Shown here: positions 1 through 64,000 of the stretch, one piece after another
Layout of the letters: every line of letters begins with the position of its first letter
Numbering within the stretch: the stretch's first letter is position 1
The notes under the pieces: generated by a model
Told to the model about the DNA's origin: nothing
The model's input: the letters and a program-made list of their open reading frames with translations, nothing else
Databases searched by the model: none
Assembly: GCA_031213475.1 (NCBI GenBank)
Contig: JARUPZ010000035.1
Span: 1,559,199-1,623,198, forward strand
Reading direction: 5' to 3'
DNA: 64,000 nucleotides
From: Nereocystis luetkeana
Taxonomy: Eukaryota > Sar > Phaeophyceae > Laminariales > Laminariaceae
Position numbers and translations under genes: made by a program

Positions 1-3000
1 TATTTTGTCCGCACAACGCTAAAACGGGTTTTGACACCCGTTTAGGACCGCAGTCCCGTTGGTGGGGACAAACTAAAAGTTTACTGGTTCGTCCCCAAAA
101 CGGGTTAGAGCGACAAGAACTCCAGAACAGGAACAACAAAAAGCAAGGACACGTAGCCCCATGTTCATCGCTATCAACAAATACCCTACGTGCCCTGCTC
201 CAAGTTTGTTTCATTCCCCCCGCCCTCTCGTCTTGAATATGATCCGACTTTTCACCATTATAGCGCAACTACACGGAAGCCGACCCTCTCTAGGACTTTG
301 ACTTTATTTGCAAAAATAAAATAAAAAAAAAGGATTCAATTGTTGAGAGCGCCTTGCAGCGTGGGTAGAGGCACAATTCGATGCGAGCCGACGAGGGAAG
401 AAAAGGCTGAAATCTTCTCGCCATAAAAACGAACGCACGTACGGGTAGCGGGAAGGGGGGAGAAGAGCCTGCTATGTGACCCCGGATCTGAGTTACGAGT
501 TGGAAGGAGAGAAAGAAGAAGATGGGCGAAGATAATAAATGGGATGAGCAAAAAAGAAAAAAAGAAAAAAAAAATATATATATATATATCTCCGCGTTAT
601 GAGGGGGGGGGGGGGGAGGGGAGAAGACGCTGGAACCCGACCGTCCAATCTGTGGCCACAGCGGCTGAACGTATCGTTTGCCTGTTGAGCACTTGTGTTC
701 CACGGATGGGTCGTTAGGTCTCGGCACCTTTTCCCCAATCATTAGCCCGAAGAGAAGAGACGGTACAGGTACGGCTTTCTTTTACGAATGGCCCTGAAAT
801 GGTTGAAACGTGAGAGAAACAAAACAGAGGGAAAACGAGAGAAAAAAAAAAAAACTACAACGACGACCGCCCAAAAGGGAAACCAAAGTGGGAAAAAAAT
901 CAAGGGCACCTTCTAGTAAGGCAGTCCCCTTTTGGGGACGAATCACTCAAATCGCAAGTGGTTCGTCTCCGAAACGGGACTACAGTCTCAAGATGGATAA
1001 GAAGGGTGCATGTATCCCGGACGTACCCAGGTACCCAACCGAGTAGTCTAATATGGGGTTACCCTACCCGGGTACCAAACCGATTGTGACCAAAAACAAT
1101 CAGGTTTTTTGGTGGCCGGGTACACATCCCAGAGTGAACTCTTGGAAATTAGATGCTATATAACCGGTCGTTGGGCGCACGAGCATCAAACAACAGTCAC
1201 CAATAAAAAACAACGACCACTAAATGAACCAATCAACTCATCACCACAATCAACCCGCACTGACCACCCGATCAGCGATCATCCACCTTTATTCTTCAAT
1301 CAACCACCAACCGCCGAAACAACTACCGATCGATCACCACAACAATCAACGACCACCGAAACAACCGATCATCCCCAAAACAACCAACGAACAAACCACG
1401 GGGCCAAACAGTGACAAATTATCAACAACCAAACCGATCAGCAATGGCAGACTAGAGCAGACCCCCCAACGACACCCCACCTCCAGCCCACTCTCCACCA
1501 TCGCCAGCGCCCAATCACAACCACCACCCAATCACCTATCAACGACCACTCCACCACCGATCAACGACCAACAAAAAATGAAAAACACCAACCAACCAAC
1601 CGTGGGCCCAATCACAACCACCACCCAATCACCTATCAACGACCACTCCACCACCGATCAACGACCAACTAAAAAAAACGAAACACCAACCAACCAACCG
1701 TGGGCGCAAGAGTGACCCAAGACCGCCAACCCATCAACCCCAATCAGCACTCTGGTACACACTAACAGAGCCCCCCAAAGCACCCCCCCCCCCCCCCATT
1801 CTATGAGATGCGAGGGTCTACGGTCATACGACTACCGCCATGCATGAGATCGAGTACCCCCCCCCCACCCCCTCCCCCCCAAACTCACGATCATCGCCAG
1901 GCGCTTCAGGCGGGTTCCACCGAACTTGCCGGTCTTGACGCAAAGGCCGCTCGCCTCGGCGAAGTCTCCTCCACCGTCCGCCAGCATGGTCACCTTGTCG
2001 GCGGCGTCGAGAGACTTGATCCACCGGCTCATCACGAACGCGTCGTTCACGGACAGGCATGCCACCGTGTCCACGCCCTTCGCCTGTTGGTGGCCAGGTA
2101 GAGAGTGCGTTGCGGTGCGGTGCGGTGAGGTGCGCTTCCCGCTACAGTGCGGTCGGTGCGTTTATAGGTTGCGTTGCTGTGCGTTTAGGACGAGCGCTAC
2201 AACAGGAGTAGCATTTGTTTCGCGTAACCGCTGCTTGCTGTTTTTTGCGATCCCGTTACAGTGCGATGGGTGCGTTTATAGGGGTTGCGTTGCCGTGCGT
2301 TTGGGGCGCGTGCTACGTAGAGGATAGGCAGTGTTGAAAATCGCGCCAAAAAAGGTGCGCTACGATTTATTGTGCGATACGATCGTCTTGGTAGATTTTT
2401 TTTAATCGCGATCGATCGCAAACGAAAAGAAACATTGCACATCGCGAACCCATGGTAAAACTACAGAGTGCCCAATAGTGTCGGTTAGTGTTATCCCTAG
2501 CTGCTATTGCAGGGGACCATATTGAATAGGATCTACGGTACACGCAAAAAAACTATATACGAAGTATTTCGCTATTATTACTAGCAATATTTGGTCCTAT
2601 TTATTATGGTCCCCCGTAGTAGGGCGTGGGATTGTTCATCGCGTGGCCCTTCTATTCTTCTCAAAAGCCTGCTTTTGGGTGAGACGTAAAACAGCTTTTA
2701 TATCCCCTGGCCAATAGGGGGCTGTGTATCGGTACAATTTAACGATACTCTATATATAACGTAGATAAGCCGATATATCGAAAACATGTCGGCGAGCGCA
2801 GCGAACCGGCGAGCACAGCGAAGCTTCCGCGCGAAGGAGCGGAAGTTCGCCGTGTGAGCCCCGGAGCCCCCCCCAGGCTGGCGAGGGGGGCCCGCTGTAG
2901 GCGCCGCCGGGGGCAGAAAAATTGAGCACTTTCGCTTCATTTCCCATCAAAATTGGTCCCAAATACGCCATCAAAATTGATTTTGGTATACGAAAACTTG

Positions 3001-6000
3001 AGAAATAAGTGTGGACAGGGGTTTCCCCTCGCTCTCCGGGGCGCAAAAAAATAAAAATGATTTTGTTCAGCCAACAAAATTGAGCGAAACCTTCGAAAAA
3101 CATAACCGGCAATCTATGCGGCTGTGATGTTATTTTATGTCATACCAGTATACGTTACTTTTAGATATTTTAGCAGACTGCACGTTGTAGCATACCTTGT
3201 ACCTGGTACCTATTGATATGTATCTCTGCTGGCCTTTGCTGGTTTCCATTTAGTTTTTCTGGATGGAAACGTCAAATTAAAAAACAAACTACACAGATAT
3301 CATAGCCCGCTAGTGGTGGCAACCAACCTGCAAGCACCTGAATAGTAGCCTAAAATGTACTGCCGATCGAACAAAGTGAGCCGATTCCAACAGCAACAGC
3401 AAAACAAGTAGCTAAACATTCCAAGGAAAGAGAAACACCACTAAGCACCGGCCCTCCTACTGATTGCATCTAGCAGGTGGTACTTTCGCGCTAATTTTAG
3501 GACACTACACCGCGTTCCTCCAACATTCGCGCTGGCACGATAATTTCTTAAGGGCAGACGTCCTCCACTTCTCTTGCCACACCCCAAACGTATACGGAGG
3601 TACACGAGAAGCTCGACGTTCTTGCTGCTCGTGGAATTTCTCGCGGGCACTAACCACGACAAGCCCCGCGATAGAAAACGTGCGCTCGGATTTAGCGCTT
3701 GCGACGCTGGAAGGGCAAGCACACGACGAGCCAGTCCGCTGACCCCTCGGCGCTCATTGGGTGCTACTGACGTGCGTGTGCTTGCTGTCTGCTGCTACGA
3801 GTACTGCTGTTGGAGGACGCTGCGTGTGATGCAGGACGTCGAGACGAGGTGCATATCCCCTGTTTCCCTGCTATGTACGCCTTCCTACTCTGCAGGAACC
3901 CCATACCCTAAAATATCGGCTCGGCTTCCCGATGTAAAGTATATATCGGATCGTCCGATATATCGAAAAACATCGGTATCGATACACAGCCCTACTGGTC
4001 ATACTTCGAAGTATGATATTATCGTATCAGCACGCGTGTCCAAAAAAAACCCGGGGAACTTCGAAAAAAACGGAGCGATGTTTACGTACGTACCTGGTAT
4101 ATATACCCAAGAAGCGTAAGAGCCCACACCTGAACACAAAATATGTGCGCTCGCCTCATTCGGCCATTCGACCTTCCAACAACGCTATTCAGAACTCGTC
4201 TCAAATGAGCAGCACCGACCTTGAACTGGTCGACGAGGGCGATGAATGAGGGCAGGTGGTCGTCAGTGCAGGTAGGCGTGAACGCTCCGGGGACGCCGCA
4301 GATCACAACCTTCTTGCCAGCGAAGATGTCCGCCACGGAGTGGTCCTATTTTGGAGCAGGAAAAGGAAAAAGAAGGAACAGGGAAGGAAACAAGGAAAGC
4401 AGAGGAACAGCCCGGTGTTCAAAGGGGAGGAGGCGGGGAGGGGGAGGGGGGGGGCTTCGTGGTTCGCTTTCTCGGTCGTCGATGAGCTTTTCGAGATACT
4501 CATGTTGGATACGAGTACTCGTGCCAGGTACCAGGTATTAGATACTTCGCATCATAGATAGGACCGACAAGTATTCAAGCACCCGGCACACAGCGAGGGA
4601 GCGATACAGAGAAATAATCACGCCGCAGCATCACGCACGTACCCGAAACAGCAGCAGCAGCAGTGTGGGTGGCAGACGATAACCCCACAACAACTCTTGG
4701 TATTATACTATTTGTGTACAAGTTAAGCACTCGTACTGTCTTGCCTTCGTCCCGGGCGAAAATTAAAAAAAAAAAAAAAAAATTGATGTAATAGCAGCAC
4801 ACACAAGCTGTTGGGAGGGAGGTGTCGCCAATTTGTCCGACCGAGAAAAAGTACCTGCTGAACCGAACCTCCCCTCTTTCCTCATCATGCCATTTCGTCA
4901 TCTACGAGTTTCGTCAAGTGTATCACCTGCACTCGTGCAGACCGAGCGACGCCATTCGCCCCCTGCCCCCCCCACCCCCCCCCCCCCTTCCCCCTGCCTA
5001 TAAAAAAAAAAACGTTCACGTATCGGACACATCAACATATAGATCAGATCCCCACTCTAGATCAGAGTCCCACCTAACGATCTACGTACCTAAGATATGT
5101 CAGTTCGCGGCGGATATGTACATCCCTGACCTGTATGTATGATGTGGCTTGTGCCTCCGGGTGTGAGCCGTATATACAGTCTGCATAAAAACCACCTGAA
5201 CCCCCTTGGTTTGGATCGGATCTGAACTACAGCAGCAGTATATTATATCATAATATTGATTGTGCTCAAGTTATTGATTGTGCTCAAGAACACGACGGAG
5301 ATGTTCCATCCAACATTAGGGAGTTCCATTCATTCATGTGGGATTATAAGAGCGGGAGATTTACGGTGGATATTCTGCGGGACAAACGGGAGATTTATTG
5401 AGCCGGCAACGTGGTGGATAATCGCGTGCATGCTTCGCCATCGGCTGTCACTCGACAGCTCGGATATAAAATATACAAGAGGAGTTCCGTGTTGTTGTCT
5501 GGATGGAGTCAACCACGCGTTCTCGTGCCAGCTGCGTCTATACCCTTGGAGATCAATCAACACACACACGGATCCTGCACAACAGATCCAAACGGCAGAT
5601 CAACATACTACATTTTACTCGAAAGCCTAGATCCTGATCATGACGGCAGATCGAAATCTGTATCATCTAGATCGTGATCTGTCCATATCATCTAGATCGT
5701 GATCTGTCTATATCATCTAGATCTGTCTATATCATCTAGATCGTGATCTGTCTATATCATCTAGATCGTGATCTGTCTATATCATCTAGATCGTGATCTG
5801 TCTGTATTGCGTGTGCGAAAGCATCGCAAGCAGGCAGCAAACACTCACGGCCGGTCCGCCCTCCCCGAGGATCTGGAAAGAGGTGCCCTCAGGCAGCTTG
5901 TCACCCTCCTTGAGCACCATTGCCAATCTGTCCCAACGCAACACAGCAGGCGGGAGCGGGGGGGGGGGGGGGGGGGGGGGGAGGGGGTGAAATGCAAACC

Positions 6001-9000
6001 GACAGAAAAACGCGCCGTCCGAGTGGTTGAGGAAAAAGAAGAAGATTTTTTTGGACCGAAAATTGAAGCGAATATCGTAAGAAAAACAAATGTGAAGAAC
6101 AAAACCAAGACAATATTTGAGTGACCCCTTCGTGTATCATACAAAAACGCATGTTCTGTCGTCCTCAAGCCGTCCGTCCCTATCGGTTTTTCCGTCCATA
6201 TTTTTTTTTAACGTTTTGCCGAGTCTTACAAGACACATGCTCCCGGGGGGAGACGCTACTGCGGTACGCTTCGAGTACACGCAGAGTTGCACGGGTTTTT
6301 TTTTTCTGGATCCGTCTCGCCTTTATTTTAGTATTGGGGGATTGTAAGCCGACACAATCGATCTCAAACCCTGTTAATGCAGTGACTGCTGTCTCTACAA
6401 TAAAAAAAAACACGGAATGCCAGCAGGGTCTTTTGTTAATGCCAGATTCTGCCAACATTTGCGATCGGGAGGTAAATGCACACCAAGGAAGAAAAACGTA
6501 CGCGAATCACTGCCGTGGCGACCCAGCTTGGATCCTCGTATTGTGAGGGTTGGCCGTGCGGTATGGAACGAGATGCCTTCCTTTCCGCCATGATCCCACC
6601 TACAACGCCCAGGGCTCATTTCCAAATAGTGTCGTAGAGGAGTCGCACAGAAGATCACGTACCGCTGTAGATATGATATGTACCAGATATCTGGTACCAG
6701 GTATGTACTACACAATTTTCTTTTTTCGGGATCACGGCTGACTTGAATTCTCGGGGGTGTCGTGACCTGAAGAGGGACAACCCAAGAACACAGGCAGGCT
6801 TTCGTTCCTCGTGCAGTATCAACTACAGTATACACTCAAACTTGTACTTGAACGTCGCCAACGGGTAAAAACGAAGAAAGCTCTTGAAAAAGATCTTGCG
6901 AGAGCTCAAGAAAAAAATATACAGCCGCCGGGCAAGTAACACCGACCAGCCCAAACGAGTTTCTTCTATATAGATACAGCAGGAGTTCTTTATACCAGCT
7001 GCTTTATACGAGTACCGCTTTCCGGCAAGATTACTTACTCTTCTTTTCTTCGTATACTCCGTATACCTGGTATCATCATTTTTTTTTCTTCTTTTTTTTG
7101 CTCATCCCATCCATTATCTTCGCACATCTTCTTCTCTCTCTCCTTCCCACTCGTAACTCAGATCCGGGGTCACATAGCAGGCTCTTCTCCCCACTTCCCG
7201 CTACGGTACGTGCCTTCATTTTTATCGCGAGAAGATTTCAGCCTTTTCTTCCCTCGTCGACTCGCATCGAATTGTGCCTACCACCAGGTATTAACTAGTT
7301 TCAGTTATTAATATCAGGTACACCTGGTATACTCGTACAGCCAGTACAACGAACGAAACACAGTAGAAGTTGATTTTACTCGTGTACTAAATGACAAGAA
7401 AAAAACAGCAGGCACAATCGTCGGCTCGGAAAAACACGTGTGTAGGCGTTCTCGTACATATCTCCGGTCCGGGGTTCATCGTCATCATCGGTCTTGGCCT
7501 TCTTGCAGACCCTTTGTTCACTGGCGGACATGATACAGAGACTCTACGATTCTCTCGGGGTGGAAGTGGCCCTGGTAGAGTCTGCAGTGCTCCTGGCTAT
7601 ATAGAGGTGGGTACCTATGTAGACGGAAAATACAAAAAATCGAAAGAAAATACAACAACAAAAATCAAAAACCGGATAACGAGGCGTTATTCTCGAAAGA
7701 AAAAAACGTGATCTCTTTACGAGTCGAAAATCGGGAAACGAGGTGTTATTTTGGCAAGAAAAAAACGGTCTACCAGGTATCATAGGTACTACAAGTGTTC
7801 ACTGCTCGTTGTCCCGGCCGCGAAAGAAAACTTCCTGCCGAAGTGAATCACCATCCCAGTTCCCGCCGATAAAACGCCCCAAGAAACTATTTCCTGTTGG
7901 GTTATCGGCACCTACCTATGATGTTATACACCCTCCCTTCTCGTCCATGAAATACGTTGTCTGCGGTGAGACTGTCGCCGTAAACTATAAAAGTCAAGGG
8001 TACCTGGCCCAGTTTTCGGGACTCGAGTCAACGAGTCGACAGAGTACCCATCCATTGAGAAGGACCCAGTCCTCAAGAGAGCCTGGGGGCCTAAACGACT
8101 CGAGACCCGCCAGTCCAGTCACCAGAATGCCTGCAGAGGGCCTAAAGTGACTCTCGAGTCCGGTCTGTCCCCACAGCAGTACCCTAGGGCTGAAAGGGCT
8201 TGAGCCCCGCCAGTCCACAGGGTGCCCGGGGGTGTGAAAAGATCGAGTCCTGCCAGTACCCAAGGTGGAAGGGGGCCTGAAAGGACTTGAGTCTGGCCAG
8301 TCCCAAGGGTACGAGAAGCCGATGTGACTGGCACCCGCAGGAGTGCAGGAGTGCATACTATGAGGGGCTATGCATACTATTAATATCATCTGGTCCCTTC
8401 CCGTCAAGCGAAAACAGATTTTTCGCGGGTAATCACCATCCCGTTCCGTCAAGAAACCAATCAAATATACTGGTAAATGTTTCTGATGTGCCCACCGGAA
8501 ATTGCCAGCTGCAGTGACTCGCCAACCACATTACTTTCCGAGCTCGGATGAAATCTTTCACGATCTTGGTAGACTTTCTACCGCTGCTCTCTGCTCTGCT
8601 ACATACAACACCTGGTGGTATTTACCAGGGTATCATTTATTTCCAGAGTTCGGGCGGAAATGATGAATAATGGGAGGGTGGGGTTGCTATTGTTTACCAG
8701 TACTTATTTCTTATCTGAATTCGGGGAGATGAAAAAGTTGTCGATGCCCGCCCGGCCTTGCACGCACTGCTCTGCTCTGCGTGATGCGAGGCACCACCGA
8801 CAGTAGTACGGTATGGTTGTAGGATAGATCTTTGTAATAAGTCCGTGCTCCGAACCGCGTGCCCGTTTTCTGGCACTGATGACGTGATTTCATGCCACTT
8901 TTGAACGAAAATGTAAGGACCGTTTGATAATAATACTAGTGCCTAAACGGTGCTTATATTTGAGTTCATCGTATTGTATCATGTACCAGGTACAATTATC

Positions 9001-12000
9001 AAAGCGCAGAACGTGTCTCATACACCAGGTACCCGTGAGGTACCTGGGAACCGCTACGACCTGGTACCTGGTTGTGTTCGAACAGCCACAACAACACCAA
9101 CAGGAAGCAAGCCAACACCAAAAACAAACAAGACCACCAAGAACAATCACGGCAGCCAAAACAGGGCCCGACGACCGTGTACCGGTAGCCGTACAGCAGC
9201 AGTAGCAGTAACCCTCGGATAACCAACAACAGATCATTCGCTGCTCTGCTGTTCGTTTCGTCAGTTGGCGTGCATGCCAGGCTCTTTCTTGCTCTCGTTA
9301 CGAGGACTGCTGCTGCCCTTCGGGGCATATACCACTTCCGTTCCCCTCGCTGCCTCGGCAAGGAATGCTGCGAGGCATGCCTTATCAGGCTAATAGCGAG
9401 TGGGGTAGGTCTTTCTGGCGGGTGTAAGGTCGGACTCACCCTCAAGGAGTGATACCTTCTTGCTGCTGTCTGTGGCCGCGAGGCTCAGGCGGCAGTAGAG
9501 TTGGGTCGTACGTGGTGCGTCAGGCACGGAGACCTTCGATTCGCGCGTCTTTTTTAGGCAGCTGCGGCAGAGCAGCAATGCTCAATCGGGGTGTCCGTGC
9601 GCGGAGGGAGACGCCACCACAGGCCACACTACGGCACAGTCTATTACGCCGGTAGGAGGCTGGATTCGACGACGAGGGAGGAGGGAGACTGAGCGTCGAC
9701 GTGCGGGGAACAGACGGATTGACCTCCCCCTGCGCGAGATTTTTTTTTTTTCAGATCAGAACCGAAAGTGCGAGGAGCATTTTGTTTTTCAGGATGACGG
9801 AGAAAGGGAATCGACTGGAAGGGAATGACAACGAGTGAACGCGCAAAGGAGCGGGTGGATTGGGCCAAGGCGATGAGGCGGCTATGAAGAGCGGCAGGAA
9901 GACGGTGCATGGAGACCCATGATCTGCGCGCACACTATCATCACGAGAGAAGCAGTCATAGTTTGTTTTTTCCTGGTATTGTTTTTCACGCGGCAGAATA
10001 GTATCTACCGGTACTTGTTATTAACGTCGTCACTGGTCTTTGTAGTTTAACGAGTTGTATAATCTTCATGGGGAATAACCCACGCAACTATCAGGGACGT
10101 GGTATCATAACTGTGCTGCACAATTTTGTGTCAGACAGTCCCGGAAGAGATGGCGATGGTTGATATTCGTGTGGTAGTAAGGTTCGATTGCTCCTTTTTC
10201 ACTGCATATCCGCGAGTCTTGACTTTGACAGCACTCCAGATAGCAGGCAGGTGTGTTCCTCTTTCGTTTTCACGACTACCGTGCGTTTCGTACGGTGCAG
10301 GCAGCACTTCAGACAGCATCCGCTGTAGTCAGCAGCCACGAGTTGGTTAGTGGTGGGAACGGGGGTAGTCTATGTTATAGTTGAGAGGATATACCCGCGG
10401 CCATGTTAGTTCAGTTTGCACATTGGTTTTAGCTCGTGTGCGCTTTCTTCGTCTCGTGCAATTTGAGGCAGCCGAATTTTGGATTTTTTTTTGTTTTTCG
10501 GATCTTCCTAGGGCTCCAGCACCTTTGTGTGACCACGGACTCCTTCGTCAGAGAGTTAATGTGAGAACAACAACAACAAACAACCAACCTGGACCGAAAT
10601 ATAGGCGGCGTTCGCGGAAACCCGAATACAGGTAAATAGCAGTATATAGATGTGGATTGCGTTACACGTACGCGTTTGACGCGCCGGAAACGCAAAGAGA
10701 GTTTTCGGTGAGGATCACATGCATGCTGGCTTTTTGACATTCAGGGCCGGTCTTGTCGAGGGCCAAATAAACGAAAAAAAAAACGAAATGAAAAAACGAA
10801 AAACAGAACTAAAGAGTACGTGAGTTTTATTGGTCAAATTGTAAAAATTAGAAGTAGAGATCCCGATACCTCCGTTTTCACATTTCGTTTTTTTTAAGTC
10901 CTCTCCAGAGGACTTGAAAAAAAAACGAAATGGGTGCCAAATAAACGAAATATGGGATACCCAGGGTCGAAGAGGAACATAGAAGGAGTTCGACGCGTTG
11001 GGATGAAGTTCCGATAAAGTTTTTGCGACCGGTTGACAAACGCACGATGGCCGAGGTAGTGCTTGTGGCTGCCACGCGGCTTGTCTGCTGACGGCGCGAG
11101 CAGATATGGGTAGGGAATCACCATGGGGTGCCCTCGTAAGATATGGGTAGGGAATCACCATGGGGTGCCCTCGTAAGAAACCGGGGGATCAGGAAGTGGC
11201 TGTGGCGGTATATTTTTCGACATGAGTCCCACTCAACTTCAAACGTCTGCCATCGAACAGCGATGGCCGATACACAAGTTCTAGAGCACTCCGTAGGGAG
11301 CGGGTTGGACCACGAGAACCGCCTGCTGTGGAGGGTGCCTTACGTGTTCGAGTTGTGTCTATCCACCGTCGCTGTCGAGCGCTATCGCCGGGAACCACGT
11401 GCTGTGGCGGTTGAGTCATTCTGAAAAATTGCACCGCGTAAAAATTCGACTCGGCTTCTTATATTTATCTCGTTTTTTTTTTCGTTTTTTTTGCCCTCGT
11501 TAAACCTATGCCAATGGAAACGCGAATTTCAAAAGTTTTTCTTCAAATATATCGCTTTAAAAAAACAGCCGAAAATTTTCTCGTACCGCCGCTGTGGGAA
11601 AAAAAAAAAAAAGTGTGATTTATTCTTTTTTTCCCCCAACGGCTGCAGGCGGCGCAATTTGTGTTTTTCTGGTCGCAAATTGTCAACACGATGAAGCCGA
11701 TGTTGGCCCAACATCGGTCCCAGATTTGCTTTTTTTGGGCTCTTCCATAAGTTAGGAACTTTTTTTTATTTTGGGTGGCTCATAGGAAGCGAGTTCTGAT
11801 TTTTTTTGGCGGGTATCTTTGAAATTCAAACTTTTTATTGCAACTTCGCTGCACCATTGGCATAGGTCTAACTTTTGGAAAAGCCCAAAAAAAGCAAATC
11901 TGGGGCCGATGTTGGGCCAACATCGGCTTGAGAAAAACTCAGGCCGATCTTTGGTGCGAAGCGGCGAGATTCCGAGTCCTCGACAGACATCGATCAACAA

Positions 12001-15000
12001 AACCAACGATTGCGTCATGAATTCTGAACGGAGGGCGCTCGTTAGGGGCTCCGACCCACTCTAGGGTCACCGTCTTCACACCATGGCCGGTGTCATGTGG
12101 CGGGAGCTGACCAGGCGTGTGATAAAAAAACATTGGGCCGCTGGTTTGCACAAAACAGAAGACAAAACTTCTCCATCCGTCTCGAATGGCAAAAAATAGA
12201 CTTTTTTTCAGGTTTGGGAGGATACCGTAGGACGCCGCCGGCAAGCTCTCGCCCCCTAGACCATGGATCCACCTGATATACTCGAGGCTGTCATCTATAC
12301 TCGTTGGGCTTGCCAGATACCGAGTGGGTTGGCCGCGGGCTGAGTCTATGTCGAGATCGAGCGTCGATCGTCGCACGAGCTGGTTTCGATCACCGTGTTG
12401 ACAATTTGCGACCAGAAAAACACAAATTGCGCCGCCTGCAGCCGTTGGGGGAAAAAAAAGAAAAAAACAAACTTTTTTCTCTTTTTTTCCCACAGCGGCG
12501 GTACGAGAATTTTTTCGGCTGTTTTTTTAAAGCGATATATTTGAAAAAAAACTTTTGAACTTCGCGTTTCCATTGGCATAGGTCTTAGGAACTTTTTTTT
12601 TTTCCTAGGTGGCCCATAGGAAAGCGTGTTCTGATTTTCTTTGGCGGGTATCTTTGAAATTCAAAGTTTTTATTGCAACTTCGCTGTACCATTGGCATAG
12701 GTCTTAGGACTCAACCTGCTGTTATTTGCGAAAAACGAAAGTCTGTTCGTTTTATTTCGTTTTTTTTTTCGTTTATTTGGCCCTCGATAAGACCGGCCCT
12801 CAGGGGCAGAGGAAAAAAAATGAAATCCCCCCCCGCGTGTTTGATTGGAAGGTACCTGGTACAGCAGTACTTATTAGGTACGTACTCGTACGTCAAAATA
12901 CCCAAAACTGTACCATTGAATACCTGGTACTGCTGCTGTATGTGTGTGTGTGTTTTTCACATTGAGTGAAGAATACCAGGTACACTGAAATATTACCAAT
13001 AGAAATACGTACCAGGTACCTGGTAGAAACTCGTATCAGTATGAGCTAGTCGGTGTTGCTTGCCCCGTGACTATGCACATGTATGATACGAGTCTGCGAG
13101 TACTTCTTTTGTTTTTTTGTATTACAAGCAGTAGACATACCGCATCACCGATACCACCTCAACCACCACCATCACGGCCACCGGCAGAGCTCATGCTCCT
13201 TTGACTCGCGCGGTGCACTTCCTCGCGGGGAAAGCACCACCGACACAGACGGCCACGAGGCGAGCTCCGTTTGCCCTTTGCTTGGGGGGACGAGAGCAAG
13301 GTCACGCCAGTTTTTGATGTGGTTTTCGAGTGCCCTCTTTATCATCACAGAAACTAATTACCAGGCAGGCAAGTATTTTTCCAACTAAAAAAGGCACGTT
13401 AGCTGTGAGTTCACCCGATCGGTCGATACTCGACTTTGCAAAATGCGTGATAACCATGAGCGCGATTTACCACTGGTGAAAAAAAAAACCTGTATATATT
13501 CACCGAAAAAACTCTACTTCGAGCGATGTTTCTGAGTTTCTGATACAGGATACACTTGTCCCGACCGCCACCTTTAGAGCGAGAGTCGGCTTGCCGTGGC
13601 AGTGGAGCGCGCGACTCGTACTCGTCGTGGATCACAGGGAGCAGAGAGAGCTCTACAGAGCTTGCATTGCGGGGACTCCAGGACACAAAAGCAGACACTT
13701 TGTACTACTACTGCTGTCATGTACCAGGTACCTGATACCTTGTACTCGTATTGTTTTTGGTTTTCGTGCCTGGTACGTACCAAAGGTGGTATGTACCAGA
13801 GGTATGGGCGCTTCGTATGTAGAGCTTGAGTTGTGGGGACTCTACGGCACAAATCACGCGATACATCAAGCGCGCATATGGGGAAAGGGCACGAGTATAA
13901 CTACTGCTGTGTTGTACGTGCTCTATACACGTGGATATGGCTATTGCACGAGTACGAGTACATCAGGGGGGGGGTAGCGACTTCGGAGAGTACTGCACAA
14001 CCGGAGATATTATTGGACAAAAGGCCGGCTTGAAGGCATATTATCGGTTCCAGGTACATGCATGTACTATTAATACTACTATGGGCGTTGTCCTCATCAC
14101 TCACCGAGATGCGCTGTGGATCGAGCGTACGCCAACCGCCTGTGGGACCGGGAGTGGGTTGTACAGTAGTGCGAGACGAGACCAGGCAAGATAGGACGCG
14201 AGCAAGCCGCAGGAAGGAGCGGAGGGACGGACGAACAGAAGACGGAATGATGTGGAGGGGGGGGGTTGGAGATAGTTGGAGACAGACCACAGGACTACGC
14301 AAAGCAAGAAAGAAGCACGACGAAAACACGCCGCAGTTTACCATCTCCCATCTCCCATGTCCTACATATCTGTACATATTGAGTGACGCGCAGTGTACTT
14401 TCGACGAAAACCACACAGCAGTAGTAGTAGTAGTATTATAGTGTTGTAGTTAGTTGTTTTACCGTGTCGTGGGTTGATGGTTGATAAATTTGATGACGCA
14501 GGCAACGAACGGGCCAGGCGTATTATATGTCTAGGCACAAGAGACAAGGCATGCACCATGCAAGCTGCAGCTCGGGTAATTGGTTGCAAACATACCGTGC
14601 AGGTTAGCTTTGACCCACGACGGGGTATGACGCTAACAAAAATGGAAATTACCGTCATCATTCCATAGTGCGTATTATGTACCCACCATGCACCTGGTAA
14701 CAAATAATACTGCTGTACGTAGAATATTTTTTTCCACTCTGGCTGGTACAAGTATATACCTTAAAATAGACGCCAAACTTGGGATTTTCTATTATTATTA
14801 TTACCTGCACACGATCTACGATTCGATTCACAAAATCAGCGCCTACGTAGTACCAACGTACCACGTACTATATTATTAATACGTATCAGGTATCACGTAC
14901 GAAGAACTGGAAGAACTGCAGACCGTAGATTCCTACTGGTCGATATACGTGCGCAAAAAATTTTTAAGGAACATGCCGTTGTGTCGTGTTGTCGTTGCTT

Positions 15001-15586
15001 GGCTGTTCTGTTGAGAGCAGGAGAGTACTCATCAGAGAGGGGAACGAAGGCGAGTTTCCACTCTTTTCCTCTTGCAGCCAACCAACAACAAAACAGCTGC
15101 TGCCACTCGTGCATAAGCGCGGTAGCAAAACCGCGTGCAATTTTCGACACGCGGCTCTATCGCATATTCACTCGGGAGCAATACGTACTTCTGCGATTGC
15201 TGGATGAAGGATTTGCCTTGAGTGAGGCCACACGCCAGAAAAATGATCATGAGTCACTCTGCGGTGGATGTTCCACGCTTTTTTATTATTGCACATGTTC
15301 GGTGCTGCAGCACAGGCCATGGGCTCACCTCTCGCCAGCCATTGCGCAGTTGGCTACGCCGTGGTAGGGAGACATCATCCAATTGGAGGGCAATGGCAAC
15401 CCCTGTAAACTGAGATATCGTTGCTGAAGCAAAAGGAGACAGACGCAAACTACGAGCACCACAGCTATTACATACGACCCAGAACACAAAACCCCTCACC
15501 CGGCCCATCGCCGGACCCACGAATCCCTGGGTCGAGTGCAATGCAATGCACCCCCCCACCGCACGCGCGAACGATGCCATCTTCAT
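1..15586 (-). CDS. Type II peroxiredoxin gene, organelle-targeted form; partial (3' end off window)
   Basis: Thiol peroxidase of the type II (PRX5/PrxII) family, which reduces H2O2 and alkyl hydroperoxides with thioredoxin or glutaredoxin. Exons on the minus strand are 15586-15500, 14139-14105, 5927-5849, 4345-4220 and 2083-1889; all junctions have GT/AG and matching phases (0, 2, 0, 0). The 174 visible residues comprise a basic, hydrophobic leader (about 1-41), then the core. The peroxidatic Cys is C93 in PGAFTPTC. C118 in VACLSVNDAF lies 25 residues later, the spacing of the plant type II resolving Cys. RLKRLAM near the end matches the family. The C-terminal beta strand and stop are missing and must lie left of base 1. 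Introns are 1.4, 8.2, 1.5 and 2.1 kb, plus more than 1.9 kb. The family is certain; the first two exons and the destination (mitochondrion or plastid) are inference. Confidence 0.87.
38..108. mobile_element. MITE-2 copy, truncated
   Basis: Foldback repeat whose arms carry AGGACCGCAGTCCCG and CCCCAAAACGGG around a short loop. The same hairpin recurs about ten times in the window (for example 26733-26834 and 57783-57880). One outer arm is damaged here. Confidence 0.7.
280..572 (+). mobile_element. tRNA-derived SINE, 5'-truncated
   Basis: The body matches the SINE copies at 27088-27430 and 60500-60848: GGACTTTGACTTTATTTGC, an A-rich stretch, GTTGAGAGCGCCTTGCAGCG, then the conserved GATGCGAG...GAGGGAAGAAAAGG block and ATGGGATGAGC with an A-rich tail. 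The tRNA-like head is lost apart from its last bases. Confidence 0.8.
910..995. mobile_element. MITE-2 copy, degenerate
   Basis: Arms GGCAGTCCCCTTTTGGGGAC and GTCTCCGAAACGGGACTACA can fold back on each other. Sequence decay is visible against the better copies. Confidence 0.6.
1190..1740. repeat. C/A-rich low-complexity tract with a 97-bp tandem duplication (1509-1706)
   Basis: The block beginning CCAATCACAACCACCACCC occurs at 1511 and again at 1608, a 97-bp period, two copies. The tract holds a 163-codon open frame rich in Thr, Asn, Gln, His and Pro. I read that as a by-product of CAA/ACC-rich DNA and not a gene. It lies in the last visible peroxiredoxin intron. Confidence 0.75.
1808..1875 (+). 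mobile_element. Fragment of poly(C)-tailed retroelement family R2
   Basis: GCGAGGGTCTACGGTCATAC and the following CATGCATGAGATCGAGTAC match 24490-24548, 25680-25745, 42970-43020 and 50327-50380. As in those copies, the unit runs straight into a cytosine run. Confidence 0.6.
1889..2083 (-). CDS. Peroxiredoxin exon 5
   Basis: 65 codons from acceptor CCAACAG to donor GTGAGT. It starts AKGVDTVACLSVNDAFVM (C118, candidate resolving Cys), continues through VTMLADGGGDF, and ends GTRLKRLAMI. The family continues from here with a short C-terminal segment that I could not find between 1 and 1888. Confidence 0.92.
2100..2330. repeat. Diverged tandem duplication, about 110 bp unit
   Basis: CAGTGCGGTCGGTGCGTTTA near 2154 and CAGTGCGATGGGTGCGTTTA near 2259 start parallel blocks, both followed by GGTTGCGTTGC(T/C)GTGCGTTT. 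GGTGCGGTGCGG runs precede them, resembling the arrays at 35.3 and 37.0 kb. Confidence 0.6.
2510..2628 (+). mobile_element. MITE-1 copy
   Basis: Ends GGGGACCATATTGAATAGG and CCTATTTATTATGGTCCCCC are inverted. The interior has CTACGGTACACGC and CAATATTTGGTCC, as in about 15 other copies here. The consensus element is TTACGGGGGACCATAGT to its inverse, flanked by TA. Confidence 0.85.
4220..4345 (-). CDS. Peroxiredoxin exon 4 (catalytic)
   Basis: 42 codons between acceptor AAAATAG and donor GTCGGT (a weak +3 position). It contains IFAGKKVVICGVPGAFTPTC with the peroxidatic Cys (C93), then HLPSF and DQFK. This is the diagnostic segment of the family. Confidence 0.93.
4346..5848 (-). other. Peroxiredoxin intron 3 (1.5 kb)
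   Basis: Contains a poly(C) tract near 4970-4988 and a 25-bp tandem array (5640-5805) close to the exon 3 donor. No coding potential recognised. Confidence 0.8.
5640..5805. repeat. 25-bp minisatellite
   Basis: About six copies of a unit containing CATCTAGATCGTGATCTGTC followed by TATAT; one copy lacks the CGTGAT part. It begins about 45 bp downstream of the exon 3 donor of the minus-strand peroxiredoxin. Confidence 0.9.
5849..5927 (-). CDS. Peroxiredoxin exon 3
   Basis: Acceptor GGGACAG, then A plus 26 codons, then donor GTGAGT. It encodes VLKEGDKLPEGTSFQIL, the usual N-terminal strand of type II peroxiredoxins (compare the K-x-GD-x-hP pattern). The exon ends GGPA in phase 0. Confidence 0.85.
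7087..7289 (-). mobile_element. SINE, 3' part only
   Basis: Reverse complement of the SINE body from the A-rich tail (GCTCATCCCATCC) through CTCGTCGACTCGCATCGAATTG. Homology stops at GTGCCTAC, directly followed by CACCAGGTATTAAC, so the break coincides with a CCAGGTA motif. Confidence 0.85.
8040..8335. repeat. Minisatellite, unit about 50 bp, diverged
   Basis: Repeated variants of GGGCCTGAAAGGACTTGAGT followed by C(C/T)GCCAGTCC and a variable spacer, about five units. Divergence between units is high, so this is an old array. Confidence 0.7.
8880..8970. mobile_element. Stowaway-like MITE fragment
   Basis: GCCACTTTTGAACGAAAATG, then TAAGGACCGTTTGA, then TAAACGGTGCTTATATTTG form a short inverted repeat. 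Related copies sit at 34170-34240 and 43197-43390. Confidence 0.5.
10236..10592 (+). repeat. Dispersed repeat R, copy 1
   Basis: About 350 bp matching the reverse complement of 29747-30092: both carry CGGTGCAGGCAGCACTTCAG, TTAGTTCAGTTTGCACATTG and ACGGACTCCTTCGTCAGAG, and both end in AACAACAAC triplets. The function is unknown. The triplet end suggests a retroposed sequence with a simple-repeat tail. Confidence 0.85.
11102..11178. repeat. Exact 37-bp tandem duplication
   Basis: AGATATGGGTAGGGAATCAC through GGGTGCCCTCGTA occurs twice in direct succession with no difference that I see, so the event is recent. Confidence 0.93.
11502..12706. mobile_element. Element P, rearranged copies
   Basis: Starts CCTATGCCAATGGAAACGCG. 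Inverse ends (CCATTGGCATAGG) lie near 11863, 12570 and 12690, so two or three copies overlap or are nested. Shared interior blocks (CCGCCGCTGTGGG, GGCGCAATTTGTG, GACAGACATCGATC) recur at 38609-40453. Nested in the 10743-12802 element. Confidence 0.65.
14105..14139 (-). CDS. Peroxiredoxin exon 2 (35-nt microexon)
   Basis: Acceptor CCCACAG and donor GTGAGT flank 35 nt coding AVGVRSIHSAS plus two bases (CG). CG joins the first base (A) of exon 3 to make an Arg codon. Entry phase 0 and exit phase 2 fit both neighbours. The composition suits a targeting peptide (Arg, Ser, no acids). Confidence 0.58.
14140..15499 (-). other. Peroxiredoxin intron 1 (1.4 kb)
   Basis: No recognised repeat family. An alternative acceptor/donor pair at 15416-15322 (TGCTTCAG...GTGAGC) could form another exon, but its exit phase (2) does not fit exon 2. 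Confidence 0.6.
15500..15586 (-). CDS. Peroxiredoxin exon 1 (leader peptide)
   Basis: The ATG at 15586 starts 29 codons ending in GGC CGG, followed by GTGAGG (donor, phase 0). The peptide begins MKMASFARAVGG and contains STQGFVGP, with Arg and no acidic residues, as in a targeting peptide. A second ATG lies two codons in. Chosen because its phase joins exon 2 and exon 2 joins the peroxiredoxin core. Confidence 0.6.
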
Positions 15587-15747
15587 GATTTCTTCGCACC
15601 GATTGAGATGTGGGAGAGCCTAGTGTCGCGCAGATCACAGTCGTCCAGTGGGGTAGGCACTGCAGCAGAGTCAATTGAACAAGAGAGAGCGAGAGCAAGG
15701 CACAGACAGAAGGCATCAGAGAGCAGGCAGAAAGGACATGCAAATAG
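15587..15747. promoter_or_regulatory. Shared upstream region of two divergent genes
   Basis: 161 bp separate the peroxiredoxin ATG (minus) from the earliest start of the PG-rich-repeat gene (plus). If both starts are right, promoters and 5' UTRs of both genes are here or overlap. No TATA box is evident; the plus-sense DNA is rich in GAGAG and CAGA. Confidence 0.45.
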
Positions 15748-16288
15748 ATGGAAATCCGGGAACTCGGGCGGCGCGGACTTGTAAGTTACGTTTCGCGTTT
15801 TCGTTTCGTAAAATGCGGCATAATAAAAATGGTAAACGAACACGGGTTGCGGCGCACGCAGGTACGCAGGCACCCTTTGCTGCATGCTACACGCAATACA
15901 GCCGGGGGCACCGGAAATATGGGCGGAGGGACACAGACAAAGCGTGTGACAAAGAGAAGGGCCAAGACCGCTGGCCCAACGGTAAATCGCGGCGCCTCCA
16001 GGGGAGGAGGAGGAGCAGGAGGGGGGGTTCTAAAATCAAGAGATTCCTCGTCCCTCCACGCCGCTGATGTCGCGGTGAAAAAAATCGATGTGAGGTTTGG
16101 GAACGAAGAAGGCGGAGGGACGCATTTTGGCTCGGAAGAGAGGTTTGCTTGGCAGAAAGCTCAGTACGCGTCGGACGCGATGTACACTATGCCCGCCGTG
16201 AAAGCTCCGCCCTTCAGCTTCGGCACGAGCACCAGGGCAGACTGGAAGAAGATAATGGAAAACACGAAAGACCTTCACAATCCAAACG
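15748..16288 (+). CDS. PG-rich-repeat gene, exon 1
   Basis: Open from 15748; ends NPN plus one base before GTGAGC. The conserved part begins near 16110 (HFGSEERFAW) and includes APPFSFGTSTRADW. A GTAAGT at 15781 after eleven codons is a possible internal donor, so the 5' structure is uncertain. Confidence 0.7.
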
Positions 16289-19200
16289 GTGAGCTGTGTG
16301 AACTACTCGTACTGACTGGTGTCAGCTCGGTCAGCTTTCTTGTTTTTCGTTGGTTTTCGGTATATCTGCGAGTTATCAGCGCGCTGTGAGAATCACGTAA
16401 GCTTTTAAAACACGGAACGTCTGAGGGCTGCGACATGCTACGTCACCTCTGGCTAGACTACCGTCGGTCGACATTGAGCAGAGCTGCTGGTGGGGTTCAG
16501 TTGTGGTCGTTTGACGGATCACAAAACCACAGAGTACCAGGTACGTATCGCCACAAGATGCCCCGCGTTTTGAAAAGGACCTTTTGACAACGAGGAAGCA
16601 CCAAAAAACAGAAAAAAGGTAAAGTTGAGTATCAACTATGCAATCAGTCGAACTCCCAGCTGACGTCTTTCATAATTTTATTAAAAAGAAAGGTTCAGCA
16701 ATAAACAGAGCACCGATGATGGGTGCGCGGGCGGAAACACAGCAATAAACAGTGGAGTGATTCTTATCAGACACGGACGGCACAATGGTGAAGAACGTGC
16801 CTTTTGCTGCCAACTAAAGAGGCTAAAAGTCACGAGGCGGGTGCAAAAAGTACCCCGTCGAAAGGAAAGAGGTTGCGGCCTTTTTTCCCCATTCCCCCAG
16901 TCTGTCAGTTGAGAAAACAGAGAGAGAAAGCGGCCAACGAATTTGATCTCCTCGCCGGTGTATTCGAAAGAAGAAATCATCGCGACAGCCGTCGACGTAA
17001 AACGAACTCACTGAAGGTTTTTCAGCGGATCGCCCTGGATCATCTGAAATAGAAACACCACCAGGTCTCCGGAGGGGACAACAGAGACACACTACAGTGT
17101 ACCCTACGTTCAAAGCGGGGGTTTTGCACGAAGAGGTTTGGGTGTGTAAGTAACGTTCGATGTATATTTCTAGGCCGAAGAAAATCAACTGTAAGCTTAT
17201 TTGCATGATTCTCCTGTTCACTTTTCACGGTCAAAAGCAGTCTGGAAACATTAATTGGGGGGCATATACTGTGCTTCAGACTTGAAAAGGGCTGCGGGCA
17301 GCATGTCCTCTTACGGCGTGTATCCTACGTGCGAACCGAGTCTTTTTTTGGCATGATACGGTACCATACACAGGCAAGTTAATGCATATCTCTGGAAGAA
17401 CCCCATGCCTGCCATGCTCGATCTGGTGATGGGCTTGAGTTGGCGATACAAACTCCCCCGAGACCTACGTAATGTTCTGCACTACGTAGGCTTGCACTAC
17501 ATAGGCTTTCGCTGCAGGTAGAAACCAGTGATGACTTTGTGGCGGGTGCGTGGTGTCTTCCTCCCAAGTCCTCCCATCGCATGGGGTTCCTCAATAGAGT
17601 TTCCTGCGTTGCCTCCTCAGGTATCTCTTTCGCGCTTTGATCAAGGGCGTCATGTATTAGCTATTATCGGTTGCCGTGGTTCATCGCAAGCGATGCGAGT
17701 CTCCCCATGTAGCCGCATGTTGTGTGTTTTCTCGCGGTGAAGACAAGTTGCAGGTAGGTACTTTGTCAAAGAGGGGGTTATGCACAACTACAGTATGGCG
17801 TGTAGCATAGATTTGTAGGGGGACAAAGTACGGCTACGAGTAAAGGTGTAGAAAGCACGGGGTATACATGTTCTGGGCATATTTTTTTTCAGTATGGAGT
17901 GCTTATGGTTGGCTTCACGATAACATTTTGTTGACGCCGGGGAACGGGGGATTATACAGGCTGCCTGAGGCAGCTCCCTGGTGTTTTGCCGGCCTTCCAG
18001 GGCAACACAGCAATACCCGGAGATTGCTTTCCAGCACTCGACACAAGGTAGTACCGCGGGAACCATATACATACGCGTAATGTGTATTTTGGGTACACGA
18101 CCACCCCCCCCAGCGTACATATCTTTCAAGATTGTATACACACGATTTAAGTCTCGTATTAGGCATCTTAGTCTCGTTATGACGAGGTGCTGGGCAAGCC
18201 TGCAGCAGCCTCTCCTTGAGTAGGTAGCTTCATAGGGCTGAGCTTTCGAAAGCACTTGCCGAACTTCGAAGAGACGCAGTAGTATTTTCTGAGTCATCAA
18301 CATCTTAGTTGATTTTTTTTTTCTCGGTCGGTGTTTGTTCCCCCTCATCAACGACTGATCAACATCGAACGTAGTGCGGGAGGCAATAAATATATAGATG
18401 AAAGGTGTTTCACGCGACGGGTTTGCAGTACGAGGCCTTCGAGCAAGAAAGAGCCGACTGTAACAAGAAAATGGCGCTCACTTCTTAGGCTACGCTAAGA
18501 CTATTGTATTGAGATATCGTTTTCAGCGGCGAGCGCTGCACTAAACCCTACTGACATGTGATAACCTATACCAGGTAGGCACACTTCGATGCGAGTCGAC
18601 GAGGGAAGAAAAGGCTGAAATCTTCTCGCGATAAAAATGAAGGCACGTACCGTAGCGGGAAGGGGGGAGAAGAGCCTGCTATGTGACCCCGGATCTGAGT
18701 TACGAGTTGGAAGGAGAAAGGATAAGATGTGCGAAGATAATGAATGGGATGAGAAACAAAAACAAACTACAACCTATACCAGGTATGTTCAAGGCTGTTC
18801 AAGGGTGTGGTGTCACAATAAGGTTCTAAATTTTGCTCACATGGGGTGCCCCTTGTTGGTGGGCCCATGCTGTGGCTCACCAGGTACTACTGCTGTAGTC
18901 CCTTCAAACGAGTAAAATTCTATTCACGTGAATATAGCGACCGTTGGGGTATCAAATTGAATGTAGTGACGGTCCTTATATTTCCGTATCGAGTTGTATG
19001 TACCTTGGGGACTCCAACAACAACTGTAGAAAGTTACTTGTAACCAACAAACAAGGAACACGCACATGTATGTACACTATGAAACCTCCTCCACCACTAT
19101 TAATATTACGGAGGGCCATACTCGTAGTAAACAGGGACTATGGTACAGACAAAAACCCATATATTTCCCAATTTTTATTAACAATATTTGGTCCCAATTT

Positions 19201-19744
19201 ACCATGATCCCCCGTAATAGACATCTACGAAAGTACAGGTGAATGAGAAACCCGACTTTTAGCTACACCATGTCCACCAACTGCGTCACCAGTTTGTTGT
19301 TGAGCAATGCGTCACCCAAGCCTCGCCTGCCCGGCCCATTCAACCTTTTGTATTCTTCTCGGCCGCGCGCGCCTCGCGCGCACATACAATCGGGGCTTAT
19401 GTTTTGACCACGGACCAGGTTATATGACAACGAGTTAAGAGGGGTTCTACGATAGAGGTTCACCCAAATTTTTCTGACTCGCTTGAGGAGCTCCATTCCT
19501 CACCCGAAAACTGATTTCAGCCAAATTTAAATTGCGTCCCGAAGGAGAATCCCATGACCCAAGTATACAAGAAAACAATATTTTCGAAACAAGACTGAAA
19601 TTTCCGACAATTTTGGGTTAAGGAGCCCCGTTGTTCAGAAAAAAATTTCAGCGGAAATGTGCTACCTCTATCGTAGAACGCGTCCCAATGTGAGAACAAC
19701 ACAACAACAACGACAACAGTAACAACAACAACAACAACAACAAT

Positions 19745-19780
<36 letters not shown>

Positions 19781-22700
19781 AACAACAACAACTACAACAA
19801 CAACAACAACAGTAACATCAACAAGCAGGAGTAGTTACACCCCCCCCCCCCCCCCCCCTCGATTTGTTTGCCCTTGTCCAATTGGTGTGCGAAGCCGGCC
19901 CAGGAAACTACAAAACGGGGAACGAGTTCGAGCTGCTGTCGGAGTCACCAAGCAGGAGAGGTGAGGGTTTAAGGTGTTGCAGTGAGAAAAATGATATCAC
20001 CACGATAGAGCACACCGTCAGCACGGCATCCTTCTCCACTTAGCAATTGCCAGCGGTTATCAGGCACAAAGTTAGTAGAGCAGGACTGAGACTAAAGGGA
20101 GTGCTACCCTGGATTGCAACCCTTGGGTATATCCGAGGTCCGGGCTTAAACTTCAGAGCCTGACGGACCCCAATTTGCGGCTTTTTTGTTCGAGGCACAC
20201 CGTAACCACTGAGCTGGCAGTCGGCTCTGGCTGCTAGCTCGGTGAGTGTGGTGTGTCTCTACTCGTAGCAAGGACTTGTTTCGATTGTCCACGGTCGTGA
20301 CCGTGTATGAGCGGTACGCGTGGGATGGGGTCGGGCGATCCGAGCGTGCGGCACGATAGATGGAGTGACGATGAGTGACGCCGTACAGAGGGAGGGTCGT
20401 CTCGCAAGCGCGCTTTTGCTTGTCGACAAAGCTTGACCGTTCCTCCGGAAGGAAGAAGTCTTCGTGCTTCTTTCTCAAACGCGCAATAGTTGAGCTCGAG
20501 GTCTCAGCTGGGTGCGAATAACAATAGTTAAGACCATCGATGCGGGTGTAAAAACTGCATGTCGCCTTCCTGGCATTGGAACTCTCGACGGTGCAAACGT
20601 GCACTCGCATCATTGTGAGCAGGATGCGCTATTAATAATTGTCAACTCGGAGAAGAGCAAACACGTTGTCACAGAAGCACAACATGTCACAGGAATATAA
20701 CATCATGTCACAATATACAGCCGCCTGGGGCACAGTATGGGGCCCTGCCACATTCGTTATACGCACGTGATCGCCTGAATCTAACAGCTTGGAAAAACTA
20801 TGAAGTGGCTAAGGAAGGAAGCGAGACTGGTACAATAGGCTTCCTTCTCCCGGTTGTGCTCTGGTTTTCTTGTTCTTTCTGGAGCTGTTGGTGATCGTCT
20901 TTTACGAGTGAACGACGTTGCAATTTCTGCTGCACATTGTGACGCACTGCTGTCAGGTGGCCAACAAGCGTGATATTTCGTATCACATTAATAGTGAGGT
21001 TCATTCTGTCCCGAAATATAGGCACCATTTACATACTGGTACTAATACGCAAAAAACATTTTTTTGGCACGACCGCAAGGGAAAACAGAATAAATCCAGG
21101 CCCTTGTTTTTTTCTTTCCTCGTCAATGGCGACAGTTATAACATTCGGCACGGCCGCAAGGGAAAGCATGAGCCTCATGACGGCCTCACCAGGAGTTCTA
21201 TACAACGTGGACGGCGTGTTCCGAAACGGTCCGGTGAAAGGGAAGATCCTCCCGGGGTTTAACCTGGACACGCGGAAGCCGCTGGCGGAAAACTTGAAGT
21301 CCAAGACCACCGCCATATATTCGCCCAAGCTGGCGACCAAGGTGCCACCTCTGAGACGAAACGGTTCGATCTTGGAGCGGTTTTTGGTTGGTGACTTGCC
21401 GGAGTTCGAGTGTTGCTGTTCGCTGTCGAACCAACCACATGAACTCTGAGACCCATACATATCTAGTTGATGTGCCGTTACAACGAACGCGTACGGGTGT
21501 AGTGGGTACCGGTCTGACCAGAAAGAGAAGGTACATTTCGAGATTTTTGTTGCCATCTGAACGTCCCTTTTATTCACGATCAGACTGGTACCGGTCTCTT
21601 AGTTTGGATGCCTATCGGACAAAAGCAATGTACGTACGAGGTAGCACCTTTTATTTTTGATGATACCAGTAGGGGGGGGGTATTAGGCTATTATTTTCAC
21701 TGACGGGCTTAGGACCCTTGATTGGGTGACTCTTTACTTCACGTTGAAACATACTTGACGAAAATGAGGCACGCGAGCTCGAAGCGCGAACCTTTCTACA
21801 TACCAGGTAGTGGTTTTCCAAGGGGAAAAAAAGCCTCTTCATAGCGTGATCATACAATACTAATATGATTTGTGTGACCAGACAAGAAATCCATGGCAGA
21901 AATCGAAAAGCGTAAAGACCAGTAGTGTAGCCGCCCGCGCATTGACTGCAAGAGGATCTGAGCTGCTGAAAAACAAGGCCCTAAAAATGATTGACTCCCT
22001 TGGTCACCTCTGAGAATTACGCGGTTTTTCTGTTCGATTTTTGGTTGGTGCCAACGGATTTCGAGTAACACTAGTCGCCTGTCAACGGAGTTCGGCTAGT
22101 ACTAGTCACCTACGAGTGCCAGCTAGGCTTAATGTAAAGGGATCAGGTCGGGACACTTCCTATCCCTTGTCCCATGTACCACAAATACGATCCCAGTACC
22201 AATTACCAGGTAATTCCCGGCCTTTCTGCGGTCATTCACATCACGACCATTACTCGAACCCTTTACCACGACGCCTACGTTTGGGGAGAACCCATTTGGA
22301 ATTGTTGGAGTTGAAGAGGCTTTTTCAGTAAGGGAAAGGCTTGATTGAACCCCTCTGCCGGACGTTCGGCGGGTCTGTATGTTATGCGTAACCTGCGAAA
22401 AGTCTGATGGGTTCATAGGTTATGGCCTGAAAGTTCCCGTGGGTTCTGCGTATTTTTTTTTAAACATGCACCGTGCTCGCTTCTCCGTGAGCCAGTGTGT
22501 CACACAGAAATGATTTTGGTGCATATCTAAGTTAGCCTATACCTGGTGCAGTATAAACCTCTTATTTTCGCTTGCTACAGTAGTCATATTTAGCAGTGCC
22601 GAAAAAGCGGCGGCAGATAAAACGGCCATGCGGAAAGCTTTCAGCCGAATCAACGTGCAGTCGCTTTGAGTAAGACGCGCCCGGCCCCGTCATCATGGCT

Positions 22701-24829
22701 TCCGCCATTGCTACTATAGCGGGGGGCCATAGTTAAATAGGACCTACGGTACACACAAAAACCTATATATTTCGCTATTTTTAATCACATAATCTGGTCC
22801 TATTTACTTTGGTTCCCCGTAGTATTATGGGGGACCATAGTTAACTAGGACCTACGGCACACACAAAAACCTATATATTTCGCTATTTTTAATGACAATA
22901 TTTGGTCCTATTTGCTATGGTGCCCCGTAATATTAGTGCGATCTCAGGACACTGACCAAACAAAACGGTGTTTCCCCCCCTGCGCCTTCCCCGGCTCTCT
23001 TCCGCGCGCCTCTCTCTGCTCCTGCGAAATGAAAAGGGCGGCGCTGTCTGGTTCGGCGGGAAAGAGCAGGAGCGATTTCAGGGGACTATTGAGAATATCG
23101 GGCGACGCTCACCGGGACCAGTATGTGAGTTTTTTTTTTTTTTTTCAAGTGCGCGGTCGAACGACGCCGCGCCATTGATGACCGCTGTGTGGGAGTTTTT
23201 TACGCGCTGCAGGACAGGGATGCTGATTATTTTTAGTGGAACTGCGTTTCTACAAATAAGAAAGTTATTTTATAGTAGGTGTCCTGTGCTGCTGTTGATA
23301 GTATTGTCGCGACAGTGCTCACGTGCGTCAAGCATGTCTAAATTCGCGAATGGAGGCAGGAATTGGGGATACTGCTGTATGGCGATATAATCGCTTACCT
23401 TGAGGTCGGTGCAGACAAAATAAGCACCACGAAATCACTCGTCGCGCAAAAGGCTCGTAGTTTCTTTCACTCGAAAGGCAACACCTTTTTTTTTATTACG
23501 GAAAGCGCCGCATGCTTTCATGCACGCACTCACAACACGAGGCACTATCGTAAATGTTAGCCCTTACCCTGGCATAGTTTCCTTCTGTGCATGAAGAAAC
23601 CACCGCAGTACCAGTACCTCTACAAAAATCAGGGGCTGAATTTCTCCGACCTTGCCCTGCAGTGTCCCCCACCCCAGAGCGCCGCGTGGGCGCTTTGAGA
23701 GGCTTCGGGAGATGACCAGGTCGCCTGGCTGCGTCTTGCCAACCCTGTCTTGTTCCGTATCGTTCAATTATTCCCCTATTCAATACCAAGTGATGTCGAC
23801 TCGATGGGAAAGGCAATGCTGCCTGTAACGTGTGGGCAGTTAGTGGGGGTTCATTCAGGCTAGGCGGGAAAAAGCGGCGGGTATGCGAGCGGACACTTTC
23901 GCTGACTCTATAGCGGTGCGGTACGACATACATGCCTGCTGACGCCTCTCCTCTCTGAAGTGTTTCACGCTCAATTGTGCGAATCAACTTGGGGTTGTTT
24001 TCGACTCCGACACCCGAGCGTCGATTGCTCCGTGGTGCTGACAACTATCTCCCCACACGACTACGGTCATTCATGATAACGAGTACTGTACAGGAAGGGG
24101 TAATATTAGTACATACCTGGTACCAGGGTAGTTTCTATGTAATATATGGAAATAACGTAGTGAGCGCCCACCTGTTGGAGGTTACTCTGTTAGGAGTATA
24201 AACGGTGCTCCGTCTCGAAAGGGAAGCGTGGTCAGTGGTCAAATGACTAAGGTAAGCAACAAATGAGCACATTACCCCCCCCCCCGGCCTAGCCACACCG
24301 GAAAATAAATCAGTCCATAGACGCTGTCATCCACATGCAAGAAGATCCGCCTCAAAAGCAGTTCGTAGTGGGATGCATCTCACCCGTCATGCGGGTCGCC
24401 CAGCACCTCACGGCGCTTCGCGCTTGGTGCAAGCAATATCTGCCTGGTCGGTAAAAAAACCCGACGTGCTCCGTCCCGGTATTGTAGAGATGCGAGGGTC
24501 TATGGTCATACGACTACGGCCATGGATGGTAACGAGTACACCCCCCTCCCACGTGCGGTGGTCTCCCCTCCTCCCTCCCGTGCTGCTGTTTTGGGGTAAG
24601 GGGTAGGGTTGGGTTAGATATGTTGGTATCGTGCACAAGCAATGTCTCTCGCCCGTTATATCGAAGAAGTGGTGAGTTACGTACCCTGACCCTCGTCCCG
24701 TGCGTGTCCGTCATTTTCTCACCTGCAGACGATGTTGCGAAATATGGAGGCCCTACGGGGCCTAGGTTCTCGTTCGGAGCCTCCCGGAGGGACCGATGGG
24801 GGAACGCGAGGATGCCAACGATTGTGTGA
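15748..24829 (+). CDS. Sperm-tail PG-rich repeat (SHIPPO-type) flagellar protein
   Basis: Likely an axoneme- or microtubule-associated protein of the sperm-tail PG-rich repeat family. Exons are 15748-16288, 21136-21341, 23037-23124 and 24729-24829; phases match at each junction (1, 0, 1) with donors GTGAGC, GTGCCA and GTGAGT. The repeat pattern FG-x-x-x-R, spacer, (S)PG-x-x-Y recurs: HFGSEERF, FSFGTSTR, ITFGTAARE, SPGVLY, VWFGGKEQERF, SPGPVY, FSFGASRRDRW. Length is 311, 284 or 254 aa depending on the start (ATG at 15748, 15829 or 15919). The first 90 or so residues are basic and Gly-rich without repeat motifs, so a later start is possible. The family assignment rests on motif pattern only. 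It implies a flagellated cell or gamete stage. Confidence 0.75.
18578..18768 (+). mobile_element. SINE, 3' part
   Basis: Body from CGATGCGAGTCGACGAGGGA to GAATGGGATGAG and an A-rich tail. It is bounded by TATACCAGGTA on the left (18567) and followed by another TACCAGGTA (18777). Confidence 0.85.
19107..19221 (+). mobile_element. MITE-1 copy with a 6-bp TA insertion
   Basis: Ends TTACGGAGGGCCATA and ATGATCCCCCGTAA. Against the family (CCATAGTAAA) this copy reads CCATACTCGTAGTAAA: CTCGTA has been added at a TA. TATTAATA abuts the left end. Confidence 0.85.
19700..19858. repeat. AAC microsatellite followed by poly(C)
   Basis: Roughly 110 bp of CAA/AAC triplets with a few T interruptions (19705-19815), then an uninterrupted run of about 19 C at 19840-19858. 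Confidence 0.95.
21136..21341 (+). CDS. PG-rich-repeat gene, exon 2
   Basis: Acceptor GGCGACAG. Two bases complete a codon with exon 1 (G+TT, Val), giving NPNVITFGTAARES across the junction. It contains SPGVLYNV, LPGFNLDTRKPL and IYSPKLATK, then GTGCCA (donor, phase 0). Confidence 0.75.
21342..23036 (+). other. PG-rich-repeat gene, intron 2 (1.7 kb)
   Basis: Ends in two adjacent MITE-1 copies (22716-22935). TACCAGGTA sites at 21801 and 22204. Nothing coding is recognised in the rest. Confidence 0.7.
22716..22935 (+). mobile_element. Two MITE-1 copies side by side
   Basis: GGGGGGCCATAGTTAAATAG to GGTTCCCCGTAGTA, then directly GGGGGACCATAGTTAACTAG to GGTGCCCCGTAA. Same orientation, sharing only a few bases between them, and differing at several sites, so they are probably separate insertions. 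Confidence 0.88.
23037..23124 (+). CDS. PG-rich-repeat gene, exon 3
   Basis: Acceptor AATGAAAAG after a CT-rich tract. 29 codons encode VWFGGKEQERF and RRSPGPV plus one base, then GTGAGT. The frame is open further upstream, so the acceptor could be earlier. Confidence 0.72.
24131..24288 (+). mobile_element. LINE 3' end with poly(C) tail
   Basis: Matches the ends of the LINE copies at 42.8, 46.4 and 49.0 kb: GGTGCTCCGTCTCGAAAGGG, GGTCAAATGACTAAGG and AGCAACAAATGAG, then a C run. Confidence 0.8.
24330..24560 (+). mobile_element. R2-family retroelement fragment with C-rich tail
   Basis: Shares CACGGCGCTTCGCGCTTGGT, CTGCCTGGTCGGT and GGTCATACGACTACGGCCAT with 25520-25762 and 42250-42556, and ends ACGAGTACACCCCCC. 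No protein domain recognised. Confidence 0.65.
24729..24829 (+). CDS. PG-rich-repeat gene, exon 4 with stop
   Basis: Acceptor CACCTGCAG. The bases AC complete Tyr of SPGPVY. DVAKYGGPTGPRFSFGASRR follows, then a short tail ending PTIV and TGA at 24827. The Y-to-FSFG spacing fits one repeat unit. Confidence 0.75.
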
Positions 24830-25202
24830 CAATTCGTATGATACGAAGATTTAGCATTTAGCATTCAGTACTCCTGTAGTACTGCTGTAGTATTACAGCG
24901 TAGTTTTGTTGTGTTCACGATCCGGCAGTCGTGTGCAGCATGAGCTCCGGTCTAGATTGATCACTAGTAAGCATCCCCAGAAAGTAGCATTGTGAAAGTA
25001 GAGTGGGTGGCGATATTTATAGTGGTAGTCTCTCGGCTCCTCCACCTGTACATTTGTGTAAATCGCTGAACCATTTAGAGAAAGCTCTAATATAGTCTAT
25101 CCTTCATCGTGTTTGTGTGCTTCGGTGAGCAGGGGAAGGGGCGGGCATGCTACACTTAAGGGTCGTCGATCTGTATTTGAATTCACCCCTCCCCCGTTCC
25201 CA

Positions 25203-25345
25203 ATGTAATGAGCGCCCAACTGGTGGAGGTGTCTCTGTTAGGAGTAGGAACGACGCTCCGTCTCGAGAGGGATGCATGGTCAATGGTCAAATGACTAGGG
25301 CAAGCAACAAAGAAGTACGCCCCCCCCCTCCTCCCCCCCCGTTCC
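25203..25345 (+). mobile_element. LINE 3' end with poly(C) tail
   Basis: TGGAGGTGTCTCTGTTAGGA, GCTCCGTCTCGAGAGGGATG, GGTCAAATGACTAGGGCAAG, then a long C-rich tail. Same end as 24131-24288. Confidence 0.8.
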
Positions 25346-25519
25346 CCTTAGTCGCGTTAGATTATCTGTGCGAGGTGCAGAACATTTACTCCGCACAAGG
25401 GGAATGATCGTATCACGTGGTGTTTGTGGTAAGGCACTCAAGAGGCAGTTACATAGTATTCCCATTGCTGTCTCTGGAAGCGGCTACGCCGGAAAGCCAA
25501 CTAACTCATTGAAGCAGTC

Positions 25520-25762
25520 ATTCATACGCAAGTCTGCCTCACAAGCGGTTCTGAGAAGGATGCAGCTCACCCTTCATGCGACTCGCCGGACACCTCACGG
25601 CGCTTCGCGCTTGGTGCAAGCAATGTCTGCCTGGTCGGTGAAAACCCGACATGCTCTGTCTTCGGCATTGTATAGGGATGCGAGGGTCTATGGTCATACG
25701 ACTACGGCCATGCATGACATCGAGTACATCTCTCCTATCGAGTACGCCCCCCCCCCCCGTGC
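25520..25762 (+). mobile_element. R2-family fragment with poly(C) tail
   Basis: Second copy of the CACGGCGCTTCGCGCTTGGT to GGCCATGCATGACATCGAG block. The tail carries TATCGAGTAC twice before the C run, suggesting slippage or reinitiation at the tail. Confidence 0.65.
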
Positions 25763-26332
25763 CCCTTCTCAGCTGAAAACCCAGTCCCCTTTTAAGAATG
25801 GAAACCGAACACGTACAGTACCGGTACCTGGTGCCAGGTACCTGGTAGTTACAACCCACGGAGGCGTTTTGATACACCGTATTACTGTAGTTTTGATGGG
25901 ATGGGGAGCACTGAAAGCGGCGAACTACACGCCCGTGAGAGAGAGTTTCTAATTCAAATCGGGGGGGGGGGGGGGGGGGGTCTTTTTCTTCACGATTTTG
26001 GGAGTAGAGTCGATGGTCGTGAGGCGGGCGAACTGCTGGCAGTCCTTCAGTTGAATGTGGATGGTCGGTGTTGTACTGGCTTGCTGTTTATACATATGCA
26101 CGAAGTACGTATGCTAACAATATATCCTGCATGTGGCTACGTGTAAGCCCTAATAATTGACCGACTCTTCACTTCTGAGTTCAGAACGATGCAGTTCAAG
26201 GCCAGATATTAATAGTACAGACCCCTCATGTGACGGGTGGGGGGTGGCGGGTGGGTGTCAAAAGTAGGAGTGGGGGCGGGAGGGGTCCTATCGGTCGGGG
26301 GGTTGTTTGATAGTAGTATGCCTGGGTATAGG

Positions 26333-26580
26333 TTGATTACCGGACAACAAAGGGGCCGTATGGGGCTGGCCCGACTACTGTAATGCAGGTCGAGCTGTAG
26401 GTGCGTGCAGTTACTGACAGTCTAGAGTTTGTTGTCCTATCTTGATGGTTCCCACTGATGATCCCGTCTCTCAGAGAGTTCCGAGAGCAGGGGGATTTTA
26501 TGTAAATTATTTTTGTTTGGCGCGTTTCATCAAGAACGCGCCTCCTCGGCGAATGGACGGGGAACGGGATCATGAGTACG
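26333..26580 (+). repeat. Dispersed repeat Q, copy 1
   Basis: About 250 bp shared with 29278-29535 in the same orientation: GGCCCGACTA, GTTTGGCGCGTTTCATCA and CGCCTCCTCG are common. Not identified. Confidence 0.75.
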
Positions 26581-26732
26581 ATGAGACAAGCCCACTTTGA
26601 AGGGCTATATGTGCAGGTGCATAGTAATCAGGAGGGGGTGCAAAACCTATCCAGGAGATTATGATAAATAGATCGAAGATACGGCGCTTAACAACCCACT
26701 CCCACACCTCTATAACTCGCAAGGCGAAAGCC

Positions 26733-26834
26733 GGTTAACCCCTTTAGAACTGCAGTCCCGTTTTGGGGGCAAACTACTTGAAATTTGAGAGGTTTGTCCC
26801 CAAAACGGGACTGCGGTTCTAAAAGGGTTAAACC
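26733..26834. mobile_element. MITE-2, best-preserved copy
   Basis: Arms AACCCCTTTAGAACTGCAGT CCCGTTTTGGGGGCAAAC and the inverse GTTTGTCCCCAAAACGGGAC TGCGGTTCTAAAAGGGTT leave a loop of about 20 nt. A long, nearly perfect hairpin of about 100 bp. Confidence 0.9.
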
Positions 26835-27087
26835 GACAAAAACTCTGCATCCTACGCTGCAGGAAGCAGGTTTGTCCCGAAAGAGAGACTCGAGGGATCG
26901 AACGATACGCGGCATGTAACGTGGCAAAAAAAAGGTCTTGAAGAAAAGGAACAAAGAGAACTGAACGAACGGCACGACTTCGAGTGACACCGCAATAAGT
27001 GCCAGATACGAAGCACGTATATATGAACTCCGGCCTACCACAGGGGGGGAGAAAGAAGACAAAAAGGAAAGCACACCGATATTTTTT

Positions 27088-27430
27088 ATTTTATTTTTTC
27101 CATCCCATTCATTATCTTCGCACATCTTCTTCTCTCTCTCCTTCCAACTCGTAACTCAGATCCGGGGTCACATAGCAGGCTCTTCTCCCCCCTTCCCGCT
27201 ACGGTACGTGCCTTCATTTTTTTATCGCGAGAAGATTTCAGCCTTTTCTTCCCTCATCGACTCGCATCGAATTGTGCCTACCCACGCTGCAAGGCGCTCT
27301 CAACAATTGAATCCCTTTTTTTTTATTTTTGCAAATAAAGTCAAAGTCCGGCCCTCCTAGGGCTCAAACCCAGGACTCAAACAAGTAGAATTCGAGGTTA
27401 ACCACTTGAACCACCGGGGCGACCGTATAC
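27088..27430 (-). mobile_element. Full-length tRNA-derived SINE with intact Pol III boxes
   Basis: On the minus strand the head reads GGTCGCCCCGGTGGTTCAAG then TGGTTAACC. The A box is TGGTTCAAGTGG (27413-27402) and the B box is GGTTTGAGCCC (27370-27360), at normal tRNA spacing. It is followed by GGACTTTGACTTTATTTGC, an A-rich stretch, the SINE body, and an A-rich tail near 27095. The tRNA-like part is about 75 nt. This is the only copy here with both boxes. Confidence 0.88.
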
Positions 27431-28451
27431 GCAAGTCAGGAGCCAGGTGCTAAAGGAGGAACAGAGGCGTAACACGAGAACGGGCACGGTAGTAGTCCAG
27501 ACCCAAGGACGATACGCAACGGGCGATCCTAAAATCGGTGGTCTGTGGTGGAACGTTGCAAAGCGGTAGAGAACGAAACACATCGGCGACGAGAACCACC
27601 GACCCGAGTGGGAAAGAGAAGGAAGGGCGCTCGATAGTCGAGGTAGCCAAACGGTCTCGGGAACTACTTGCACACCACACCCAGTCGAGGGTGGCGCGGA
27701 GGAACCCGAAACTAAAATCCGAAAAAATCAGAAGAAAGGGGGGGGTTCGTGCCGAGGTACAACAAGTAGAAGGAACGAAGAAAACACACCCAATACGCAC
27801 GTGAAGATCAACCATACGGCCCTATTTCACAAGAGGAGAAGCCGGGGGCGTGCGATGTCACGTATCATGCTGAAGGACGAGAATATAAGGCAGAAAAAAA
27901 AAGAAAGGGGAAGGAGAAGACGGTACTCCCGAAACGGGAAAATATGGCATGGTTTGCCTGCCACTCCTTAGCGAGAAGGCGAGGGAGGGGGGCGCGGGGG
28001 GGCGGTAGAAAAGCCGAAAAAAATATCCATGAAAAAACGTCGGCCAGCAGGAAAACCGACGTCCAATTCTCAAGTTGATGACTATAGCCCTTAATGACTG
28101 AAGGCAGTCTAGAGGGTAAACTAAACCGAGAGAAAAGTGCTGGCCCGAACGAAAGAGGTCACAGAGGTGACGTGTAGCACGCAGAAAAATAAAGTGAGAA
28201 AAACACAGGCGGGCAACCGAGGAGAAACACGCGGTAGCCGAAGAAAATGACGGGAGGAAGCGTTCGCGGGGGTGCATAATCCCACAACTCCAACGCTCCA
28301 ACTATCAACAGACAGCCGGCCAAACGCTGATGAGATAAATGACCAATGCAGGGGAGGGGGGGGTTCGGGAATGACGACAAAATAAAACATAAAAAAACGC
28401 GATAGATACGCAATGAAATGAAAAACAAAGCGAAATAAACGGCAATTAATT

Positions 28452-28550
28452 AACGCTTTTAGGACGACAGTATAGTCCCGTTTTGGGGGCAAACCTCTGG
28501 GAGCTAGTGTGGTTTGCCCCCCAAACGGGACTGTAGTCCTAAAGGGGTAC
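28452..28550. mobile_element. MITE-2 copy
   Basis: Arms TAGTCCCGTTTTGGGGGCAA and TTTGCCCCCCAAACGGGACT are inverted, with outer arms CTTTTAGGAC and GTCCTAAAGG. Confidence 0.88.
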
Positions 28551-28559
28551 ACGCGGCAC

Positions 28560-28865
28560 CGGAACCAAGTGTGGGGGCAAGAAATGTGTGGTATAACTAC
28601 TTAGTCCGGATGCGACGAACGTTTCAGGTCTCCAGCATTATAAAAAATGCGAGAGATGGCATATAAAGAAATCGTCGAGGCGGAATAATACCGAAAAATA
28701 AGTCAAGTTCTAGAAAAGAGCAAGTAACAGCGCGACACCCGAGCCAAATACAGGGGCGAGCGTTGTGGCGGTATAACTAGTCCGGTCTGACTAAACGTTT
28801 CAGGTCTCGGGCAAAAAGATGCGGGAGAAAACATGAAGAAATCATCGAGGCGGAACGCCGTAAAG
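28560..28865. repeat. Diverged tandem duplication
   Basis: GGTATAACTACTTAGTCCGG, ACGTTTCAGGTCTC and GAAATCGTCGAGGCGGAA (28590-28687) recur as GGTATAACTAGTCCGG, ACGTTTCAGGTCTC and GAAATCATCGAGGCGGAA (28770-28853). Two units about 175 bp apart. Confidence 0.75.
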
Positions 28866-29277
28866 GAAGCAGAGAGGGCTGAAAGAAAGCAGAGGCGTAT
28901 ACCAGCCTATATTCAGAGGTGTATATACGAAAATGCGACCATGTACTTAGCTATTTTAGTTTGGGAGAAAGAGAAACAAAAAAAAGAAAAACGTGAGGAC
29001 CCAGTATTGACTACCATCAGGTATTAATTAATACTACTCTGTAGTTACGAACAAACAAAACCAGTTTGTCACTGCGGGGTCGGCAAGTTCGACTCTGCGA
29101 GACTCATCGACGTTGCGTAAAACTCCATGCTGAAGAGCTCTACCTTGGAGCGAGTTTGGAGGCACCAGGAGTTGCGCCCCGCCCCGATGGCTGTAGTGTG
29201 GCGGGAAGGAGAGAGCTTAAGCTTGACTGGGCCGGGACCGTCCTGCCGACGACGCCATATTTGATGGTAGGTCTGGT

Positions 29278-29590
29278 GTATAGGCAGATTATACCGGATA
29301 ACAAAAGGGGCAGTATGGGGCAGGCCCGACTATACTGTGATGCAAGTCGAGCTAGGCATGTGCAGTTACTCGTAGAGATTGATTGCTGTATTATCTTGAT
29401 GATTCCCACTTATTTCCTGGCTCTCAGAGTGTTCTGAGAGCAGGGGGGGGTTATACAAATTATTTTGTTTGGCGCGTTTCATCAGGAACAACACGCCTCC
29501 TCGACAATAGAGGGGTAACGGGAGCATGGATACCGTGACACAACGGGATCATGAATACCATGACACAACGGGATCATGAATACCATGGCA
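29278..29590 (+). repeat. Dispersed repeat Q, copy 2, with short tandem tail
   Basis: Matches 26333-26580. It then carries ACACAACGGGATCATGAATA CCATG repeated (29515-29588, three units of about 29 bp). Confidence 0.72.
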
Positions 29591-29746
29591 AAATAGTGTT
29601 GTCGGTTGGGACCCGCACAATCTGGATGATCTTGGACATGTTTCCTGGAACCCAGTTGGATCTGCACAATGCAGATCCTACACAAAATGCCTTGACAACG
29701 GCAGGTTAGGATCTCCTGATGATGTCTAGATCATGATCTATCCGAG

Positions 29747-29749
29747 TTT

Positions 29750-29781
<32 letters not shown>

Positions 29782-30092
29782 CTCACATTAACTCTCTGAC
29801 GAAGGAGTCCGTGGTCACACAAAGGTGCTGGAGAGTCCTAGGAAGATCCGAAAAACAAAAAAAAACGAAAATTCGGCTGCCTCACAATACACGAACGAGA
29901 CGAAGAGAGCGCACACGAGCTAAAACCAATGTGCAAACTGAACTAACATGGCCGCGGGTATATCCTTCTCAACTATAACATAGAGTACCCCCGTTCCCAC
30001 CACTAACCAACTCGTCGCTGCTGACTACAGCGGATGCTGCCTGAAGTGCTGCCTGCACCGTACGAAACGCACGGTAGTCGTGAAAACGTTCG
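29747..30092 (-). repeat. Dispersed repeat R, copy 2
   Basis: Inverse of 10236-10592. On the plus strand it starts with about ten GTT triplets (29747-29780), corresponding to the AAC tail of copy 1. Confidence 0.85.
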
Positions 30093-30322
30093 GTTCGATT
30101 CGGATTTGTATTATTATTATGCTTGCCATCCGACAATGTGTAGTGTTGTTCTAATAAACGACTATAATAACAGAAAGTGAAAATTGTGTTGTATACAGGC
30201 AGTGCTGCACTCCTACTGCGTACCTGGTATATATCTAATGTATTCGTATACGAAAAGTTCTCGAAACGGGTAAATTGCAAAACACGTACCAGGTACCTGG
30301 TACGTACGTAAATAAGAATGTA

Positions 30323-30750
30323 TCTGGGTGCAACAGGACAACGCGCCTTCCCACAACATCATCGACGACCCTGACATCGTGGCGGCTGGTACGGAGGGTG
30401 GGTGGAACATCAGGCTCCGCAACCAGCCGGCCAACAGCCCCGACACCAACATCCTGGACTTGGGGTTTTTCAACTCCATCCAGTCCCTCCAAGACCGGAC
30501 AACGCTGAACACGGTGGATGAGCTCGTGGAGGAGGTGAAGCGGGTGTTCGCCGCGCAGGATGCCGAAACCCTTGACAGGGTGTGGACGACCTACCAGTCC
30601 GTCCTCGAGCAAATCATGCTCGCGAGAGGTGACAACACCTTTAAGACGCCCCACCTCAAGAAGCAGACGAACGCCCGTCGTCGTACGTCGATCGCGCGAG
30701 CCTTACCTGTTAGCCAGGAGGCGTGGGATGCCGCTCACCGGGAGAGCTAA
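30323..30750 (+). pseudogene. Mariner transposase, 5'-truncated C-terminal fragment
   Basis: Reads VWVQQDNAPSH (second catalytic Asp), NSPDTNILDLGFFNSIQSLQ (third Asp) and a C-terminus SQEAWDAAHRES with stop TAA at 30748. Protein residues match the minus-strand copy at 31223-31615 without a difference I can see; I noted one silent base change (CGA/CGT). The first catalytic Asp and the DNA-binding domain are absent, so it cannot be active. It keeps the native C-terminus that the longer copy has lost. Confidence 0.9.
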
Positions 30751-30751
30751 G

Positions 30752-30790
30752 GGAGGGGGGGTGGGGGGGGGGGGTGGGGGGGGGGGCGCG
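30752..30790. repeat. Poly(G) tract
   Basis: Almost unbroken G with a few T/A, starting immediately after the transposase fragment's stop. Confidence 0.95.
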
Positions 30791-30959
30791 TTTCGGACTC
30801 TTTTCTGGTTTGGTGCCAAGTGGTTTTTACCACTGTGTGGTGTTGTGTTCGGTGGGTATACGAGTGCTGTAGATGGTTTCCCTGCTGCTGTACGGGTGTT
30901 GGTGTCGCGACGCGCGCCTTCATTGCGTTCGCGGGGAGTGTGGTGGGACGTGTCGCCGG

Positions 30960-31159
30960 TGACGCGCGAAGTTAATAAAAAAAAAAAAAAAAAAAAAACG
31001 CCTCATGGCCAAATTTTATGGGAAAAGTGAAAAAAGCGGGGATGGTATCCAGGCATCCCCTGGCCACCCTAGCGATTTTTATGAACTCCCCCCGCCTCAA
31101 AATGCATACTGAAACGTTTTCATGCTTGTAATTGTGCTCTACACACTAATTTCGACTGT
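30960..31159. other. Spacer with poly(A) run between the transposase copies
   Basis: A run of about 22 A at 30977-30998, then unassigned sequence. It is the loop between the inverted transposase copies. Confidence 0.7.
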
Positions 31160-32735
31160 TTAGGAAACGAGCTTATATTTAGGGTTATTCGAAACGAGCC
31201 TATATATAATGTCAGACTTGGTAACAGGTAAGGCACGCGCGATCGACGTACGACGACGGGCGTTCGTCTGCTTCTTGAGGTGGGGCGTCTTAAAGGTGTT
31301 GTCACCTCTCGCGAGCATGATTTGCTCGAGGACGGACTGGTAGGTCGTCCACACCCTGTCAAGGGTTTCGGCATCCTGCGCGGCGAACACCCGCTTCACC
31401 TCCTCCACGAGCTCATCCACCGTGTTCAGCGTTGTCCGGTCTTGGAGGGACTGGATGGAGTTGAAAAACCCCAAGTCCAGGATGTTGGTGTCGGGGCTGT
31501 TGGCCGGCTGGTTGCGGAGCCTGATGTTCCACCCACCCTCCGTACCAGCCGCCACGATGTCAGGGTCGTCGATGATGTTGTGGGAAGGCGCGTTGTCCTG
31601 TTGCACCCAGACGTCCCGGGGGCCCCCACCCGGCCACAACGCCTTGATGGCCGGGAAAACATGGTTCAACATCTTTTCCTTGTAGACGACCTTCGTCACC
31701 TCCACCATCTTCGTCACGATCGTGCCCGCAGCCCGGTGCCTACTGCTCCGTTGGGCCCGCACACGCTCGGTGAACGGGAAGATGCCGATCTTCCCGTCGA
31801 AGTTGCAGTTGTTGACCGTGTCTCTGCGCGGACGCGCGACGGCCGCCAGGAACATCACCTTCTTTATGTCTGACTTGTGTTGCACTTTGTGGACAGGCGG
31901 TTGCTCACCCTCGCCCAGGTAGTAGATCTGGCCCTGTTTCTTGACAAAAAACCATTTCTCGTCCACCATGACGACGTTGTCCATGGTGTCGAACACGCGT
32001 GCACCACCATGGCCCTGGCGTACCCATTCCACCGCCCAATCCAGCCTCCGAGTCTTGGCCTCGGGAGTGAGGAACGGCTTCAGGAATCTAGGCGTCGCAC
32101 GCATGCCTAGCTTTTTGAGGTTCCTCTGCAGCACTTGCTGCGACATTCCCAACTGCGCTGCAACTGCTCTCTGGGTGGTGCGATTTTTGAGTGGTACCTC
32201 CAGAAGGGCCTCCTTCGCTTTGTCGAAGTCGATGCTTTTCCTGCCAGAATTCCCGAACCGCTTGTTGCGCAAGTTGATGTCGGAGCCGTCAGCATCCTGC
32301 TGCTTGTAGCGGTTCCACACGCTCCGCACCTGGTAGATCGAGCACTCAAACTTTTTCGCCGCTCCAGCCACGTCGGTCTTGCCCAGTTTGCCCTCTTTGC
32401 TGCCCGCGAGGAGGTGCTGGACTAGTCGTTGCCTCTGTTTTTCGTTGAGATTATTGCGGGGCACTATCTGGCGAGCACTTCCAGAAGCTGACATCACCAC
32501 CACAATATGGGAAGGGCTTGAACCGGTGGCTGCCGCGCGGGAGCTCTGTTTGCTGGTTGCTGGGGTGGCAGGAGCGAGGGCTTGTGGTGTGCTTTTTCCC
32601 AAAAAGCTTGGTTTTGGGAGTTCCAGTGATATCCACGAATCCAACGTAAAAAACGGGGTCACAAAAAACGTAAAACAGCACAAGTTATGCCGCTTTTTGT
32701 ACGAAACGAGCCTATATTTAATGTCAGACTCCAGG
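31145..32735 (-). mobile_element. Mariner-like (DD39D) transposon, 3' end rearranged
   Basis: The upstream boundary (minus sense) is AGTCTGACATTAAATATAGG then CTCGTTTCGTAC (32732-32700). The downstream boundary carries the same sequence in the same direction, AGTCTGACATTATATATAGG then CTCGTTTCG (31219-31190), plus a shorter third copy ending near 31157. Inverted termini are expected for this family, so the downstream end has been replaced or rearranged. Confidence 0.8.
31160..32494 (-). CDS. Mariner-like transposase (Tc1/mariner superfamily, DD39D)
   Basis: Cut-and-paste transposase. The start chosen is the ATG at 32494 (MSASGSARQIVP); the frame stays open upstream to 32821, but that part reads through the terminal repeat. 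An N-terminal helix-turn-helix region includes RTTQRAVAAQLGMSQQVLQR. The catalytic triad is VDEKWFF, QQDNAPSH and ILDLGFF; 39 residues separate Asp2 and Asp3, the spacing of plant mariner-like elements. After ALPV (31223) the frame runs 20 residues into terminal-repeat DNA to a stop at 31160, replacing the native SQEAWDAAHRES end. The catalytic core is intact. Mobility is doubtful because the inverted termini are missing. Confidence 0.92.
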   Translation of the reverse strand: MSASGSARQIVPRNNLNEKQRQRLVQHLLAGSKEGKLGKTDVAGAAKKFECSIYQVRSVWNRYKQQDADGSDINLRNKRFGNSGRKSIDFDKAKEALLEVPLKNRTTQRAVAAQLGMSQQVLQRNLKKLGMRATPRFLKPFLTPEAKTRRLDWAVEWVRQGHGGARVFDTMDNVVMVDEKWFFVKKQGQIYYLGEGEQPPVHKVQHKSDIKKVMFLAAVARPRRDTVNNCNFDGKIGIFPFTERVRAQRSSRHRAAGTIVTKMVEVTKVVYKEKMLNHVFPAIKALWPGGGPRDVWVQQDNAPSHNIIDDPDIVAAGTEGGWNIRLRNQPANSPDTNILDLGFFNSIQSLQDRTTLNTVDELVEEVKRVFAAQDAETLDRVWTTYQSVLEQIMLARGDNTFKTPHLKKQTNARRRTSIARALPVTKSDIIYRLVSNNPKYKLVS

Positions 32736-32929
32736 TATGTTTCTCTGTTTCGTCGAAACATTCTTGCACGCGATAATTTCAACGGAAGAAGTACGAGTGA
32801 GTGCTGCCTGCACAAAGCCAAAAGGTCTGCGCAGCTTGGTGATCAACTGGCTCTAAGCCTTGAGGAGAAGATACGCGTTATCGGACAGACAGAAACGGCG
32901 GGAAAGCAGCAAGTACACGTAGCTTATTG

Positions 32930-33238
32930 AACGTAAGCTTCGACTTCGCAACTTTCGTACTTTATGCTGTTTCGTTTTTAGTTCGACCAATGAAAATGGC
33001 TGGCCAATCAGAATCTGCCGCGCGGGTTTATCCGCAGCGGGTTTTATAGAGAAGGACAACATTTTTTATCGATTTCTCTACTTCGTTTTCTTCTCCAGGA
33101 GCCGGCGCGTGCACGGTGCTCAATCCACTCCCACAGCAACCTGCTGTGCTGCAAATCGAATAGGACAAGTGCTGTCGCTTCCTTCACAACGTCTTCACCT
33201 CCCGTTCAACCCAGCTTGCTACCGGTCCGGCATCGCCA
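32930..33238 (+). promoter_or_regulatory. Upstream region and probable 5' UTR of the PDI gene
   Basis: About 300 bp between the transposon and the PDI start codon, with no repeat. TTTTATAGAGAAGG near 33043 and CCAATGAAAATGGCTGGCCA AT (32988-33009, two CCAAT-like boxes) could be core promoter elements. This is inference from motif look-alikes. Confidence 0.4.
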
Positions 33239-33419
33239 ATGAAGTTTTTTGGGCTCAGGAGTGCGGCCGTTCTGGCCGCACCGTTGCTCCTTTCGCTCTC
33301 GGAGGTGGCTCGTGCGGCTGATGTCGCGACAGAGGATGCCGTGCTTGTGCTGACCGCAGACACCATCGAGCAGGCCGTCAAGGACCACTCGCACCTCGTC
33401 GTAGAGTTCTACGCCCCCT
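33239..33419 (+). CDS. PDI exon 1
   Basis: Signal peptide and first strands of thioredoxin domain 1. It ends VVEFYAP plus T, followed by GTGAGT; the split codon makes the Trp of WCGHC. Confidence 0.95.
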
Positions 33420-36400
33420 GTGAGTGGACCTGTCTGGGATTCGTGTCACCTGCCGCTCGTACGAGCAAGGATATCTTGCGCGCTTTGGTAGCTCTGCAGA
33501 TGGCGTGTATTCCTGCTTTTTTCTTTCTCTCCGCTATCTCACGCCCCCCACAGAATTGATGCAACCATCACACAGAATGTCCGTAAATGTAAGAACCATT
33601 TACATTTGCATACCAATACTCCAACAGTGCTTAAATTAACGAACAGAGGGGTGATTTTCAGCATGAAGAATAAACGCAGCAGTCATTTATTATGACAATT
33701 CGGACGGTAGGTACGTACAGCGTACGAGTAAGAGACAGCAGTAGAGACAAGAGCAGGATTGGACTTTGTTTTGTACCTGCCATACAAATACCGGTACCCC
33801 CTGGTACATGGGATACCTGGGGATCGTACGGACCAAGTACACGATTCTCTAGGAGCTGAGGGATTGCGCGGGAAGTCGGCGAAATCTGTGATCTGAGATT
33901 CGCGCACAAGAACCCATTAATAGTACCTGATACTGGACTGCTGTGAACGTCTACTCTTACCCTCACGGCAGTACCCTCCCTCCCGCCGTTAAGACTTTCG
34001 TTGATTTTACCCTTCCGCACCGTGCCACCCTGCGAACGACCCCCTCCCCCCTCCCGTCTCGGTCTCCAAGACGGCTGTTTGCCCTAGGTTGACAGGTCGT
34101 AAGTACCCAGAGGCAATTGACACTACAGCAGTAGGTTGCACCCGTCTCATGTAGCAGGTATCATATGCCACTCTGGGCGGAAATATGAGGACCGCTTGGT
34201 ATTCATATTCATTTCTAAACGGTCCTTATATTTTCGACAGGTATCCGACGTCCCCGGTGGCGTGGTGGGTGGTCCGCGTGCCTATCAAGATCAATTTCGT
34301 GGGTTCAAGTCTCACCGAGTGCATGCTCGTAGGGACTTTTTCTTGCATAAATTGATTATTAATAGCGGAAAGCGCGAGAGCTTGAGTTAGCTGCATTCGA
34401 TGAAAATCGACGAGCAGTGGGAATGCTGAACCCTATGCGCGACAAAAAGTAAAGATATGTACCGGGGGGGAGAGGGAGAAGGGACGACACCTGTGACCAC
34501 GGCTTGCCCAGAAGATCGCCGAGGGTAAAACCTCCTATTACGGGGGGCCATAGTTAACAGGACCAAATATTGTTAGTAAAAATGGTTAAACATCTAGGTT
34601 TTTATGTCTACCATAGGTCCTGTTAACTATGGCCCCCCGTAATAGTACGAGTTAGGCTGGAAAGTAAAGAGTGATGATGAAAAAAACAAAGAAAAAAGTG
34701 GTTATATCATGCTTACACGATTATTAACATCAATACTAAGGTTGCTTGGTATAATTCGGCACTTGATGGTGTTTTTTATGTTCAGGGGCAATCGGCTGGA
34801 AAAACCTCAAGCTATTATATACCCGAACGGCAAGCAGTATGCAGCAGCAGTAGTACCAGTAGCAGGGGTGGTAATTACCCTGGCCTGATCCGATTGCTCA
34901 CCCACAATTTCGACTTTTCCAATTACTTACGGGTAGTTAGTTACCTTGAGACCGGGGATGATTCGTTTCATCCCCGGGATAAAAAATGGAGGCGTGACGA
35001 ATAGCATATGATGACGCCAAAACAAGAGGAAGCAGATGTTCCTGGAATGTGCTGGCGCTTTAGCTCAATATACAGGTCTACGCACGAGTTTCTACCCGTT
35101 GTATGCAGCTCCTTGGTTGTCATATTTTGATACCTGGAGTAGGTACCTCGGATCCGATGCCCGATAGTCGTACAGCAGTATACATAGTACGACACAATAA
35201 TCAAATTCCAGATACAAATCTACGCACGGCGTGTGTGTCACAAGGCGAAGCGCGACACATTGACGGCGAGCTCAGAGACTACATACGTCAAAAGAACTGA
35301 TCATTTTCAGGGATCTTTACGGTTATCCGTCCGTGCACGGTGCGGTATGTCCAATTCGAAAATCCTACGGTCCGGTTCGGTGCGGTTTAAAAAAATCGGA
35401 AATCTTACGGTCGGTGCGGTTTTCAGGTATTGTCAATCCTACGGTGTGGTTCGGTGTCGAGATATATCCTACGGTGCGGTTCGGTGCGGTTTTCAAAAAT
35501 CGGAAATCCTACGGTACGGTTCGGTGCGGTTTTCAGATATTGTGAATCCTACGGTGCGGTTCGGTTTTGTGATAAACCCTACGGTGCGGTTCGGTGCGGT
35601 TTTCAAAAATCGGAAATCCTACGGTGCGGTTCGGCACGGTTTTAGAAAATCGGAAATCTTACGGTGCGGTTCGGTGCTGTGATGTATCATACGGTCCGGT
35701 TCGGTTCGGTTCCCCGTTGAATCGGTTTTTCTACGGTGCGGTTCCAGTCCCCGTATAGGGAAAACCGTACAACACACGCTTTTCTCTACGGTGCATCGTA
35801 TATATAAACCGTACTAAACCGCGGTTTCGTACGGTTCTCAGGCTTTTATCGGGGCACTATGACGAAACCGCTGTTTCTCTACGGTGCACCGTATGAATGG
35901 ACCGTACAAAACCGCGGTTTCGTACGGTTTCTGACGCATTTTCTCGGGGCTCTACGTATCGCAAGCGAGCGCTGCTGCACAAGCAAGCTCTGTTGCAAGC
36001 AAGCGCTGCCGCAAGCAAACGCTGCTGCAAGCAAGTGCTGCTGCAAGCAAGAGAGCCACCTCAAGCAAGCGCTGCTGCAAGCGCTGTTGCAGGCGCTGCT
36101 ACTGCTTGCAGCTGCTGCTGCTGGTGCAAGCGCGCGCACCCTTGCCGCCACGCTCCTCCTGTGATCTTCGCCGCTCCGATCCCTTCTCGGGTAGAGAGGA
36201 CAACAAAGAAGGGGGGGCGATATTCTGGTTGTGGCGGCGTTGCTTGCACAGCGAGTATCGAGGAGCGCAAGTTAGATCGCACGTCTGTCTGTCTGTCTGT
36301 CTGTTGGTGCTGGCTGCTGCTTACTGCTTCGCAGCTTGCTTGCTGCTGCTGCTGCTGCTGCTGCTGTGCTGCAGGTAGGTACTGCTGCTTGCACGCTTTC

Positions 36401-39400
36401 TGTTCTGCTCGTTGGATGCTGCAAAAGTGCTGCCGCTGCTGCAAGTGTTTATTTTTCAAACATGAGAATCCAATATATACCAATTTTTCGTCTCCGATTA
36501 TGCGCAGGTAACCGTAGCGGGAAGGGGGTAGAAGAGCCTGCTATTAATATGTGACCCCGATACACACAAAAATAATATGCTCAGGCACCCTAATGTTTCT
36601 GATCATTTTTTTAGTTTTTACAGATACCCTATTTTTTTCTGGCCTTTTAATATGTCCTATTTTCCGGCTGGTGTACTTCCAGAGACTCGGAATATATCAG
36701 GTACCTGGTATAATATACCATGAATATAAAAATATACCTGGTAAACAATTAACCTTAAACAATGCCAGTAAACTTTTTGTTGGTGTTTCAACCACGAATG
36801 AATATTCAAAATATGAAATACCATAAGATCAACCAAGCCAGCGGGATCACTTTTGACACGAAACCGTGCCGAAACCGTCATGAGCCGTGCGAAACCGTGA
36901 CCCTGTTGCACCGTTCCGCGACCGATGGAACGGCGGTTTTTCTACGGTTTCAAGTTAACCGCACCGTTAAAAAAACGATCTACCTGGTAACGGTTTTTGG
37001 CACCGTCTCTTGGCGCACACGGTGCGGTTCGGTTTCATGATATTTCCTAGGGTGCCGTTCGGTGCGGTTTTCAAAAATCAGAAATCCTACGGTGCGGTTC
37101 GGTGCGGTTTTCAGATATTGTGAATCCTACGGTGCGGTGCGGTTTGATAAATCCTACGGTGCGGTTTTCAAGAATTGGAAATGCTACGGTGCGGTTCGGT
37201 GCGGTTTTAGAAACTCGGAAATCTTATGGTGCGGTTCGGTTATTCTTGAAATCCTACGGTGCGGTGCGGTGCGGTTAATCGCACCGAACCGATAGGAAAA
37301 ACCGCACCGTAAAGAACCCTGATAATTTTGGCTGGGTTTGTGTTGAATACATGTAGGCATTTACTGAGGGGGACAGGGGACGCCAAATTTTACCTCAGAT
37401 TCTAGATGTTCTAACCTCGCACTTCAGTTACCGGAAATTACCTGTTACCCACACCTACCATCCTTGTAATATTTCGGGGGACCATATCTAATAGGACCTA
37501 CGGTACATATAAAAACCTACACATTTACCTAGTTTTACCAACAATATTTGGGCCTATTTACTATGGTCCCCCGTAATATTAATAGTAGTAGTGGTCCCAG
37601 TAGTGCCGGTATATGCCAGCCAGATAAACCGGCTCTACTCCGGATTGGGGGATATATAGGTTTGAGTATGGGAATGAAACTGTGCCAGCCCGAAGTACCG
37701 ACAGCAACTACTGAGGGACCACTCCTGCTGTCGGACCAGGCACTGCTTCAGTTTGTCACCTGACGCCGCCGGCCTCGTCGTGCCTATTACGGGGGACCAT
37801 AGTTAACAGGACCTATGGTACACATAAAAACCTATATGTTTAACCATTTTTAGTAGCAATATTTGGTCCTGTTAACTATGGCCCCACGTAATAGGTAGGG
37901 TTATGCTTATTTTTCATCACAAGTTGTGTTTGTTGTGATGTTTGGTACAGCGGTACTGGACATACTCGTAGGGCTACCCTATGTAGGGCGTACGTACGAT
38001 TTACATGAAGACGTGTATAGCCGCAACCAGATTCATCTCGTTTAAATAGGATACGACCACAGGTATACCTCAGGCGCAGGAGGAAAACACTGGTATGTTG
38101 TGATCGTGTTGTTCGAACTTTGTTTTGTTGCAGTTTTTTCCGCATGGATACATGGATACAGCAGCAGCACAAGTCGTGGAAATAGGAAATACCTGGTATG
38201 CGACTACAGCAGTGCAGTTTCCAGTACCAGGTATACCGGTATGATATACAGCCAGTTTATGATATCGTCTTGCTGTGCTGCTGTACCGGTGCCTGTACAC
38301 TGCTGTAAAACTGCGCTGTGCCAAGTAAACCAGCAGTAGTACGTAGGGGGCTCCCAACCATGCCGGTTTAAAAATGCCACTGCTATCAATAAACAAATGG
38401 TGAAATTGCTGGCACGACTGCTGTGACCCTCGATATTGCCGGTTACCCTCCCTGTTTAGGCGTCCACGTCAGTAGAACTCCTAGCCTTGCTCCCCAGCGC
38501 TTCGTTGTAGATGAGAGAGGAGAGACATCAAGCAGTTCAGTATGGTGCCAGCAACCACACCCCTCCAGCCTATACTCTACCACTGTAAAAAAAACGAGCA
38601 GTATGTAAGACCTATGCCAATGGAAACGCGAAGTTCATTTTTTTTTTCAAATACCCTGGTATATATTTCCTTCAAGAACAGCCGAAAATACCGCCGCTTT
38701 GGGGAAAAAAGAGAAAACATGTTTGATTTTTTCTTCTTTTTTTCCCAACGGCTGCTGGCGGCGCAATTGTTTTTTCTGGTTGCAAATTGTCAACACGCTG
38801 ATAGAAACCAGCTCGTGCGACGATCGACGCTCGATCTCGACGTAAGACTCAGCCCACGGCCAACCCGCTCGGTATCTGGCAAGGCCAACGAATGTAGATG
38901 ACGGCCTCGAAGATATCAGGTGGATTGTCTATAGGGGGCAAGAGCTTGCCGGCGGCGTCCTACGGTATCCTCCCAAACCTGAAGAAAAAGGTTATTTTTC
39001 GCCATTCGAGACGGATGAAGATGTTTTGTCTTCTGTTTTGTTCACACAAGCGCCCAAAACGTTTTTATCGTACGCCTGGTCAGCTCCCGCCACATGAGAC
39101 CGGCCATGGTGTGAAGACGGTGACCCTAGGACGGTGACCCTAGGGTGGGTCGGAGCCCCCAACGAGCGCACTCCGTTCAGAATTCATGACACAGTCGTTG
39201 GTTTTGTCGATCGATGTCTGTCGAGGACTCGGAATCTCGCCGCTTCGAGCCAAAGATCGGCCTGAGTTTTTCTCATGCCGATGTTGGCACAACATCGGCC
39301 CTCAGATTTGCTTTTTTCGGGCTTTTCCAAAAGTTAGGAACTCTTCTTTTCTAAACGTGCGCATAGATAGGAAGCGTGTTCTAAAATGTTTTGGAGGGTA

Positions 39401-42400
39401 TCTTTGAAATTCAAACTCTTCATTGATACTTCGCTTTCCCATTGGCATAGGTCTAAGGCGGGCTGATACTTCGATATTTCCAGGAATAAAAACTCAAAAA
39501 AACGGTGGCGCTTTGATGACCTATGCCAATGGAAACGCACAGTTCCCATAAAAAGTTTGAATTCCAAAGATACCCGTCATAATTTTTCCGGTACAGCTTG
39601 CTATGGACACGTTTCTTGAAAGGGAAAGTTCCAAACTTTTGGAAAAGCCTGAAAAAAACAAATCCGGGGCCGATGGTGGACCAAGATCGGCTAGAGAAAA
39701 ACAAAGGCGGATGCTTGGTTCGAAGCGGCGAGATTCCGAGTCCTCGACAGACATCGATCGGCAAAACCAACGACTGCGCCATGAATTCTGAACCGAGTGC
39801 GCTCGTGTGGGGCTCCGATCGACCCTATTACGGGGGAACATCTTAAATAGGACCTACGGTACACACAAAAACCTATATAATTCACTTTTTTACTAACAAT
39901 ATTTGGTCCCATTTACTTTGGTCCCCCGTAATATGGTCACCGTCTTACAAAGGCGGGTGTAATGTGGCGGGAGCTGGCCAGGCGTATGTTACAAGAAACT
40001 ATTGGCCACTGGTGTGCACAAAAAAGACAGGAGTTCTCCATCCGTCTCGAATGGCAAACAAGAGTTTTTTTTTCAGGTTTGGGAGGATACCGTAGGATGC
40101 CGCCGGCAAGCTCTCGCCCCCTAAACCATGGATCCACCTGATATCTTCGAGGCCGTCATCCATACTCGTTGGCCTTGCGGGACACCGGGCGGGTTGGCCG
40201 TGGGCTGAGTCTACGTTGAGATCGAGCGCCGATCGTCGCACGAGCTGATTTTTATCAGCGTGGTGCCAATTTGCAACGAGAAAAAACAAATTGCTCCGCC
40301 TGTGCAGCCGTTGGAAATAGAACAAGAAAAAAAACGAATATTTCTTCTCTTTTTTCCCACAGCGGCGGTACGATTGTATTTTCGGCTCTTCTTTGAAAGC
40401 AATGTTATTAAAAGAAAACTTTTTAACTTCGCGTTTCCATTGGCATAGGTCATAGATATCGCCGACAAAATATTTTTCGTCCTTATGACGTGTTCTTGGC
40501 TGTCCCACCCCGTACGAGTATCAATCATACTGGTATATGTACTCGTATATTTTTATATTATGACTCATTCGCGCGACCTCGGCCGCCTCCACCTCTCCCC
40601 CCCCCCCCGCCCCCCCCTCCCTGTAACATTTTTTTCTCAATGTCAGGGTGCGGGCACTGCAAGAAGCTGGCGCCGGCACTATCGGAGGCGGCTACTAAGA
40701 TCAAAGACGTGGACGAGAAGCTTGTCTTCGCCAAGGTGAGCCCCGGTTCCTCTCACGTACGTACAGAGTGCCGGTACGTACCAAGCGTTTGGTGTTTCAC
40801 GACTCGCCCCAGAGTCGAAAAAATCCGGGCTTTTCACGGGTCAATCTCACGGGTCGGGTCGGGTCTGGAGGTTTTCAATTTCTCGCGGGGTCGGCGCGGG
40901 TCTGGAGATTTTCAAACCTCCGCAGGGTCGGGGCGGGTCTGGAGGTTTTCAAACTCTCGCGGGTCGGGTCGGGTCGGGTCGGGTCCGGTCACCTTAGTCC
41001 CCCGGCCCGACCCGACCTGACCCGCGAGGTTTGACCCGACCTGTTGACAAACAGCCTTGCAAAAAAGGGTTGATAGCAAAGCGAGCAGTTCACACCAGCT
41101 CCTCGTTTCCCTCGTGAGCCCTTGTACTACGACGGGGGACCATAGTAAATAGGGGACCTATGGCACACACAAAAACCTATATATTTACCTATTTTTAGGA
41201 ACAATATTTGGTCCTACCTGGTATTTACTAAGGCCCCCCGTAATACTGCACTTTTGGCTAAAAACAAAAAAAACAAACGTGTCAGCCCAATTCCGAGCAA
41301 TGTTGATGTTTTCCAGGACGTTTTTTTTTTTTCTTGTTTTGCGCCCAAATACCGAACAGGGGGTGACCCTTTTCCGGGAGATAAACATCTGGTCGAGAGA
41401 TAAGAGGAGCCTTCCGAAAACAAATTGTTCGACCTTAACCCATTTAGTACCGCAGTGCCGTTTCGGGGACAAACCAGTCGAATTGTAAGTAGTTTGTGCC
41501 AAAAACGGGGACTGCGGTCCTAGGAGGGTTGAGCACCCCCGCCCTCCGCGAAGTCGACGCACTTCGAGGTGAGCATCCATGGCATGCTTGTTGGCTCTCG
41601 GATACCTGTTTTCGTAGCGCCCTGTCCCTGAGTATTACAGCAGTACCGTTCGTGAGGTAAATATTTTGTCTACACGGTCGTTGTAGTTTCGGACAGAGTG
41701 GTGTACGTATGATAACCGCGGGTTACTACTCGTACAGCAGTGGTTCCACTTTCGTATATTATCTTACCAGGTACCTGGTATATGTTACCAGGTATACATA
41801 CGTGTATATACTTTTTTGTGTTTGTTTTTGACATCTCCCGCGATTTGTTTCGAGATCTCGTGCAACGCCACCCCCCACCCCCCACCCCCGGGCTTTTCAA
41901 GAGTGTGGAGCATGGCAGTACGGGATCTATCACGCCTCCCTCGCAATCTGTTGACAGAAAAATGTGGTGTATAGCCCCCCCCCCCCTCCCCCCCGCCCGC
42001 GCTCTGCCTGCTCGTGATCCGGCTATTACGGGGGGGGCTAATGTTGTAAGAATCAGAACCCACGATAGGCTCCAAAAACCGTGGACCCCCTGAATGTTTT
42101 ACACCCCATATTTGGTTCTCATTACTGCCTGTGTTCCCCTGTTGTATCGTTGGGGCTGCATAAATTACACGCTCCCCCTACCCCCCCCCGATCTGCTTTA
42201 CATGTATCGTACTGTGACGTGATGTGATGTCAAGGGCTTGTCCTTCCAGTTAAACAATTTATTCGACGCTGTCGTTCGTCACCTCGGCGTCTGAGCGATT
42301 TCTCAGACGTTCGTAGAGTGAAGCGAGCTGGCTCTTCGCGCGACTCGTGGAATAAAACACCTCACGGCGCTTCGCGCTTGGTGCGAGCATTAGCATTTGA

Positions 42401-45400
42401 TGTCTTGCCTGGTCGGTGAGAAGCCGATGTGCTCGGTTCCGGTATTGTATATTCGTATAGGGTTTCGCGAGTCTACGGGTCGTATATATAAATACGACTC
42501 CAGTACTACGGCCATGCATGACATGAGTGCGGTGAAATCCAGACTTTACCCCCCCCCCGTCCCCGTCCCGGGAATAAGAAGGAATAGATGCACAGATGTG
42601 CCCGTGTGGCAAAGCGATAGAGAGTAGAACTCACATAGTAGGAGAATGTGAAATATACAAGGAGGAACGGGATGTGTTAGAAGAGGAGATGAGGGATATA
42701 GAAGAATGTGACATGGAGGAGTTTGACACACTAGAAAGCAGCGAGAAAACGATCGCTATCCTAGGAGATAGATGGTGGCCACAGGCGGCCAAACAGGAAG
42801 GGGATAAGATTAGCAAAAGTTTCTATGTAATATATGGAAACAACGTATTGAGCGCCCAATTGTTGGAGGTGTCTCTATTCGGAGTAGGAACGGTGCTCCG
42901 TCTGGAAAGGGATGCGTGGTCAATGGTCAACTGACGAAGGCAAGCAACAAATGAGTACCTCCCGGCATCGTAGGGATGCGAGGGTCTATCGTCATATAAA
43001 TGCGACTACGGTCATGCATGGCTATTGAATTCGCTCTCTATTGAATTCGCTCTTCCCCCGCTCTCTGCTTGGTTGTGCGTCGGCTATATACTATTGATAA
43101 TAGATGGACTGTACCGAGGAGGACAACAAGGCGTTCAAGGACAAGATGGGCATCAAGGGCTTCCCTAGCTTCCGGGTGAGTGCGATGTGGGTACCAAGTA
43201 CCACTCTGTCCCTAAATATAGGAACCTTATTTTCACTAATATCGTAAAACGGTCTCTACACTAGTATTTAATGAAACCGTCCCTTTACTAGTATTCAATA
43301 AAACGGTCCTTATACTGCAATTCAATGAAAACGGTCCCTATACTAATATTCAATGAAAACGGGTGCTATATGTAGGGACTGAGTGGTACGCTACTGGTAG
43401 ATCATACCTGGTACCGTTCTATCCCTAGATGCAAGGAAGATATCACTAATACTACTGTAGGGATCGGGAACCGATTTGATAATAGTCTGCAGTTTGTTGT
43501 TGCAGAGAGAAACAGGCGTTATATACGAACAACACATAAATTATTCAAACGGTCCTCGTATCCCTGGACGTGTTGGTGTAGGCGTCTTTCTTTCTCCTCT
43601 TCTTTTTCCGAGTGTACGTTTACTACCACGGATTATGTTCCTGGTGTTGTTTGGTAGGGACGGGATGGTATATATTCCACAGGTCGTTAGTACCGTTTTC
43701 CTCACGTTGTGTGGTATGACACCGCCGTGTTCGTTTTATTTCTCTCTTCGAGATGCATTTTTGTTACAGCCTGTTTTGTGATGTGAGATCATGTTGTCAT
43801 CAGGGAAGTGAGATGATGTGAGATCATCGTTGTCATCAGGCTTACTCCGCGCTTTCTTTGCATGGGTTGCGTCTTTCTCTTACGATGTATTACGGGGGAC
43901 CATAGTTAATAGGACCAAATATTGTTGGTAAAAAAATTGAAATATATAGGTTTTCATGTATACCATAGGTCCTATTAACTATGGTCCCCCGTAATAGTTA
44001 GAAGTACAACTGCTTTACGCGTAGGCAGGTGCAACAGAAAATGATGCCTTCGCTGCCTTGTCCTGTGATGCATAAAACCTTGCGTCTTCTACGTATGCTG
44101 GGAATGTAACCACCGCACTGCTGTTGAATCGACGCCTGACCGTTGTCGGTTAATAGTTGTCGGTGTGTTTTATTTATTCCAGTGTTACAAGGTTGAGATC
44201 GGATTGTCGATTCTGAACAGCGATCGTCCCGATGTTTTGGAGATCGAGGTCGCGTTTCATTTTGCCCGTTTTTTTTTTTACTATACGCCGCCCCCCCCCC
44301 CCCCCCCCCTCCCACCCGCTTGTTCTTGTGGATGACTTATTGAACCCCACTTTTTTTTCTCTCTGGGTGTTTTTTTTTTTTAAATCTACAGATGTTCGAA
44401 GGGTCCATTGAGAGTGCGAAGGAGCACAAGCCTCCCAGGGTGATGCCCCAGCTCATGGAGTACTTCAAGGCGATCAAGGTGAGGCTTCCTCCTCCTCCGA
44501 AGCGGTGAAAGGGCGCAGAGGAAGCTACGTTGCGCGTGTGTGTGTGTGTGTTTTTTGGGATAAAAGTTGGATGGAAAAGAAGAACACGCTTCTCAGCTGT
44601 GAAATAAAAATTATTTTGAAACTCGGCGCTGCAAAGCTGCGTGTTTTTAGTGTACTCCGATCGCTCATCCTAAGGGGTGCGTCATAATGACGCCGGAAAG
44701 GATCGATGACTTCCCGTTTGATCACTTTTTTTTTTCGTACTCGCGGTTTCATTCAGATTGGTTAGCGGACCCTTTTCGTTTCGTCGAAGCCTAGGGCCAA
44801 TCGCTGGAGGTTGAGGGATAAAATGAAGCCCACTATTACGGGGGATCATAGTTAATAGGACCTACGGTACACACAAAAGCCTATAAACTTCGCTATTTTT
44901 GCTAACAATATTTGGTCCTATTAACTATGGTCCCCCGTCCTATATATTTAACCATTTTTACTAACAATATTTGGTCCTATTAACTATGGTCCCCCGTCCT
45001 ACCAGGTATATATTTAACCATTTTTACTAACAATATTTGGTCCTATTAACTATGGTCCCCCGTAATAGCGAGAGCCTGGATGATATATCCTCCGTCATTG
45101 TGCGCCTGGTGTCATTTCTTTAAATTGTCTTGCCTCGCCTTGCCTTGACATTTGTCTTGTCGTGCCTTGCGTTGCCTTGTCTTGTTTCGTCTTGTCTTTT
45201 CCTTGCGTTTTCCTTGTCCTTGTCCCGTCCTATCCTATCCTATCTTATCCTATTCAATGACTTTGCGCCCCATGTTCATGTTTCCGACGTTTTTGCTTGT
45301 GGGAAAGTACAACTAAAACAATAACCACAGCAAATTACCCCCCCCCCCCCCCCCCCCCCCGTGCTCCGTCTCGAAAGGGATGCGTGGTCAATGGTCAAAT

Positions 45401-48400
45401 GACTAAGGCAAGCAACAAATGAGTACGCCCCCCCCCCCCCCCCTCCCCCTCTCCCGCAGGATTAAGAGATGTATCCTAATGAATGTGATAGTAGCGAAGC
45501 TAGAATATGCGTGAGATGTATGGGAAGGGAACGCGAAGTTCGTAAAACTGTTGGAAACAGTACAGATGACAGCAGCTACAAAAATACTAAGATGCTCAAG
45601 TACGACTAGTAATACAGTATTAAGAGCAGAACTGGGAATGCACCCACTCAAGACAAATCGAAACATGAGAAAGTTGACATGGCAATATAAAGTAAAAAAC
45701 ATGCCAAAAAAGGGGTTGCCAGCCATAGTTGATGGAGCTGTATGGGAGGAAGTAACAAAAGGGCGATCTGGAATAAGGTGTTCTAGCGTAGTTGAGAAAG
45801 CATGGAAGACTATCGGAGGAAACCAAGAAGAGGTGATGTCCGCCGGGAAGTTTGGGGAGTACAAGGCAGCAGTAGAAGAAAGGATAAAAATAAGGGAAAG
45901 GCTAGCGCTAAGAAACAAGGTGAAATCGGAGAAACTAAGAGATGTACGGAAGGAACAAAAATGGAAACGTATTTGTACGGCCCAATAGAACTCGCGAAAA
46001 TGCTGAAACTGCGCTTTCGCGTAGGTGATCTGGACCTGCCAGAAAGAAGAAAGAGGTAACTGCACCAGTAGCCGGGAGGAGGAGGAAATAGATGCACAGA
46101 TGTGCCCGTGTGGCAAAGCACCAAATAAAGAGTAGAACTCGCATATTATTATAGGAGAATGTGAAATATACAAGGAGGAACGAGAGGTGTTGGAAGAGGA
46201 GATGAGGGAAATAGATGAATGCGGCATGGAGGAGTTTGGTACACTAGCTAGCGGCGAGAAAACGATCACCATCTCAAGAGATAGGTGGTGGCCACAGGCG
46301 GCCCAACAGGAGGGGGATAAGTTAAGCAAAAAAAAACTATGGAATATATGGAAAGAACGTAATAAGCGCCCAATTGTTGGACGTGTATCTATTAGGAGTA
46401 GGAACGGTGCTCCGTCTCGAAAGGGATGCGTGGTCAATGGTCAAATGACAAAGGCAAGCGACAAATGAGTACGCCCCCCCCGCCCCCTCCCCCCTTCCGG
46501 TTAGTAGTTCGAAGGGGTAGAGAGAAGTACTATACGGACGACCATAGTAAATAGGACCAAATATTGGTATTACGGGGGACCATAGTTAATAGGAGCTGTG
46601 GTATACATAAAAACCTATATATTTAACCGTTTCTACTAACAATATGTGGTCCTATTAACTATGGTCCCCCGTAATAGTAAAAATAGCGAAATATACATTT
46701 TTTTTGTGTACCGTAGGTCCTACCAGGTATTTATTATGGTCCCCCGTGATATTAATAGTAGAGTATCACCGTAAGCTGTAAATAGGAACCACCCACAGCC
46801 AACGAAGTGTTCGTTCGGCGCAAAATTCGAGAAAGGAAGCAAAGCTGTGGCGGAGGCGAACTAAGTTGCATCAGAAAAAGGGAAGAGTGTAGTGGTTCAG
46901 GAGGATTGCAGCGAGAGTTCACTAAGGGAGAAGAAGTAAATAGGTGTGTACGTAGCTACTCTGTAAACTTGAGAATGGAAAGGCAGGAGGGGCAGACCAT
47001 GTAGGGAATGAATGTATGAAGTACGGGGGAGACGGAAAGCTTGCTTGCCATGATGGTCGTGTTGTATACCTGGCTATGGAAAAACGAGTGCTCACCTACT
47101 GTACCGGGTACTAGGTAGGATGTGGAGAAAAGGAGCGGTAGAGAGAACTTATTTAAGAAAGGAGATAAGAGGCTGACCCGGGGAACTGTAGAGGGGTGTA
47201 GAGGGATAACGCTGTCGAGCACAGTAGTAGGCAACACATTTTGTGAGATTTTGAAGGATAGAATGGGAACAATGATGGGAGAAGGGAGACAAAGTAGGCG
47301 AAGGACAAGCAGGGTTCAGGCCAGACCGTGGCTGCGTAGACCATGTGTACACGTTAGGTACGATAATCCAAGGTACCAGGTAGGCAAGACGCGGGATTTA
47401 GAACGTAATGTTTCTCTCTTGGTATACAGAAGGCCTACGACCAGTGTGGAGAAATGGATTGTGGAAAAAGCTGTGGGAAATAGGGATCAGAGGGGAAATG
47501 TGGAGAATGGTGAATAATGCGACGGGATTTGCGAGAAGTGCTGTGAAGCTGGACGGGGAAATATAACTGGTATCATATGCCGATATATCACGAGGAGTTG
47601 CACAGGGATGTACGTTGTCATCTACTCTGTTCAAGACATGTGTATTAGCGACCTGATAGTAGCAGTCGAAGCAGCAAAGCAGGGAGTCACGGTGGAGGAA
47701 GATGCGGTGTCGGGATTGATGTTTGCGGATGGCTTCGTGGGGATATCAGAAACACCCGGAGGATTGCAGAAACAAATAGAGAAGACGCTAGAAAACACTG
47801 GGAAATGGAGGGTGACGGCGAACGTCAAGAAGTGCGCAGTAGTTGTCTGTAACAAATGCGGTGAACCCGGTAAATTTCGGTTGGAAGTGGGGAGAAGATG
47901 AATTGCCGATCGTAGACCAGTATACGTACCTTGGCGTGGAGATATTGAAAGACTGCTCTTGGGATGCACACACGGCAAAAGTAGTAGGGAAGGGTGAAGC
48001 ACACGTGGGTTAGATGGTTGCGTTCCTAACAGACTCGCACCTGGACACTAGGATCAAGAGATGCATCCTGATGAGTGTGGTAGTACCAAAGCTAGAATAT
48101 GCAGGAGAAGTATGGGAAGGAAACTCGAAGTTCGTAAAACCGTTGGAAACAGTACAGATGACAGTAGCTAAGAAAATACTAAGATGCTCAAGTACGACTA
48201 GTAATACAGTATTAAGAGCAGAACTGGGAATGTACCCACTCAAGACTAATCGAGACATGAGAACGTTGAAATGGCAACATAAAATAAGGAACATGCATCA
48301 AGCAAGGGACATGAAAAATGAGGTTGCCAGCCATGGTTGATGGGAGCTGTATGGGAGAAAATAACCACAGGGCGACCTGCAACGAGGTGGGATAGCGTAG

Positions 48401-51400
48401 TCTAGAAAGTATGGAAGGAGATAAAAGGAAACCAAAAAGATACTGGTATGATGTCCGCAGAGAGGTTTGGGACGTACAAGGCAGCAGAAGTAGAAAAAAG
48501 CATAGAAACAATGGAAAGGCTAGCGCTGGTAAACAAGGTGAAATCGGAGAACCAGTCGGGAGATACGGGGGATTGAGGGAAGGGATGGGAATGAAAACGT
48601 ATTTGCACGGCCCAACGGACTTCGATTGCGTGTTGATGACCTGGACCTGCCAGAAAGAAGAGGTAGGTACCAGGTGTACCAGTAGTCGGGAGGAGGAAGA
48701 AGTAGACGGACAGATGTGCCCATGTGGCAAAGTAATAGAGTAGAACTCACATGGTATATACGAGAACGTGAAATGATCAAGGAGGAACGGGATTTTCTGG
48801 AAGAGGAGATGAGGGAAATAGACGAAACGTGACGCGGAGGAGTTTAGTACACCAGATAGCAGCGAGAAAACGATCGCTCTGCTGGGAGATAGATGAGATG
48901 GTGGCCACAGGTGACGAAACAGGAACGGAATAAGACTAACAATAGCAAAGAGCTTTCCAACGCAAGTAATATAAGAAAACAACGTAGTGAGCGCAAAACT
49001 GTTGGGAGGTGTCTCTTGTTAGGAGTAGGAACGGTGCTCCGTCTCGAAAGGGATGCGTGGTCAACGGTCGAACGACTAAGGCACGCAGCAAATGAGTGCG
49101 CCCCGCCCCCCCCCCCCCCCACCCCCACCCCTGCCCTTTCGCGTTCTCGTGGATAGGACGGAGTGGAGCCGCCGCCCCCGCCCCCGGCCCCCAAGAGGCC
49201 CCCGTCGCCTCCTCTCATCGAACCCAAGGACAGCGAGGTGACCACGCTGACCAGGGACACCTTCAGGGCTTTCATCACCGACAACGAGTTCGCGGTGGTA
49301 GAGTTCTACGCGCCTTGGTGCGGTGAGTGCGAGAGGGTGGGGGGCGACGCGGTCGGTGCTTGGTGGGGGAGGGGACAGTGGGGGTGTTCGTGCGGACCAT
49401 GTTGGTGACGGTGGTGGTGGTGGTGGTGTTTCGCAAGGAGGCGGTGTTGGTGACGGTGGTGATTGTTCTGTGTTATGTTTTTCTGCTTGACCTGTTTGAG
49501 GAGGTTGGCCGTTTTTTCCTCTCTCGACTTTTTTGTTTTTACCTCTTCCTTCTCTTTTCTATACGTACACCATATAGTGTATAGATACACTGTTTATGTC
49601 GTATTATGGGTCTATCTATACATGTGTTTGTCACCAATTGTGTCGGAGAATTTGCTTTCTCGTGAGCGACCGAAGCCCTGAGATTTGAAACAAACCACGC
49701 GCTATTAATCAAATTTTCAGGTCACTGCAAGAAGCTCTTCCCCGAGTACACGAAGGCCTCCATCGAGCTTAAGGGCCACGACCCCGCTATCAAGTGAGTG
49801 TCACATCCCAATGAGTCCACGACGGCTCGCTCGCTTACGGCCGTCGAGATCTCTCGGACTCGAACCGTTTCACCCGTGAGGAACAGATGTTCAGAGACCT
49901 TCATTGTTGGGCGGGTAATAAAGACCTATTTCGACTTTTTGATAATGATTTCAGTGTGGGGGGGGCGGTCAGTCAAGGTGCCAAACCGCGGTGTTGTATA
50001 CCCGTCAAGGTCCCGTTTGGTCTTATTATACTGGTTGTAGTCCGGGGGGCGGTCAGTCAAGGCGGTCAAACCGCGGTCTCGTAGCATATGTCCGTCATCG
50101 TCAAGCCCTCTCTCTCACTTTTGGTGTTGTTCTATTGGTTGTAGTTGGGCGGCCAAACAACGGGCCAAACCGTAGTCTCCCATGAAGGGCATCTGTGCTC
50201 GTAGAGGGTTGACACGGCACGTCACCAAGCCCCCCCCCCTCCCCGGTGCTCCGTCTCGAAAGGCATGCGTGGTCACTAAACAAATGACTGAGGCAAGCAA
50301 GAAGCGAGCCCCCCCCTTCCGCTCGCGATGGTCTATGGTCATACGACTACGGCCATGCATGAAAATGAGTACACCCCCCCCCCCCCCCCCCCCCTTCCTC
50401 CCCTGCTTTCGTGCCACGCTGTATGTAATACATAACGTAATCGTAATAACGCCTCCGGTGATAGGCTTGGCAAGATCGACCTGAACGAAGACGAGAACAA
50501 GTCGGTGGGCAGCAAGTTCGGCGTCCGAGGCTACCCCACGCTGAAGATCTTCCGTAACGGCGAGCCCACGAGCTACGACGGCCCCCGCGACGCCGCGGGC
50601 ATCGCCAAATTCCTGAGGGCTGAGAGGACAAAGGTATAAATATAAGTTTTGTTACCTACCGCCGTTAATTTATCTAGTTGGTGGAAGCAAAAACGTTTTT
50701 TGAAACAGCTGGTTGGGATTTCGAGAGGTGTTGGATTCGTTCGTTTTTTTTTTGTTTGTTTTTACAAGTATTGTACGACGTGAAATGAAAAAACTGTGTT
50801 GGACCCTGGTGAGGCAGAGGATCACTGCTCGAAATCCGTGCATGAGATGATAGTGTTGTGTTTGTTTCGTCTGAAAGTTGAGCCAACTTTGTTATTCCAA
50901 GCCCTAAAATTGTCAAGTGCTGTGTCGAGTACCTGGTTTTTCATTTTGTCATCATCCCTCCCTCCCTCCGTCTCTCGCTCACCTCCCTCTCTCCCTCCCA
51001 TCCCTCCCTGCCTCCCCCCCCCTCGCTCCCTGCCGCCCCGTTCCGTGTGCTGGGTGTGCCGATGTGTTCCTGATGGTTGTTGATTGCTCAGTCACCTGAG
51101 GAGTTGGCGTCCGGTGATGATGACGATGACGACGATGAGGACGACGACGACGATGAGCCGGCGGCGGCGGTGAGAAACAACACAGAAGCCTCATTTCTTA
51201 TTTACATTTTACTATTTAGTTTCTGTCTGTTTTCAAAAATTATATTTATCGGGGCTTGTCAAGGACCGGCTCGGCTTTGGTGTCTGGTCTACTTCTGTGT
51301 ATTTTGTCTGTTTGCTTGCCGGTCTGTATGCCTGCCTGTCCGTCGGTCTATTGTCATGTCTTTTCTGTTTGTCGGTCTGTCTGTCATGCGGTAGGGCTAT

Positions 51401-51938
51401 GTACTCGTAGCATTTTCCGGCTGAAAAACGTTCATGACTGCCTCAAGTCCTTAACCTGAAGAACTACCCAGAGTCGTCGGAACAGCACCTGTGGTTTACC
51501 ATGTTAGCTGTACACGTAGGCCATCGGGACATATCACTTTTTGTGTTTTTCTCAAAATCGTATTTTCTGAGTGACTCATTGAAAGCGTAGCGCTCTTGAG
51601 GTCAGGTTCACCCCAGAAAACAGTAATGCACGCTACCGCAGCCCGCGTCGTCGGTCTCTTTTTATGTTTTCCTGTCGGTCGGTCGGTCGGTCGGCCGGTC
51701 TGTTTACTCTGTCGTGTCTGTCTTCCCGCTTGCTTTCCTATACCGCACCGGGGTGTATGTCATGTGTCCCTGGTCTATATCGTGATTATGCATGTCGCAT
51801 TGACCCTCGTCGATCGATGGATGAATGACCCCCCTCGTATTTTTCCGTCCCCGCGCGCTTCGTCCTACATTTCATAATCTTCAACCTTGAACTTAGAAAC
51901 CCGCACAGAAGAAACCCGAGGTTCACGCAGAGCTCTAG
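33239..51938 (+). CDS. Protein disulfide isomerase, two thioredoxin domains, ER retention HAEL
   Basis: Oxidoreductase of the ER lumen that forms and rearranges disulfides. Nine exons: 33239-33419, 40647-40735, 43104-43175, 44392-44478, 49157-49322, 49721-49793, 50465-50633, 51092-51169 and 51897-51938, with GT/AG and matching phases throughout; 318 aa. Signal peptide MKFFGLRSAAVLAAPLL to about residue 26 (ARA). First thioredoxin domain about 30-140 with WCGHC at 61-65 and cis-Pro in GFPSF. Pro-rich linker 145-163. Second domain about 167-279 with WCGHC at 197-201 and cis-Pro in GYPTL. A 14-residue Asp/Glu run (288-301), then a Lys-rich tail ending VHAEL. No b/b' domains, so it is shorter than classical PDI (about 500 aa) and has two catalytic domains only. 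Introns range from 398 bp to 7.2 kb. Confidence 0.95.
34170..34240. mobile_element. Stowaway-like MITE, short copy
   Basis: GCCACTCTGGGCGGAAATAT GAGGACCG and CGGTCCTTATATTTTCG form inverted arms around about 20 nt. Confidence 0.55.
34536..34648 (-). mobile_element. MITE-1 copy, reverse orientation
   Basis: TA, TTACGGGGGGCCATAGTTAA ... TTAACTATGGCCCCCCGTAA, TA. The interior is reversed (CAAATATTGTTAGTAAAAA first). Confidence 0.92.
35330..35930. repeat. Degenerate array based on CTACGGTGCGGTTCGGTGCG
   Basis: About ten units of 40-48 bp to 35730 (CCTACGGTGCGGTTCGGTGC then GGTTTTCAAAAATCGGAAAT), followed by looser CTACGGTGCACCGTAT and ACCGCGGTTTCGTACGG blocks that are partly palindromic. Open frames through it (SYGAVRF, RCGSVRF) are repeat artefacts. 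Confidence 0.9.
35960..36135. repeat. GCAAGCAAGCGCTGCTGC-type tandem repeat
   Basis: Imperfect 15-18 bp units around GCTGCTGCAAGCAAG. CTGT and CTG microsatellites follow at 36288-36303 and 36340-36368. Confidence 0.88.
36508..36558 (+). mobile_element. SINE fragment carrying a TTAATA insertion
   Basis: CGTAGCGGGAAGGGGGTAGA AGAGCCTGCTA then TTAATA then TGTGACCCCG. The family reads GCCTGCTATGTGACC, so six bases ending in TA were added at a TA. Confidence 0.85.
37015..37315. repeat. Second GGTGCGGTTCGGTGCGG array
   Basis: Same unit as 35330-35730, about seven copies, ending in an inverted stretch AATCGCACCGAACCGATAGG AAAAACCGCACCG that can pair with the array. Confidence 0.9.
37474..37582 (+). 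mobile_element. MITE-1 copy
   Basis: CGGGGGACCATATCTAATAG ... CCTATTTACTATGGTCCCCC GTAA. TATTAATA adjoins the right end. Confidence 0.88.
37784..37893 (+). mobile_element. MITE-1 copy
   Basis: TTACGGGGGACCATAGTTAA ... TTAACTATGGCCCCACGTAA with flanking TA. Confidence 0.9.
38609..39457. mobile_element. Element P, copy of about 850 bp
   Basis: GACCTATGCCAATGGAAACG ... CCCATTGGCATAGGTC. The interior shares GGCGGCGTCCTACGGTATCC, GATCGATGTCTGTCGAGGAC and ACAACATCGGCC with the other copies. No intact frame is shared between copies, so it is probably non-autonomous. Confidence 0.78.
39517..40453. mobile_element. Element P, inverted copy with a MITE-1 inserted
   Basis: GACCTATGCCAATGGAAACG ... CGTTTCCATTGGCATAGGTC. 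It contains the same interior blocks in the opposite order to 38609-39457, interrupted by MITE-1 at 39826-39936. Confidence 0.78.
39826..39936 (+). mobile_element. MITE-1 copy nested in element P
   Basis: TTACGGGGGAACATCTTAAA ... ACTTTGGTCCCCCGTAA, flanked by TA. Confidence 0.88.
40647..40735 (+). CDS. PDI exon 2
   Basis: Acceptor TGTCAG. Completes W, then CGHCKKLAPALSEAATKI and KLVFAK; donor GTGAGC, phase 0. Confidence 0.95.
40850..41045. repeat. GGGTC-rich inverted array
   Basis: GGGTCGGGTCGGGTC and TCTGGAGGTTTTCAAACTCT CGCGGG units repeat about four times, then CCCGACCCGACCTGACCCGC in the opposite sense, so the array can fold back. Confidence 0.85.
41133..41246 (+). mobile_element. MITE-1 copy with a CCTGGTA insertion
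   Basis: GGGGGACCATAGTAAATAGG ... GGCCCCCCGTAA. Where other copies read GGTCCTATTTACT this reads GGTCCTACCTGGTATTTACT: seven bases added at TA. Confidence 0.9.
41436..41534. mobile_element. MITE-2 copy
   Basis: TTAACCCATTTAGTACCGCA ... GGACTGCGGTCCTAGGAGGG with CCGTTTCGGGGACAAAC inside the left arm. Confidence 0.87.
42250..42556 (+). mobile_element. R2-family copy with C tail
   Basis: CACGGCGCTTCGCGCTTGGT, GCCTGGTCGGTGAGAAGCC and ACTACGGCCATGCATGACAT. It carries small insertions against the other copies, for example TCGTATATATAAATACGAC versus TCATACGAC. Confidence 0.65.
42585..42955 (+). mobile_element. LINE 3' fragment
   Basis: Frame at 42596 reads CPCGKAIESRTHIVGECEIY, a CxC...H...C zinc-knuckle-like end, then DRWWPQAAKQEGDKIS. 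The reading frame then shifts before the usual terminal segment. Ends GCAACAAATGAGTAC. Confidence 0.82.
42960..43025 (+). mobile_element. R2-family fragment
   Basis: CGTAGGGATGCGAGGGTCTA and GCGACTACGGTCATGCATGG directly follow the LINE end. Confidence 0.55.
43104..43175 (+). CDS. PDI exon 3
   Basis: 24 codons: MDCTEEDNKAFKDKMGIKGF, then PSFR (cis-Pro loop). Acceptor GATAATAG, donor GTGAGT. Confidence 0.93.
43197..43390. mobile_element. Stowaway-like element with internal tandem repeats
   Basis: Ends TA-CCACTCTGTCCCTAAATAT and ATATGTAGGGACTGAGTGG-TA are inverted and bounded by TA. The interior is four or five units of AAACGGTCCCTATACTAATA TTCAATGA. The CTGTCCCTAAATATA terminus resembles plant Stowaway MITEs, which mariner-like transposases mobilise. 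Confidence 0.75.
43888..43998 (-). mobile_element. MITE-1 copy, reverse orientation
   Basis: TTACGGGGGACCATAGTTAA ... TTAACTATGGTCCCCCGTAA with TA on both sides; near-perfect ends. Confidence 0.93.
44392..44478 (+). CDS. PDI exon 4
   Basis: 29 codons: MFEGSIESAKEHKPPRVMPQ to YFKAIK, the end of thioredoxin domain 1. Acceptor AATCTACAG, donor GTGAGG. Confidence 0.92.
44833..45069 (+). mobile_element. MITE-1 with its right half triplicated
   Basis: Complete element to CCCCCGT, then the block CTATATATTTAACCATTTTT to ATGGTCCCCCGT repeats twice more. The last unit has CCAGGTA added (CCTACCAGGTATATATTT versus CCTATATATTT). Confidence 0.92.
45338..45443 (+). mobile_element. Poly(C) run and LINE 3' tail
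   Basis: About 22 C at 45339-45360, then GTGCTCCGTCTCGAAAGGGA, TGCGTGGTCAATGGTCAAAT and AACAAATGAGTACG, followed by a second C run. Confidence 0.85.
45462..46485 (+). mobile_element. LINE, 5'-truncated copy (RT C-terminal region)
   Basis: Encodes in pieces KLLETVQMTAATKILRCSST, LRAELGMHPLKTNRNMRKLT, RFRVGDLDLPERRKR and CPCGKAP...IIGECEIYKE. Interrupted by stops (for example TGA near 45511) and frame changes. 3' end AAATGAGTACGCCCCCC. Confidence 0.88.
46531..46750 (-). mobile_element. MITE-1 inserted into another MITE-1
   Basis: The outer copy (ACGACCATAGTAAATAGGAC ... TATTATGGTCCCCCGTGATA, reverse orientation) is split within AATATTGGTA|TAGTAAAA by a complete inner copy, TTACGGGGGACC...GTCCCCCGTAA. 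The TA at the break is on both sides, which fixes a TA target duplication and the element ends. The outer right part also carries a CCAGGTA insertion at 46721. Confidence 0.92.
46800..49125 (+). mobile_element. LINE with reverse transcriptase domain, decayed, poly(C) tail
   Basis: Non-LTR retrotransposon. In order: VVLYTWLWKNECSPT (47050), LFKKGDK and GITLSSTVVGNTFCEILKDR (47150-47270), IQKAYD (47430), SRGVAQGCTLSSTLFKT (47590), GLMFADGFVGISE (47720), then the C-terminal RT region (48050-48290), LHGPTDF and MCPCGK near 48710. At least five frame changes or stops interrupt it. The first catalytic Asp (usual F-x-D before IQKAYD) reads Gly, and FADD reads FADG. Ends AAATGAGTGCG and C run. Confidence 0.9.
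47122..48340 (+). pseudogene. Reverse transcriptase, inactive
   Basis: Coding core of the LINE above. FADG at 47722-47733 (GGC for the expected GAC/GAT) and LGIQKAYD near 47420 (GGT for GAT) both replace catalytic Asp by Gly through a single A-to-G change. A one-base frame slip follows KAYD. It cannot encode an active enzyme. Confidence 0.85.
49157..49322 (+). CDS. PDI exon 5
   Basis: Pro-rich linker VEPPPPPPAPKRPPSPP, then domain 2 up to VVEFYAPWC plus G. Acceptor GGATAG, donor GTGAGT. Confidence 0.93.
49721..49793 (+). CDS. PDI exon 6
   Basis: Acceptor TTTTCAG. Completes G of WCGHC, then HCKKLFPEYTKASIELKGHD and PAI; donor GTGAGT, phase 2. Confidence 0.94.
50247..50400 (+). mobile_element. 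LINE tail and R2 tail in PDI intron 6, with poly(C)
   Basis: GGTGCTCCGTCTCGAAAGGC to AGCAAGAAGCGAG plus C run (50247-50310), then GGTCTATGGTCATACGACTA CGGCCATGCATGAAAATGAG plus about 20 C (50327-50396). Upstream, 49950-50180 has a GGGGGCGGTCAGTCAAGG(C/T) motif repeated. Confidence 0.75.
50465..50633 (+). CDS. PDI exon 7
   Basis: LGKIDLNEDENKSVGSKFGV then RGYPTLKIFRNG and FLRAERTK, the C-terminal half of domain 2. Acceptor GTGATAG, donor GTATAA. Confidence 0.94.
51092..51169 (+). CDS. PDI exon 8 (acidic segment)
   Basis: SPEELASG, then 14 acidic residues in a row, then PAAA. Acceptor ATTGCTCAG, donor GTGAGA. Acidic tails of PDIs are thought to bind Ca2+ with low affinity. Confidence 0.92.
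51897..51938 (+). CDS. PDI exon 9 (ER retention tail)
   Basis: Acceptor GAACTTAG, then KPAQKKPEVHAEL and TAG (51936-51938). HAEL is a variant of the KDEL/HDEL retention signal. Confidence 0.9.
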   Translation, partial: KPAQKKPEVHAEL

Positions 51939-53289
51939 AAGACCGGACGAAAACGAGGAGTTCTCTGCAGGGGGGAGGCGCTTCTACCGTGGCAGGCTCT
52001 CGAGTTTGAGCCCGCTGTTTCTAGGCTGGAAGAATACTCTTGCTGTAGGAACGGACGGCTTAAGACAGCTCTTGTGCACTGGTGGGGGGGGGGAGGGGAG
52101 GGGAGGGGAGGGGGGGGGGGAGAAGTTTAATTGAACCCTTCTTTCGATAGTATCGGCTCTTTTGTGTCATGCGCGAAACAAATATGGGGGTTAGGCGCTT
52201 CCCCTGCTCGATGTTGTCACCTCCTCCCGACCTGAACAGACGCCTTTTTTTTTACACTACAACAATCGTATCGTGGATCAGCGAAAAATTGTCATTTTTC
52301 GGATGGCGTTGTGTAACTGTTGTAAGGTGAATCGTACCCATTTTTGTTGTGGACGGTTTTGTCTGTAAGAGTGCTATGGCGCAACGAGGGAGGGGGGGGC
52401 GGGGGGGGCGGTCCCGACCTTGAAATCACGCTCGTGACGTTGGAAGCGGCACCGGAGATGTGTGCGTGTACCATATTAACGTGCTTTCACCAGTGGAGTT
52501 TTGGGCTTGTGCACCGAGAGGGGGTTGGCAGGCTGAGGTGAAGGGCATGAACCGAGTTCTCTGCCGAAATTAGAAGCGGTGTGGGTGATGAGCTTTGTAG
52601 ATGCGGCCGTCCGCGCACCGACAAACGCCTTGATTATTAGTAGCTGCGCGCTAAAGGCGCGTTGTGTTTAGCGCGATCACAGGCCGTGCGTAGCCAGCTG
52701 CATGGGTTTTATTTACGCTCGTCTGTTTGCTGCCCACGAATACACAGCGAATCTCCACTGCGGTGTATTCTACACTCCATGCGTCTCTTATTTTTTTTTA
52801 TTCGAAGCGTATCATGTATTACTTCCGTTTGATATTTCGGTGCAAGCGGTTTTTCGTTTTTTTCTTCCGAGGATGGTTGGACGCGCGAAATGTGATTCGC
52901 TGCTGCGCTGCTATCCTATGATACATCCCAGCGTTGGGGTGCGGATTACGCGGTCGATGTATCGCGGTTTTCGTGGTTTGTCCCAGCAAAGGTTTTGTAC
53001 TTGTAGCGGCGCTCTGAAGGCCAAGAAATGGCGGTTTCAACATAAAGTGCGGCGCAATCAACTGAGTGAGGGAAAACCCATACATACCTAGCATGATACA
53101 GTGCAACCATGCTATATGCGATTCTGGATATCATACGCATATCAACGCAAATAACGGCGCAGTCAATGAATTGAGAGCGAACAGCTTGAAGATCTGAGTT
53201 CCATTATCTCAATCGGTCGTGTGTACTCACAGCTGACGTATTTAAGCTTTTTGTCTGCACTAAATCGCCCCAAGAAACTTGACTCTTTT

Positions 53290-53565
53290 TTTACCCGTTG
53301 TCCCGTTTTGGGGACAAACTGCATAGAATGCGAGTGGTGTGTCCCCAAAACGAGACTGCAGTACTTTTAACCCTTCTAGGGCTGCAGTCTCGTTTTGGGG
53401 ACAATTGGGGACAACTCACTTGGAATTTGACTGGTTTGTCCCCACAACGGGACTGGAGTCCTAAAAGGGAAAACACGCATCGGGGGAAGAAAGGGCGTGT
53501 CCCCACAACGGGACTGGAGTCCTTAAAGGGAAAACATGCATCGGGGGAAGAAAGGGCTTCTGGCG
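53290..53565. mobile_element. Two MITE-2 copies and a 58-bp partial duplication
   Basis: 53294-53372 and 53368-53469 are adjacent hairpins with GTCCCGTTTTGGGGACAAAC-type arms. The segment GTGTCCCCACAACGGGACTG GAGTCC through GGGGGAAGAAAGGGC is then duplicated (about 53443-53500 and 53501-53560). Confidence 0.85.
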
Positions 53566-53660
53566 ATAACAATGAAAGGCACTAACCGTAGTAGGGAGGG
53601 AGAAGAGCTTAATATTATTAATAATATCAATGTGCCCCCCCCCCCCCCGGATCTGAGCTA
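53560..53660 (+). mobile_element. SINE remnant
   Basis: GGCGATAACAATGAAAGGCA, then CCGTAGTAGGGAGGGAGAAG AGC, then a long AT/poly(C) interruption, then GGATCTGAGCTAC. It carries TTATTAATAATA inside. Confidence 0.55.
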
Positions 53661-53666
53661 CACCAT

Positions 53667-53777
53667 TATTACGGGGGACCATAGTAAATAGGACCTACGG
53701 AACACACAAAAACCAATATATTTCCCCATTTTCCCCCACAATATATGGTCCTATTTACTATGGTCCCCCGTAATAGT
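53667..53777 (+). mobile_element. MITE-1 copy
   Basis: TTACGGGGGACCATAGTAAA ... TTTACTATGGTCCCCCGTAA flanked by TA. Confidence 0.93.
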
Positions 53778-54159
53778 ACTGGGGGGAAGAGAAAAACGGG
53801 GACGAAGACAAAATGAGTGGGATGGAAGGGGGATACAAACTGACCTCTTAACTTGACTCACTATAGATTTGCAAGACTGGGCGGGGGACGCCACTCGTAT
53901 ATGGCTTCAACGGTTCGTCCGGCTACGGGCAGGGGTAGCTGAGACGTACGGCAGTACAAGGCGAGTTTTTTGCGCCAAGCCCCAACCCCCCTCCCACCAT
54001 ATTATGCCGTGCGTGCCGAACGGCGGGAGTTCGCTGAAATGCTGTTTCGGGATAAAAAAGTAACCGCCCGCCTTGGATGATACGAGTACTACGGCAGTAG
54101 TGCCTGCCTCTCTAGAGTGCCGGCATATATGTGCCAGCCAGCAGTAGTGTCGGCACTAC

Positions 54160-54278
54160 TATTACGGGGGACCATAGTTGATAGGACCTACTATATATGG
54201 TCTACACCAAAACCTGTATTTTTACCTTTTTTTACTCACAGTATTTGGTCCTATTTACTGTGGTCCCCCGCAATATGT
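54160..54278 (+). mobile_element. MITE-1 copy with a CTATATA insertion
   Basis: TTACGGGGGACCATAGTTGA ... TTTACTGTGGTCCCCCGCAA. GGACCTACTATATATGGT replaces family GGACCTATGGT: seven bases ending in TA added at TA. Confidence 0.88.
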
Positions 54279-54389
54279 ATAGCGGCAACCGGCACTATAC
54301 TCCTTCGTTCACCGCCACGCTGGTTAGTCCCGGCTGTGCCAAGCGGTTTCATAGGCGGTGTCGTAGCGGGCAACCGGCACAGAAGAGGG

Positions 54390-54540
54390 GACCACCACAC
54401 TACACTACTACTGCTGTATCTCGTGTCGGCTACAGGAACAGTTAATCACGTGTGGCTGCACCAGAGGGGACCACACTACACTACTACTGCTGTATCTCGT
54501 GTCGGCTACAGAAACAGTTAATCACGTGTGGCTGCACCCG
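54390..54540. repeat. Tandem duplication of about 75 bp
   Basis: GGGGACCACACTACACTACT through GTTAATCACGTGTGGCTGCA CC occurs twice with two or three differences; each copy holds TACTGCTGTA. Confidence 0.9.
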
Positions 54541-54736
54541 GAGAGGCTTCTTGGTTTGACAGGTTTCTGGCGTATATCATGGTCCAGACAACAGATGGAT
54601 GGGCATAACAATGCGTCCGGCGCTGTCAAATATACATAGCTCCATTCGCTGGGCTTGCCCCGACTCAAAACGAGTTTGCCTGAGAAACTGACAAAAGTGT
54701 GCGTGCAGCGTGAGCGTCAACGTTGATCGATCACTC

Positions 54737-54954
54737 ATGAACGTTCCCTTAAGGAAGAAGACCAAGGTAAGCAACCTTTTTTTATATATATTTTCTTTGT
54801 TCGCTGATAATTTCAGCTCGCGGGCTGGTGCCTTTCGCAAAAGCTCCTTATCTCACTTACAGCATGTACGCTTATTAATGGCGCGTCAATTGTCCTGTAC
54901 TCTCATTTGCGCATCTGTACGTACGGCATGCAAAAAAAAGGAAACACAGAATAA
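54737..54954 (+). CDS. Candidate two-exon gene, 55-aa membrane peptide
   Basis: ATG at 54737 gives MNVPLRKKTK, then GTAAGC. A 50-bp T-rich intron ends CTGATAATTTCAG (54816) and the frame continues LAGWCLSQKLLISLTACTLI to a TAA at 54952. A basic N-terminus precedes one possible membrane segment. The splice signals are textbook, but the intron is far shorter than any other here (398 bp or more) and no homologue is recognised. Could be chance. Confidence 0.25.
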
Positions 54955-54959
54955 CGTCG

Positions 54960-56190
54960 GTCGCGAGTCGACAGTCAATTAACCCATCGGTGTATATACT
55001 GCCTGTGGTCTTGAAACAAAACAAATAACAGGTACCTCTTACGGACTGTCCGTGGTACATGACGGATTATATGTACGAGTATACGTACACTAGTAGTATG
55101 TACCATTGAGTCTTCCCTTGCTGTGTTCTACTGCTGTGTATGTAGCTCTTCTACGTCAACGAGCGGCGGCAGCTAGCTGCTCCAGCAACAATATGGCACG
55201 TGCTATGCACGATTATACCTACAGTACCATTAGTTGTTATCCTGCTGTGGCATGCTCTCTAGCTCTTCTCCGTTCACGAGCGGCGGCAGCTGCATCCAAC
55301 AACAGCCAACACCCGTGAGCTACTATTATACTACTAAAGGGTTGACCTAAAATGGCGGTAGTTACTAGTAGCTGCACCGACAACAGCAAGAACAACAGCT
55401 TCCGACAGCTAACGTCAAGGCATTAGACTAGGTCCCTGAGCTGCTACTTACTACAACTAACTGGTCAAAGGTTCAACCAATATCCCACCCAGAGGACAGG
55501 GTAAGGTATAAGGCTACCGCACTACTGCACAGGCATGGCTTCCGTACAACCCTCTTCTTCCCCCCCCTTGACAAAATAGTTCGCTGATCATTCTGTAGCT
55601 GGGTGCATAGTCTGACAATGAGTACCACCACCCCCAATTGGGAAACTCGTACGTACCCACCCACCCACCCGCCACCGTCATACATACAAATATTCCGCCT
55701 TTTTTTTCTGTTCCCTCCGCTTCTTTCTTTTCTTTTCTGTTTTTTGTTGTTGTTGTTATTTTCGCTTTCCTGAAAGAAAAAACAAGAGACGATGTTGATG
55801 CCCCCCACTAATTCATCTGTTTTTTTTTTTCTTCTCATTTTTGGCTTTCGGAAGAAACAAGACACACACCACGCAACAACGAACGAACGAACAAACGAAC
55901 GGCGATTCGCAAATCGAAAATACCCACCCCCCGTAAAAAAAGTACCGGCGTACGTCGAGGGTAAAAAAACACGTAAAAACGACAAGTACAACGAAGACAA
56001 CCAACCAACCAACCAACCAACCAACAAGCCCCCCCATCGCGACCACCACCACCAGGCATCGTGATCCCTTTGACGGACATCGTAACTTCGTAAAACCTAC
56101 CAGGTATAGACTAATGCATGGGGTCGGTCGTGCAAGAGCAGTATAGAACCTCGAAATACATGATATAACATGAATACCCCTCCCCCCCCC
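54960..56190. other. No gene recognised
   Basis: Partly AT-rich, with CCAACCAACC (56000-56025) and a loose duplication of AGCTCTTCT(A/C)CGT(C/T)(A/C)ACGAG (55146 and 55261). TACCAGGTA at 56098. Confidence 0.6.
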
Positions 56191-56199
56191 CACCCCCTC

Positions 56200-56360
56200 C
56201 TCTCCGTCTCGAAAGGGAAGCATCGCCAAAGGCTAAATGACAAAAGGCAAGCAGCGGATGACTACTCCCCCCCACCCTCCGTCTCGAAAGGGAGGCGAGG
56301 TCAATATGATCAAATGACTTGAGGAAAAGCAAAAAATAAGTACCTCCCCCCCCCCCTACC
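56200..56360 (+). mobile_element. Two LINE 3' tails in tandem with C runs
   Basis: CTCCGTCTCGAAAGGGAAGC to GCAGCGGATGACTACT plus C run, then CTCCGTCTCGAAAGGGAGGC to AAAAAATAAGTACCT plus C run. Each is only the last 70 bp of the element. Confidence 0.8.
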
Positions 56361-56504
56361 CTGCCACAAGTCGGCGCATTCATTATATTTTTACCTCAGG
56401 TTTGCCCACGAGCCGGCATATATATGCATGCATGCAAAGAAACGCGTCTTTCCGCAACCGACACCCTCATCATCAATCAACATTCCGCTTTACAAATATG
56501 TATA

Positions 56505-56532
56505 CATATATATATATATATATATATATGTA
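56505..56532. repeat. AT microsatellite
   Basis: About 12 TA units; TATGTATTTTATATATGTAT follows. Confidence 0.95.
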
Positions 56533-57109
56533 TTTTATATATGTATTAAAACTGAAGCATGACAACGACAAAAGAGGCCAATCGACAGCAAGCACCCGAG
56601 GGTTGTCAGAGGTACACCAGAACCGTACTTGACCACATCCCGGTTAAAAAACAAAACCGGTTATAACCGTTTATCACGATGGATCTCTAACAAGGGTAGC
56701 TACCTATTGTTGCATAACATCCAGATCCGCGCGTCGAGCTCGGAGCAACGGCGGAAGCTACGGATAGCCAGGAAATTTGGCTCGAGACATCTACAGACAG
56801 GCAGGCAACTAGACTACTGCTGTAGACCAAAGCTCGTAGATACGTCAGGCATCGTAAACTTGGCAAGAGAGAGATGTGGGCATCGATAGTAGATAGACAA
56901 CCATCGAGGATAGACGCAAGGCCTTAACCCTCAACCACGCATCACCACCACAACAACAAAATTTGAAACAAATCCGACCTCTCCCCTTGCCCCCCCCGCT
57001 CCCGCCATACCCGGCGCTACTTTCGATCTACTCGGCTTCTGTTCAAATAACCAACCGCGGAATCGTCATGCTGCAATCTCAGAATCAACAACACCACCTA
57101 ACCTCAACT

Positions 57110-57207
57110 CTTTTATCGTAGAACCGCAGTCCCGTTCGTGGGGAGAAACCAATCAAATTCCAAGTAGTTTGTCCCCAAAACGGGGCCGCGGTCCTGTAAG
57201 GGTTAAG
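57110..57207. mobile_element. MITE-2 copy
   Basis: AGAACCGCAGTCCCGTTCGT ... GTCCCCAAAACGGGGCCGCG GTCCTGTAAGGGTTAA. Confidence 0.87.
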
Positions 57208-57534
57208 TCTCTACCAATCCACCGGAGGATTAAAAAAACAAAAAACAACAACAGCACCGCCCCGAATTCCGTGGAGTGTGTCCGAACTAATTTAGCTGTG
57301 ACTTATACCTCTCTTCTATGTTGTTGTTGCTAAAGAGTCACGGAGTTAGAAGAAAAAAGAAAAAAGCCAGGTCCGTCTTTTGTATTGGTACGCTTCTACG
57401 TTTTGCCACTGCCCCCCAACCCCCCCCCCCCCCCCCTCTTCCGAACAGGTGTACGAAGGAGAAGAGTTTTTTTTTTTTTTGCCTTTTGAAAACAGCTTTC
57501 TTCTCCTCTCTTGTATATTTTTAATATCGCCATC

Positions 57535-57660
57535 GTGATGACCATGACATCATCATCATCGTCATCATCATCATCATCATCATCACGGTGATCATCAACA
57601 ATCGCGCCATCGATGATGATGATGATTATCATCACAGTCATCAACACAATCACATGGCCA
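57535..57660. repeat. CAT/ATG microsatellite
   Basis: CATCATCATC runs on both sides of GGTGATCATCAACAATCGCG, giving Asp-rich readings on the minus strand that are not genes. Confidence 0.93.
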
Positions 57661-57782
57661 TCACATGATCATCATCGTCGCTCCGACTGCCCCCATCGCC
57701 CCCACCGCCGCTGAAAAGACGGACCGGAACCGATCACCGGCCGTTTTCCGCCGGGAAAATGAAACAAACATCACACCGGCGC

Positions 57783-58083
57783 TTAACCCCTTTAGAACCG
57801 CAGTCCCGTTTTGGGGACATTCCACTCTAATTTCAAGTACCGTGTCCCCAAATCGGGACTTCGGTTCTAAAGGGGTTAACGCTTCAGAATATAGCCACGT
57901 ATGTATGCTCATATACTATTGATGAGTATATATACTAACTAAGACAAGCAGACGGGAGTACAGACTCGCCCCGATATTTTTTTCAACCCGTTTAGTACTG
58001 CACTGCGCATACACCTAAATTGGACTCTAATTCCAAGTGTTTTGTCCTCAAAGCGGGAGGGAGTGCAGTCCTAAAGGCGGGTC
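57783..58083. mobile_element. Two MITE-2 copies
   Basis: 57783-57880 is nearly perfect (TTAACCCCTTTAGAACCGCA GTCCCG ... TTCGGTTCTAAAGGGGTTAA). 57985-58083 is degraded but keeps AACCCGTTTAGTACTGCA and TGCAGTCCTAAAGGCGGG. Confidence 0.85.
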
Positions 58084-58364
58084 AGACCACTCTGGCCGGG
58101 CACAGAGTCCACGTTTGATATTCATATCGGAGTCCAAACGGGTACGCACTATGTTCTTCTTCTTCTGTCTTTCCTCGTTTGGACCCTGGAGAAGTGGTTT
58201 TAATAAACGCCTCTTACTTCGAACGCCACCGAACACAAACAAAATCAAATCACCTGATCCTTCCGGCACGCCACGGGATTAGAAACAACACCAAACACCC
58301 CCTTCGGACACGCCACGGAATGTCGGAATAGGAAGCCGCCAAATAGAAGAATCGCAGCAATCTG

Positions 58365-59045
58365 ATGATGGTGGTGGTGCTGGTGGTGCTGCTGCTTTTG
58401 ATGATACTGATAAACGCTGCTGCTGACGAGGACGCCGATGCCGATGATAACGATTCTTCTGAGATAGAAGATGACGATGATGATGATGAATATGATGATG
58501 ATCGCATGATGGCCGAACGAATCGGAAGGGTACTACCACTACTAGTCGTTGTCCTCGTACCGGCACTCCCTTGCTTCTTGGAAGATTTCGATTCCGGACA
58601 CGACTCCGAAGAAAATTCCGGAGAATTTTCCGAACCCCCCCCCTCCCCCCCCTGGAAATTCCGAAGAAGGTTGAGATTCAGATCCCTTCACCTGCGTGGC
58701 GCGTGGCTGCGTGCGACGTATTTGCCAGCGAATTTATCGTCTTTGTATGGGTTCTCTTCGAGGTCTTCCACCGAGCGCGCCGAGAAGGATCTCGCCGAGG
58801 ATTCCATCGATCGCTTCGAGAAGGCTCTCGCTGATCCTGAAAAACGGGCCGTTTCCAAGTCTCGCGCCGATTCTGAGAACCGGGTGTCTCTCAGGTCTCG
58901 CGATGGCACCGGGAGCGTGTCGAATGTCTCGGATTCTTGTTCTTCGTCGCGCGGTCCTCTCTGCCCCTTCTGTTGGATTTGTGGAGGGGGGTGGAGGAGA
59001 GGGGGGGCGGGGGTAGGTGGGTGGGTTGTGATGATGACCGTATAG
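58365..59045 (+). CDS. Uncertain open frame, 226 codons
   Basis: Plus strand: a hydrophobic start (MMVVVLVVLLLLMILI), an Asp/Glu-rich stretch, later RAEKDLAEDSIDRFEKALAD and SRSRDGTG-like segments. The first third is ATG/GTG/GAT simple repeat, which weakens the case. The minus strand is also open here (59239-58688; FSESARDLETARFSGSARAF) and has a good acceptor (CAAATCCAACAG, 58975). One of the two may be coding; I cannot tell which. Confidence 0.22.
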   Translation: MMVVVLVVLLLLMILINAAADEDADADDNDSSEIEDDDDDDEYDDDRMMAERIGRVLPLLVVVLVPALPCFLEDFDSGHDSEENSGEFSEPPPSPPWKFRRRLRFRSLHLRGAWLRATYLPANLSSLYGFSSRSSTERAEKDLAEDSIDRFEKALADPEKRAVSKSRADSENRVSLRSRDGTGSVSNVSDSCSSSRGPLCPFCWICGGGWRRGGAGVGGWVVMMTV

Positions 59046-59118
59046 TAAATGGTGCTATTCATAATAGCAGTAGTGGTAGAAGCAATAGCTGAAGGGTTAG
59101 TCGTGGTGAGTGTCAACA

Positions 59119-59146
59119 ATACTGCTGCTGCTGCTGCTGCTGCTGT
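59119..59146. repeat. CTG/TGC microsatellite
   Basis: Nine TGC units. Similar CAG/CTG runs at 36340-36368, 59696-59716 and 62970-62992. Confidence 0.95.
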
Positions 59147-59149
59147 GCT

Positions 59150-60245
59150 CTCGCGCGCCCCCCCCCCCCACCAGGAAAAGAGACAAGACGAACGAGCAAC
59201 ATTAGAATACATTCGGGGGAGCGACGGCACGGGTTTCATTTTTTATAGGAAATCCATTTCTTAGAGTACCACACGACCTGCCATTTCCGTATTCCTTTTC
59301 TCTTCAACAGCGGGCTGACTCGCCCCCCGCCCCTCCCCCCCTCCCCGTTCCTTTCCCCTTAGGCTAATACGAACAACAAATTACCAATGCATCCCGACTC
59401 TTTCCCCCCGCCCCCCCGTCCCCCCCCCCCCTCCCCCCGCCCCCCTGGCCATTCAGCAAGGAGATGCGAAGAGAAAACGACGGACACACCCGGCCCGCAG
59501 ACCAGTCAGAAGTAGTGTCGATCTCTGTTTTACCAGGTATTGTGTGATATGACTGCCATATATATCTCGAGAGTCGTTACAGACCGATCTGTGTATGCCA
59601 AGGTACACTATCAATATTAACAGCAGTGTACGGTACCATATATATGCATGCGTGGATACCCTTCTATCATAAGAGTGCGAGGTAGTCACGTACAACAGCA
59701 GCAGCAGCAGCAGCAGTAGCTGTAGTATTATCTATCTCGCATTGTGGATGGTTGGTTGCGAGTTGCGAGTTGAGGCGCCCCCTCACACGACATCCCTCCT
59801 AGACATGCCAACTGCAGGATTGCAGGTCCATGTATGTGTGTGTGTGTTCTTCCGATCAATCTACCTGTCGACATCCAGGACAACCATAGCAGTGTCCGTC
59901 CCCATTCTTCAATCCTAGACACAACAAGCTCTGCGGTCACGAAATCACGAGGAGACACACTGAATCCAAGCAGAGCACATACATACATGCCGTATCGTTG
60001 GGCTGGGCTACGACGACAGACACCGCACATGGATACATGGATACTATCGGCAACACGCCTTGCGTTCCGAAACCCTTCGTTTTTCGCAAACAAGAGATCA
60101 GATCTTACATTACACCCTCCTTCGTGCGTGCATAAATATGTCGCTATTGATAGCTATCGGTTGATGTTTTGCCCTGTTTTCTGAGTGGGATCCAGCATCA
60201 CAAACATGAGCACAACCTCGGGCTACGCATCAGCGTGACTCGCGT
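59150..60245. other. No gene recognised
   Basis: C-rich blocks at 59320-59450. The remainder lacks repeats I know, apart from TACCAGGTA at 59531. Confidence 0.55.
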
Positions 60246-60246
60246 G

Positions 60247-60247
<1 letters not shown>

Positions 60248-60282
<35 letters not shown>

Positions 60283-60283
60283 C
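60248..60283. repeat. AAC microsatellite
   Basis: About twelve ACA units, then CCAACGG. Confidence 0.95.
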
Positions 60284-60499
60284 CAACGGCACAGCAGTCA
60301 GAGCGTGGACAGCTGAGTTGGCAGCAGAGCGTTGAGTTGAACAACAAACAATCTACGTGGCTTTCACAAGTTATGTTGATCCGTAGGATATATATGGTGA
60401 AATAATATCTGGTACCAGGTATATTACCACGGGTAATGCCTGGGGGGTCCCTCTATCCATCCATACATGATCCATGAAATTTTAGACCTACCTGATACG

Positions 60500-60848
60500 A
60501 CTGTTGTAGTAGCCGGTCGCCCCGGTGCCTCGAATTCTACTTGTGTTGAGTCCTGGGTTCGAGCCCCAGGTGGGTCGGACTTTGACTTCATTTGCAAAAA
60601 TAAAAATAAAAAGGATTCAAGTGTTGAGAGCGCCTTACAGCGTGGGTAGGCACAATTCGATGCGAGTCGACGAGGGAAGAAAAGGCTGAAATCTTCTCGC
60701 GATAAAAATGAAGGCACGTACCGTAGCGGGAAGGGGGTAGAAGAGCCTGCTATGTGACCCCGGATCTGAGTTACAAGTTGGAAGGAGAGAGAGAAGAAGA
60801 TGGGTGAAGATATTAAATGGGATGAGCAAAAAAAAAAAAAAAAAAAAA
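60500..60848 (+). mobile_element. tRNA-derived SINE, near full length, A box deleted
   Basis: Head GGTCGCCCCGGTG-CCTCGAATTCTAC lacks the GTTCAAGTGGTTAA present at 27 kb, removing most of the A box. The B box GGTTCGAGCCC is intact (60558-60568). The body follows in full, ending GATGAGC and about 20 A (60829-60848). Confidence 0.88.
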
Positions 60849-61139
60849 TGATACGCGGCGCAGCAACAAGCTGCAGTCCGCTTAAAAAAGCAGTACCCTG
60901 GTACCTGGTACAGCAGCAGTATTATTATTATTATTATTATTTCTCTTGCCATCCGACAATGTGCAGCATGATCTTCCACATGGATCACTCATAACTTTCC
61001 CGAAAGAAGATTATCGTATCAGTGGCCGACAATCGCGTTGGACCAGTTTTAGTTTCTATATTTTCGGAATATCATACCTGGTATACCAGGTACTTCGTAC
61101 GAGTACTCCTTGGCGGGCTCCTGTAAAATATCTGGTACA

Positions 61140-61237
61140 ATTAACCCTTTTAGGACCCCAGTCCCGTTTTGGGGACAAACTACTTATATTTAGAGGTTTT
61201 GCCCCCACATATGGGAGTGCGGTTCTAAAAGAGTTAA
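61140..61237. mobile_element. MITE-2 copy
   Basis: TTAACCCTTTTAGGACCCCA GTCCCG ... GAGTGCGGTTCTAAAAGAGT TAA. The right inner arm has decayed. Confidence 0.85.
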
Positions 61238-61667
61238 GAGTAGTCACGGAAACCATTACCGATGATGATGCTGCTGCTTGGGGGGGGTACCACTACTACA
61301 GTATACTGCTGTTTTTGCTGTGCCCGCGTTTTGTCCCCCAAAAGGCGAGGAAGGAAGCGCCAAATCAAAAAGCAAATCACATACATACCAGGTACCATTA
61401 TTAATTGTCATACGTGATCACACACGATCACAGATTCTGATCTCCACGGCATTCATTGCATCTCTGCTCTGTCTGCTGGCTGTATCATACCGCCGACCCA
61501 CCCGTGATTCAGACCGGTATTATTTCCAACCGGCATTTATTTGGTACGACTTTACAGAATCGTTTTTTTTTTTCACGTGACGTGTATATATATAGTGCAG
61601 GCATCAAGCACTCTTTATCGCAGTCATTCGTACTCCTCGTAAAATTACTTTTTTCGGCGACGCACTA

Positions 61668-61810
61668 TTTATGAGGGGGACTTTTATAGAAAATAGGACC
61701 AAACATTGTTAAAAGTACAGCCAGTAGGTATTCATAAACACATACCCAGGGTAGGTGTTTGTCTCTACCGGAGGTCCTATTTGATGCATAGTATGGTCCC
61801 CCGCAAATAT
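61668..61810 (-). mobile_element. MITE-1, diverged or related subfamily
   Basis: GAGGGGGACTTTTATAGAAA ATAGGACC ... GGTCCTATTTGATGCATAGT ATGGTCCCCCGCAAA. The interior is longer than usual, with CCCAGGGTAGGTG. Confidence 0.65.
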
Positions 61811-61932
61811 TAATGCTTACTCCTGACCTCGATGCTCTCTTCTTCTAGCCCGGCGTCGCTCCGAACCTCGCAACAACAGGGGCAGCACTTCACGCAATGG
61901 TGCGACAGTGAGCTCCAGATCAGGCAGAGAAC
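61810..61932 (-). CDS. Membrane peptide exon 2
   Basis: 40 codons and a stop. The last helix turn, Cys cluster and tail EVRSDAGLEEESIEVRSKH. Confidence 0.48.
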   Translation of the reverse strand, partial: VLCLIWSSLSHHCVKCCPCCCEVRSDAGLEEESIEVRSKH

Positions 61933-62756
61933 CTGCGTGTGTGTGCGTGCGTGCGTGCGGGGGGGGGGGGGGGGGGGGCAGCAAGTGAAAACAAGGAAAA
62001 TTACCCATTTTATAGCCGCCGGTGACGAGTGAGTGCATGGTGTAATGCTGGTGTTTTGATATTTTCGTACGTAGTGGTATACTGCTGTTTTGACGCATGA
62101 CTTCTTGCTGTATACCAGCTGTTGTTGTTGTTCTCACACCAGTATACTGCTGTTACTGTAGGTCCTCTTCGGTCGCTTGTTCGTATACAGAAGAAGCAAT
62201 ACGAAGTACTGGTAGTATATATTATCATGAAACCAAAAAGTGAAAAACTGCAACCAGAGTACCAAGGTGGTACCAGGTATGTTAGTTAGCAGTTTGCAAC
62301 GGCACACCGGACAGCGGCAAGCACAGTATATACTGGTATATAACAAGCAAAAGTTGGTGGCGGTGGTGGTGGTGGTGGTGGTGGCGGTGTTGATGGTAGT
62401 GCCGCTGCGGCATCATCGCGTGTAGGGCAACGGCCACAAACATAAATAAATAAGCAGAGAGAGCTACAACAGTCAGTAGTAGTAGTAGCTGCTACTATTA
62501 ATACAACTGTTATTGATAGTTACTACAACAGGAGTAGCAGTCCGTACAAGAAGACAGACAGACGGAAGCTTCGAAGGATTTGGGGGAACAATGAAATGGC
62601 ATTCTTTGTTACCTACCTGGTACCTACGTATACTGCAGTAGTAACTTATCCTGCAGCTGCTGCTGCTATAACCGTGCACGACTCGCATCGATCGCCGCCA
62701 CTCACAACAATGGAGATCAGCACTCCCACCAGGACGAGCCAGCCATCCACCGCCAT
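61810..62756 (-). CDS. Small single-pass membrane protein with cysteine cluster (57 aa)
   Basis: Two exons: 62756-62706 and 61932-61810. The ATG at 62756 has a G at -3 and +4. Exon 1 encodes MAVDGWLVLVGVLISIV and ends at GTGAGT, phase 0. Exon 2 (acceptor CACGCAG, phase 0) continues VLCLIWSSLSHHCVKCCPCC to a TAA at 61810. Joined, the hydrophobic run spans residues 6-23 without a break, followed at once by CVKCCPCCC and then an acidic/polar tail. Such clusters beside a membrane helix are often palmitoylated. A GTAAGC just before the stop could be another donor. No family recognised. Confidence 0.48.
61956..61978. repeat. GTGC repeat and poly(G) run
   Basis: GTGTGCGTGC repeats followed by about 20 G, just upstream of the exon 2 acceptor of the minus-strand gene, where it forms a C-rich tract. 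Confidence 0.92.
62706..62756 (-). CDS. Membrane peptide exon 1
   Basis: 17 codons ending ATT GTT before GTGAGT; most of the hydrophobic helix. Confidence 0.48.
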
Positions 62757-64000
62757 CCCGCGCTCTATTGTTGCCGTCCTGAATTCCGATCGCCAGTAAG
62801 GTAGTACAGCAGTCAGTGGTATCGTTTCCTCGGGAATTCCGCGAGCAACAACAACGACAACAACTCAGCAACTAACAGCAAATCGGTGGAGGTAGCATGT
62901 ATGTATGTAGGGCGCTCAACAGGTCCCGGTTGTCTCGCGGTCTGATTGGCTTCTTGTTGTCACTCGACAGCAGCAGCAGCAGCAGCAGCAAGCAGCAAGC
63001 AGCCACACGGTACCACCGTAGCAGCACCTGGTCCAGTTAGTTGCGAAGATAGAAGAAGTCGAAGTAGTGTTGAATGGTACAGAGGAGGGAGGAGAAGAAG
63101 AAGAAGGCGAGAAGAGCTACGAACTAACTGCTGTAGATGGGTGGAGAGAGCGTGGTTGGCTGTGTTTGGGTCTCGGTCTGTGATCATTTATGATGGCCAT
63201 GGGTGGGTGTACGTGTGAGCAAGTTACTGTCATTATCAATGGAAAGTGCCAGTTCAAGGCGCTCTACCGCAACGAAAACAACAATAATATTTGTATACCT
63301 GGTATATGACAACAACGATACTGCAACAACAAATCAAAATGCTTCTTGGATCCATATGCGTGTGTACAACTGCAGTATTTAATACGTACCAGGTATTAAT
63401 AGTAGTAAGTGATAGTCTGGCTGGTACATAACGGAAAGGCTTTATAATTCCAAGTTTATCTGGCTCCCACGACGTTCTGATCGGCGCGGAATGTTCTGTT
63501 TGTCTTGCATCCGCGAAATTTTGGAGCCGGAGCCCGCCGGAGATAAATAATTTTCCGTGGGTGTCCAGAGTCCAAAGTCCATAGTCCACCTGCCACAGCA
63601 GCAGTCCACACACACAGAATCCGGGATCCAAAATCCAGAATCCACAGAATTTCAGATTCATCCAGGATCCAGAACACGCAACGACAACAACGAACGTATC
63701 TGTACCAACAAAAAAAACAAAAAAAGAAAACCACTACTATTATAACAAACCGCTGTATATACCACCACCACTCCACGACGACCATCACCACTACCACACA
63801 CCACACTACCGCCACCATCACCACCACCACCACCACACCACCAACCACCAGCAACAACGACAGAAAGAACAACATCGAACAACGCTCATCGTAGTAATTC
63901 CTTGTGTTGGTACTTCCTACTGCGTGCTGTAATAATATTATACCTCCTTCCTGGTATATCTTCACTTGTTGTATAGTATTATATACCCTGGTACCAGGTG
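62757..64000. other. Right end: microsatellites, no gene recognised
   Basis: CAG run at 62970-62992, CCA-rich tract 63770-63850, short tandem ATCC-AGAATCC-type repeats near 63620-63670. TACCAGGTA at 63296 and 63387. Confidence 0.6.

Follow-up and report, generated by a model that had tools for sequence, protein, structure and literature searches.

The question raised by the window, i.e., the whole stretch of 64,000 nt that was analysed, is why a single nine-base word, TACCWGGTA, recurs in it at 47 sites (26 TACCAGGTA and 21 TACCTGGTA) spanning positions 3200 to 63395. Among the strand-merged 9-mers of the window this word holds rank 5, preceded only by poly-C, poly-A, and two CAA-repeat words, and the excess reported in the first-pass annotation is reproduced with the same count. 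It is a property of the whole 465-Mb genome, in which TACCWGGTA occurs 182,395 times (about one per 2.5 kb) compared to 1,744 occurrences of the reversed word used as control; the genome-wide count proposed in that annotation as a check thus came out around 100 times above the control, not near expectation. In a sample of 264 kb, consisting of the window and 20 other stretches of 10 kb each picked at round coordinates, 123 sites were found, whereas the 15 other words XY-CCWGG-Y'X', in which the flanking dinucleotide is changed, yielded 0-3 sites each, and 30 letter shuffles of TACCAGGTA yielded 1.1 on average and 6 at most. The 20 stretches without the window contain 76 sites in 200 kb, about half the density of the window. 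An apparent density excess of the scars around element ends was discounted, since several of the loci concerned are duplicate contigs.

Within the window, TACCTGGTA is situated singly (all sites are given without strand) at 3200..3208, 4091..4099, 7064..7072, 12853..12861, 12921..12929, 24114..24122, 25839..25847, 30221..30229, 36702..36710, 36735..36743, 36981..36989, 38190..38198, 41215..41223 (within a copy of the repeat MITE-1), 43405..43413, 60902..60910, 61075..61083, 62614..62622, and 63296..63304. Single sites of TACCAGGTA are found at 4529..4537, 6695..6703, 7771..7779, 8984..8992, 12974..12982, 13722..13730, 16535..16543, 18569..18577, 18777..18785, 21801..21809, 22204..22212, 38225..38233, 41786..41794, 45000..45008 (in a tandem MITE-1 unit with an empty neighbour), 46721..46729 (at the arm site of a MITE-1 copy), 47374..47382, 56098..56106, 59531..59539, 60413..60421, 61084..61092 (directly abutting the site at 61075..61083), 61386..61394, 62271..62279, and 63387..63395. 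The remaining sites form three tandem doubles, TACCAGGTACCTGGTA, at 13010..13025 (sites 13010 and 13017), 30287..30302 (30287 and 30294), and 41765..41780 (41765 and 41772).

Concerning the direction of change, 147 footprint sites were compared with paralogous copies, and a copy spanning the junction was available for 15 of them, six of which come from loci (L001-L008) that had been retrieved by a footprint-bearing pattern. At 13 of these 15 sites the majority of copies lack the seven bases, and two (L011_975 and L015_7520) are ambiguous. In the clearest pair, L003 and L024, the copies are 98% identical and set apart by exactly CCAGGTA. The three insertions into MITE-1 described in the first-pass annotation all stand: at 45000 there is one neighbouring unit, which is empty and 99% identical, at 41215 no indel exists in 40 of 42 other copies, and at 46721 none in 35 of 39. 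As judged from paralogous sites of one genome, which take the place of the comparison of strains, the copies demonstrate that CCWGGTA was added after a TA; the outcome named as contrary, seven ancestral bases subsequently lost, did not arise, as comparable sister copies mostly indicate gain. The arm site TTAAATA/GGACC of MITE-1 is encountered in several states, namely empty (window 39827-39925 and 43896-43995), with a footprint only (locus L004 and window 46721), and with both a full element and a footprint (locus L052). At the MITE-1 TA of L052, the empty junction form is present in 45 spanning alignments (the L052 footprint being left out). A further locus, L060, carries the element without a footprint at a TA of a MITE-1 copy with deleted middle, and its empty form is matched over 40-44 bp (two BLAST hits were used, two more were misaligned).

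The elements in question belong to a family that starts with CCAGTCYGACA and finishes with TGTCRGACTGG, adjoining TA, and whose ends TACCAGTCYGACA occur 84 times in the genome (control: 8). Thirteen retrieved copies with these tips are 530-670 bp long and non-coding, and eight of them are mutually 92.9-98.1% identical. Their terminal inverted repeats are perfect over 11-15 bp and extend over 15-38 bp at 85% identity or more, the first 11 bp and the adjoining TA having been part of the search pattern and thus constituting no independent test. Locus L045, which was located via the transposase protein and not via the end pattern, contains an element of 2,016 bp with an inverted repeat of 16/16, TA on either side, and a stop-free transposase frame. 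At six loci retrieved by the transposase gene alone, ten ends were recognised, five of them being the canonical TA/CCAGTC, and in the first set of element ends the canonical tip was present in only 9 of 20. This family is the likely source of the scars and probably made most of them. A search for elements starting with CCWGG, by extension from TACCWGG and by TA-flanked inverted repeats, found none in about 290 kb. MITE-2, with CCACTCTG ends, had been considered as the main source and was set back to a rival.

The window itself harbours two elements. Element A contains the transposase of the candidate source family (424 aa, 31223..32494, minus strand), the C-terminal end of which is cut by element B, and its 5' end, TA/CCTGGAGTCTGACATTAAATATAGGCTCGTTTCG (32702..32737, minus strand), has an altered tip compared to canonical CCAGTC. 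Element B is partial (30322..31223, plus strand); it comprises its own 3' end and, at 30322-30711, the C-terminal portion of another copy of the transposase. The tip of this 3' end, TA/CCAAGTCTGACATT on the minus strand, is situated at a TA within the transposase gene of element A. In the 424-aa protein, D178, D300, and D340 were assigned by motif, and D300 and D340 give a DD39D spacing on the same basis; D340 is presumably the third catalytic residue, a choice guided by the motifs NPIE and APSD. The motifs VDEKWF (with one F/Y change), QQDNAP, and SPDTNILD are kept in six transposase copies. DUF7769 matches above its cut-off and HTH_Tnp_Tc3_2 below the curated one (26.1 versus 31.5 bits), DDE_3 has no match anywhere in the genome, and a search of PDB sequences with the transposase returned nothing credible (best E 0.26).

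In light of these elements, TACCWGGTA is very probably the excision footprint of a cut-and-paste transposon of Tc1/mariner type with ends TA/CCAG...CTGG/TA. The transposase would insert the element at a TA, preferably one with a second TA 7 bp away, and duplicate it; upon excision, the strand left behind would probably be nicked four bases inside each end, such that each flank retains CCAG as a 3' overhang. These overhangs could then pair with each other via CAG/CTG with one A.A mismatch, and TA-CC(A or T)GG-TA would arise once the gaps are filled, the mismatch is repaired, and the ends are joined. In this scheme, the site of the inner nick, the mismatch, and the joining of the ends are inferred. 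Accordance with a mismatch resolved either way is seen in the centre base, which among 131 occurrences of TACCNGGTA in the 264 kb is T in 63, A in 60, G in 6, and C in 2. At one TA of MITE-1, insertions of 3-30 bases are present in 294 copies (control: 0), and among the first 100 of these that were listed, 42 have CCWGGTA (22 T, 20 A). The other 58 include minor classes that fit CCAG overhangs (CCAGGG 7, CCCTGG 2, CCATGG 1, CCGG 3, CCAG 2, CTGG 1) as well as some duplicated flanks or other scars; copies that inherited a scar in common are not independent events. At odds with the overhang model, TACCCCGGTA constitutes 3 of 18 six-base centres in the 264 kb. A self-pairing five-base overhang CCAGG, the first guess, was given up for CCAG after the element ends had been seen.

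Footprints and elements evidently have a target preference in common, namely a second TA exactly 7 bp away. Around footprints such a TA is found outward on 78 of 246 sides, compared to a background of 7.1%, and the preference is symmetric. For elements, it is found on 6 of 20 sides in the first set (p 0.002) and on 14 of 27 in the analysis of the 13 copies (p 7e-10), two of these 14 (in L051 and L052) owing their TA to a neighbouring footprint; combined, the value is 20 of 47 (p 1.5e-11). An excised scar, TA-CCWGG-TA, consists of two TAs exactly 7 bp apart and is itself an instance of the favoured target TA-N5-TA. It appears reasonably probable that the element in this way baits its own sites, the scar being a better target than the original one, drawing further insertions and yielding doubles and triples. 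If so, a family of few copies would cycle through the genome and leave its record in scars rather than in copies. Tandem double scars number 15,917 in the genome (control: 2). Among the plus-strand doubles listed, 40 of 59 have the same centre base twice (hand count), whereas independent events should give only half.

Two alternatives remain close to the excision reading. The scars could stem mostly from a wider and older set of Stowaway-like MITEs ending in CCA (with the tips CCACTCTGNCC..AAATATA) and moved by related transposases, of which the CCAGTCYGACA family would be only the youngest branch. This is compatible with excision and is rather unlikely, despite diverged inverted end pairs beside TA (window 43199/43388, L002 2143/2231, L008 1905/1987) and an average age of the scars that appears to be high, given that variants with one mismatch number about 80 more than in the control, compared to 123 intact sites (264 kb; position 5 counted once). 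However, CCAC ends should lead to CCACGG and CCGTGG, seen once each in the 264 kb versus four CCAGGG and five CCCTGG, and the pattern at the MITE-1 site is that of CCAG. A variant with the same excision and other chemistry, either a three-base overhang CCA joined with one mismatched overlapping base or a two-base overhang CC/GG to which an untemplated A is added prior to joining, is doubtful, though not far-fetched: both routes likewise lead to CCWGG with as many A as T, and passages of PMC7827188 give overhangs of three bases for Sleeping Beauty and mariner. Against them, CCAGGG and CCCTGG, which make up 9 of the 10 scars of six bases among the 100 listed at the MITE-1 site, require the fourth base of the end, and random addition predicts other centres, whereas G and C together account for only 8 of 131.

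Readings that dispense with a resident element fare worse. The first-pass annotation had proposed a mobile unit of seven bases and, as the simplest reading, an excision footprint of a TA-target element; of these, the footprint is borne out by a family with the required tips and by one site found empty, with footprint, and with full element plus footprint, and the mobile unit is not needed. That around 7 bp insert themselves at TA, or that tips insert abortively, would agree with the exactness and site specificity of the insertion and with scars vastly outnumbering recognisable ends, but is highly improbable in view of full elements with the same tips and target preference, several states at one site, and minor products matching an imperfect joining of CCAG ends. 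Slippage of a simple repeat, a protein-binding motif, or an assembly artefact can be given practically no weight: the many tandem 7-mers and the excess of same-centre doubles could be cited in favour, but the dependence of the word on its flanking TA, the insertions at TA within repeats, most other copies of which lack the seven bases, the symmetry of the target preference, and the derived gain of 7 bp with paralogous empty sites all argue against it.

Taking cut-and-paste excision as the origin, the genome is an unusually dense fossil record of around 180,000 scars with few recognisable intact elements. For each exact canonical end there are about 2,000 footprints, which would imply that the family either jumped with great frequency while its copy number stayed low or has lost most of its copies; with only 84 such ends, this suggests that copy number can badly underestimate transposon activity. 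Excision scars are usually met singly, in assays or in single genes, whereas here a single genome allows a statistical view of which products joining leaves, which targets are chosen, how sites are visited again, and how scars decay. The set also lends itself to testing whether an excision scar restores the target that it prefers. At the level of listings and passages, the literature search found no paper describing such a record.

The organization of these elements is in general that of Tc1/mariner, as far as their sequences indicate: insertion occurs at TA with apparent TA duplication (L052 and L060 compared to their empty forms), terminal inverted repeats are present (13 short copies, L045), and the footprint, CCWGG along with several minor products, appears to derive from the element tips. 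In Sleeping Beauty, an A.A mismatch of CAG overhangs leads to TAC(A/T)GTA. For Sleeping Beauty and Tc1-type elements, passages of PMC7827188 describe a TA target, a staggered inner nick, a tip-derived 3' overhang, and a footprint identical to the overhang; TA target and tip-derived footprint are equally found here, nick and overhang are inferred, and each end would contribute one base more (CCAG). Tc1/mariner footprints are stated to be of 2-4 bp in a passage of PMC7913693, whereas the present one has five bases and is preserved in very large number. Plants possess DD39D mariner-like elements (passage of PMC4054914), and for these and Stowaway, footprints composed of element tips are described (passages of PMC1925063 and PMC4561436), those of Stowaway and Osmar5 being varied tip fragments of 1-4 bp (PMC1925063). 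The present family resembles the pair of plant mariner-like elements (Osmar type) and Stowaway MITEs in its DD39D spacing, here by motif only, in short non-coding copies sharing the tips, and in tip-made footprints, but differs in that a single product dominates. The Stowaway tip is CTCCCTCC, whereas that of the present family is CCAGTCYGACA. Minos leaves a footprint of four bases, and its scar likewise consists of a tip of more than three bases between two TAs, but the tip is different here; a TACGAGTA scar is found in one MITE-1 copy, and this class of scar shows no preference for a TA at 7 bp (9 of 152 sides). Beyond the known kinds, the footprint described here is set apart by its length of five bases, by its scale, and by a scar that recreates the favoured TA-N5-TA target.

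The word TACCWGGTA, that is, CCWGGTA added after a TA, occurs 47 times in the window (centre A in 26, T in 21), in agreement with the 47 or more copies of the first-pass annotation, and ranks fifth among the strand-merged 9-mers, preceded by poly-C, poly-A and two CAA-repeat words. The genome-wide count which that annotation had suggested (465 Mb, 1,987 contigs) is far from expectation, with 182,395 copies against 1,744 of the reversed word as control. In a 264-kb sample, composed of the window and 20 stretches of 10 kb each picked at round coordinates elsewhere in the genome, 123 copies are found, whereas 15 words with CCWGG kept and the flanking dinucleotide pair altered occur 0-3 times each; over 30 letter shuffles the mean count is 1.1 and the highest 6. 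The centre base among 131 TACCNGGTA of this sample is T in 63, A in 60, G in 6 and C in 2, and gaps of 0 or 2-7 bases between TACC and GGTA yield 4-18 occurrences per spacing: the motif is sharply bounded. Its density per 10 kb is 7.3 in the window versus 3.8 in the 20 other stretches (76 in 200 kb). Small unplaced contigs (L035-L040) duplicate the chromosome loci L031 and L033 at 100% over 600-1200 bp and are probably redundant assembly, such that counts including unplaced contigs are slightly inflated.

Another copy spans the junction at 15 of 147 scar sites tested, six of the 15 coming from loci fetched by a footprint-bearing pattern; most copies lack the 7 bp at 13 sites, and two are ambiguous. 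The fetched loci L003 and L024 are 98% identical, their sole difference at the site being exactly CCAGGTA, and the tandem unit adjoining window position 45000, previously described as clean, is empty at 99% identity. Judged from such copies, the scar is an insertion at TA, and the earlier claim that the seven bases were gained, not ancestral, stands. At one TA of the repeat family MITE-1, a gapped search finds 294 copies with 3-30 extra bases versus 0 in the control. The first 100 of these listed include 42 CCWGGTA (22 T, 20 A), CCAGGGTA (7), CCCTGGTA (2), CCATGGTA (1), CCGGTA (3), CCAGTA (2), CTGGTA (1), duplicated flanks such as TTTACTA (3), compound scars, and three CTAGGTA, all inside 113 kb of one contig and perhaps a single event.

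At the MITE-1 arm site TTAAATA/GGACC, the 7 bp are missing in the alignment at window 39827-39925 and 43896-43995, L004 and window 46721 carry the scar, and L052 has a full element with a scar after it (45 alignments span the junction of its flank when its own scar is left out). A full element without scar lies in L060, inside a MITE-1 copy with its middle deleted (support spans 40-44 bp).

Concerning the likely source of the scars, a transposase gene lies on the minus strand at window 31223-32494, with an element end TA/CCTGGAGTCTGACATT upstream and a second end, TA/CCAAGTCTGACATT, inside the gene. A search with the window end hits 22 places, representing 10 distinct ends (counted by place, duplicate contigs set aside), four with the canonical tip TA/CCAGTC and six with altered tips; in six loci fetched only for their transposase gene, 10 ends can be recognised, five of them canonical. 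Transposase matches number 104 genome-wide, many being fragments. One locus (L045) holds a 2,016-bp element with an inverted repeat of 16/16, TA on each side and a stop-free frame. The pattern TACCAGTCYGACA finds 84 ends genome-wide versus 8 in the control, 32 of which form 16 facing pairs, assigned by position and counted by eye. The thirteen pairs that were retrieved measure 530-670 bp, and their tips TA/CCAG...CTGG/TA are demanded by the search pattern; eight are mutually 92.9-98.1% identical, and L051 and L060 are 99.8% identical. Several resident ends bear odd tips, e.g., CCWGG fused to AGTC (L034, L042, window 32737), and our guess is that failed excision damaged them and left stuck copies. 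Truncated copies of the source family stop at, or at most about 20 bp from, TACCWGGTA (L030 ~233, L031 ~421, L041 ~696, read inward from the element end), as if deletions had begun at excision breaks. On contig C29 of the genome (~3.89-5.05 Mb), diverged transposase-like fragments recur every ~80-90 kb, a spacing that resembles a large tandem or segmental array.

At scar TAs, the 5' base is more commonly A or G and the 3' base T or C than at other TAs, and T is enriched three bases outward. A second TA exactly 7 bp outward is present on 78 of 246 scar sides versus 7.1% for TAs in general (31,614 sides), and on 54 of 222 (p 9e-16) once we set aside 24 sides, picked by us from the site list, that adjoin another scar or near-scar. 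The preference is shared by TACCGGTA (8/30 sides) and absent in the CGAG (9/152), CAGCAG (6/66) and CAG (13/146) classes of TA scars. Source-family elements show it on 6 of 20 sides in a first set and 14 of 27 in a second (one repeated side dropped; two positives due to an adjoining scar), together 20/47 (p 1.5e-11), without significant difference from the footprints (Fisher p 0.18 with both sets and 0.052 with the second alone). By its sequence context, scar insertion is aimed like a transposon.

The scar itself creates exactly the favoured target, TA-N5-TA. Two of 13 complete copies (L051, L052) are inserted at the TA of a scar, and tandem double scars number 15,917 genome-wide versus 2 in the control; the 264-kb sample holds 15,833 TAs, and we estimate roughly 1,200 doubles under random placement, hence a ~13-fold excess. 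Among the matches listed, 59 plus-strand doubles of contig C1, classed by hand, have equal centres in 40, A-T in 14 and T-A in 5. That A-T doubles outnumber T-A doubles is in keeping with the enrichment of T three bases outward; the equal centres exceed expectation and are not explained by independent scars.

Excision may proceed by a cut of the retained strand four bases inside either end, which would leave 3' CCAG on both flanks. Three-base pairing of these overhangs (C:G, A.A, G:C) would give CCWGG, two-base pairing CCAGGG, CCCTGG or CCATGG, and trimming CCGG, CCAG or CTGG. Every predicted product occurs among the first 100 of the 294 MITE-1-site insertions; TACCCCGGTA (3 of 18 six-base centres in the 264-kb sample) does not fit. 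A cut at three or two bases is possible instead of the inferred four. For Sleeping Beauty and mariner, three-base overhangs are given in PMC7827188, so that a four-base cut would make the chemistry here the familiar one plus one C.

MITE-1 copies also hold other TA-tip-TA insertions (TACGAGTA, TACTTCGTA, TACTGTA, TACAGTA, TACGTA; window 19101-19220 and 2504-2623, L017 2890-3010, L007 1378-1493), which suggests scars of more families, one Minos-like. TACAGCAGTA is also over-represented (35 versus 4.1 expected, both strands counted). Diverged short elements adjoining TA (window 43199-43390 and 21507-21590, L002 2143-2231, L008 1905-1987), with ends like CCACTCTGNCC..AAATATA, are reminiscent of plant Stowaway MITEs.

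By its sequence, the source family has the TA target, inverted repeat and footprint of Tc1/mariner. Pfam support for the transposase is weak; by motif it has a DD39D spacing, which is also that of plant mariner-like elements (PMC4054914). PMC7913693 gives 2-4 bp for footprints of the superfamily, a length that the footprint here exceeds. The family would be a Tc1/mariner variant with scars on an unusual scale.
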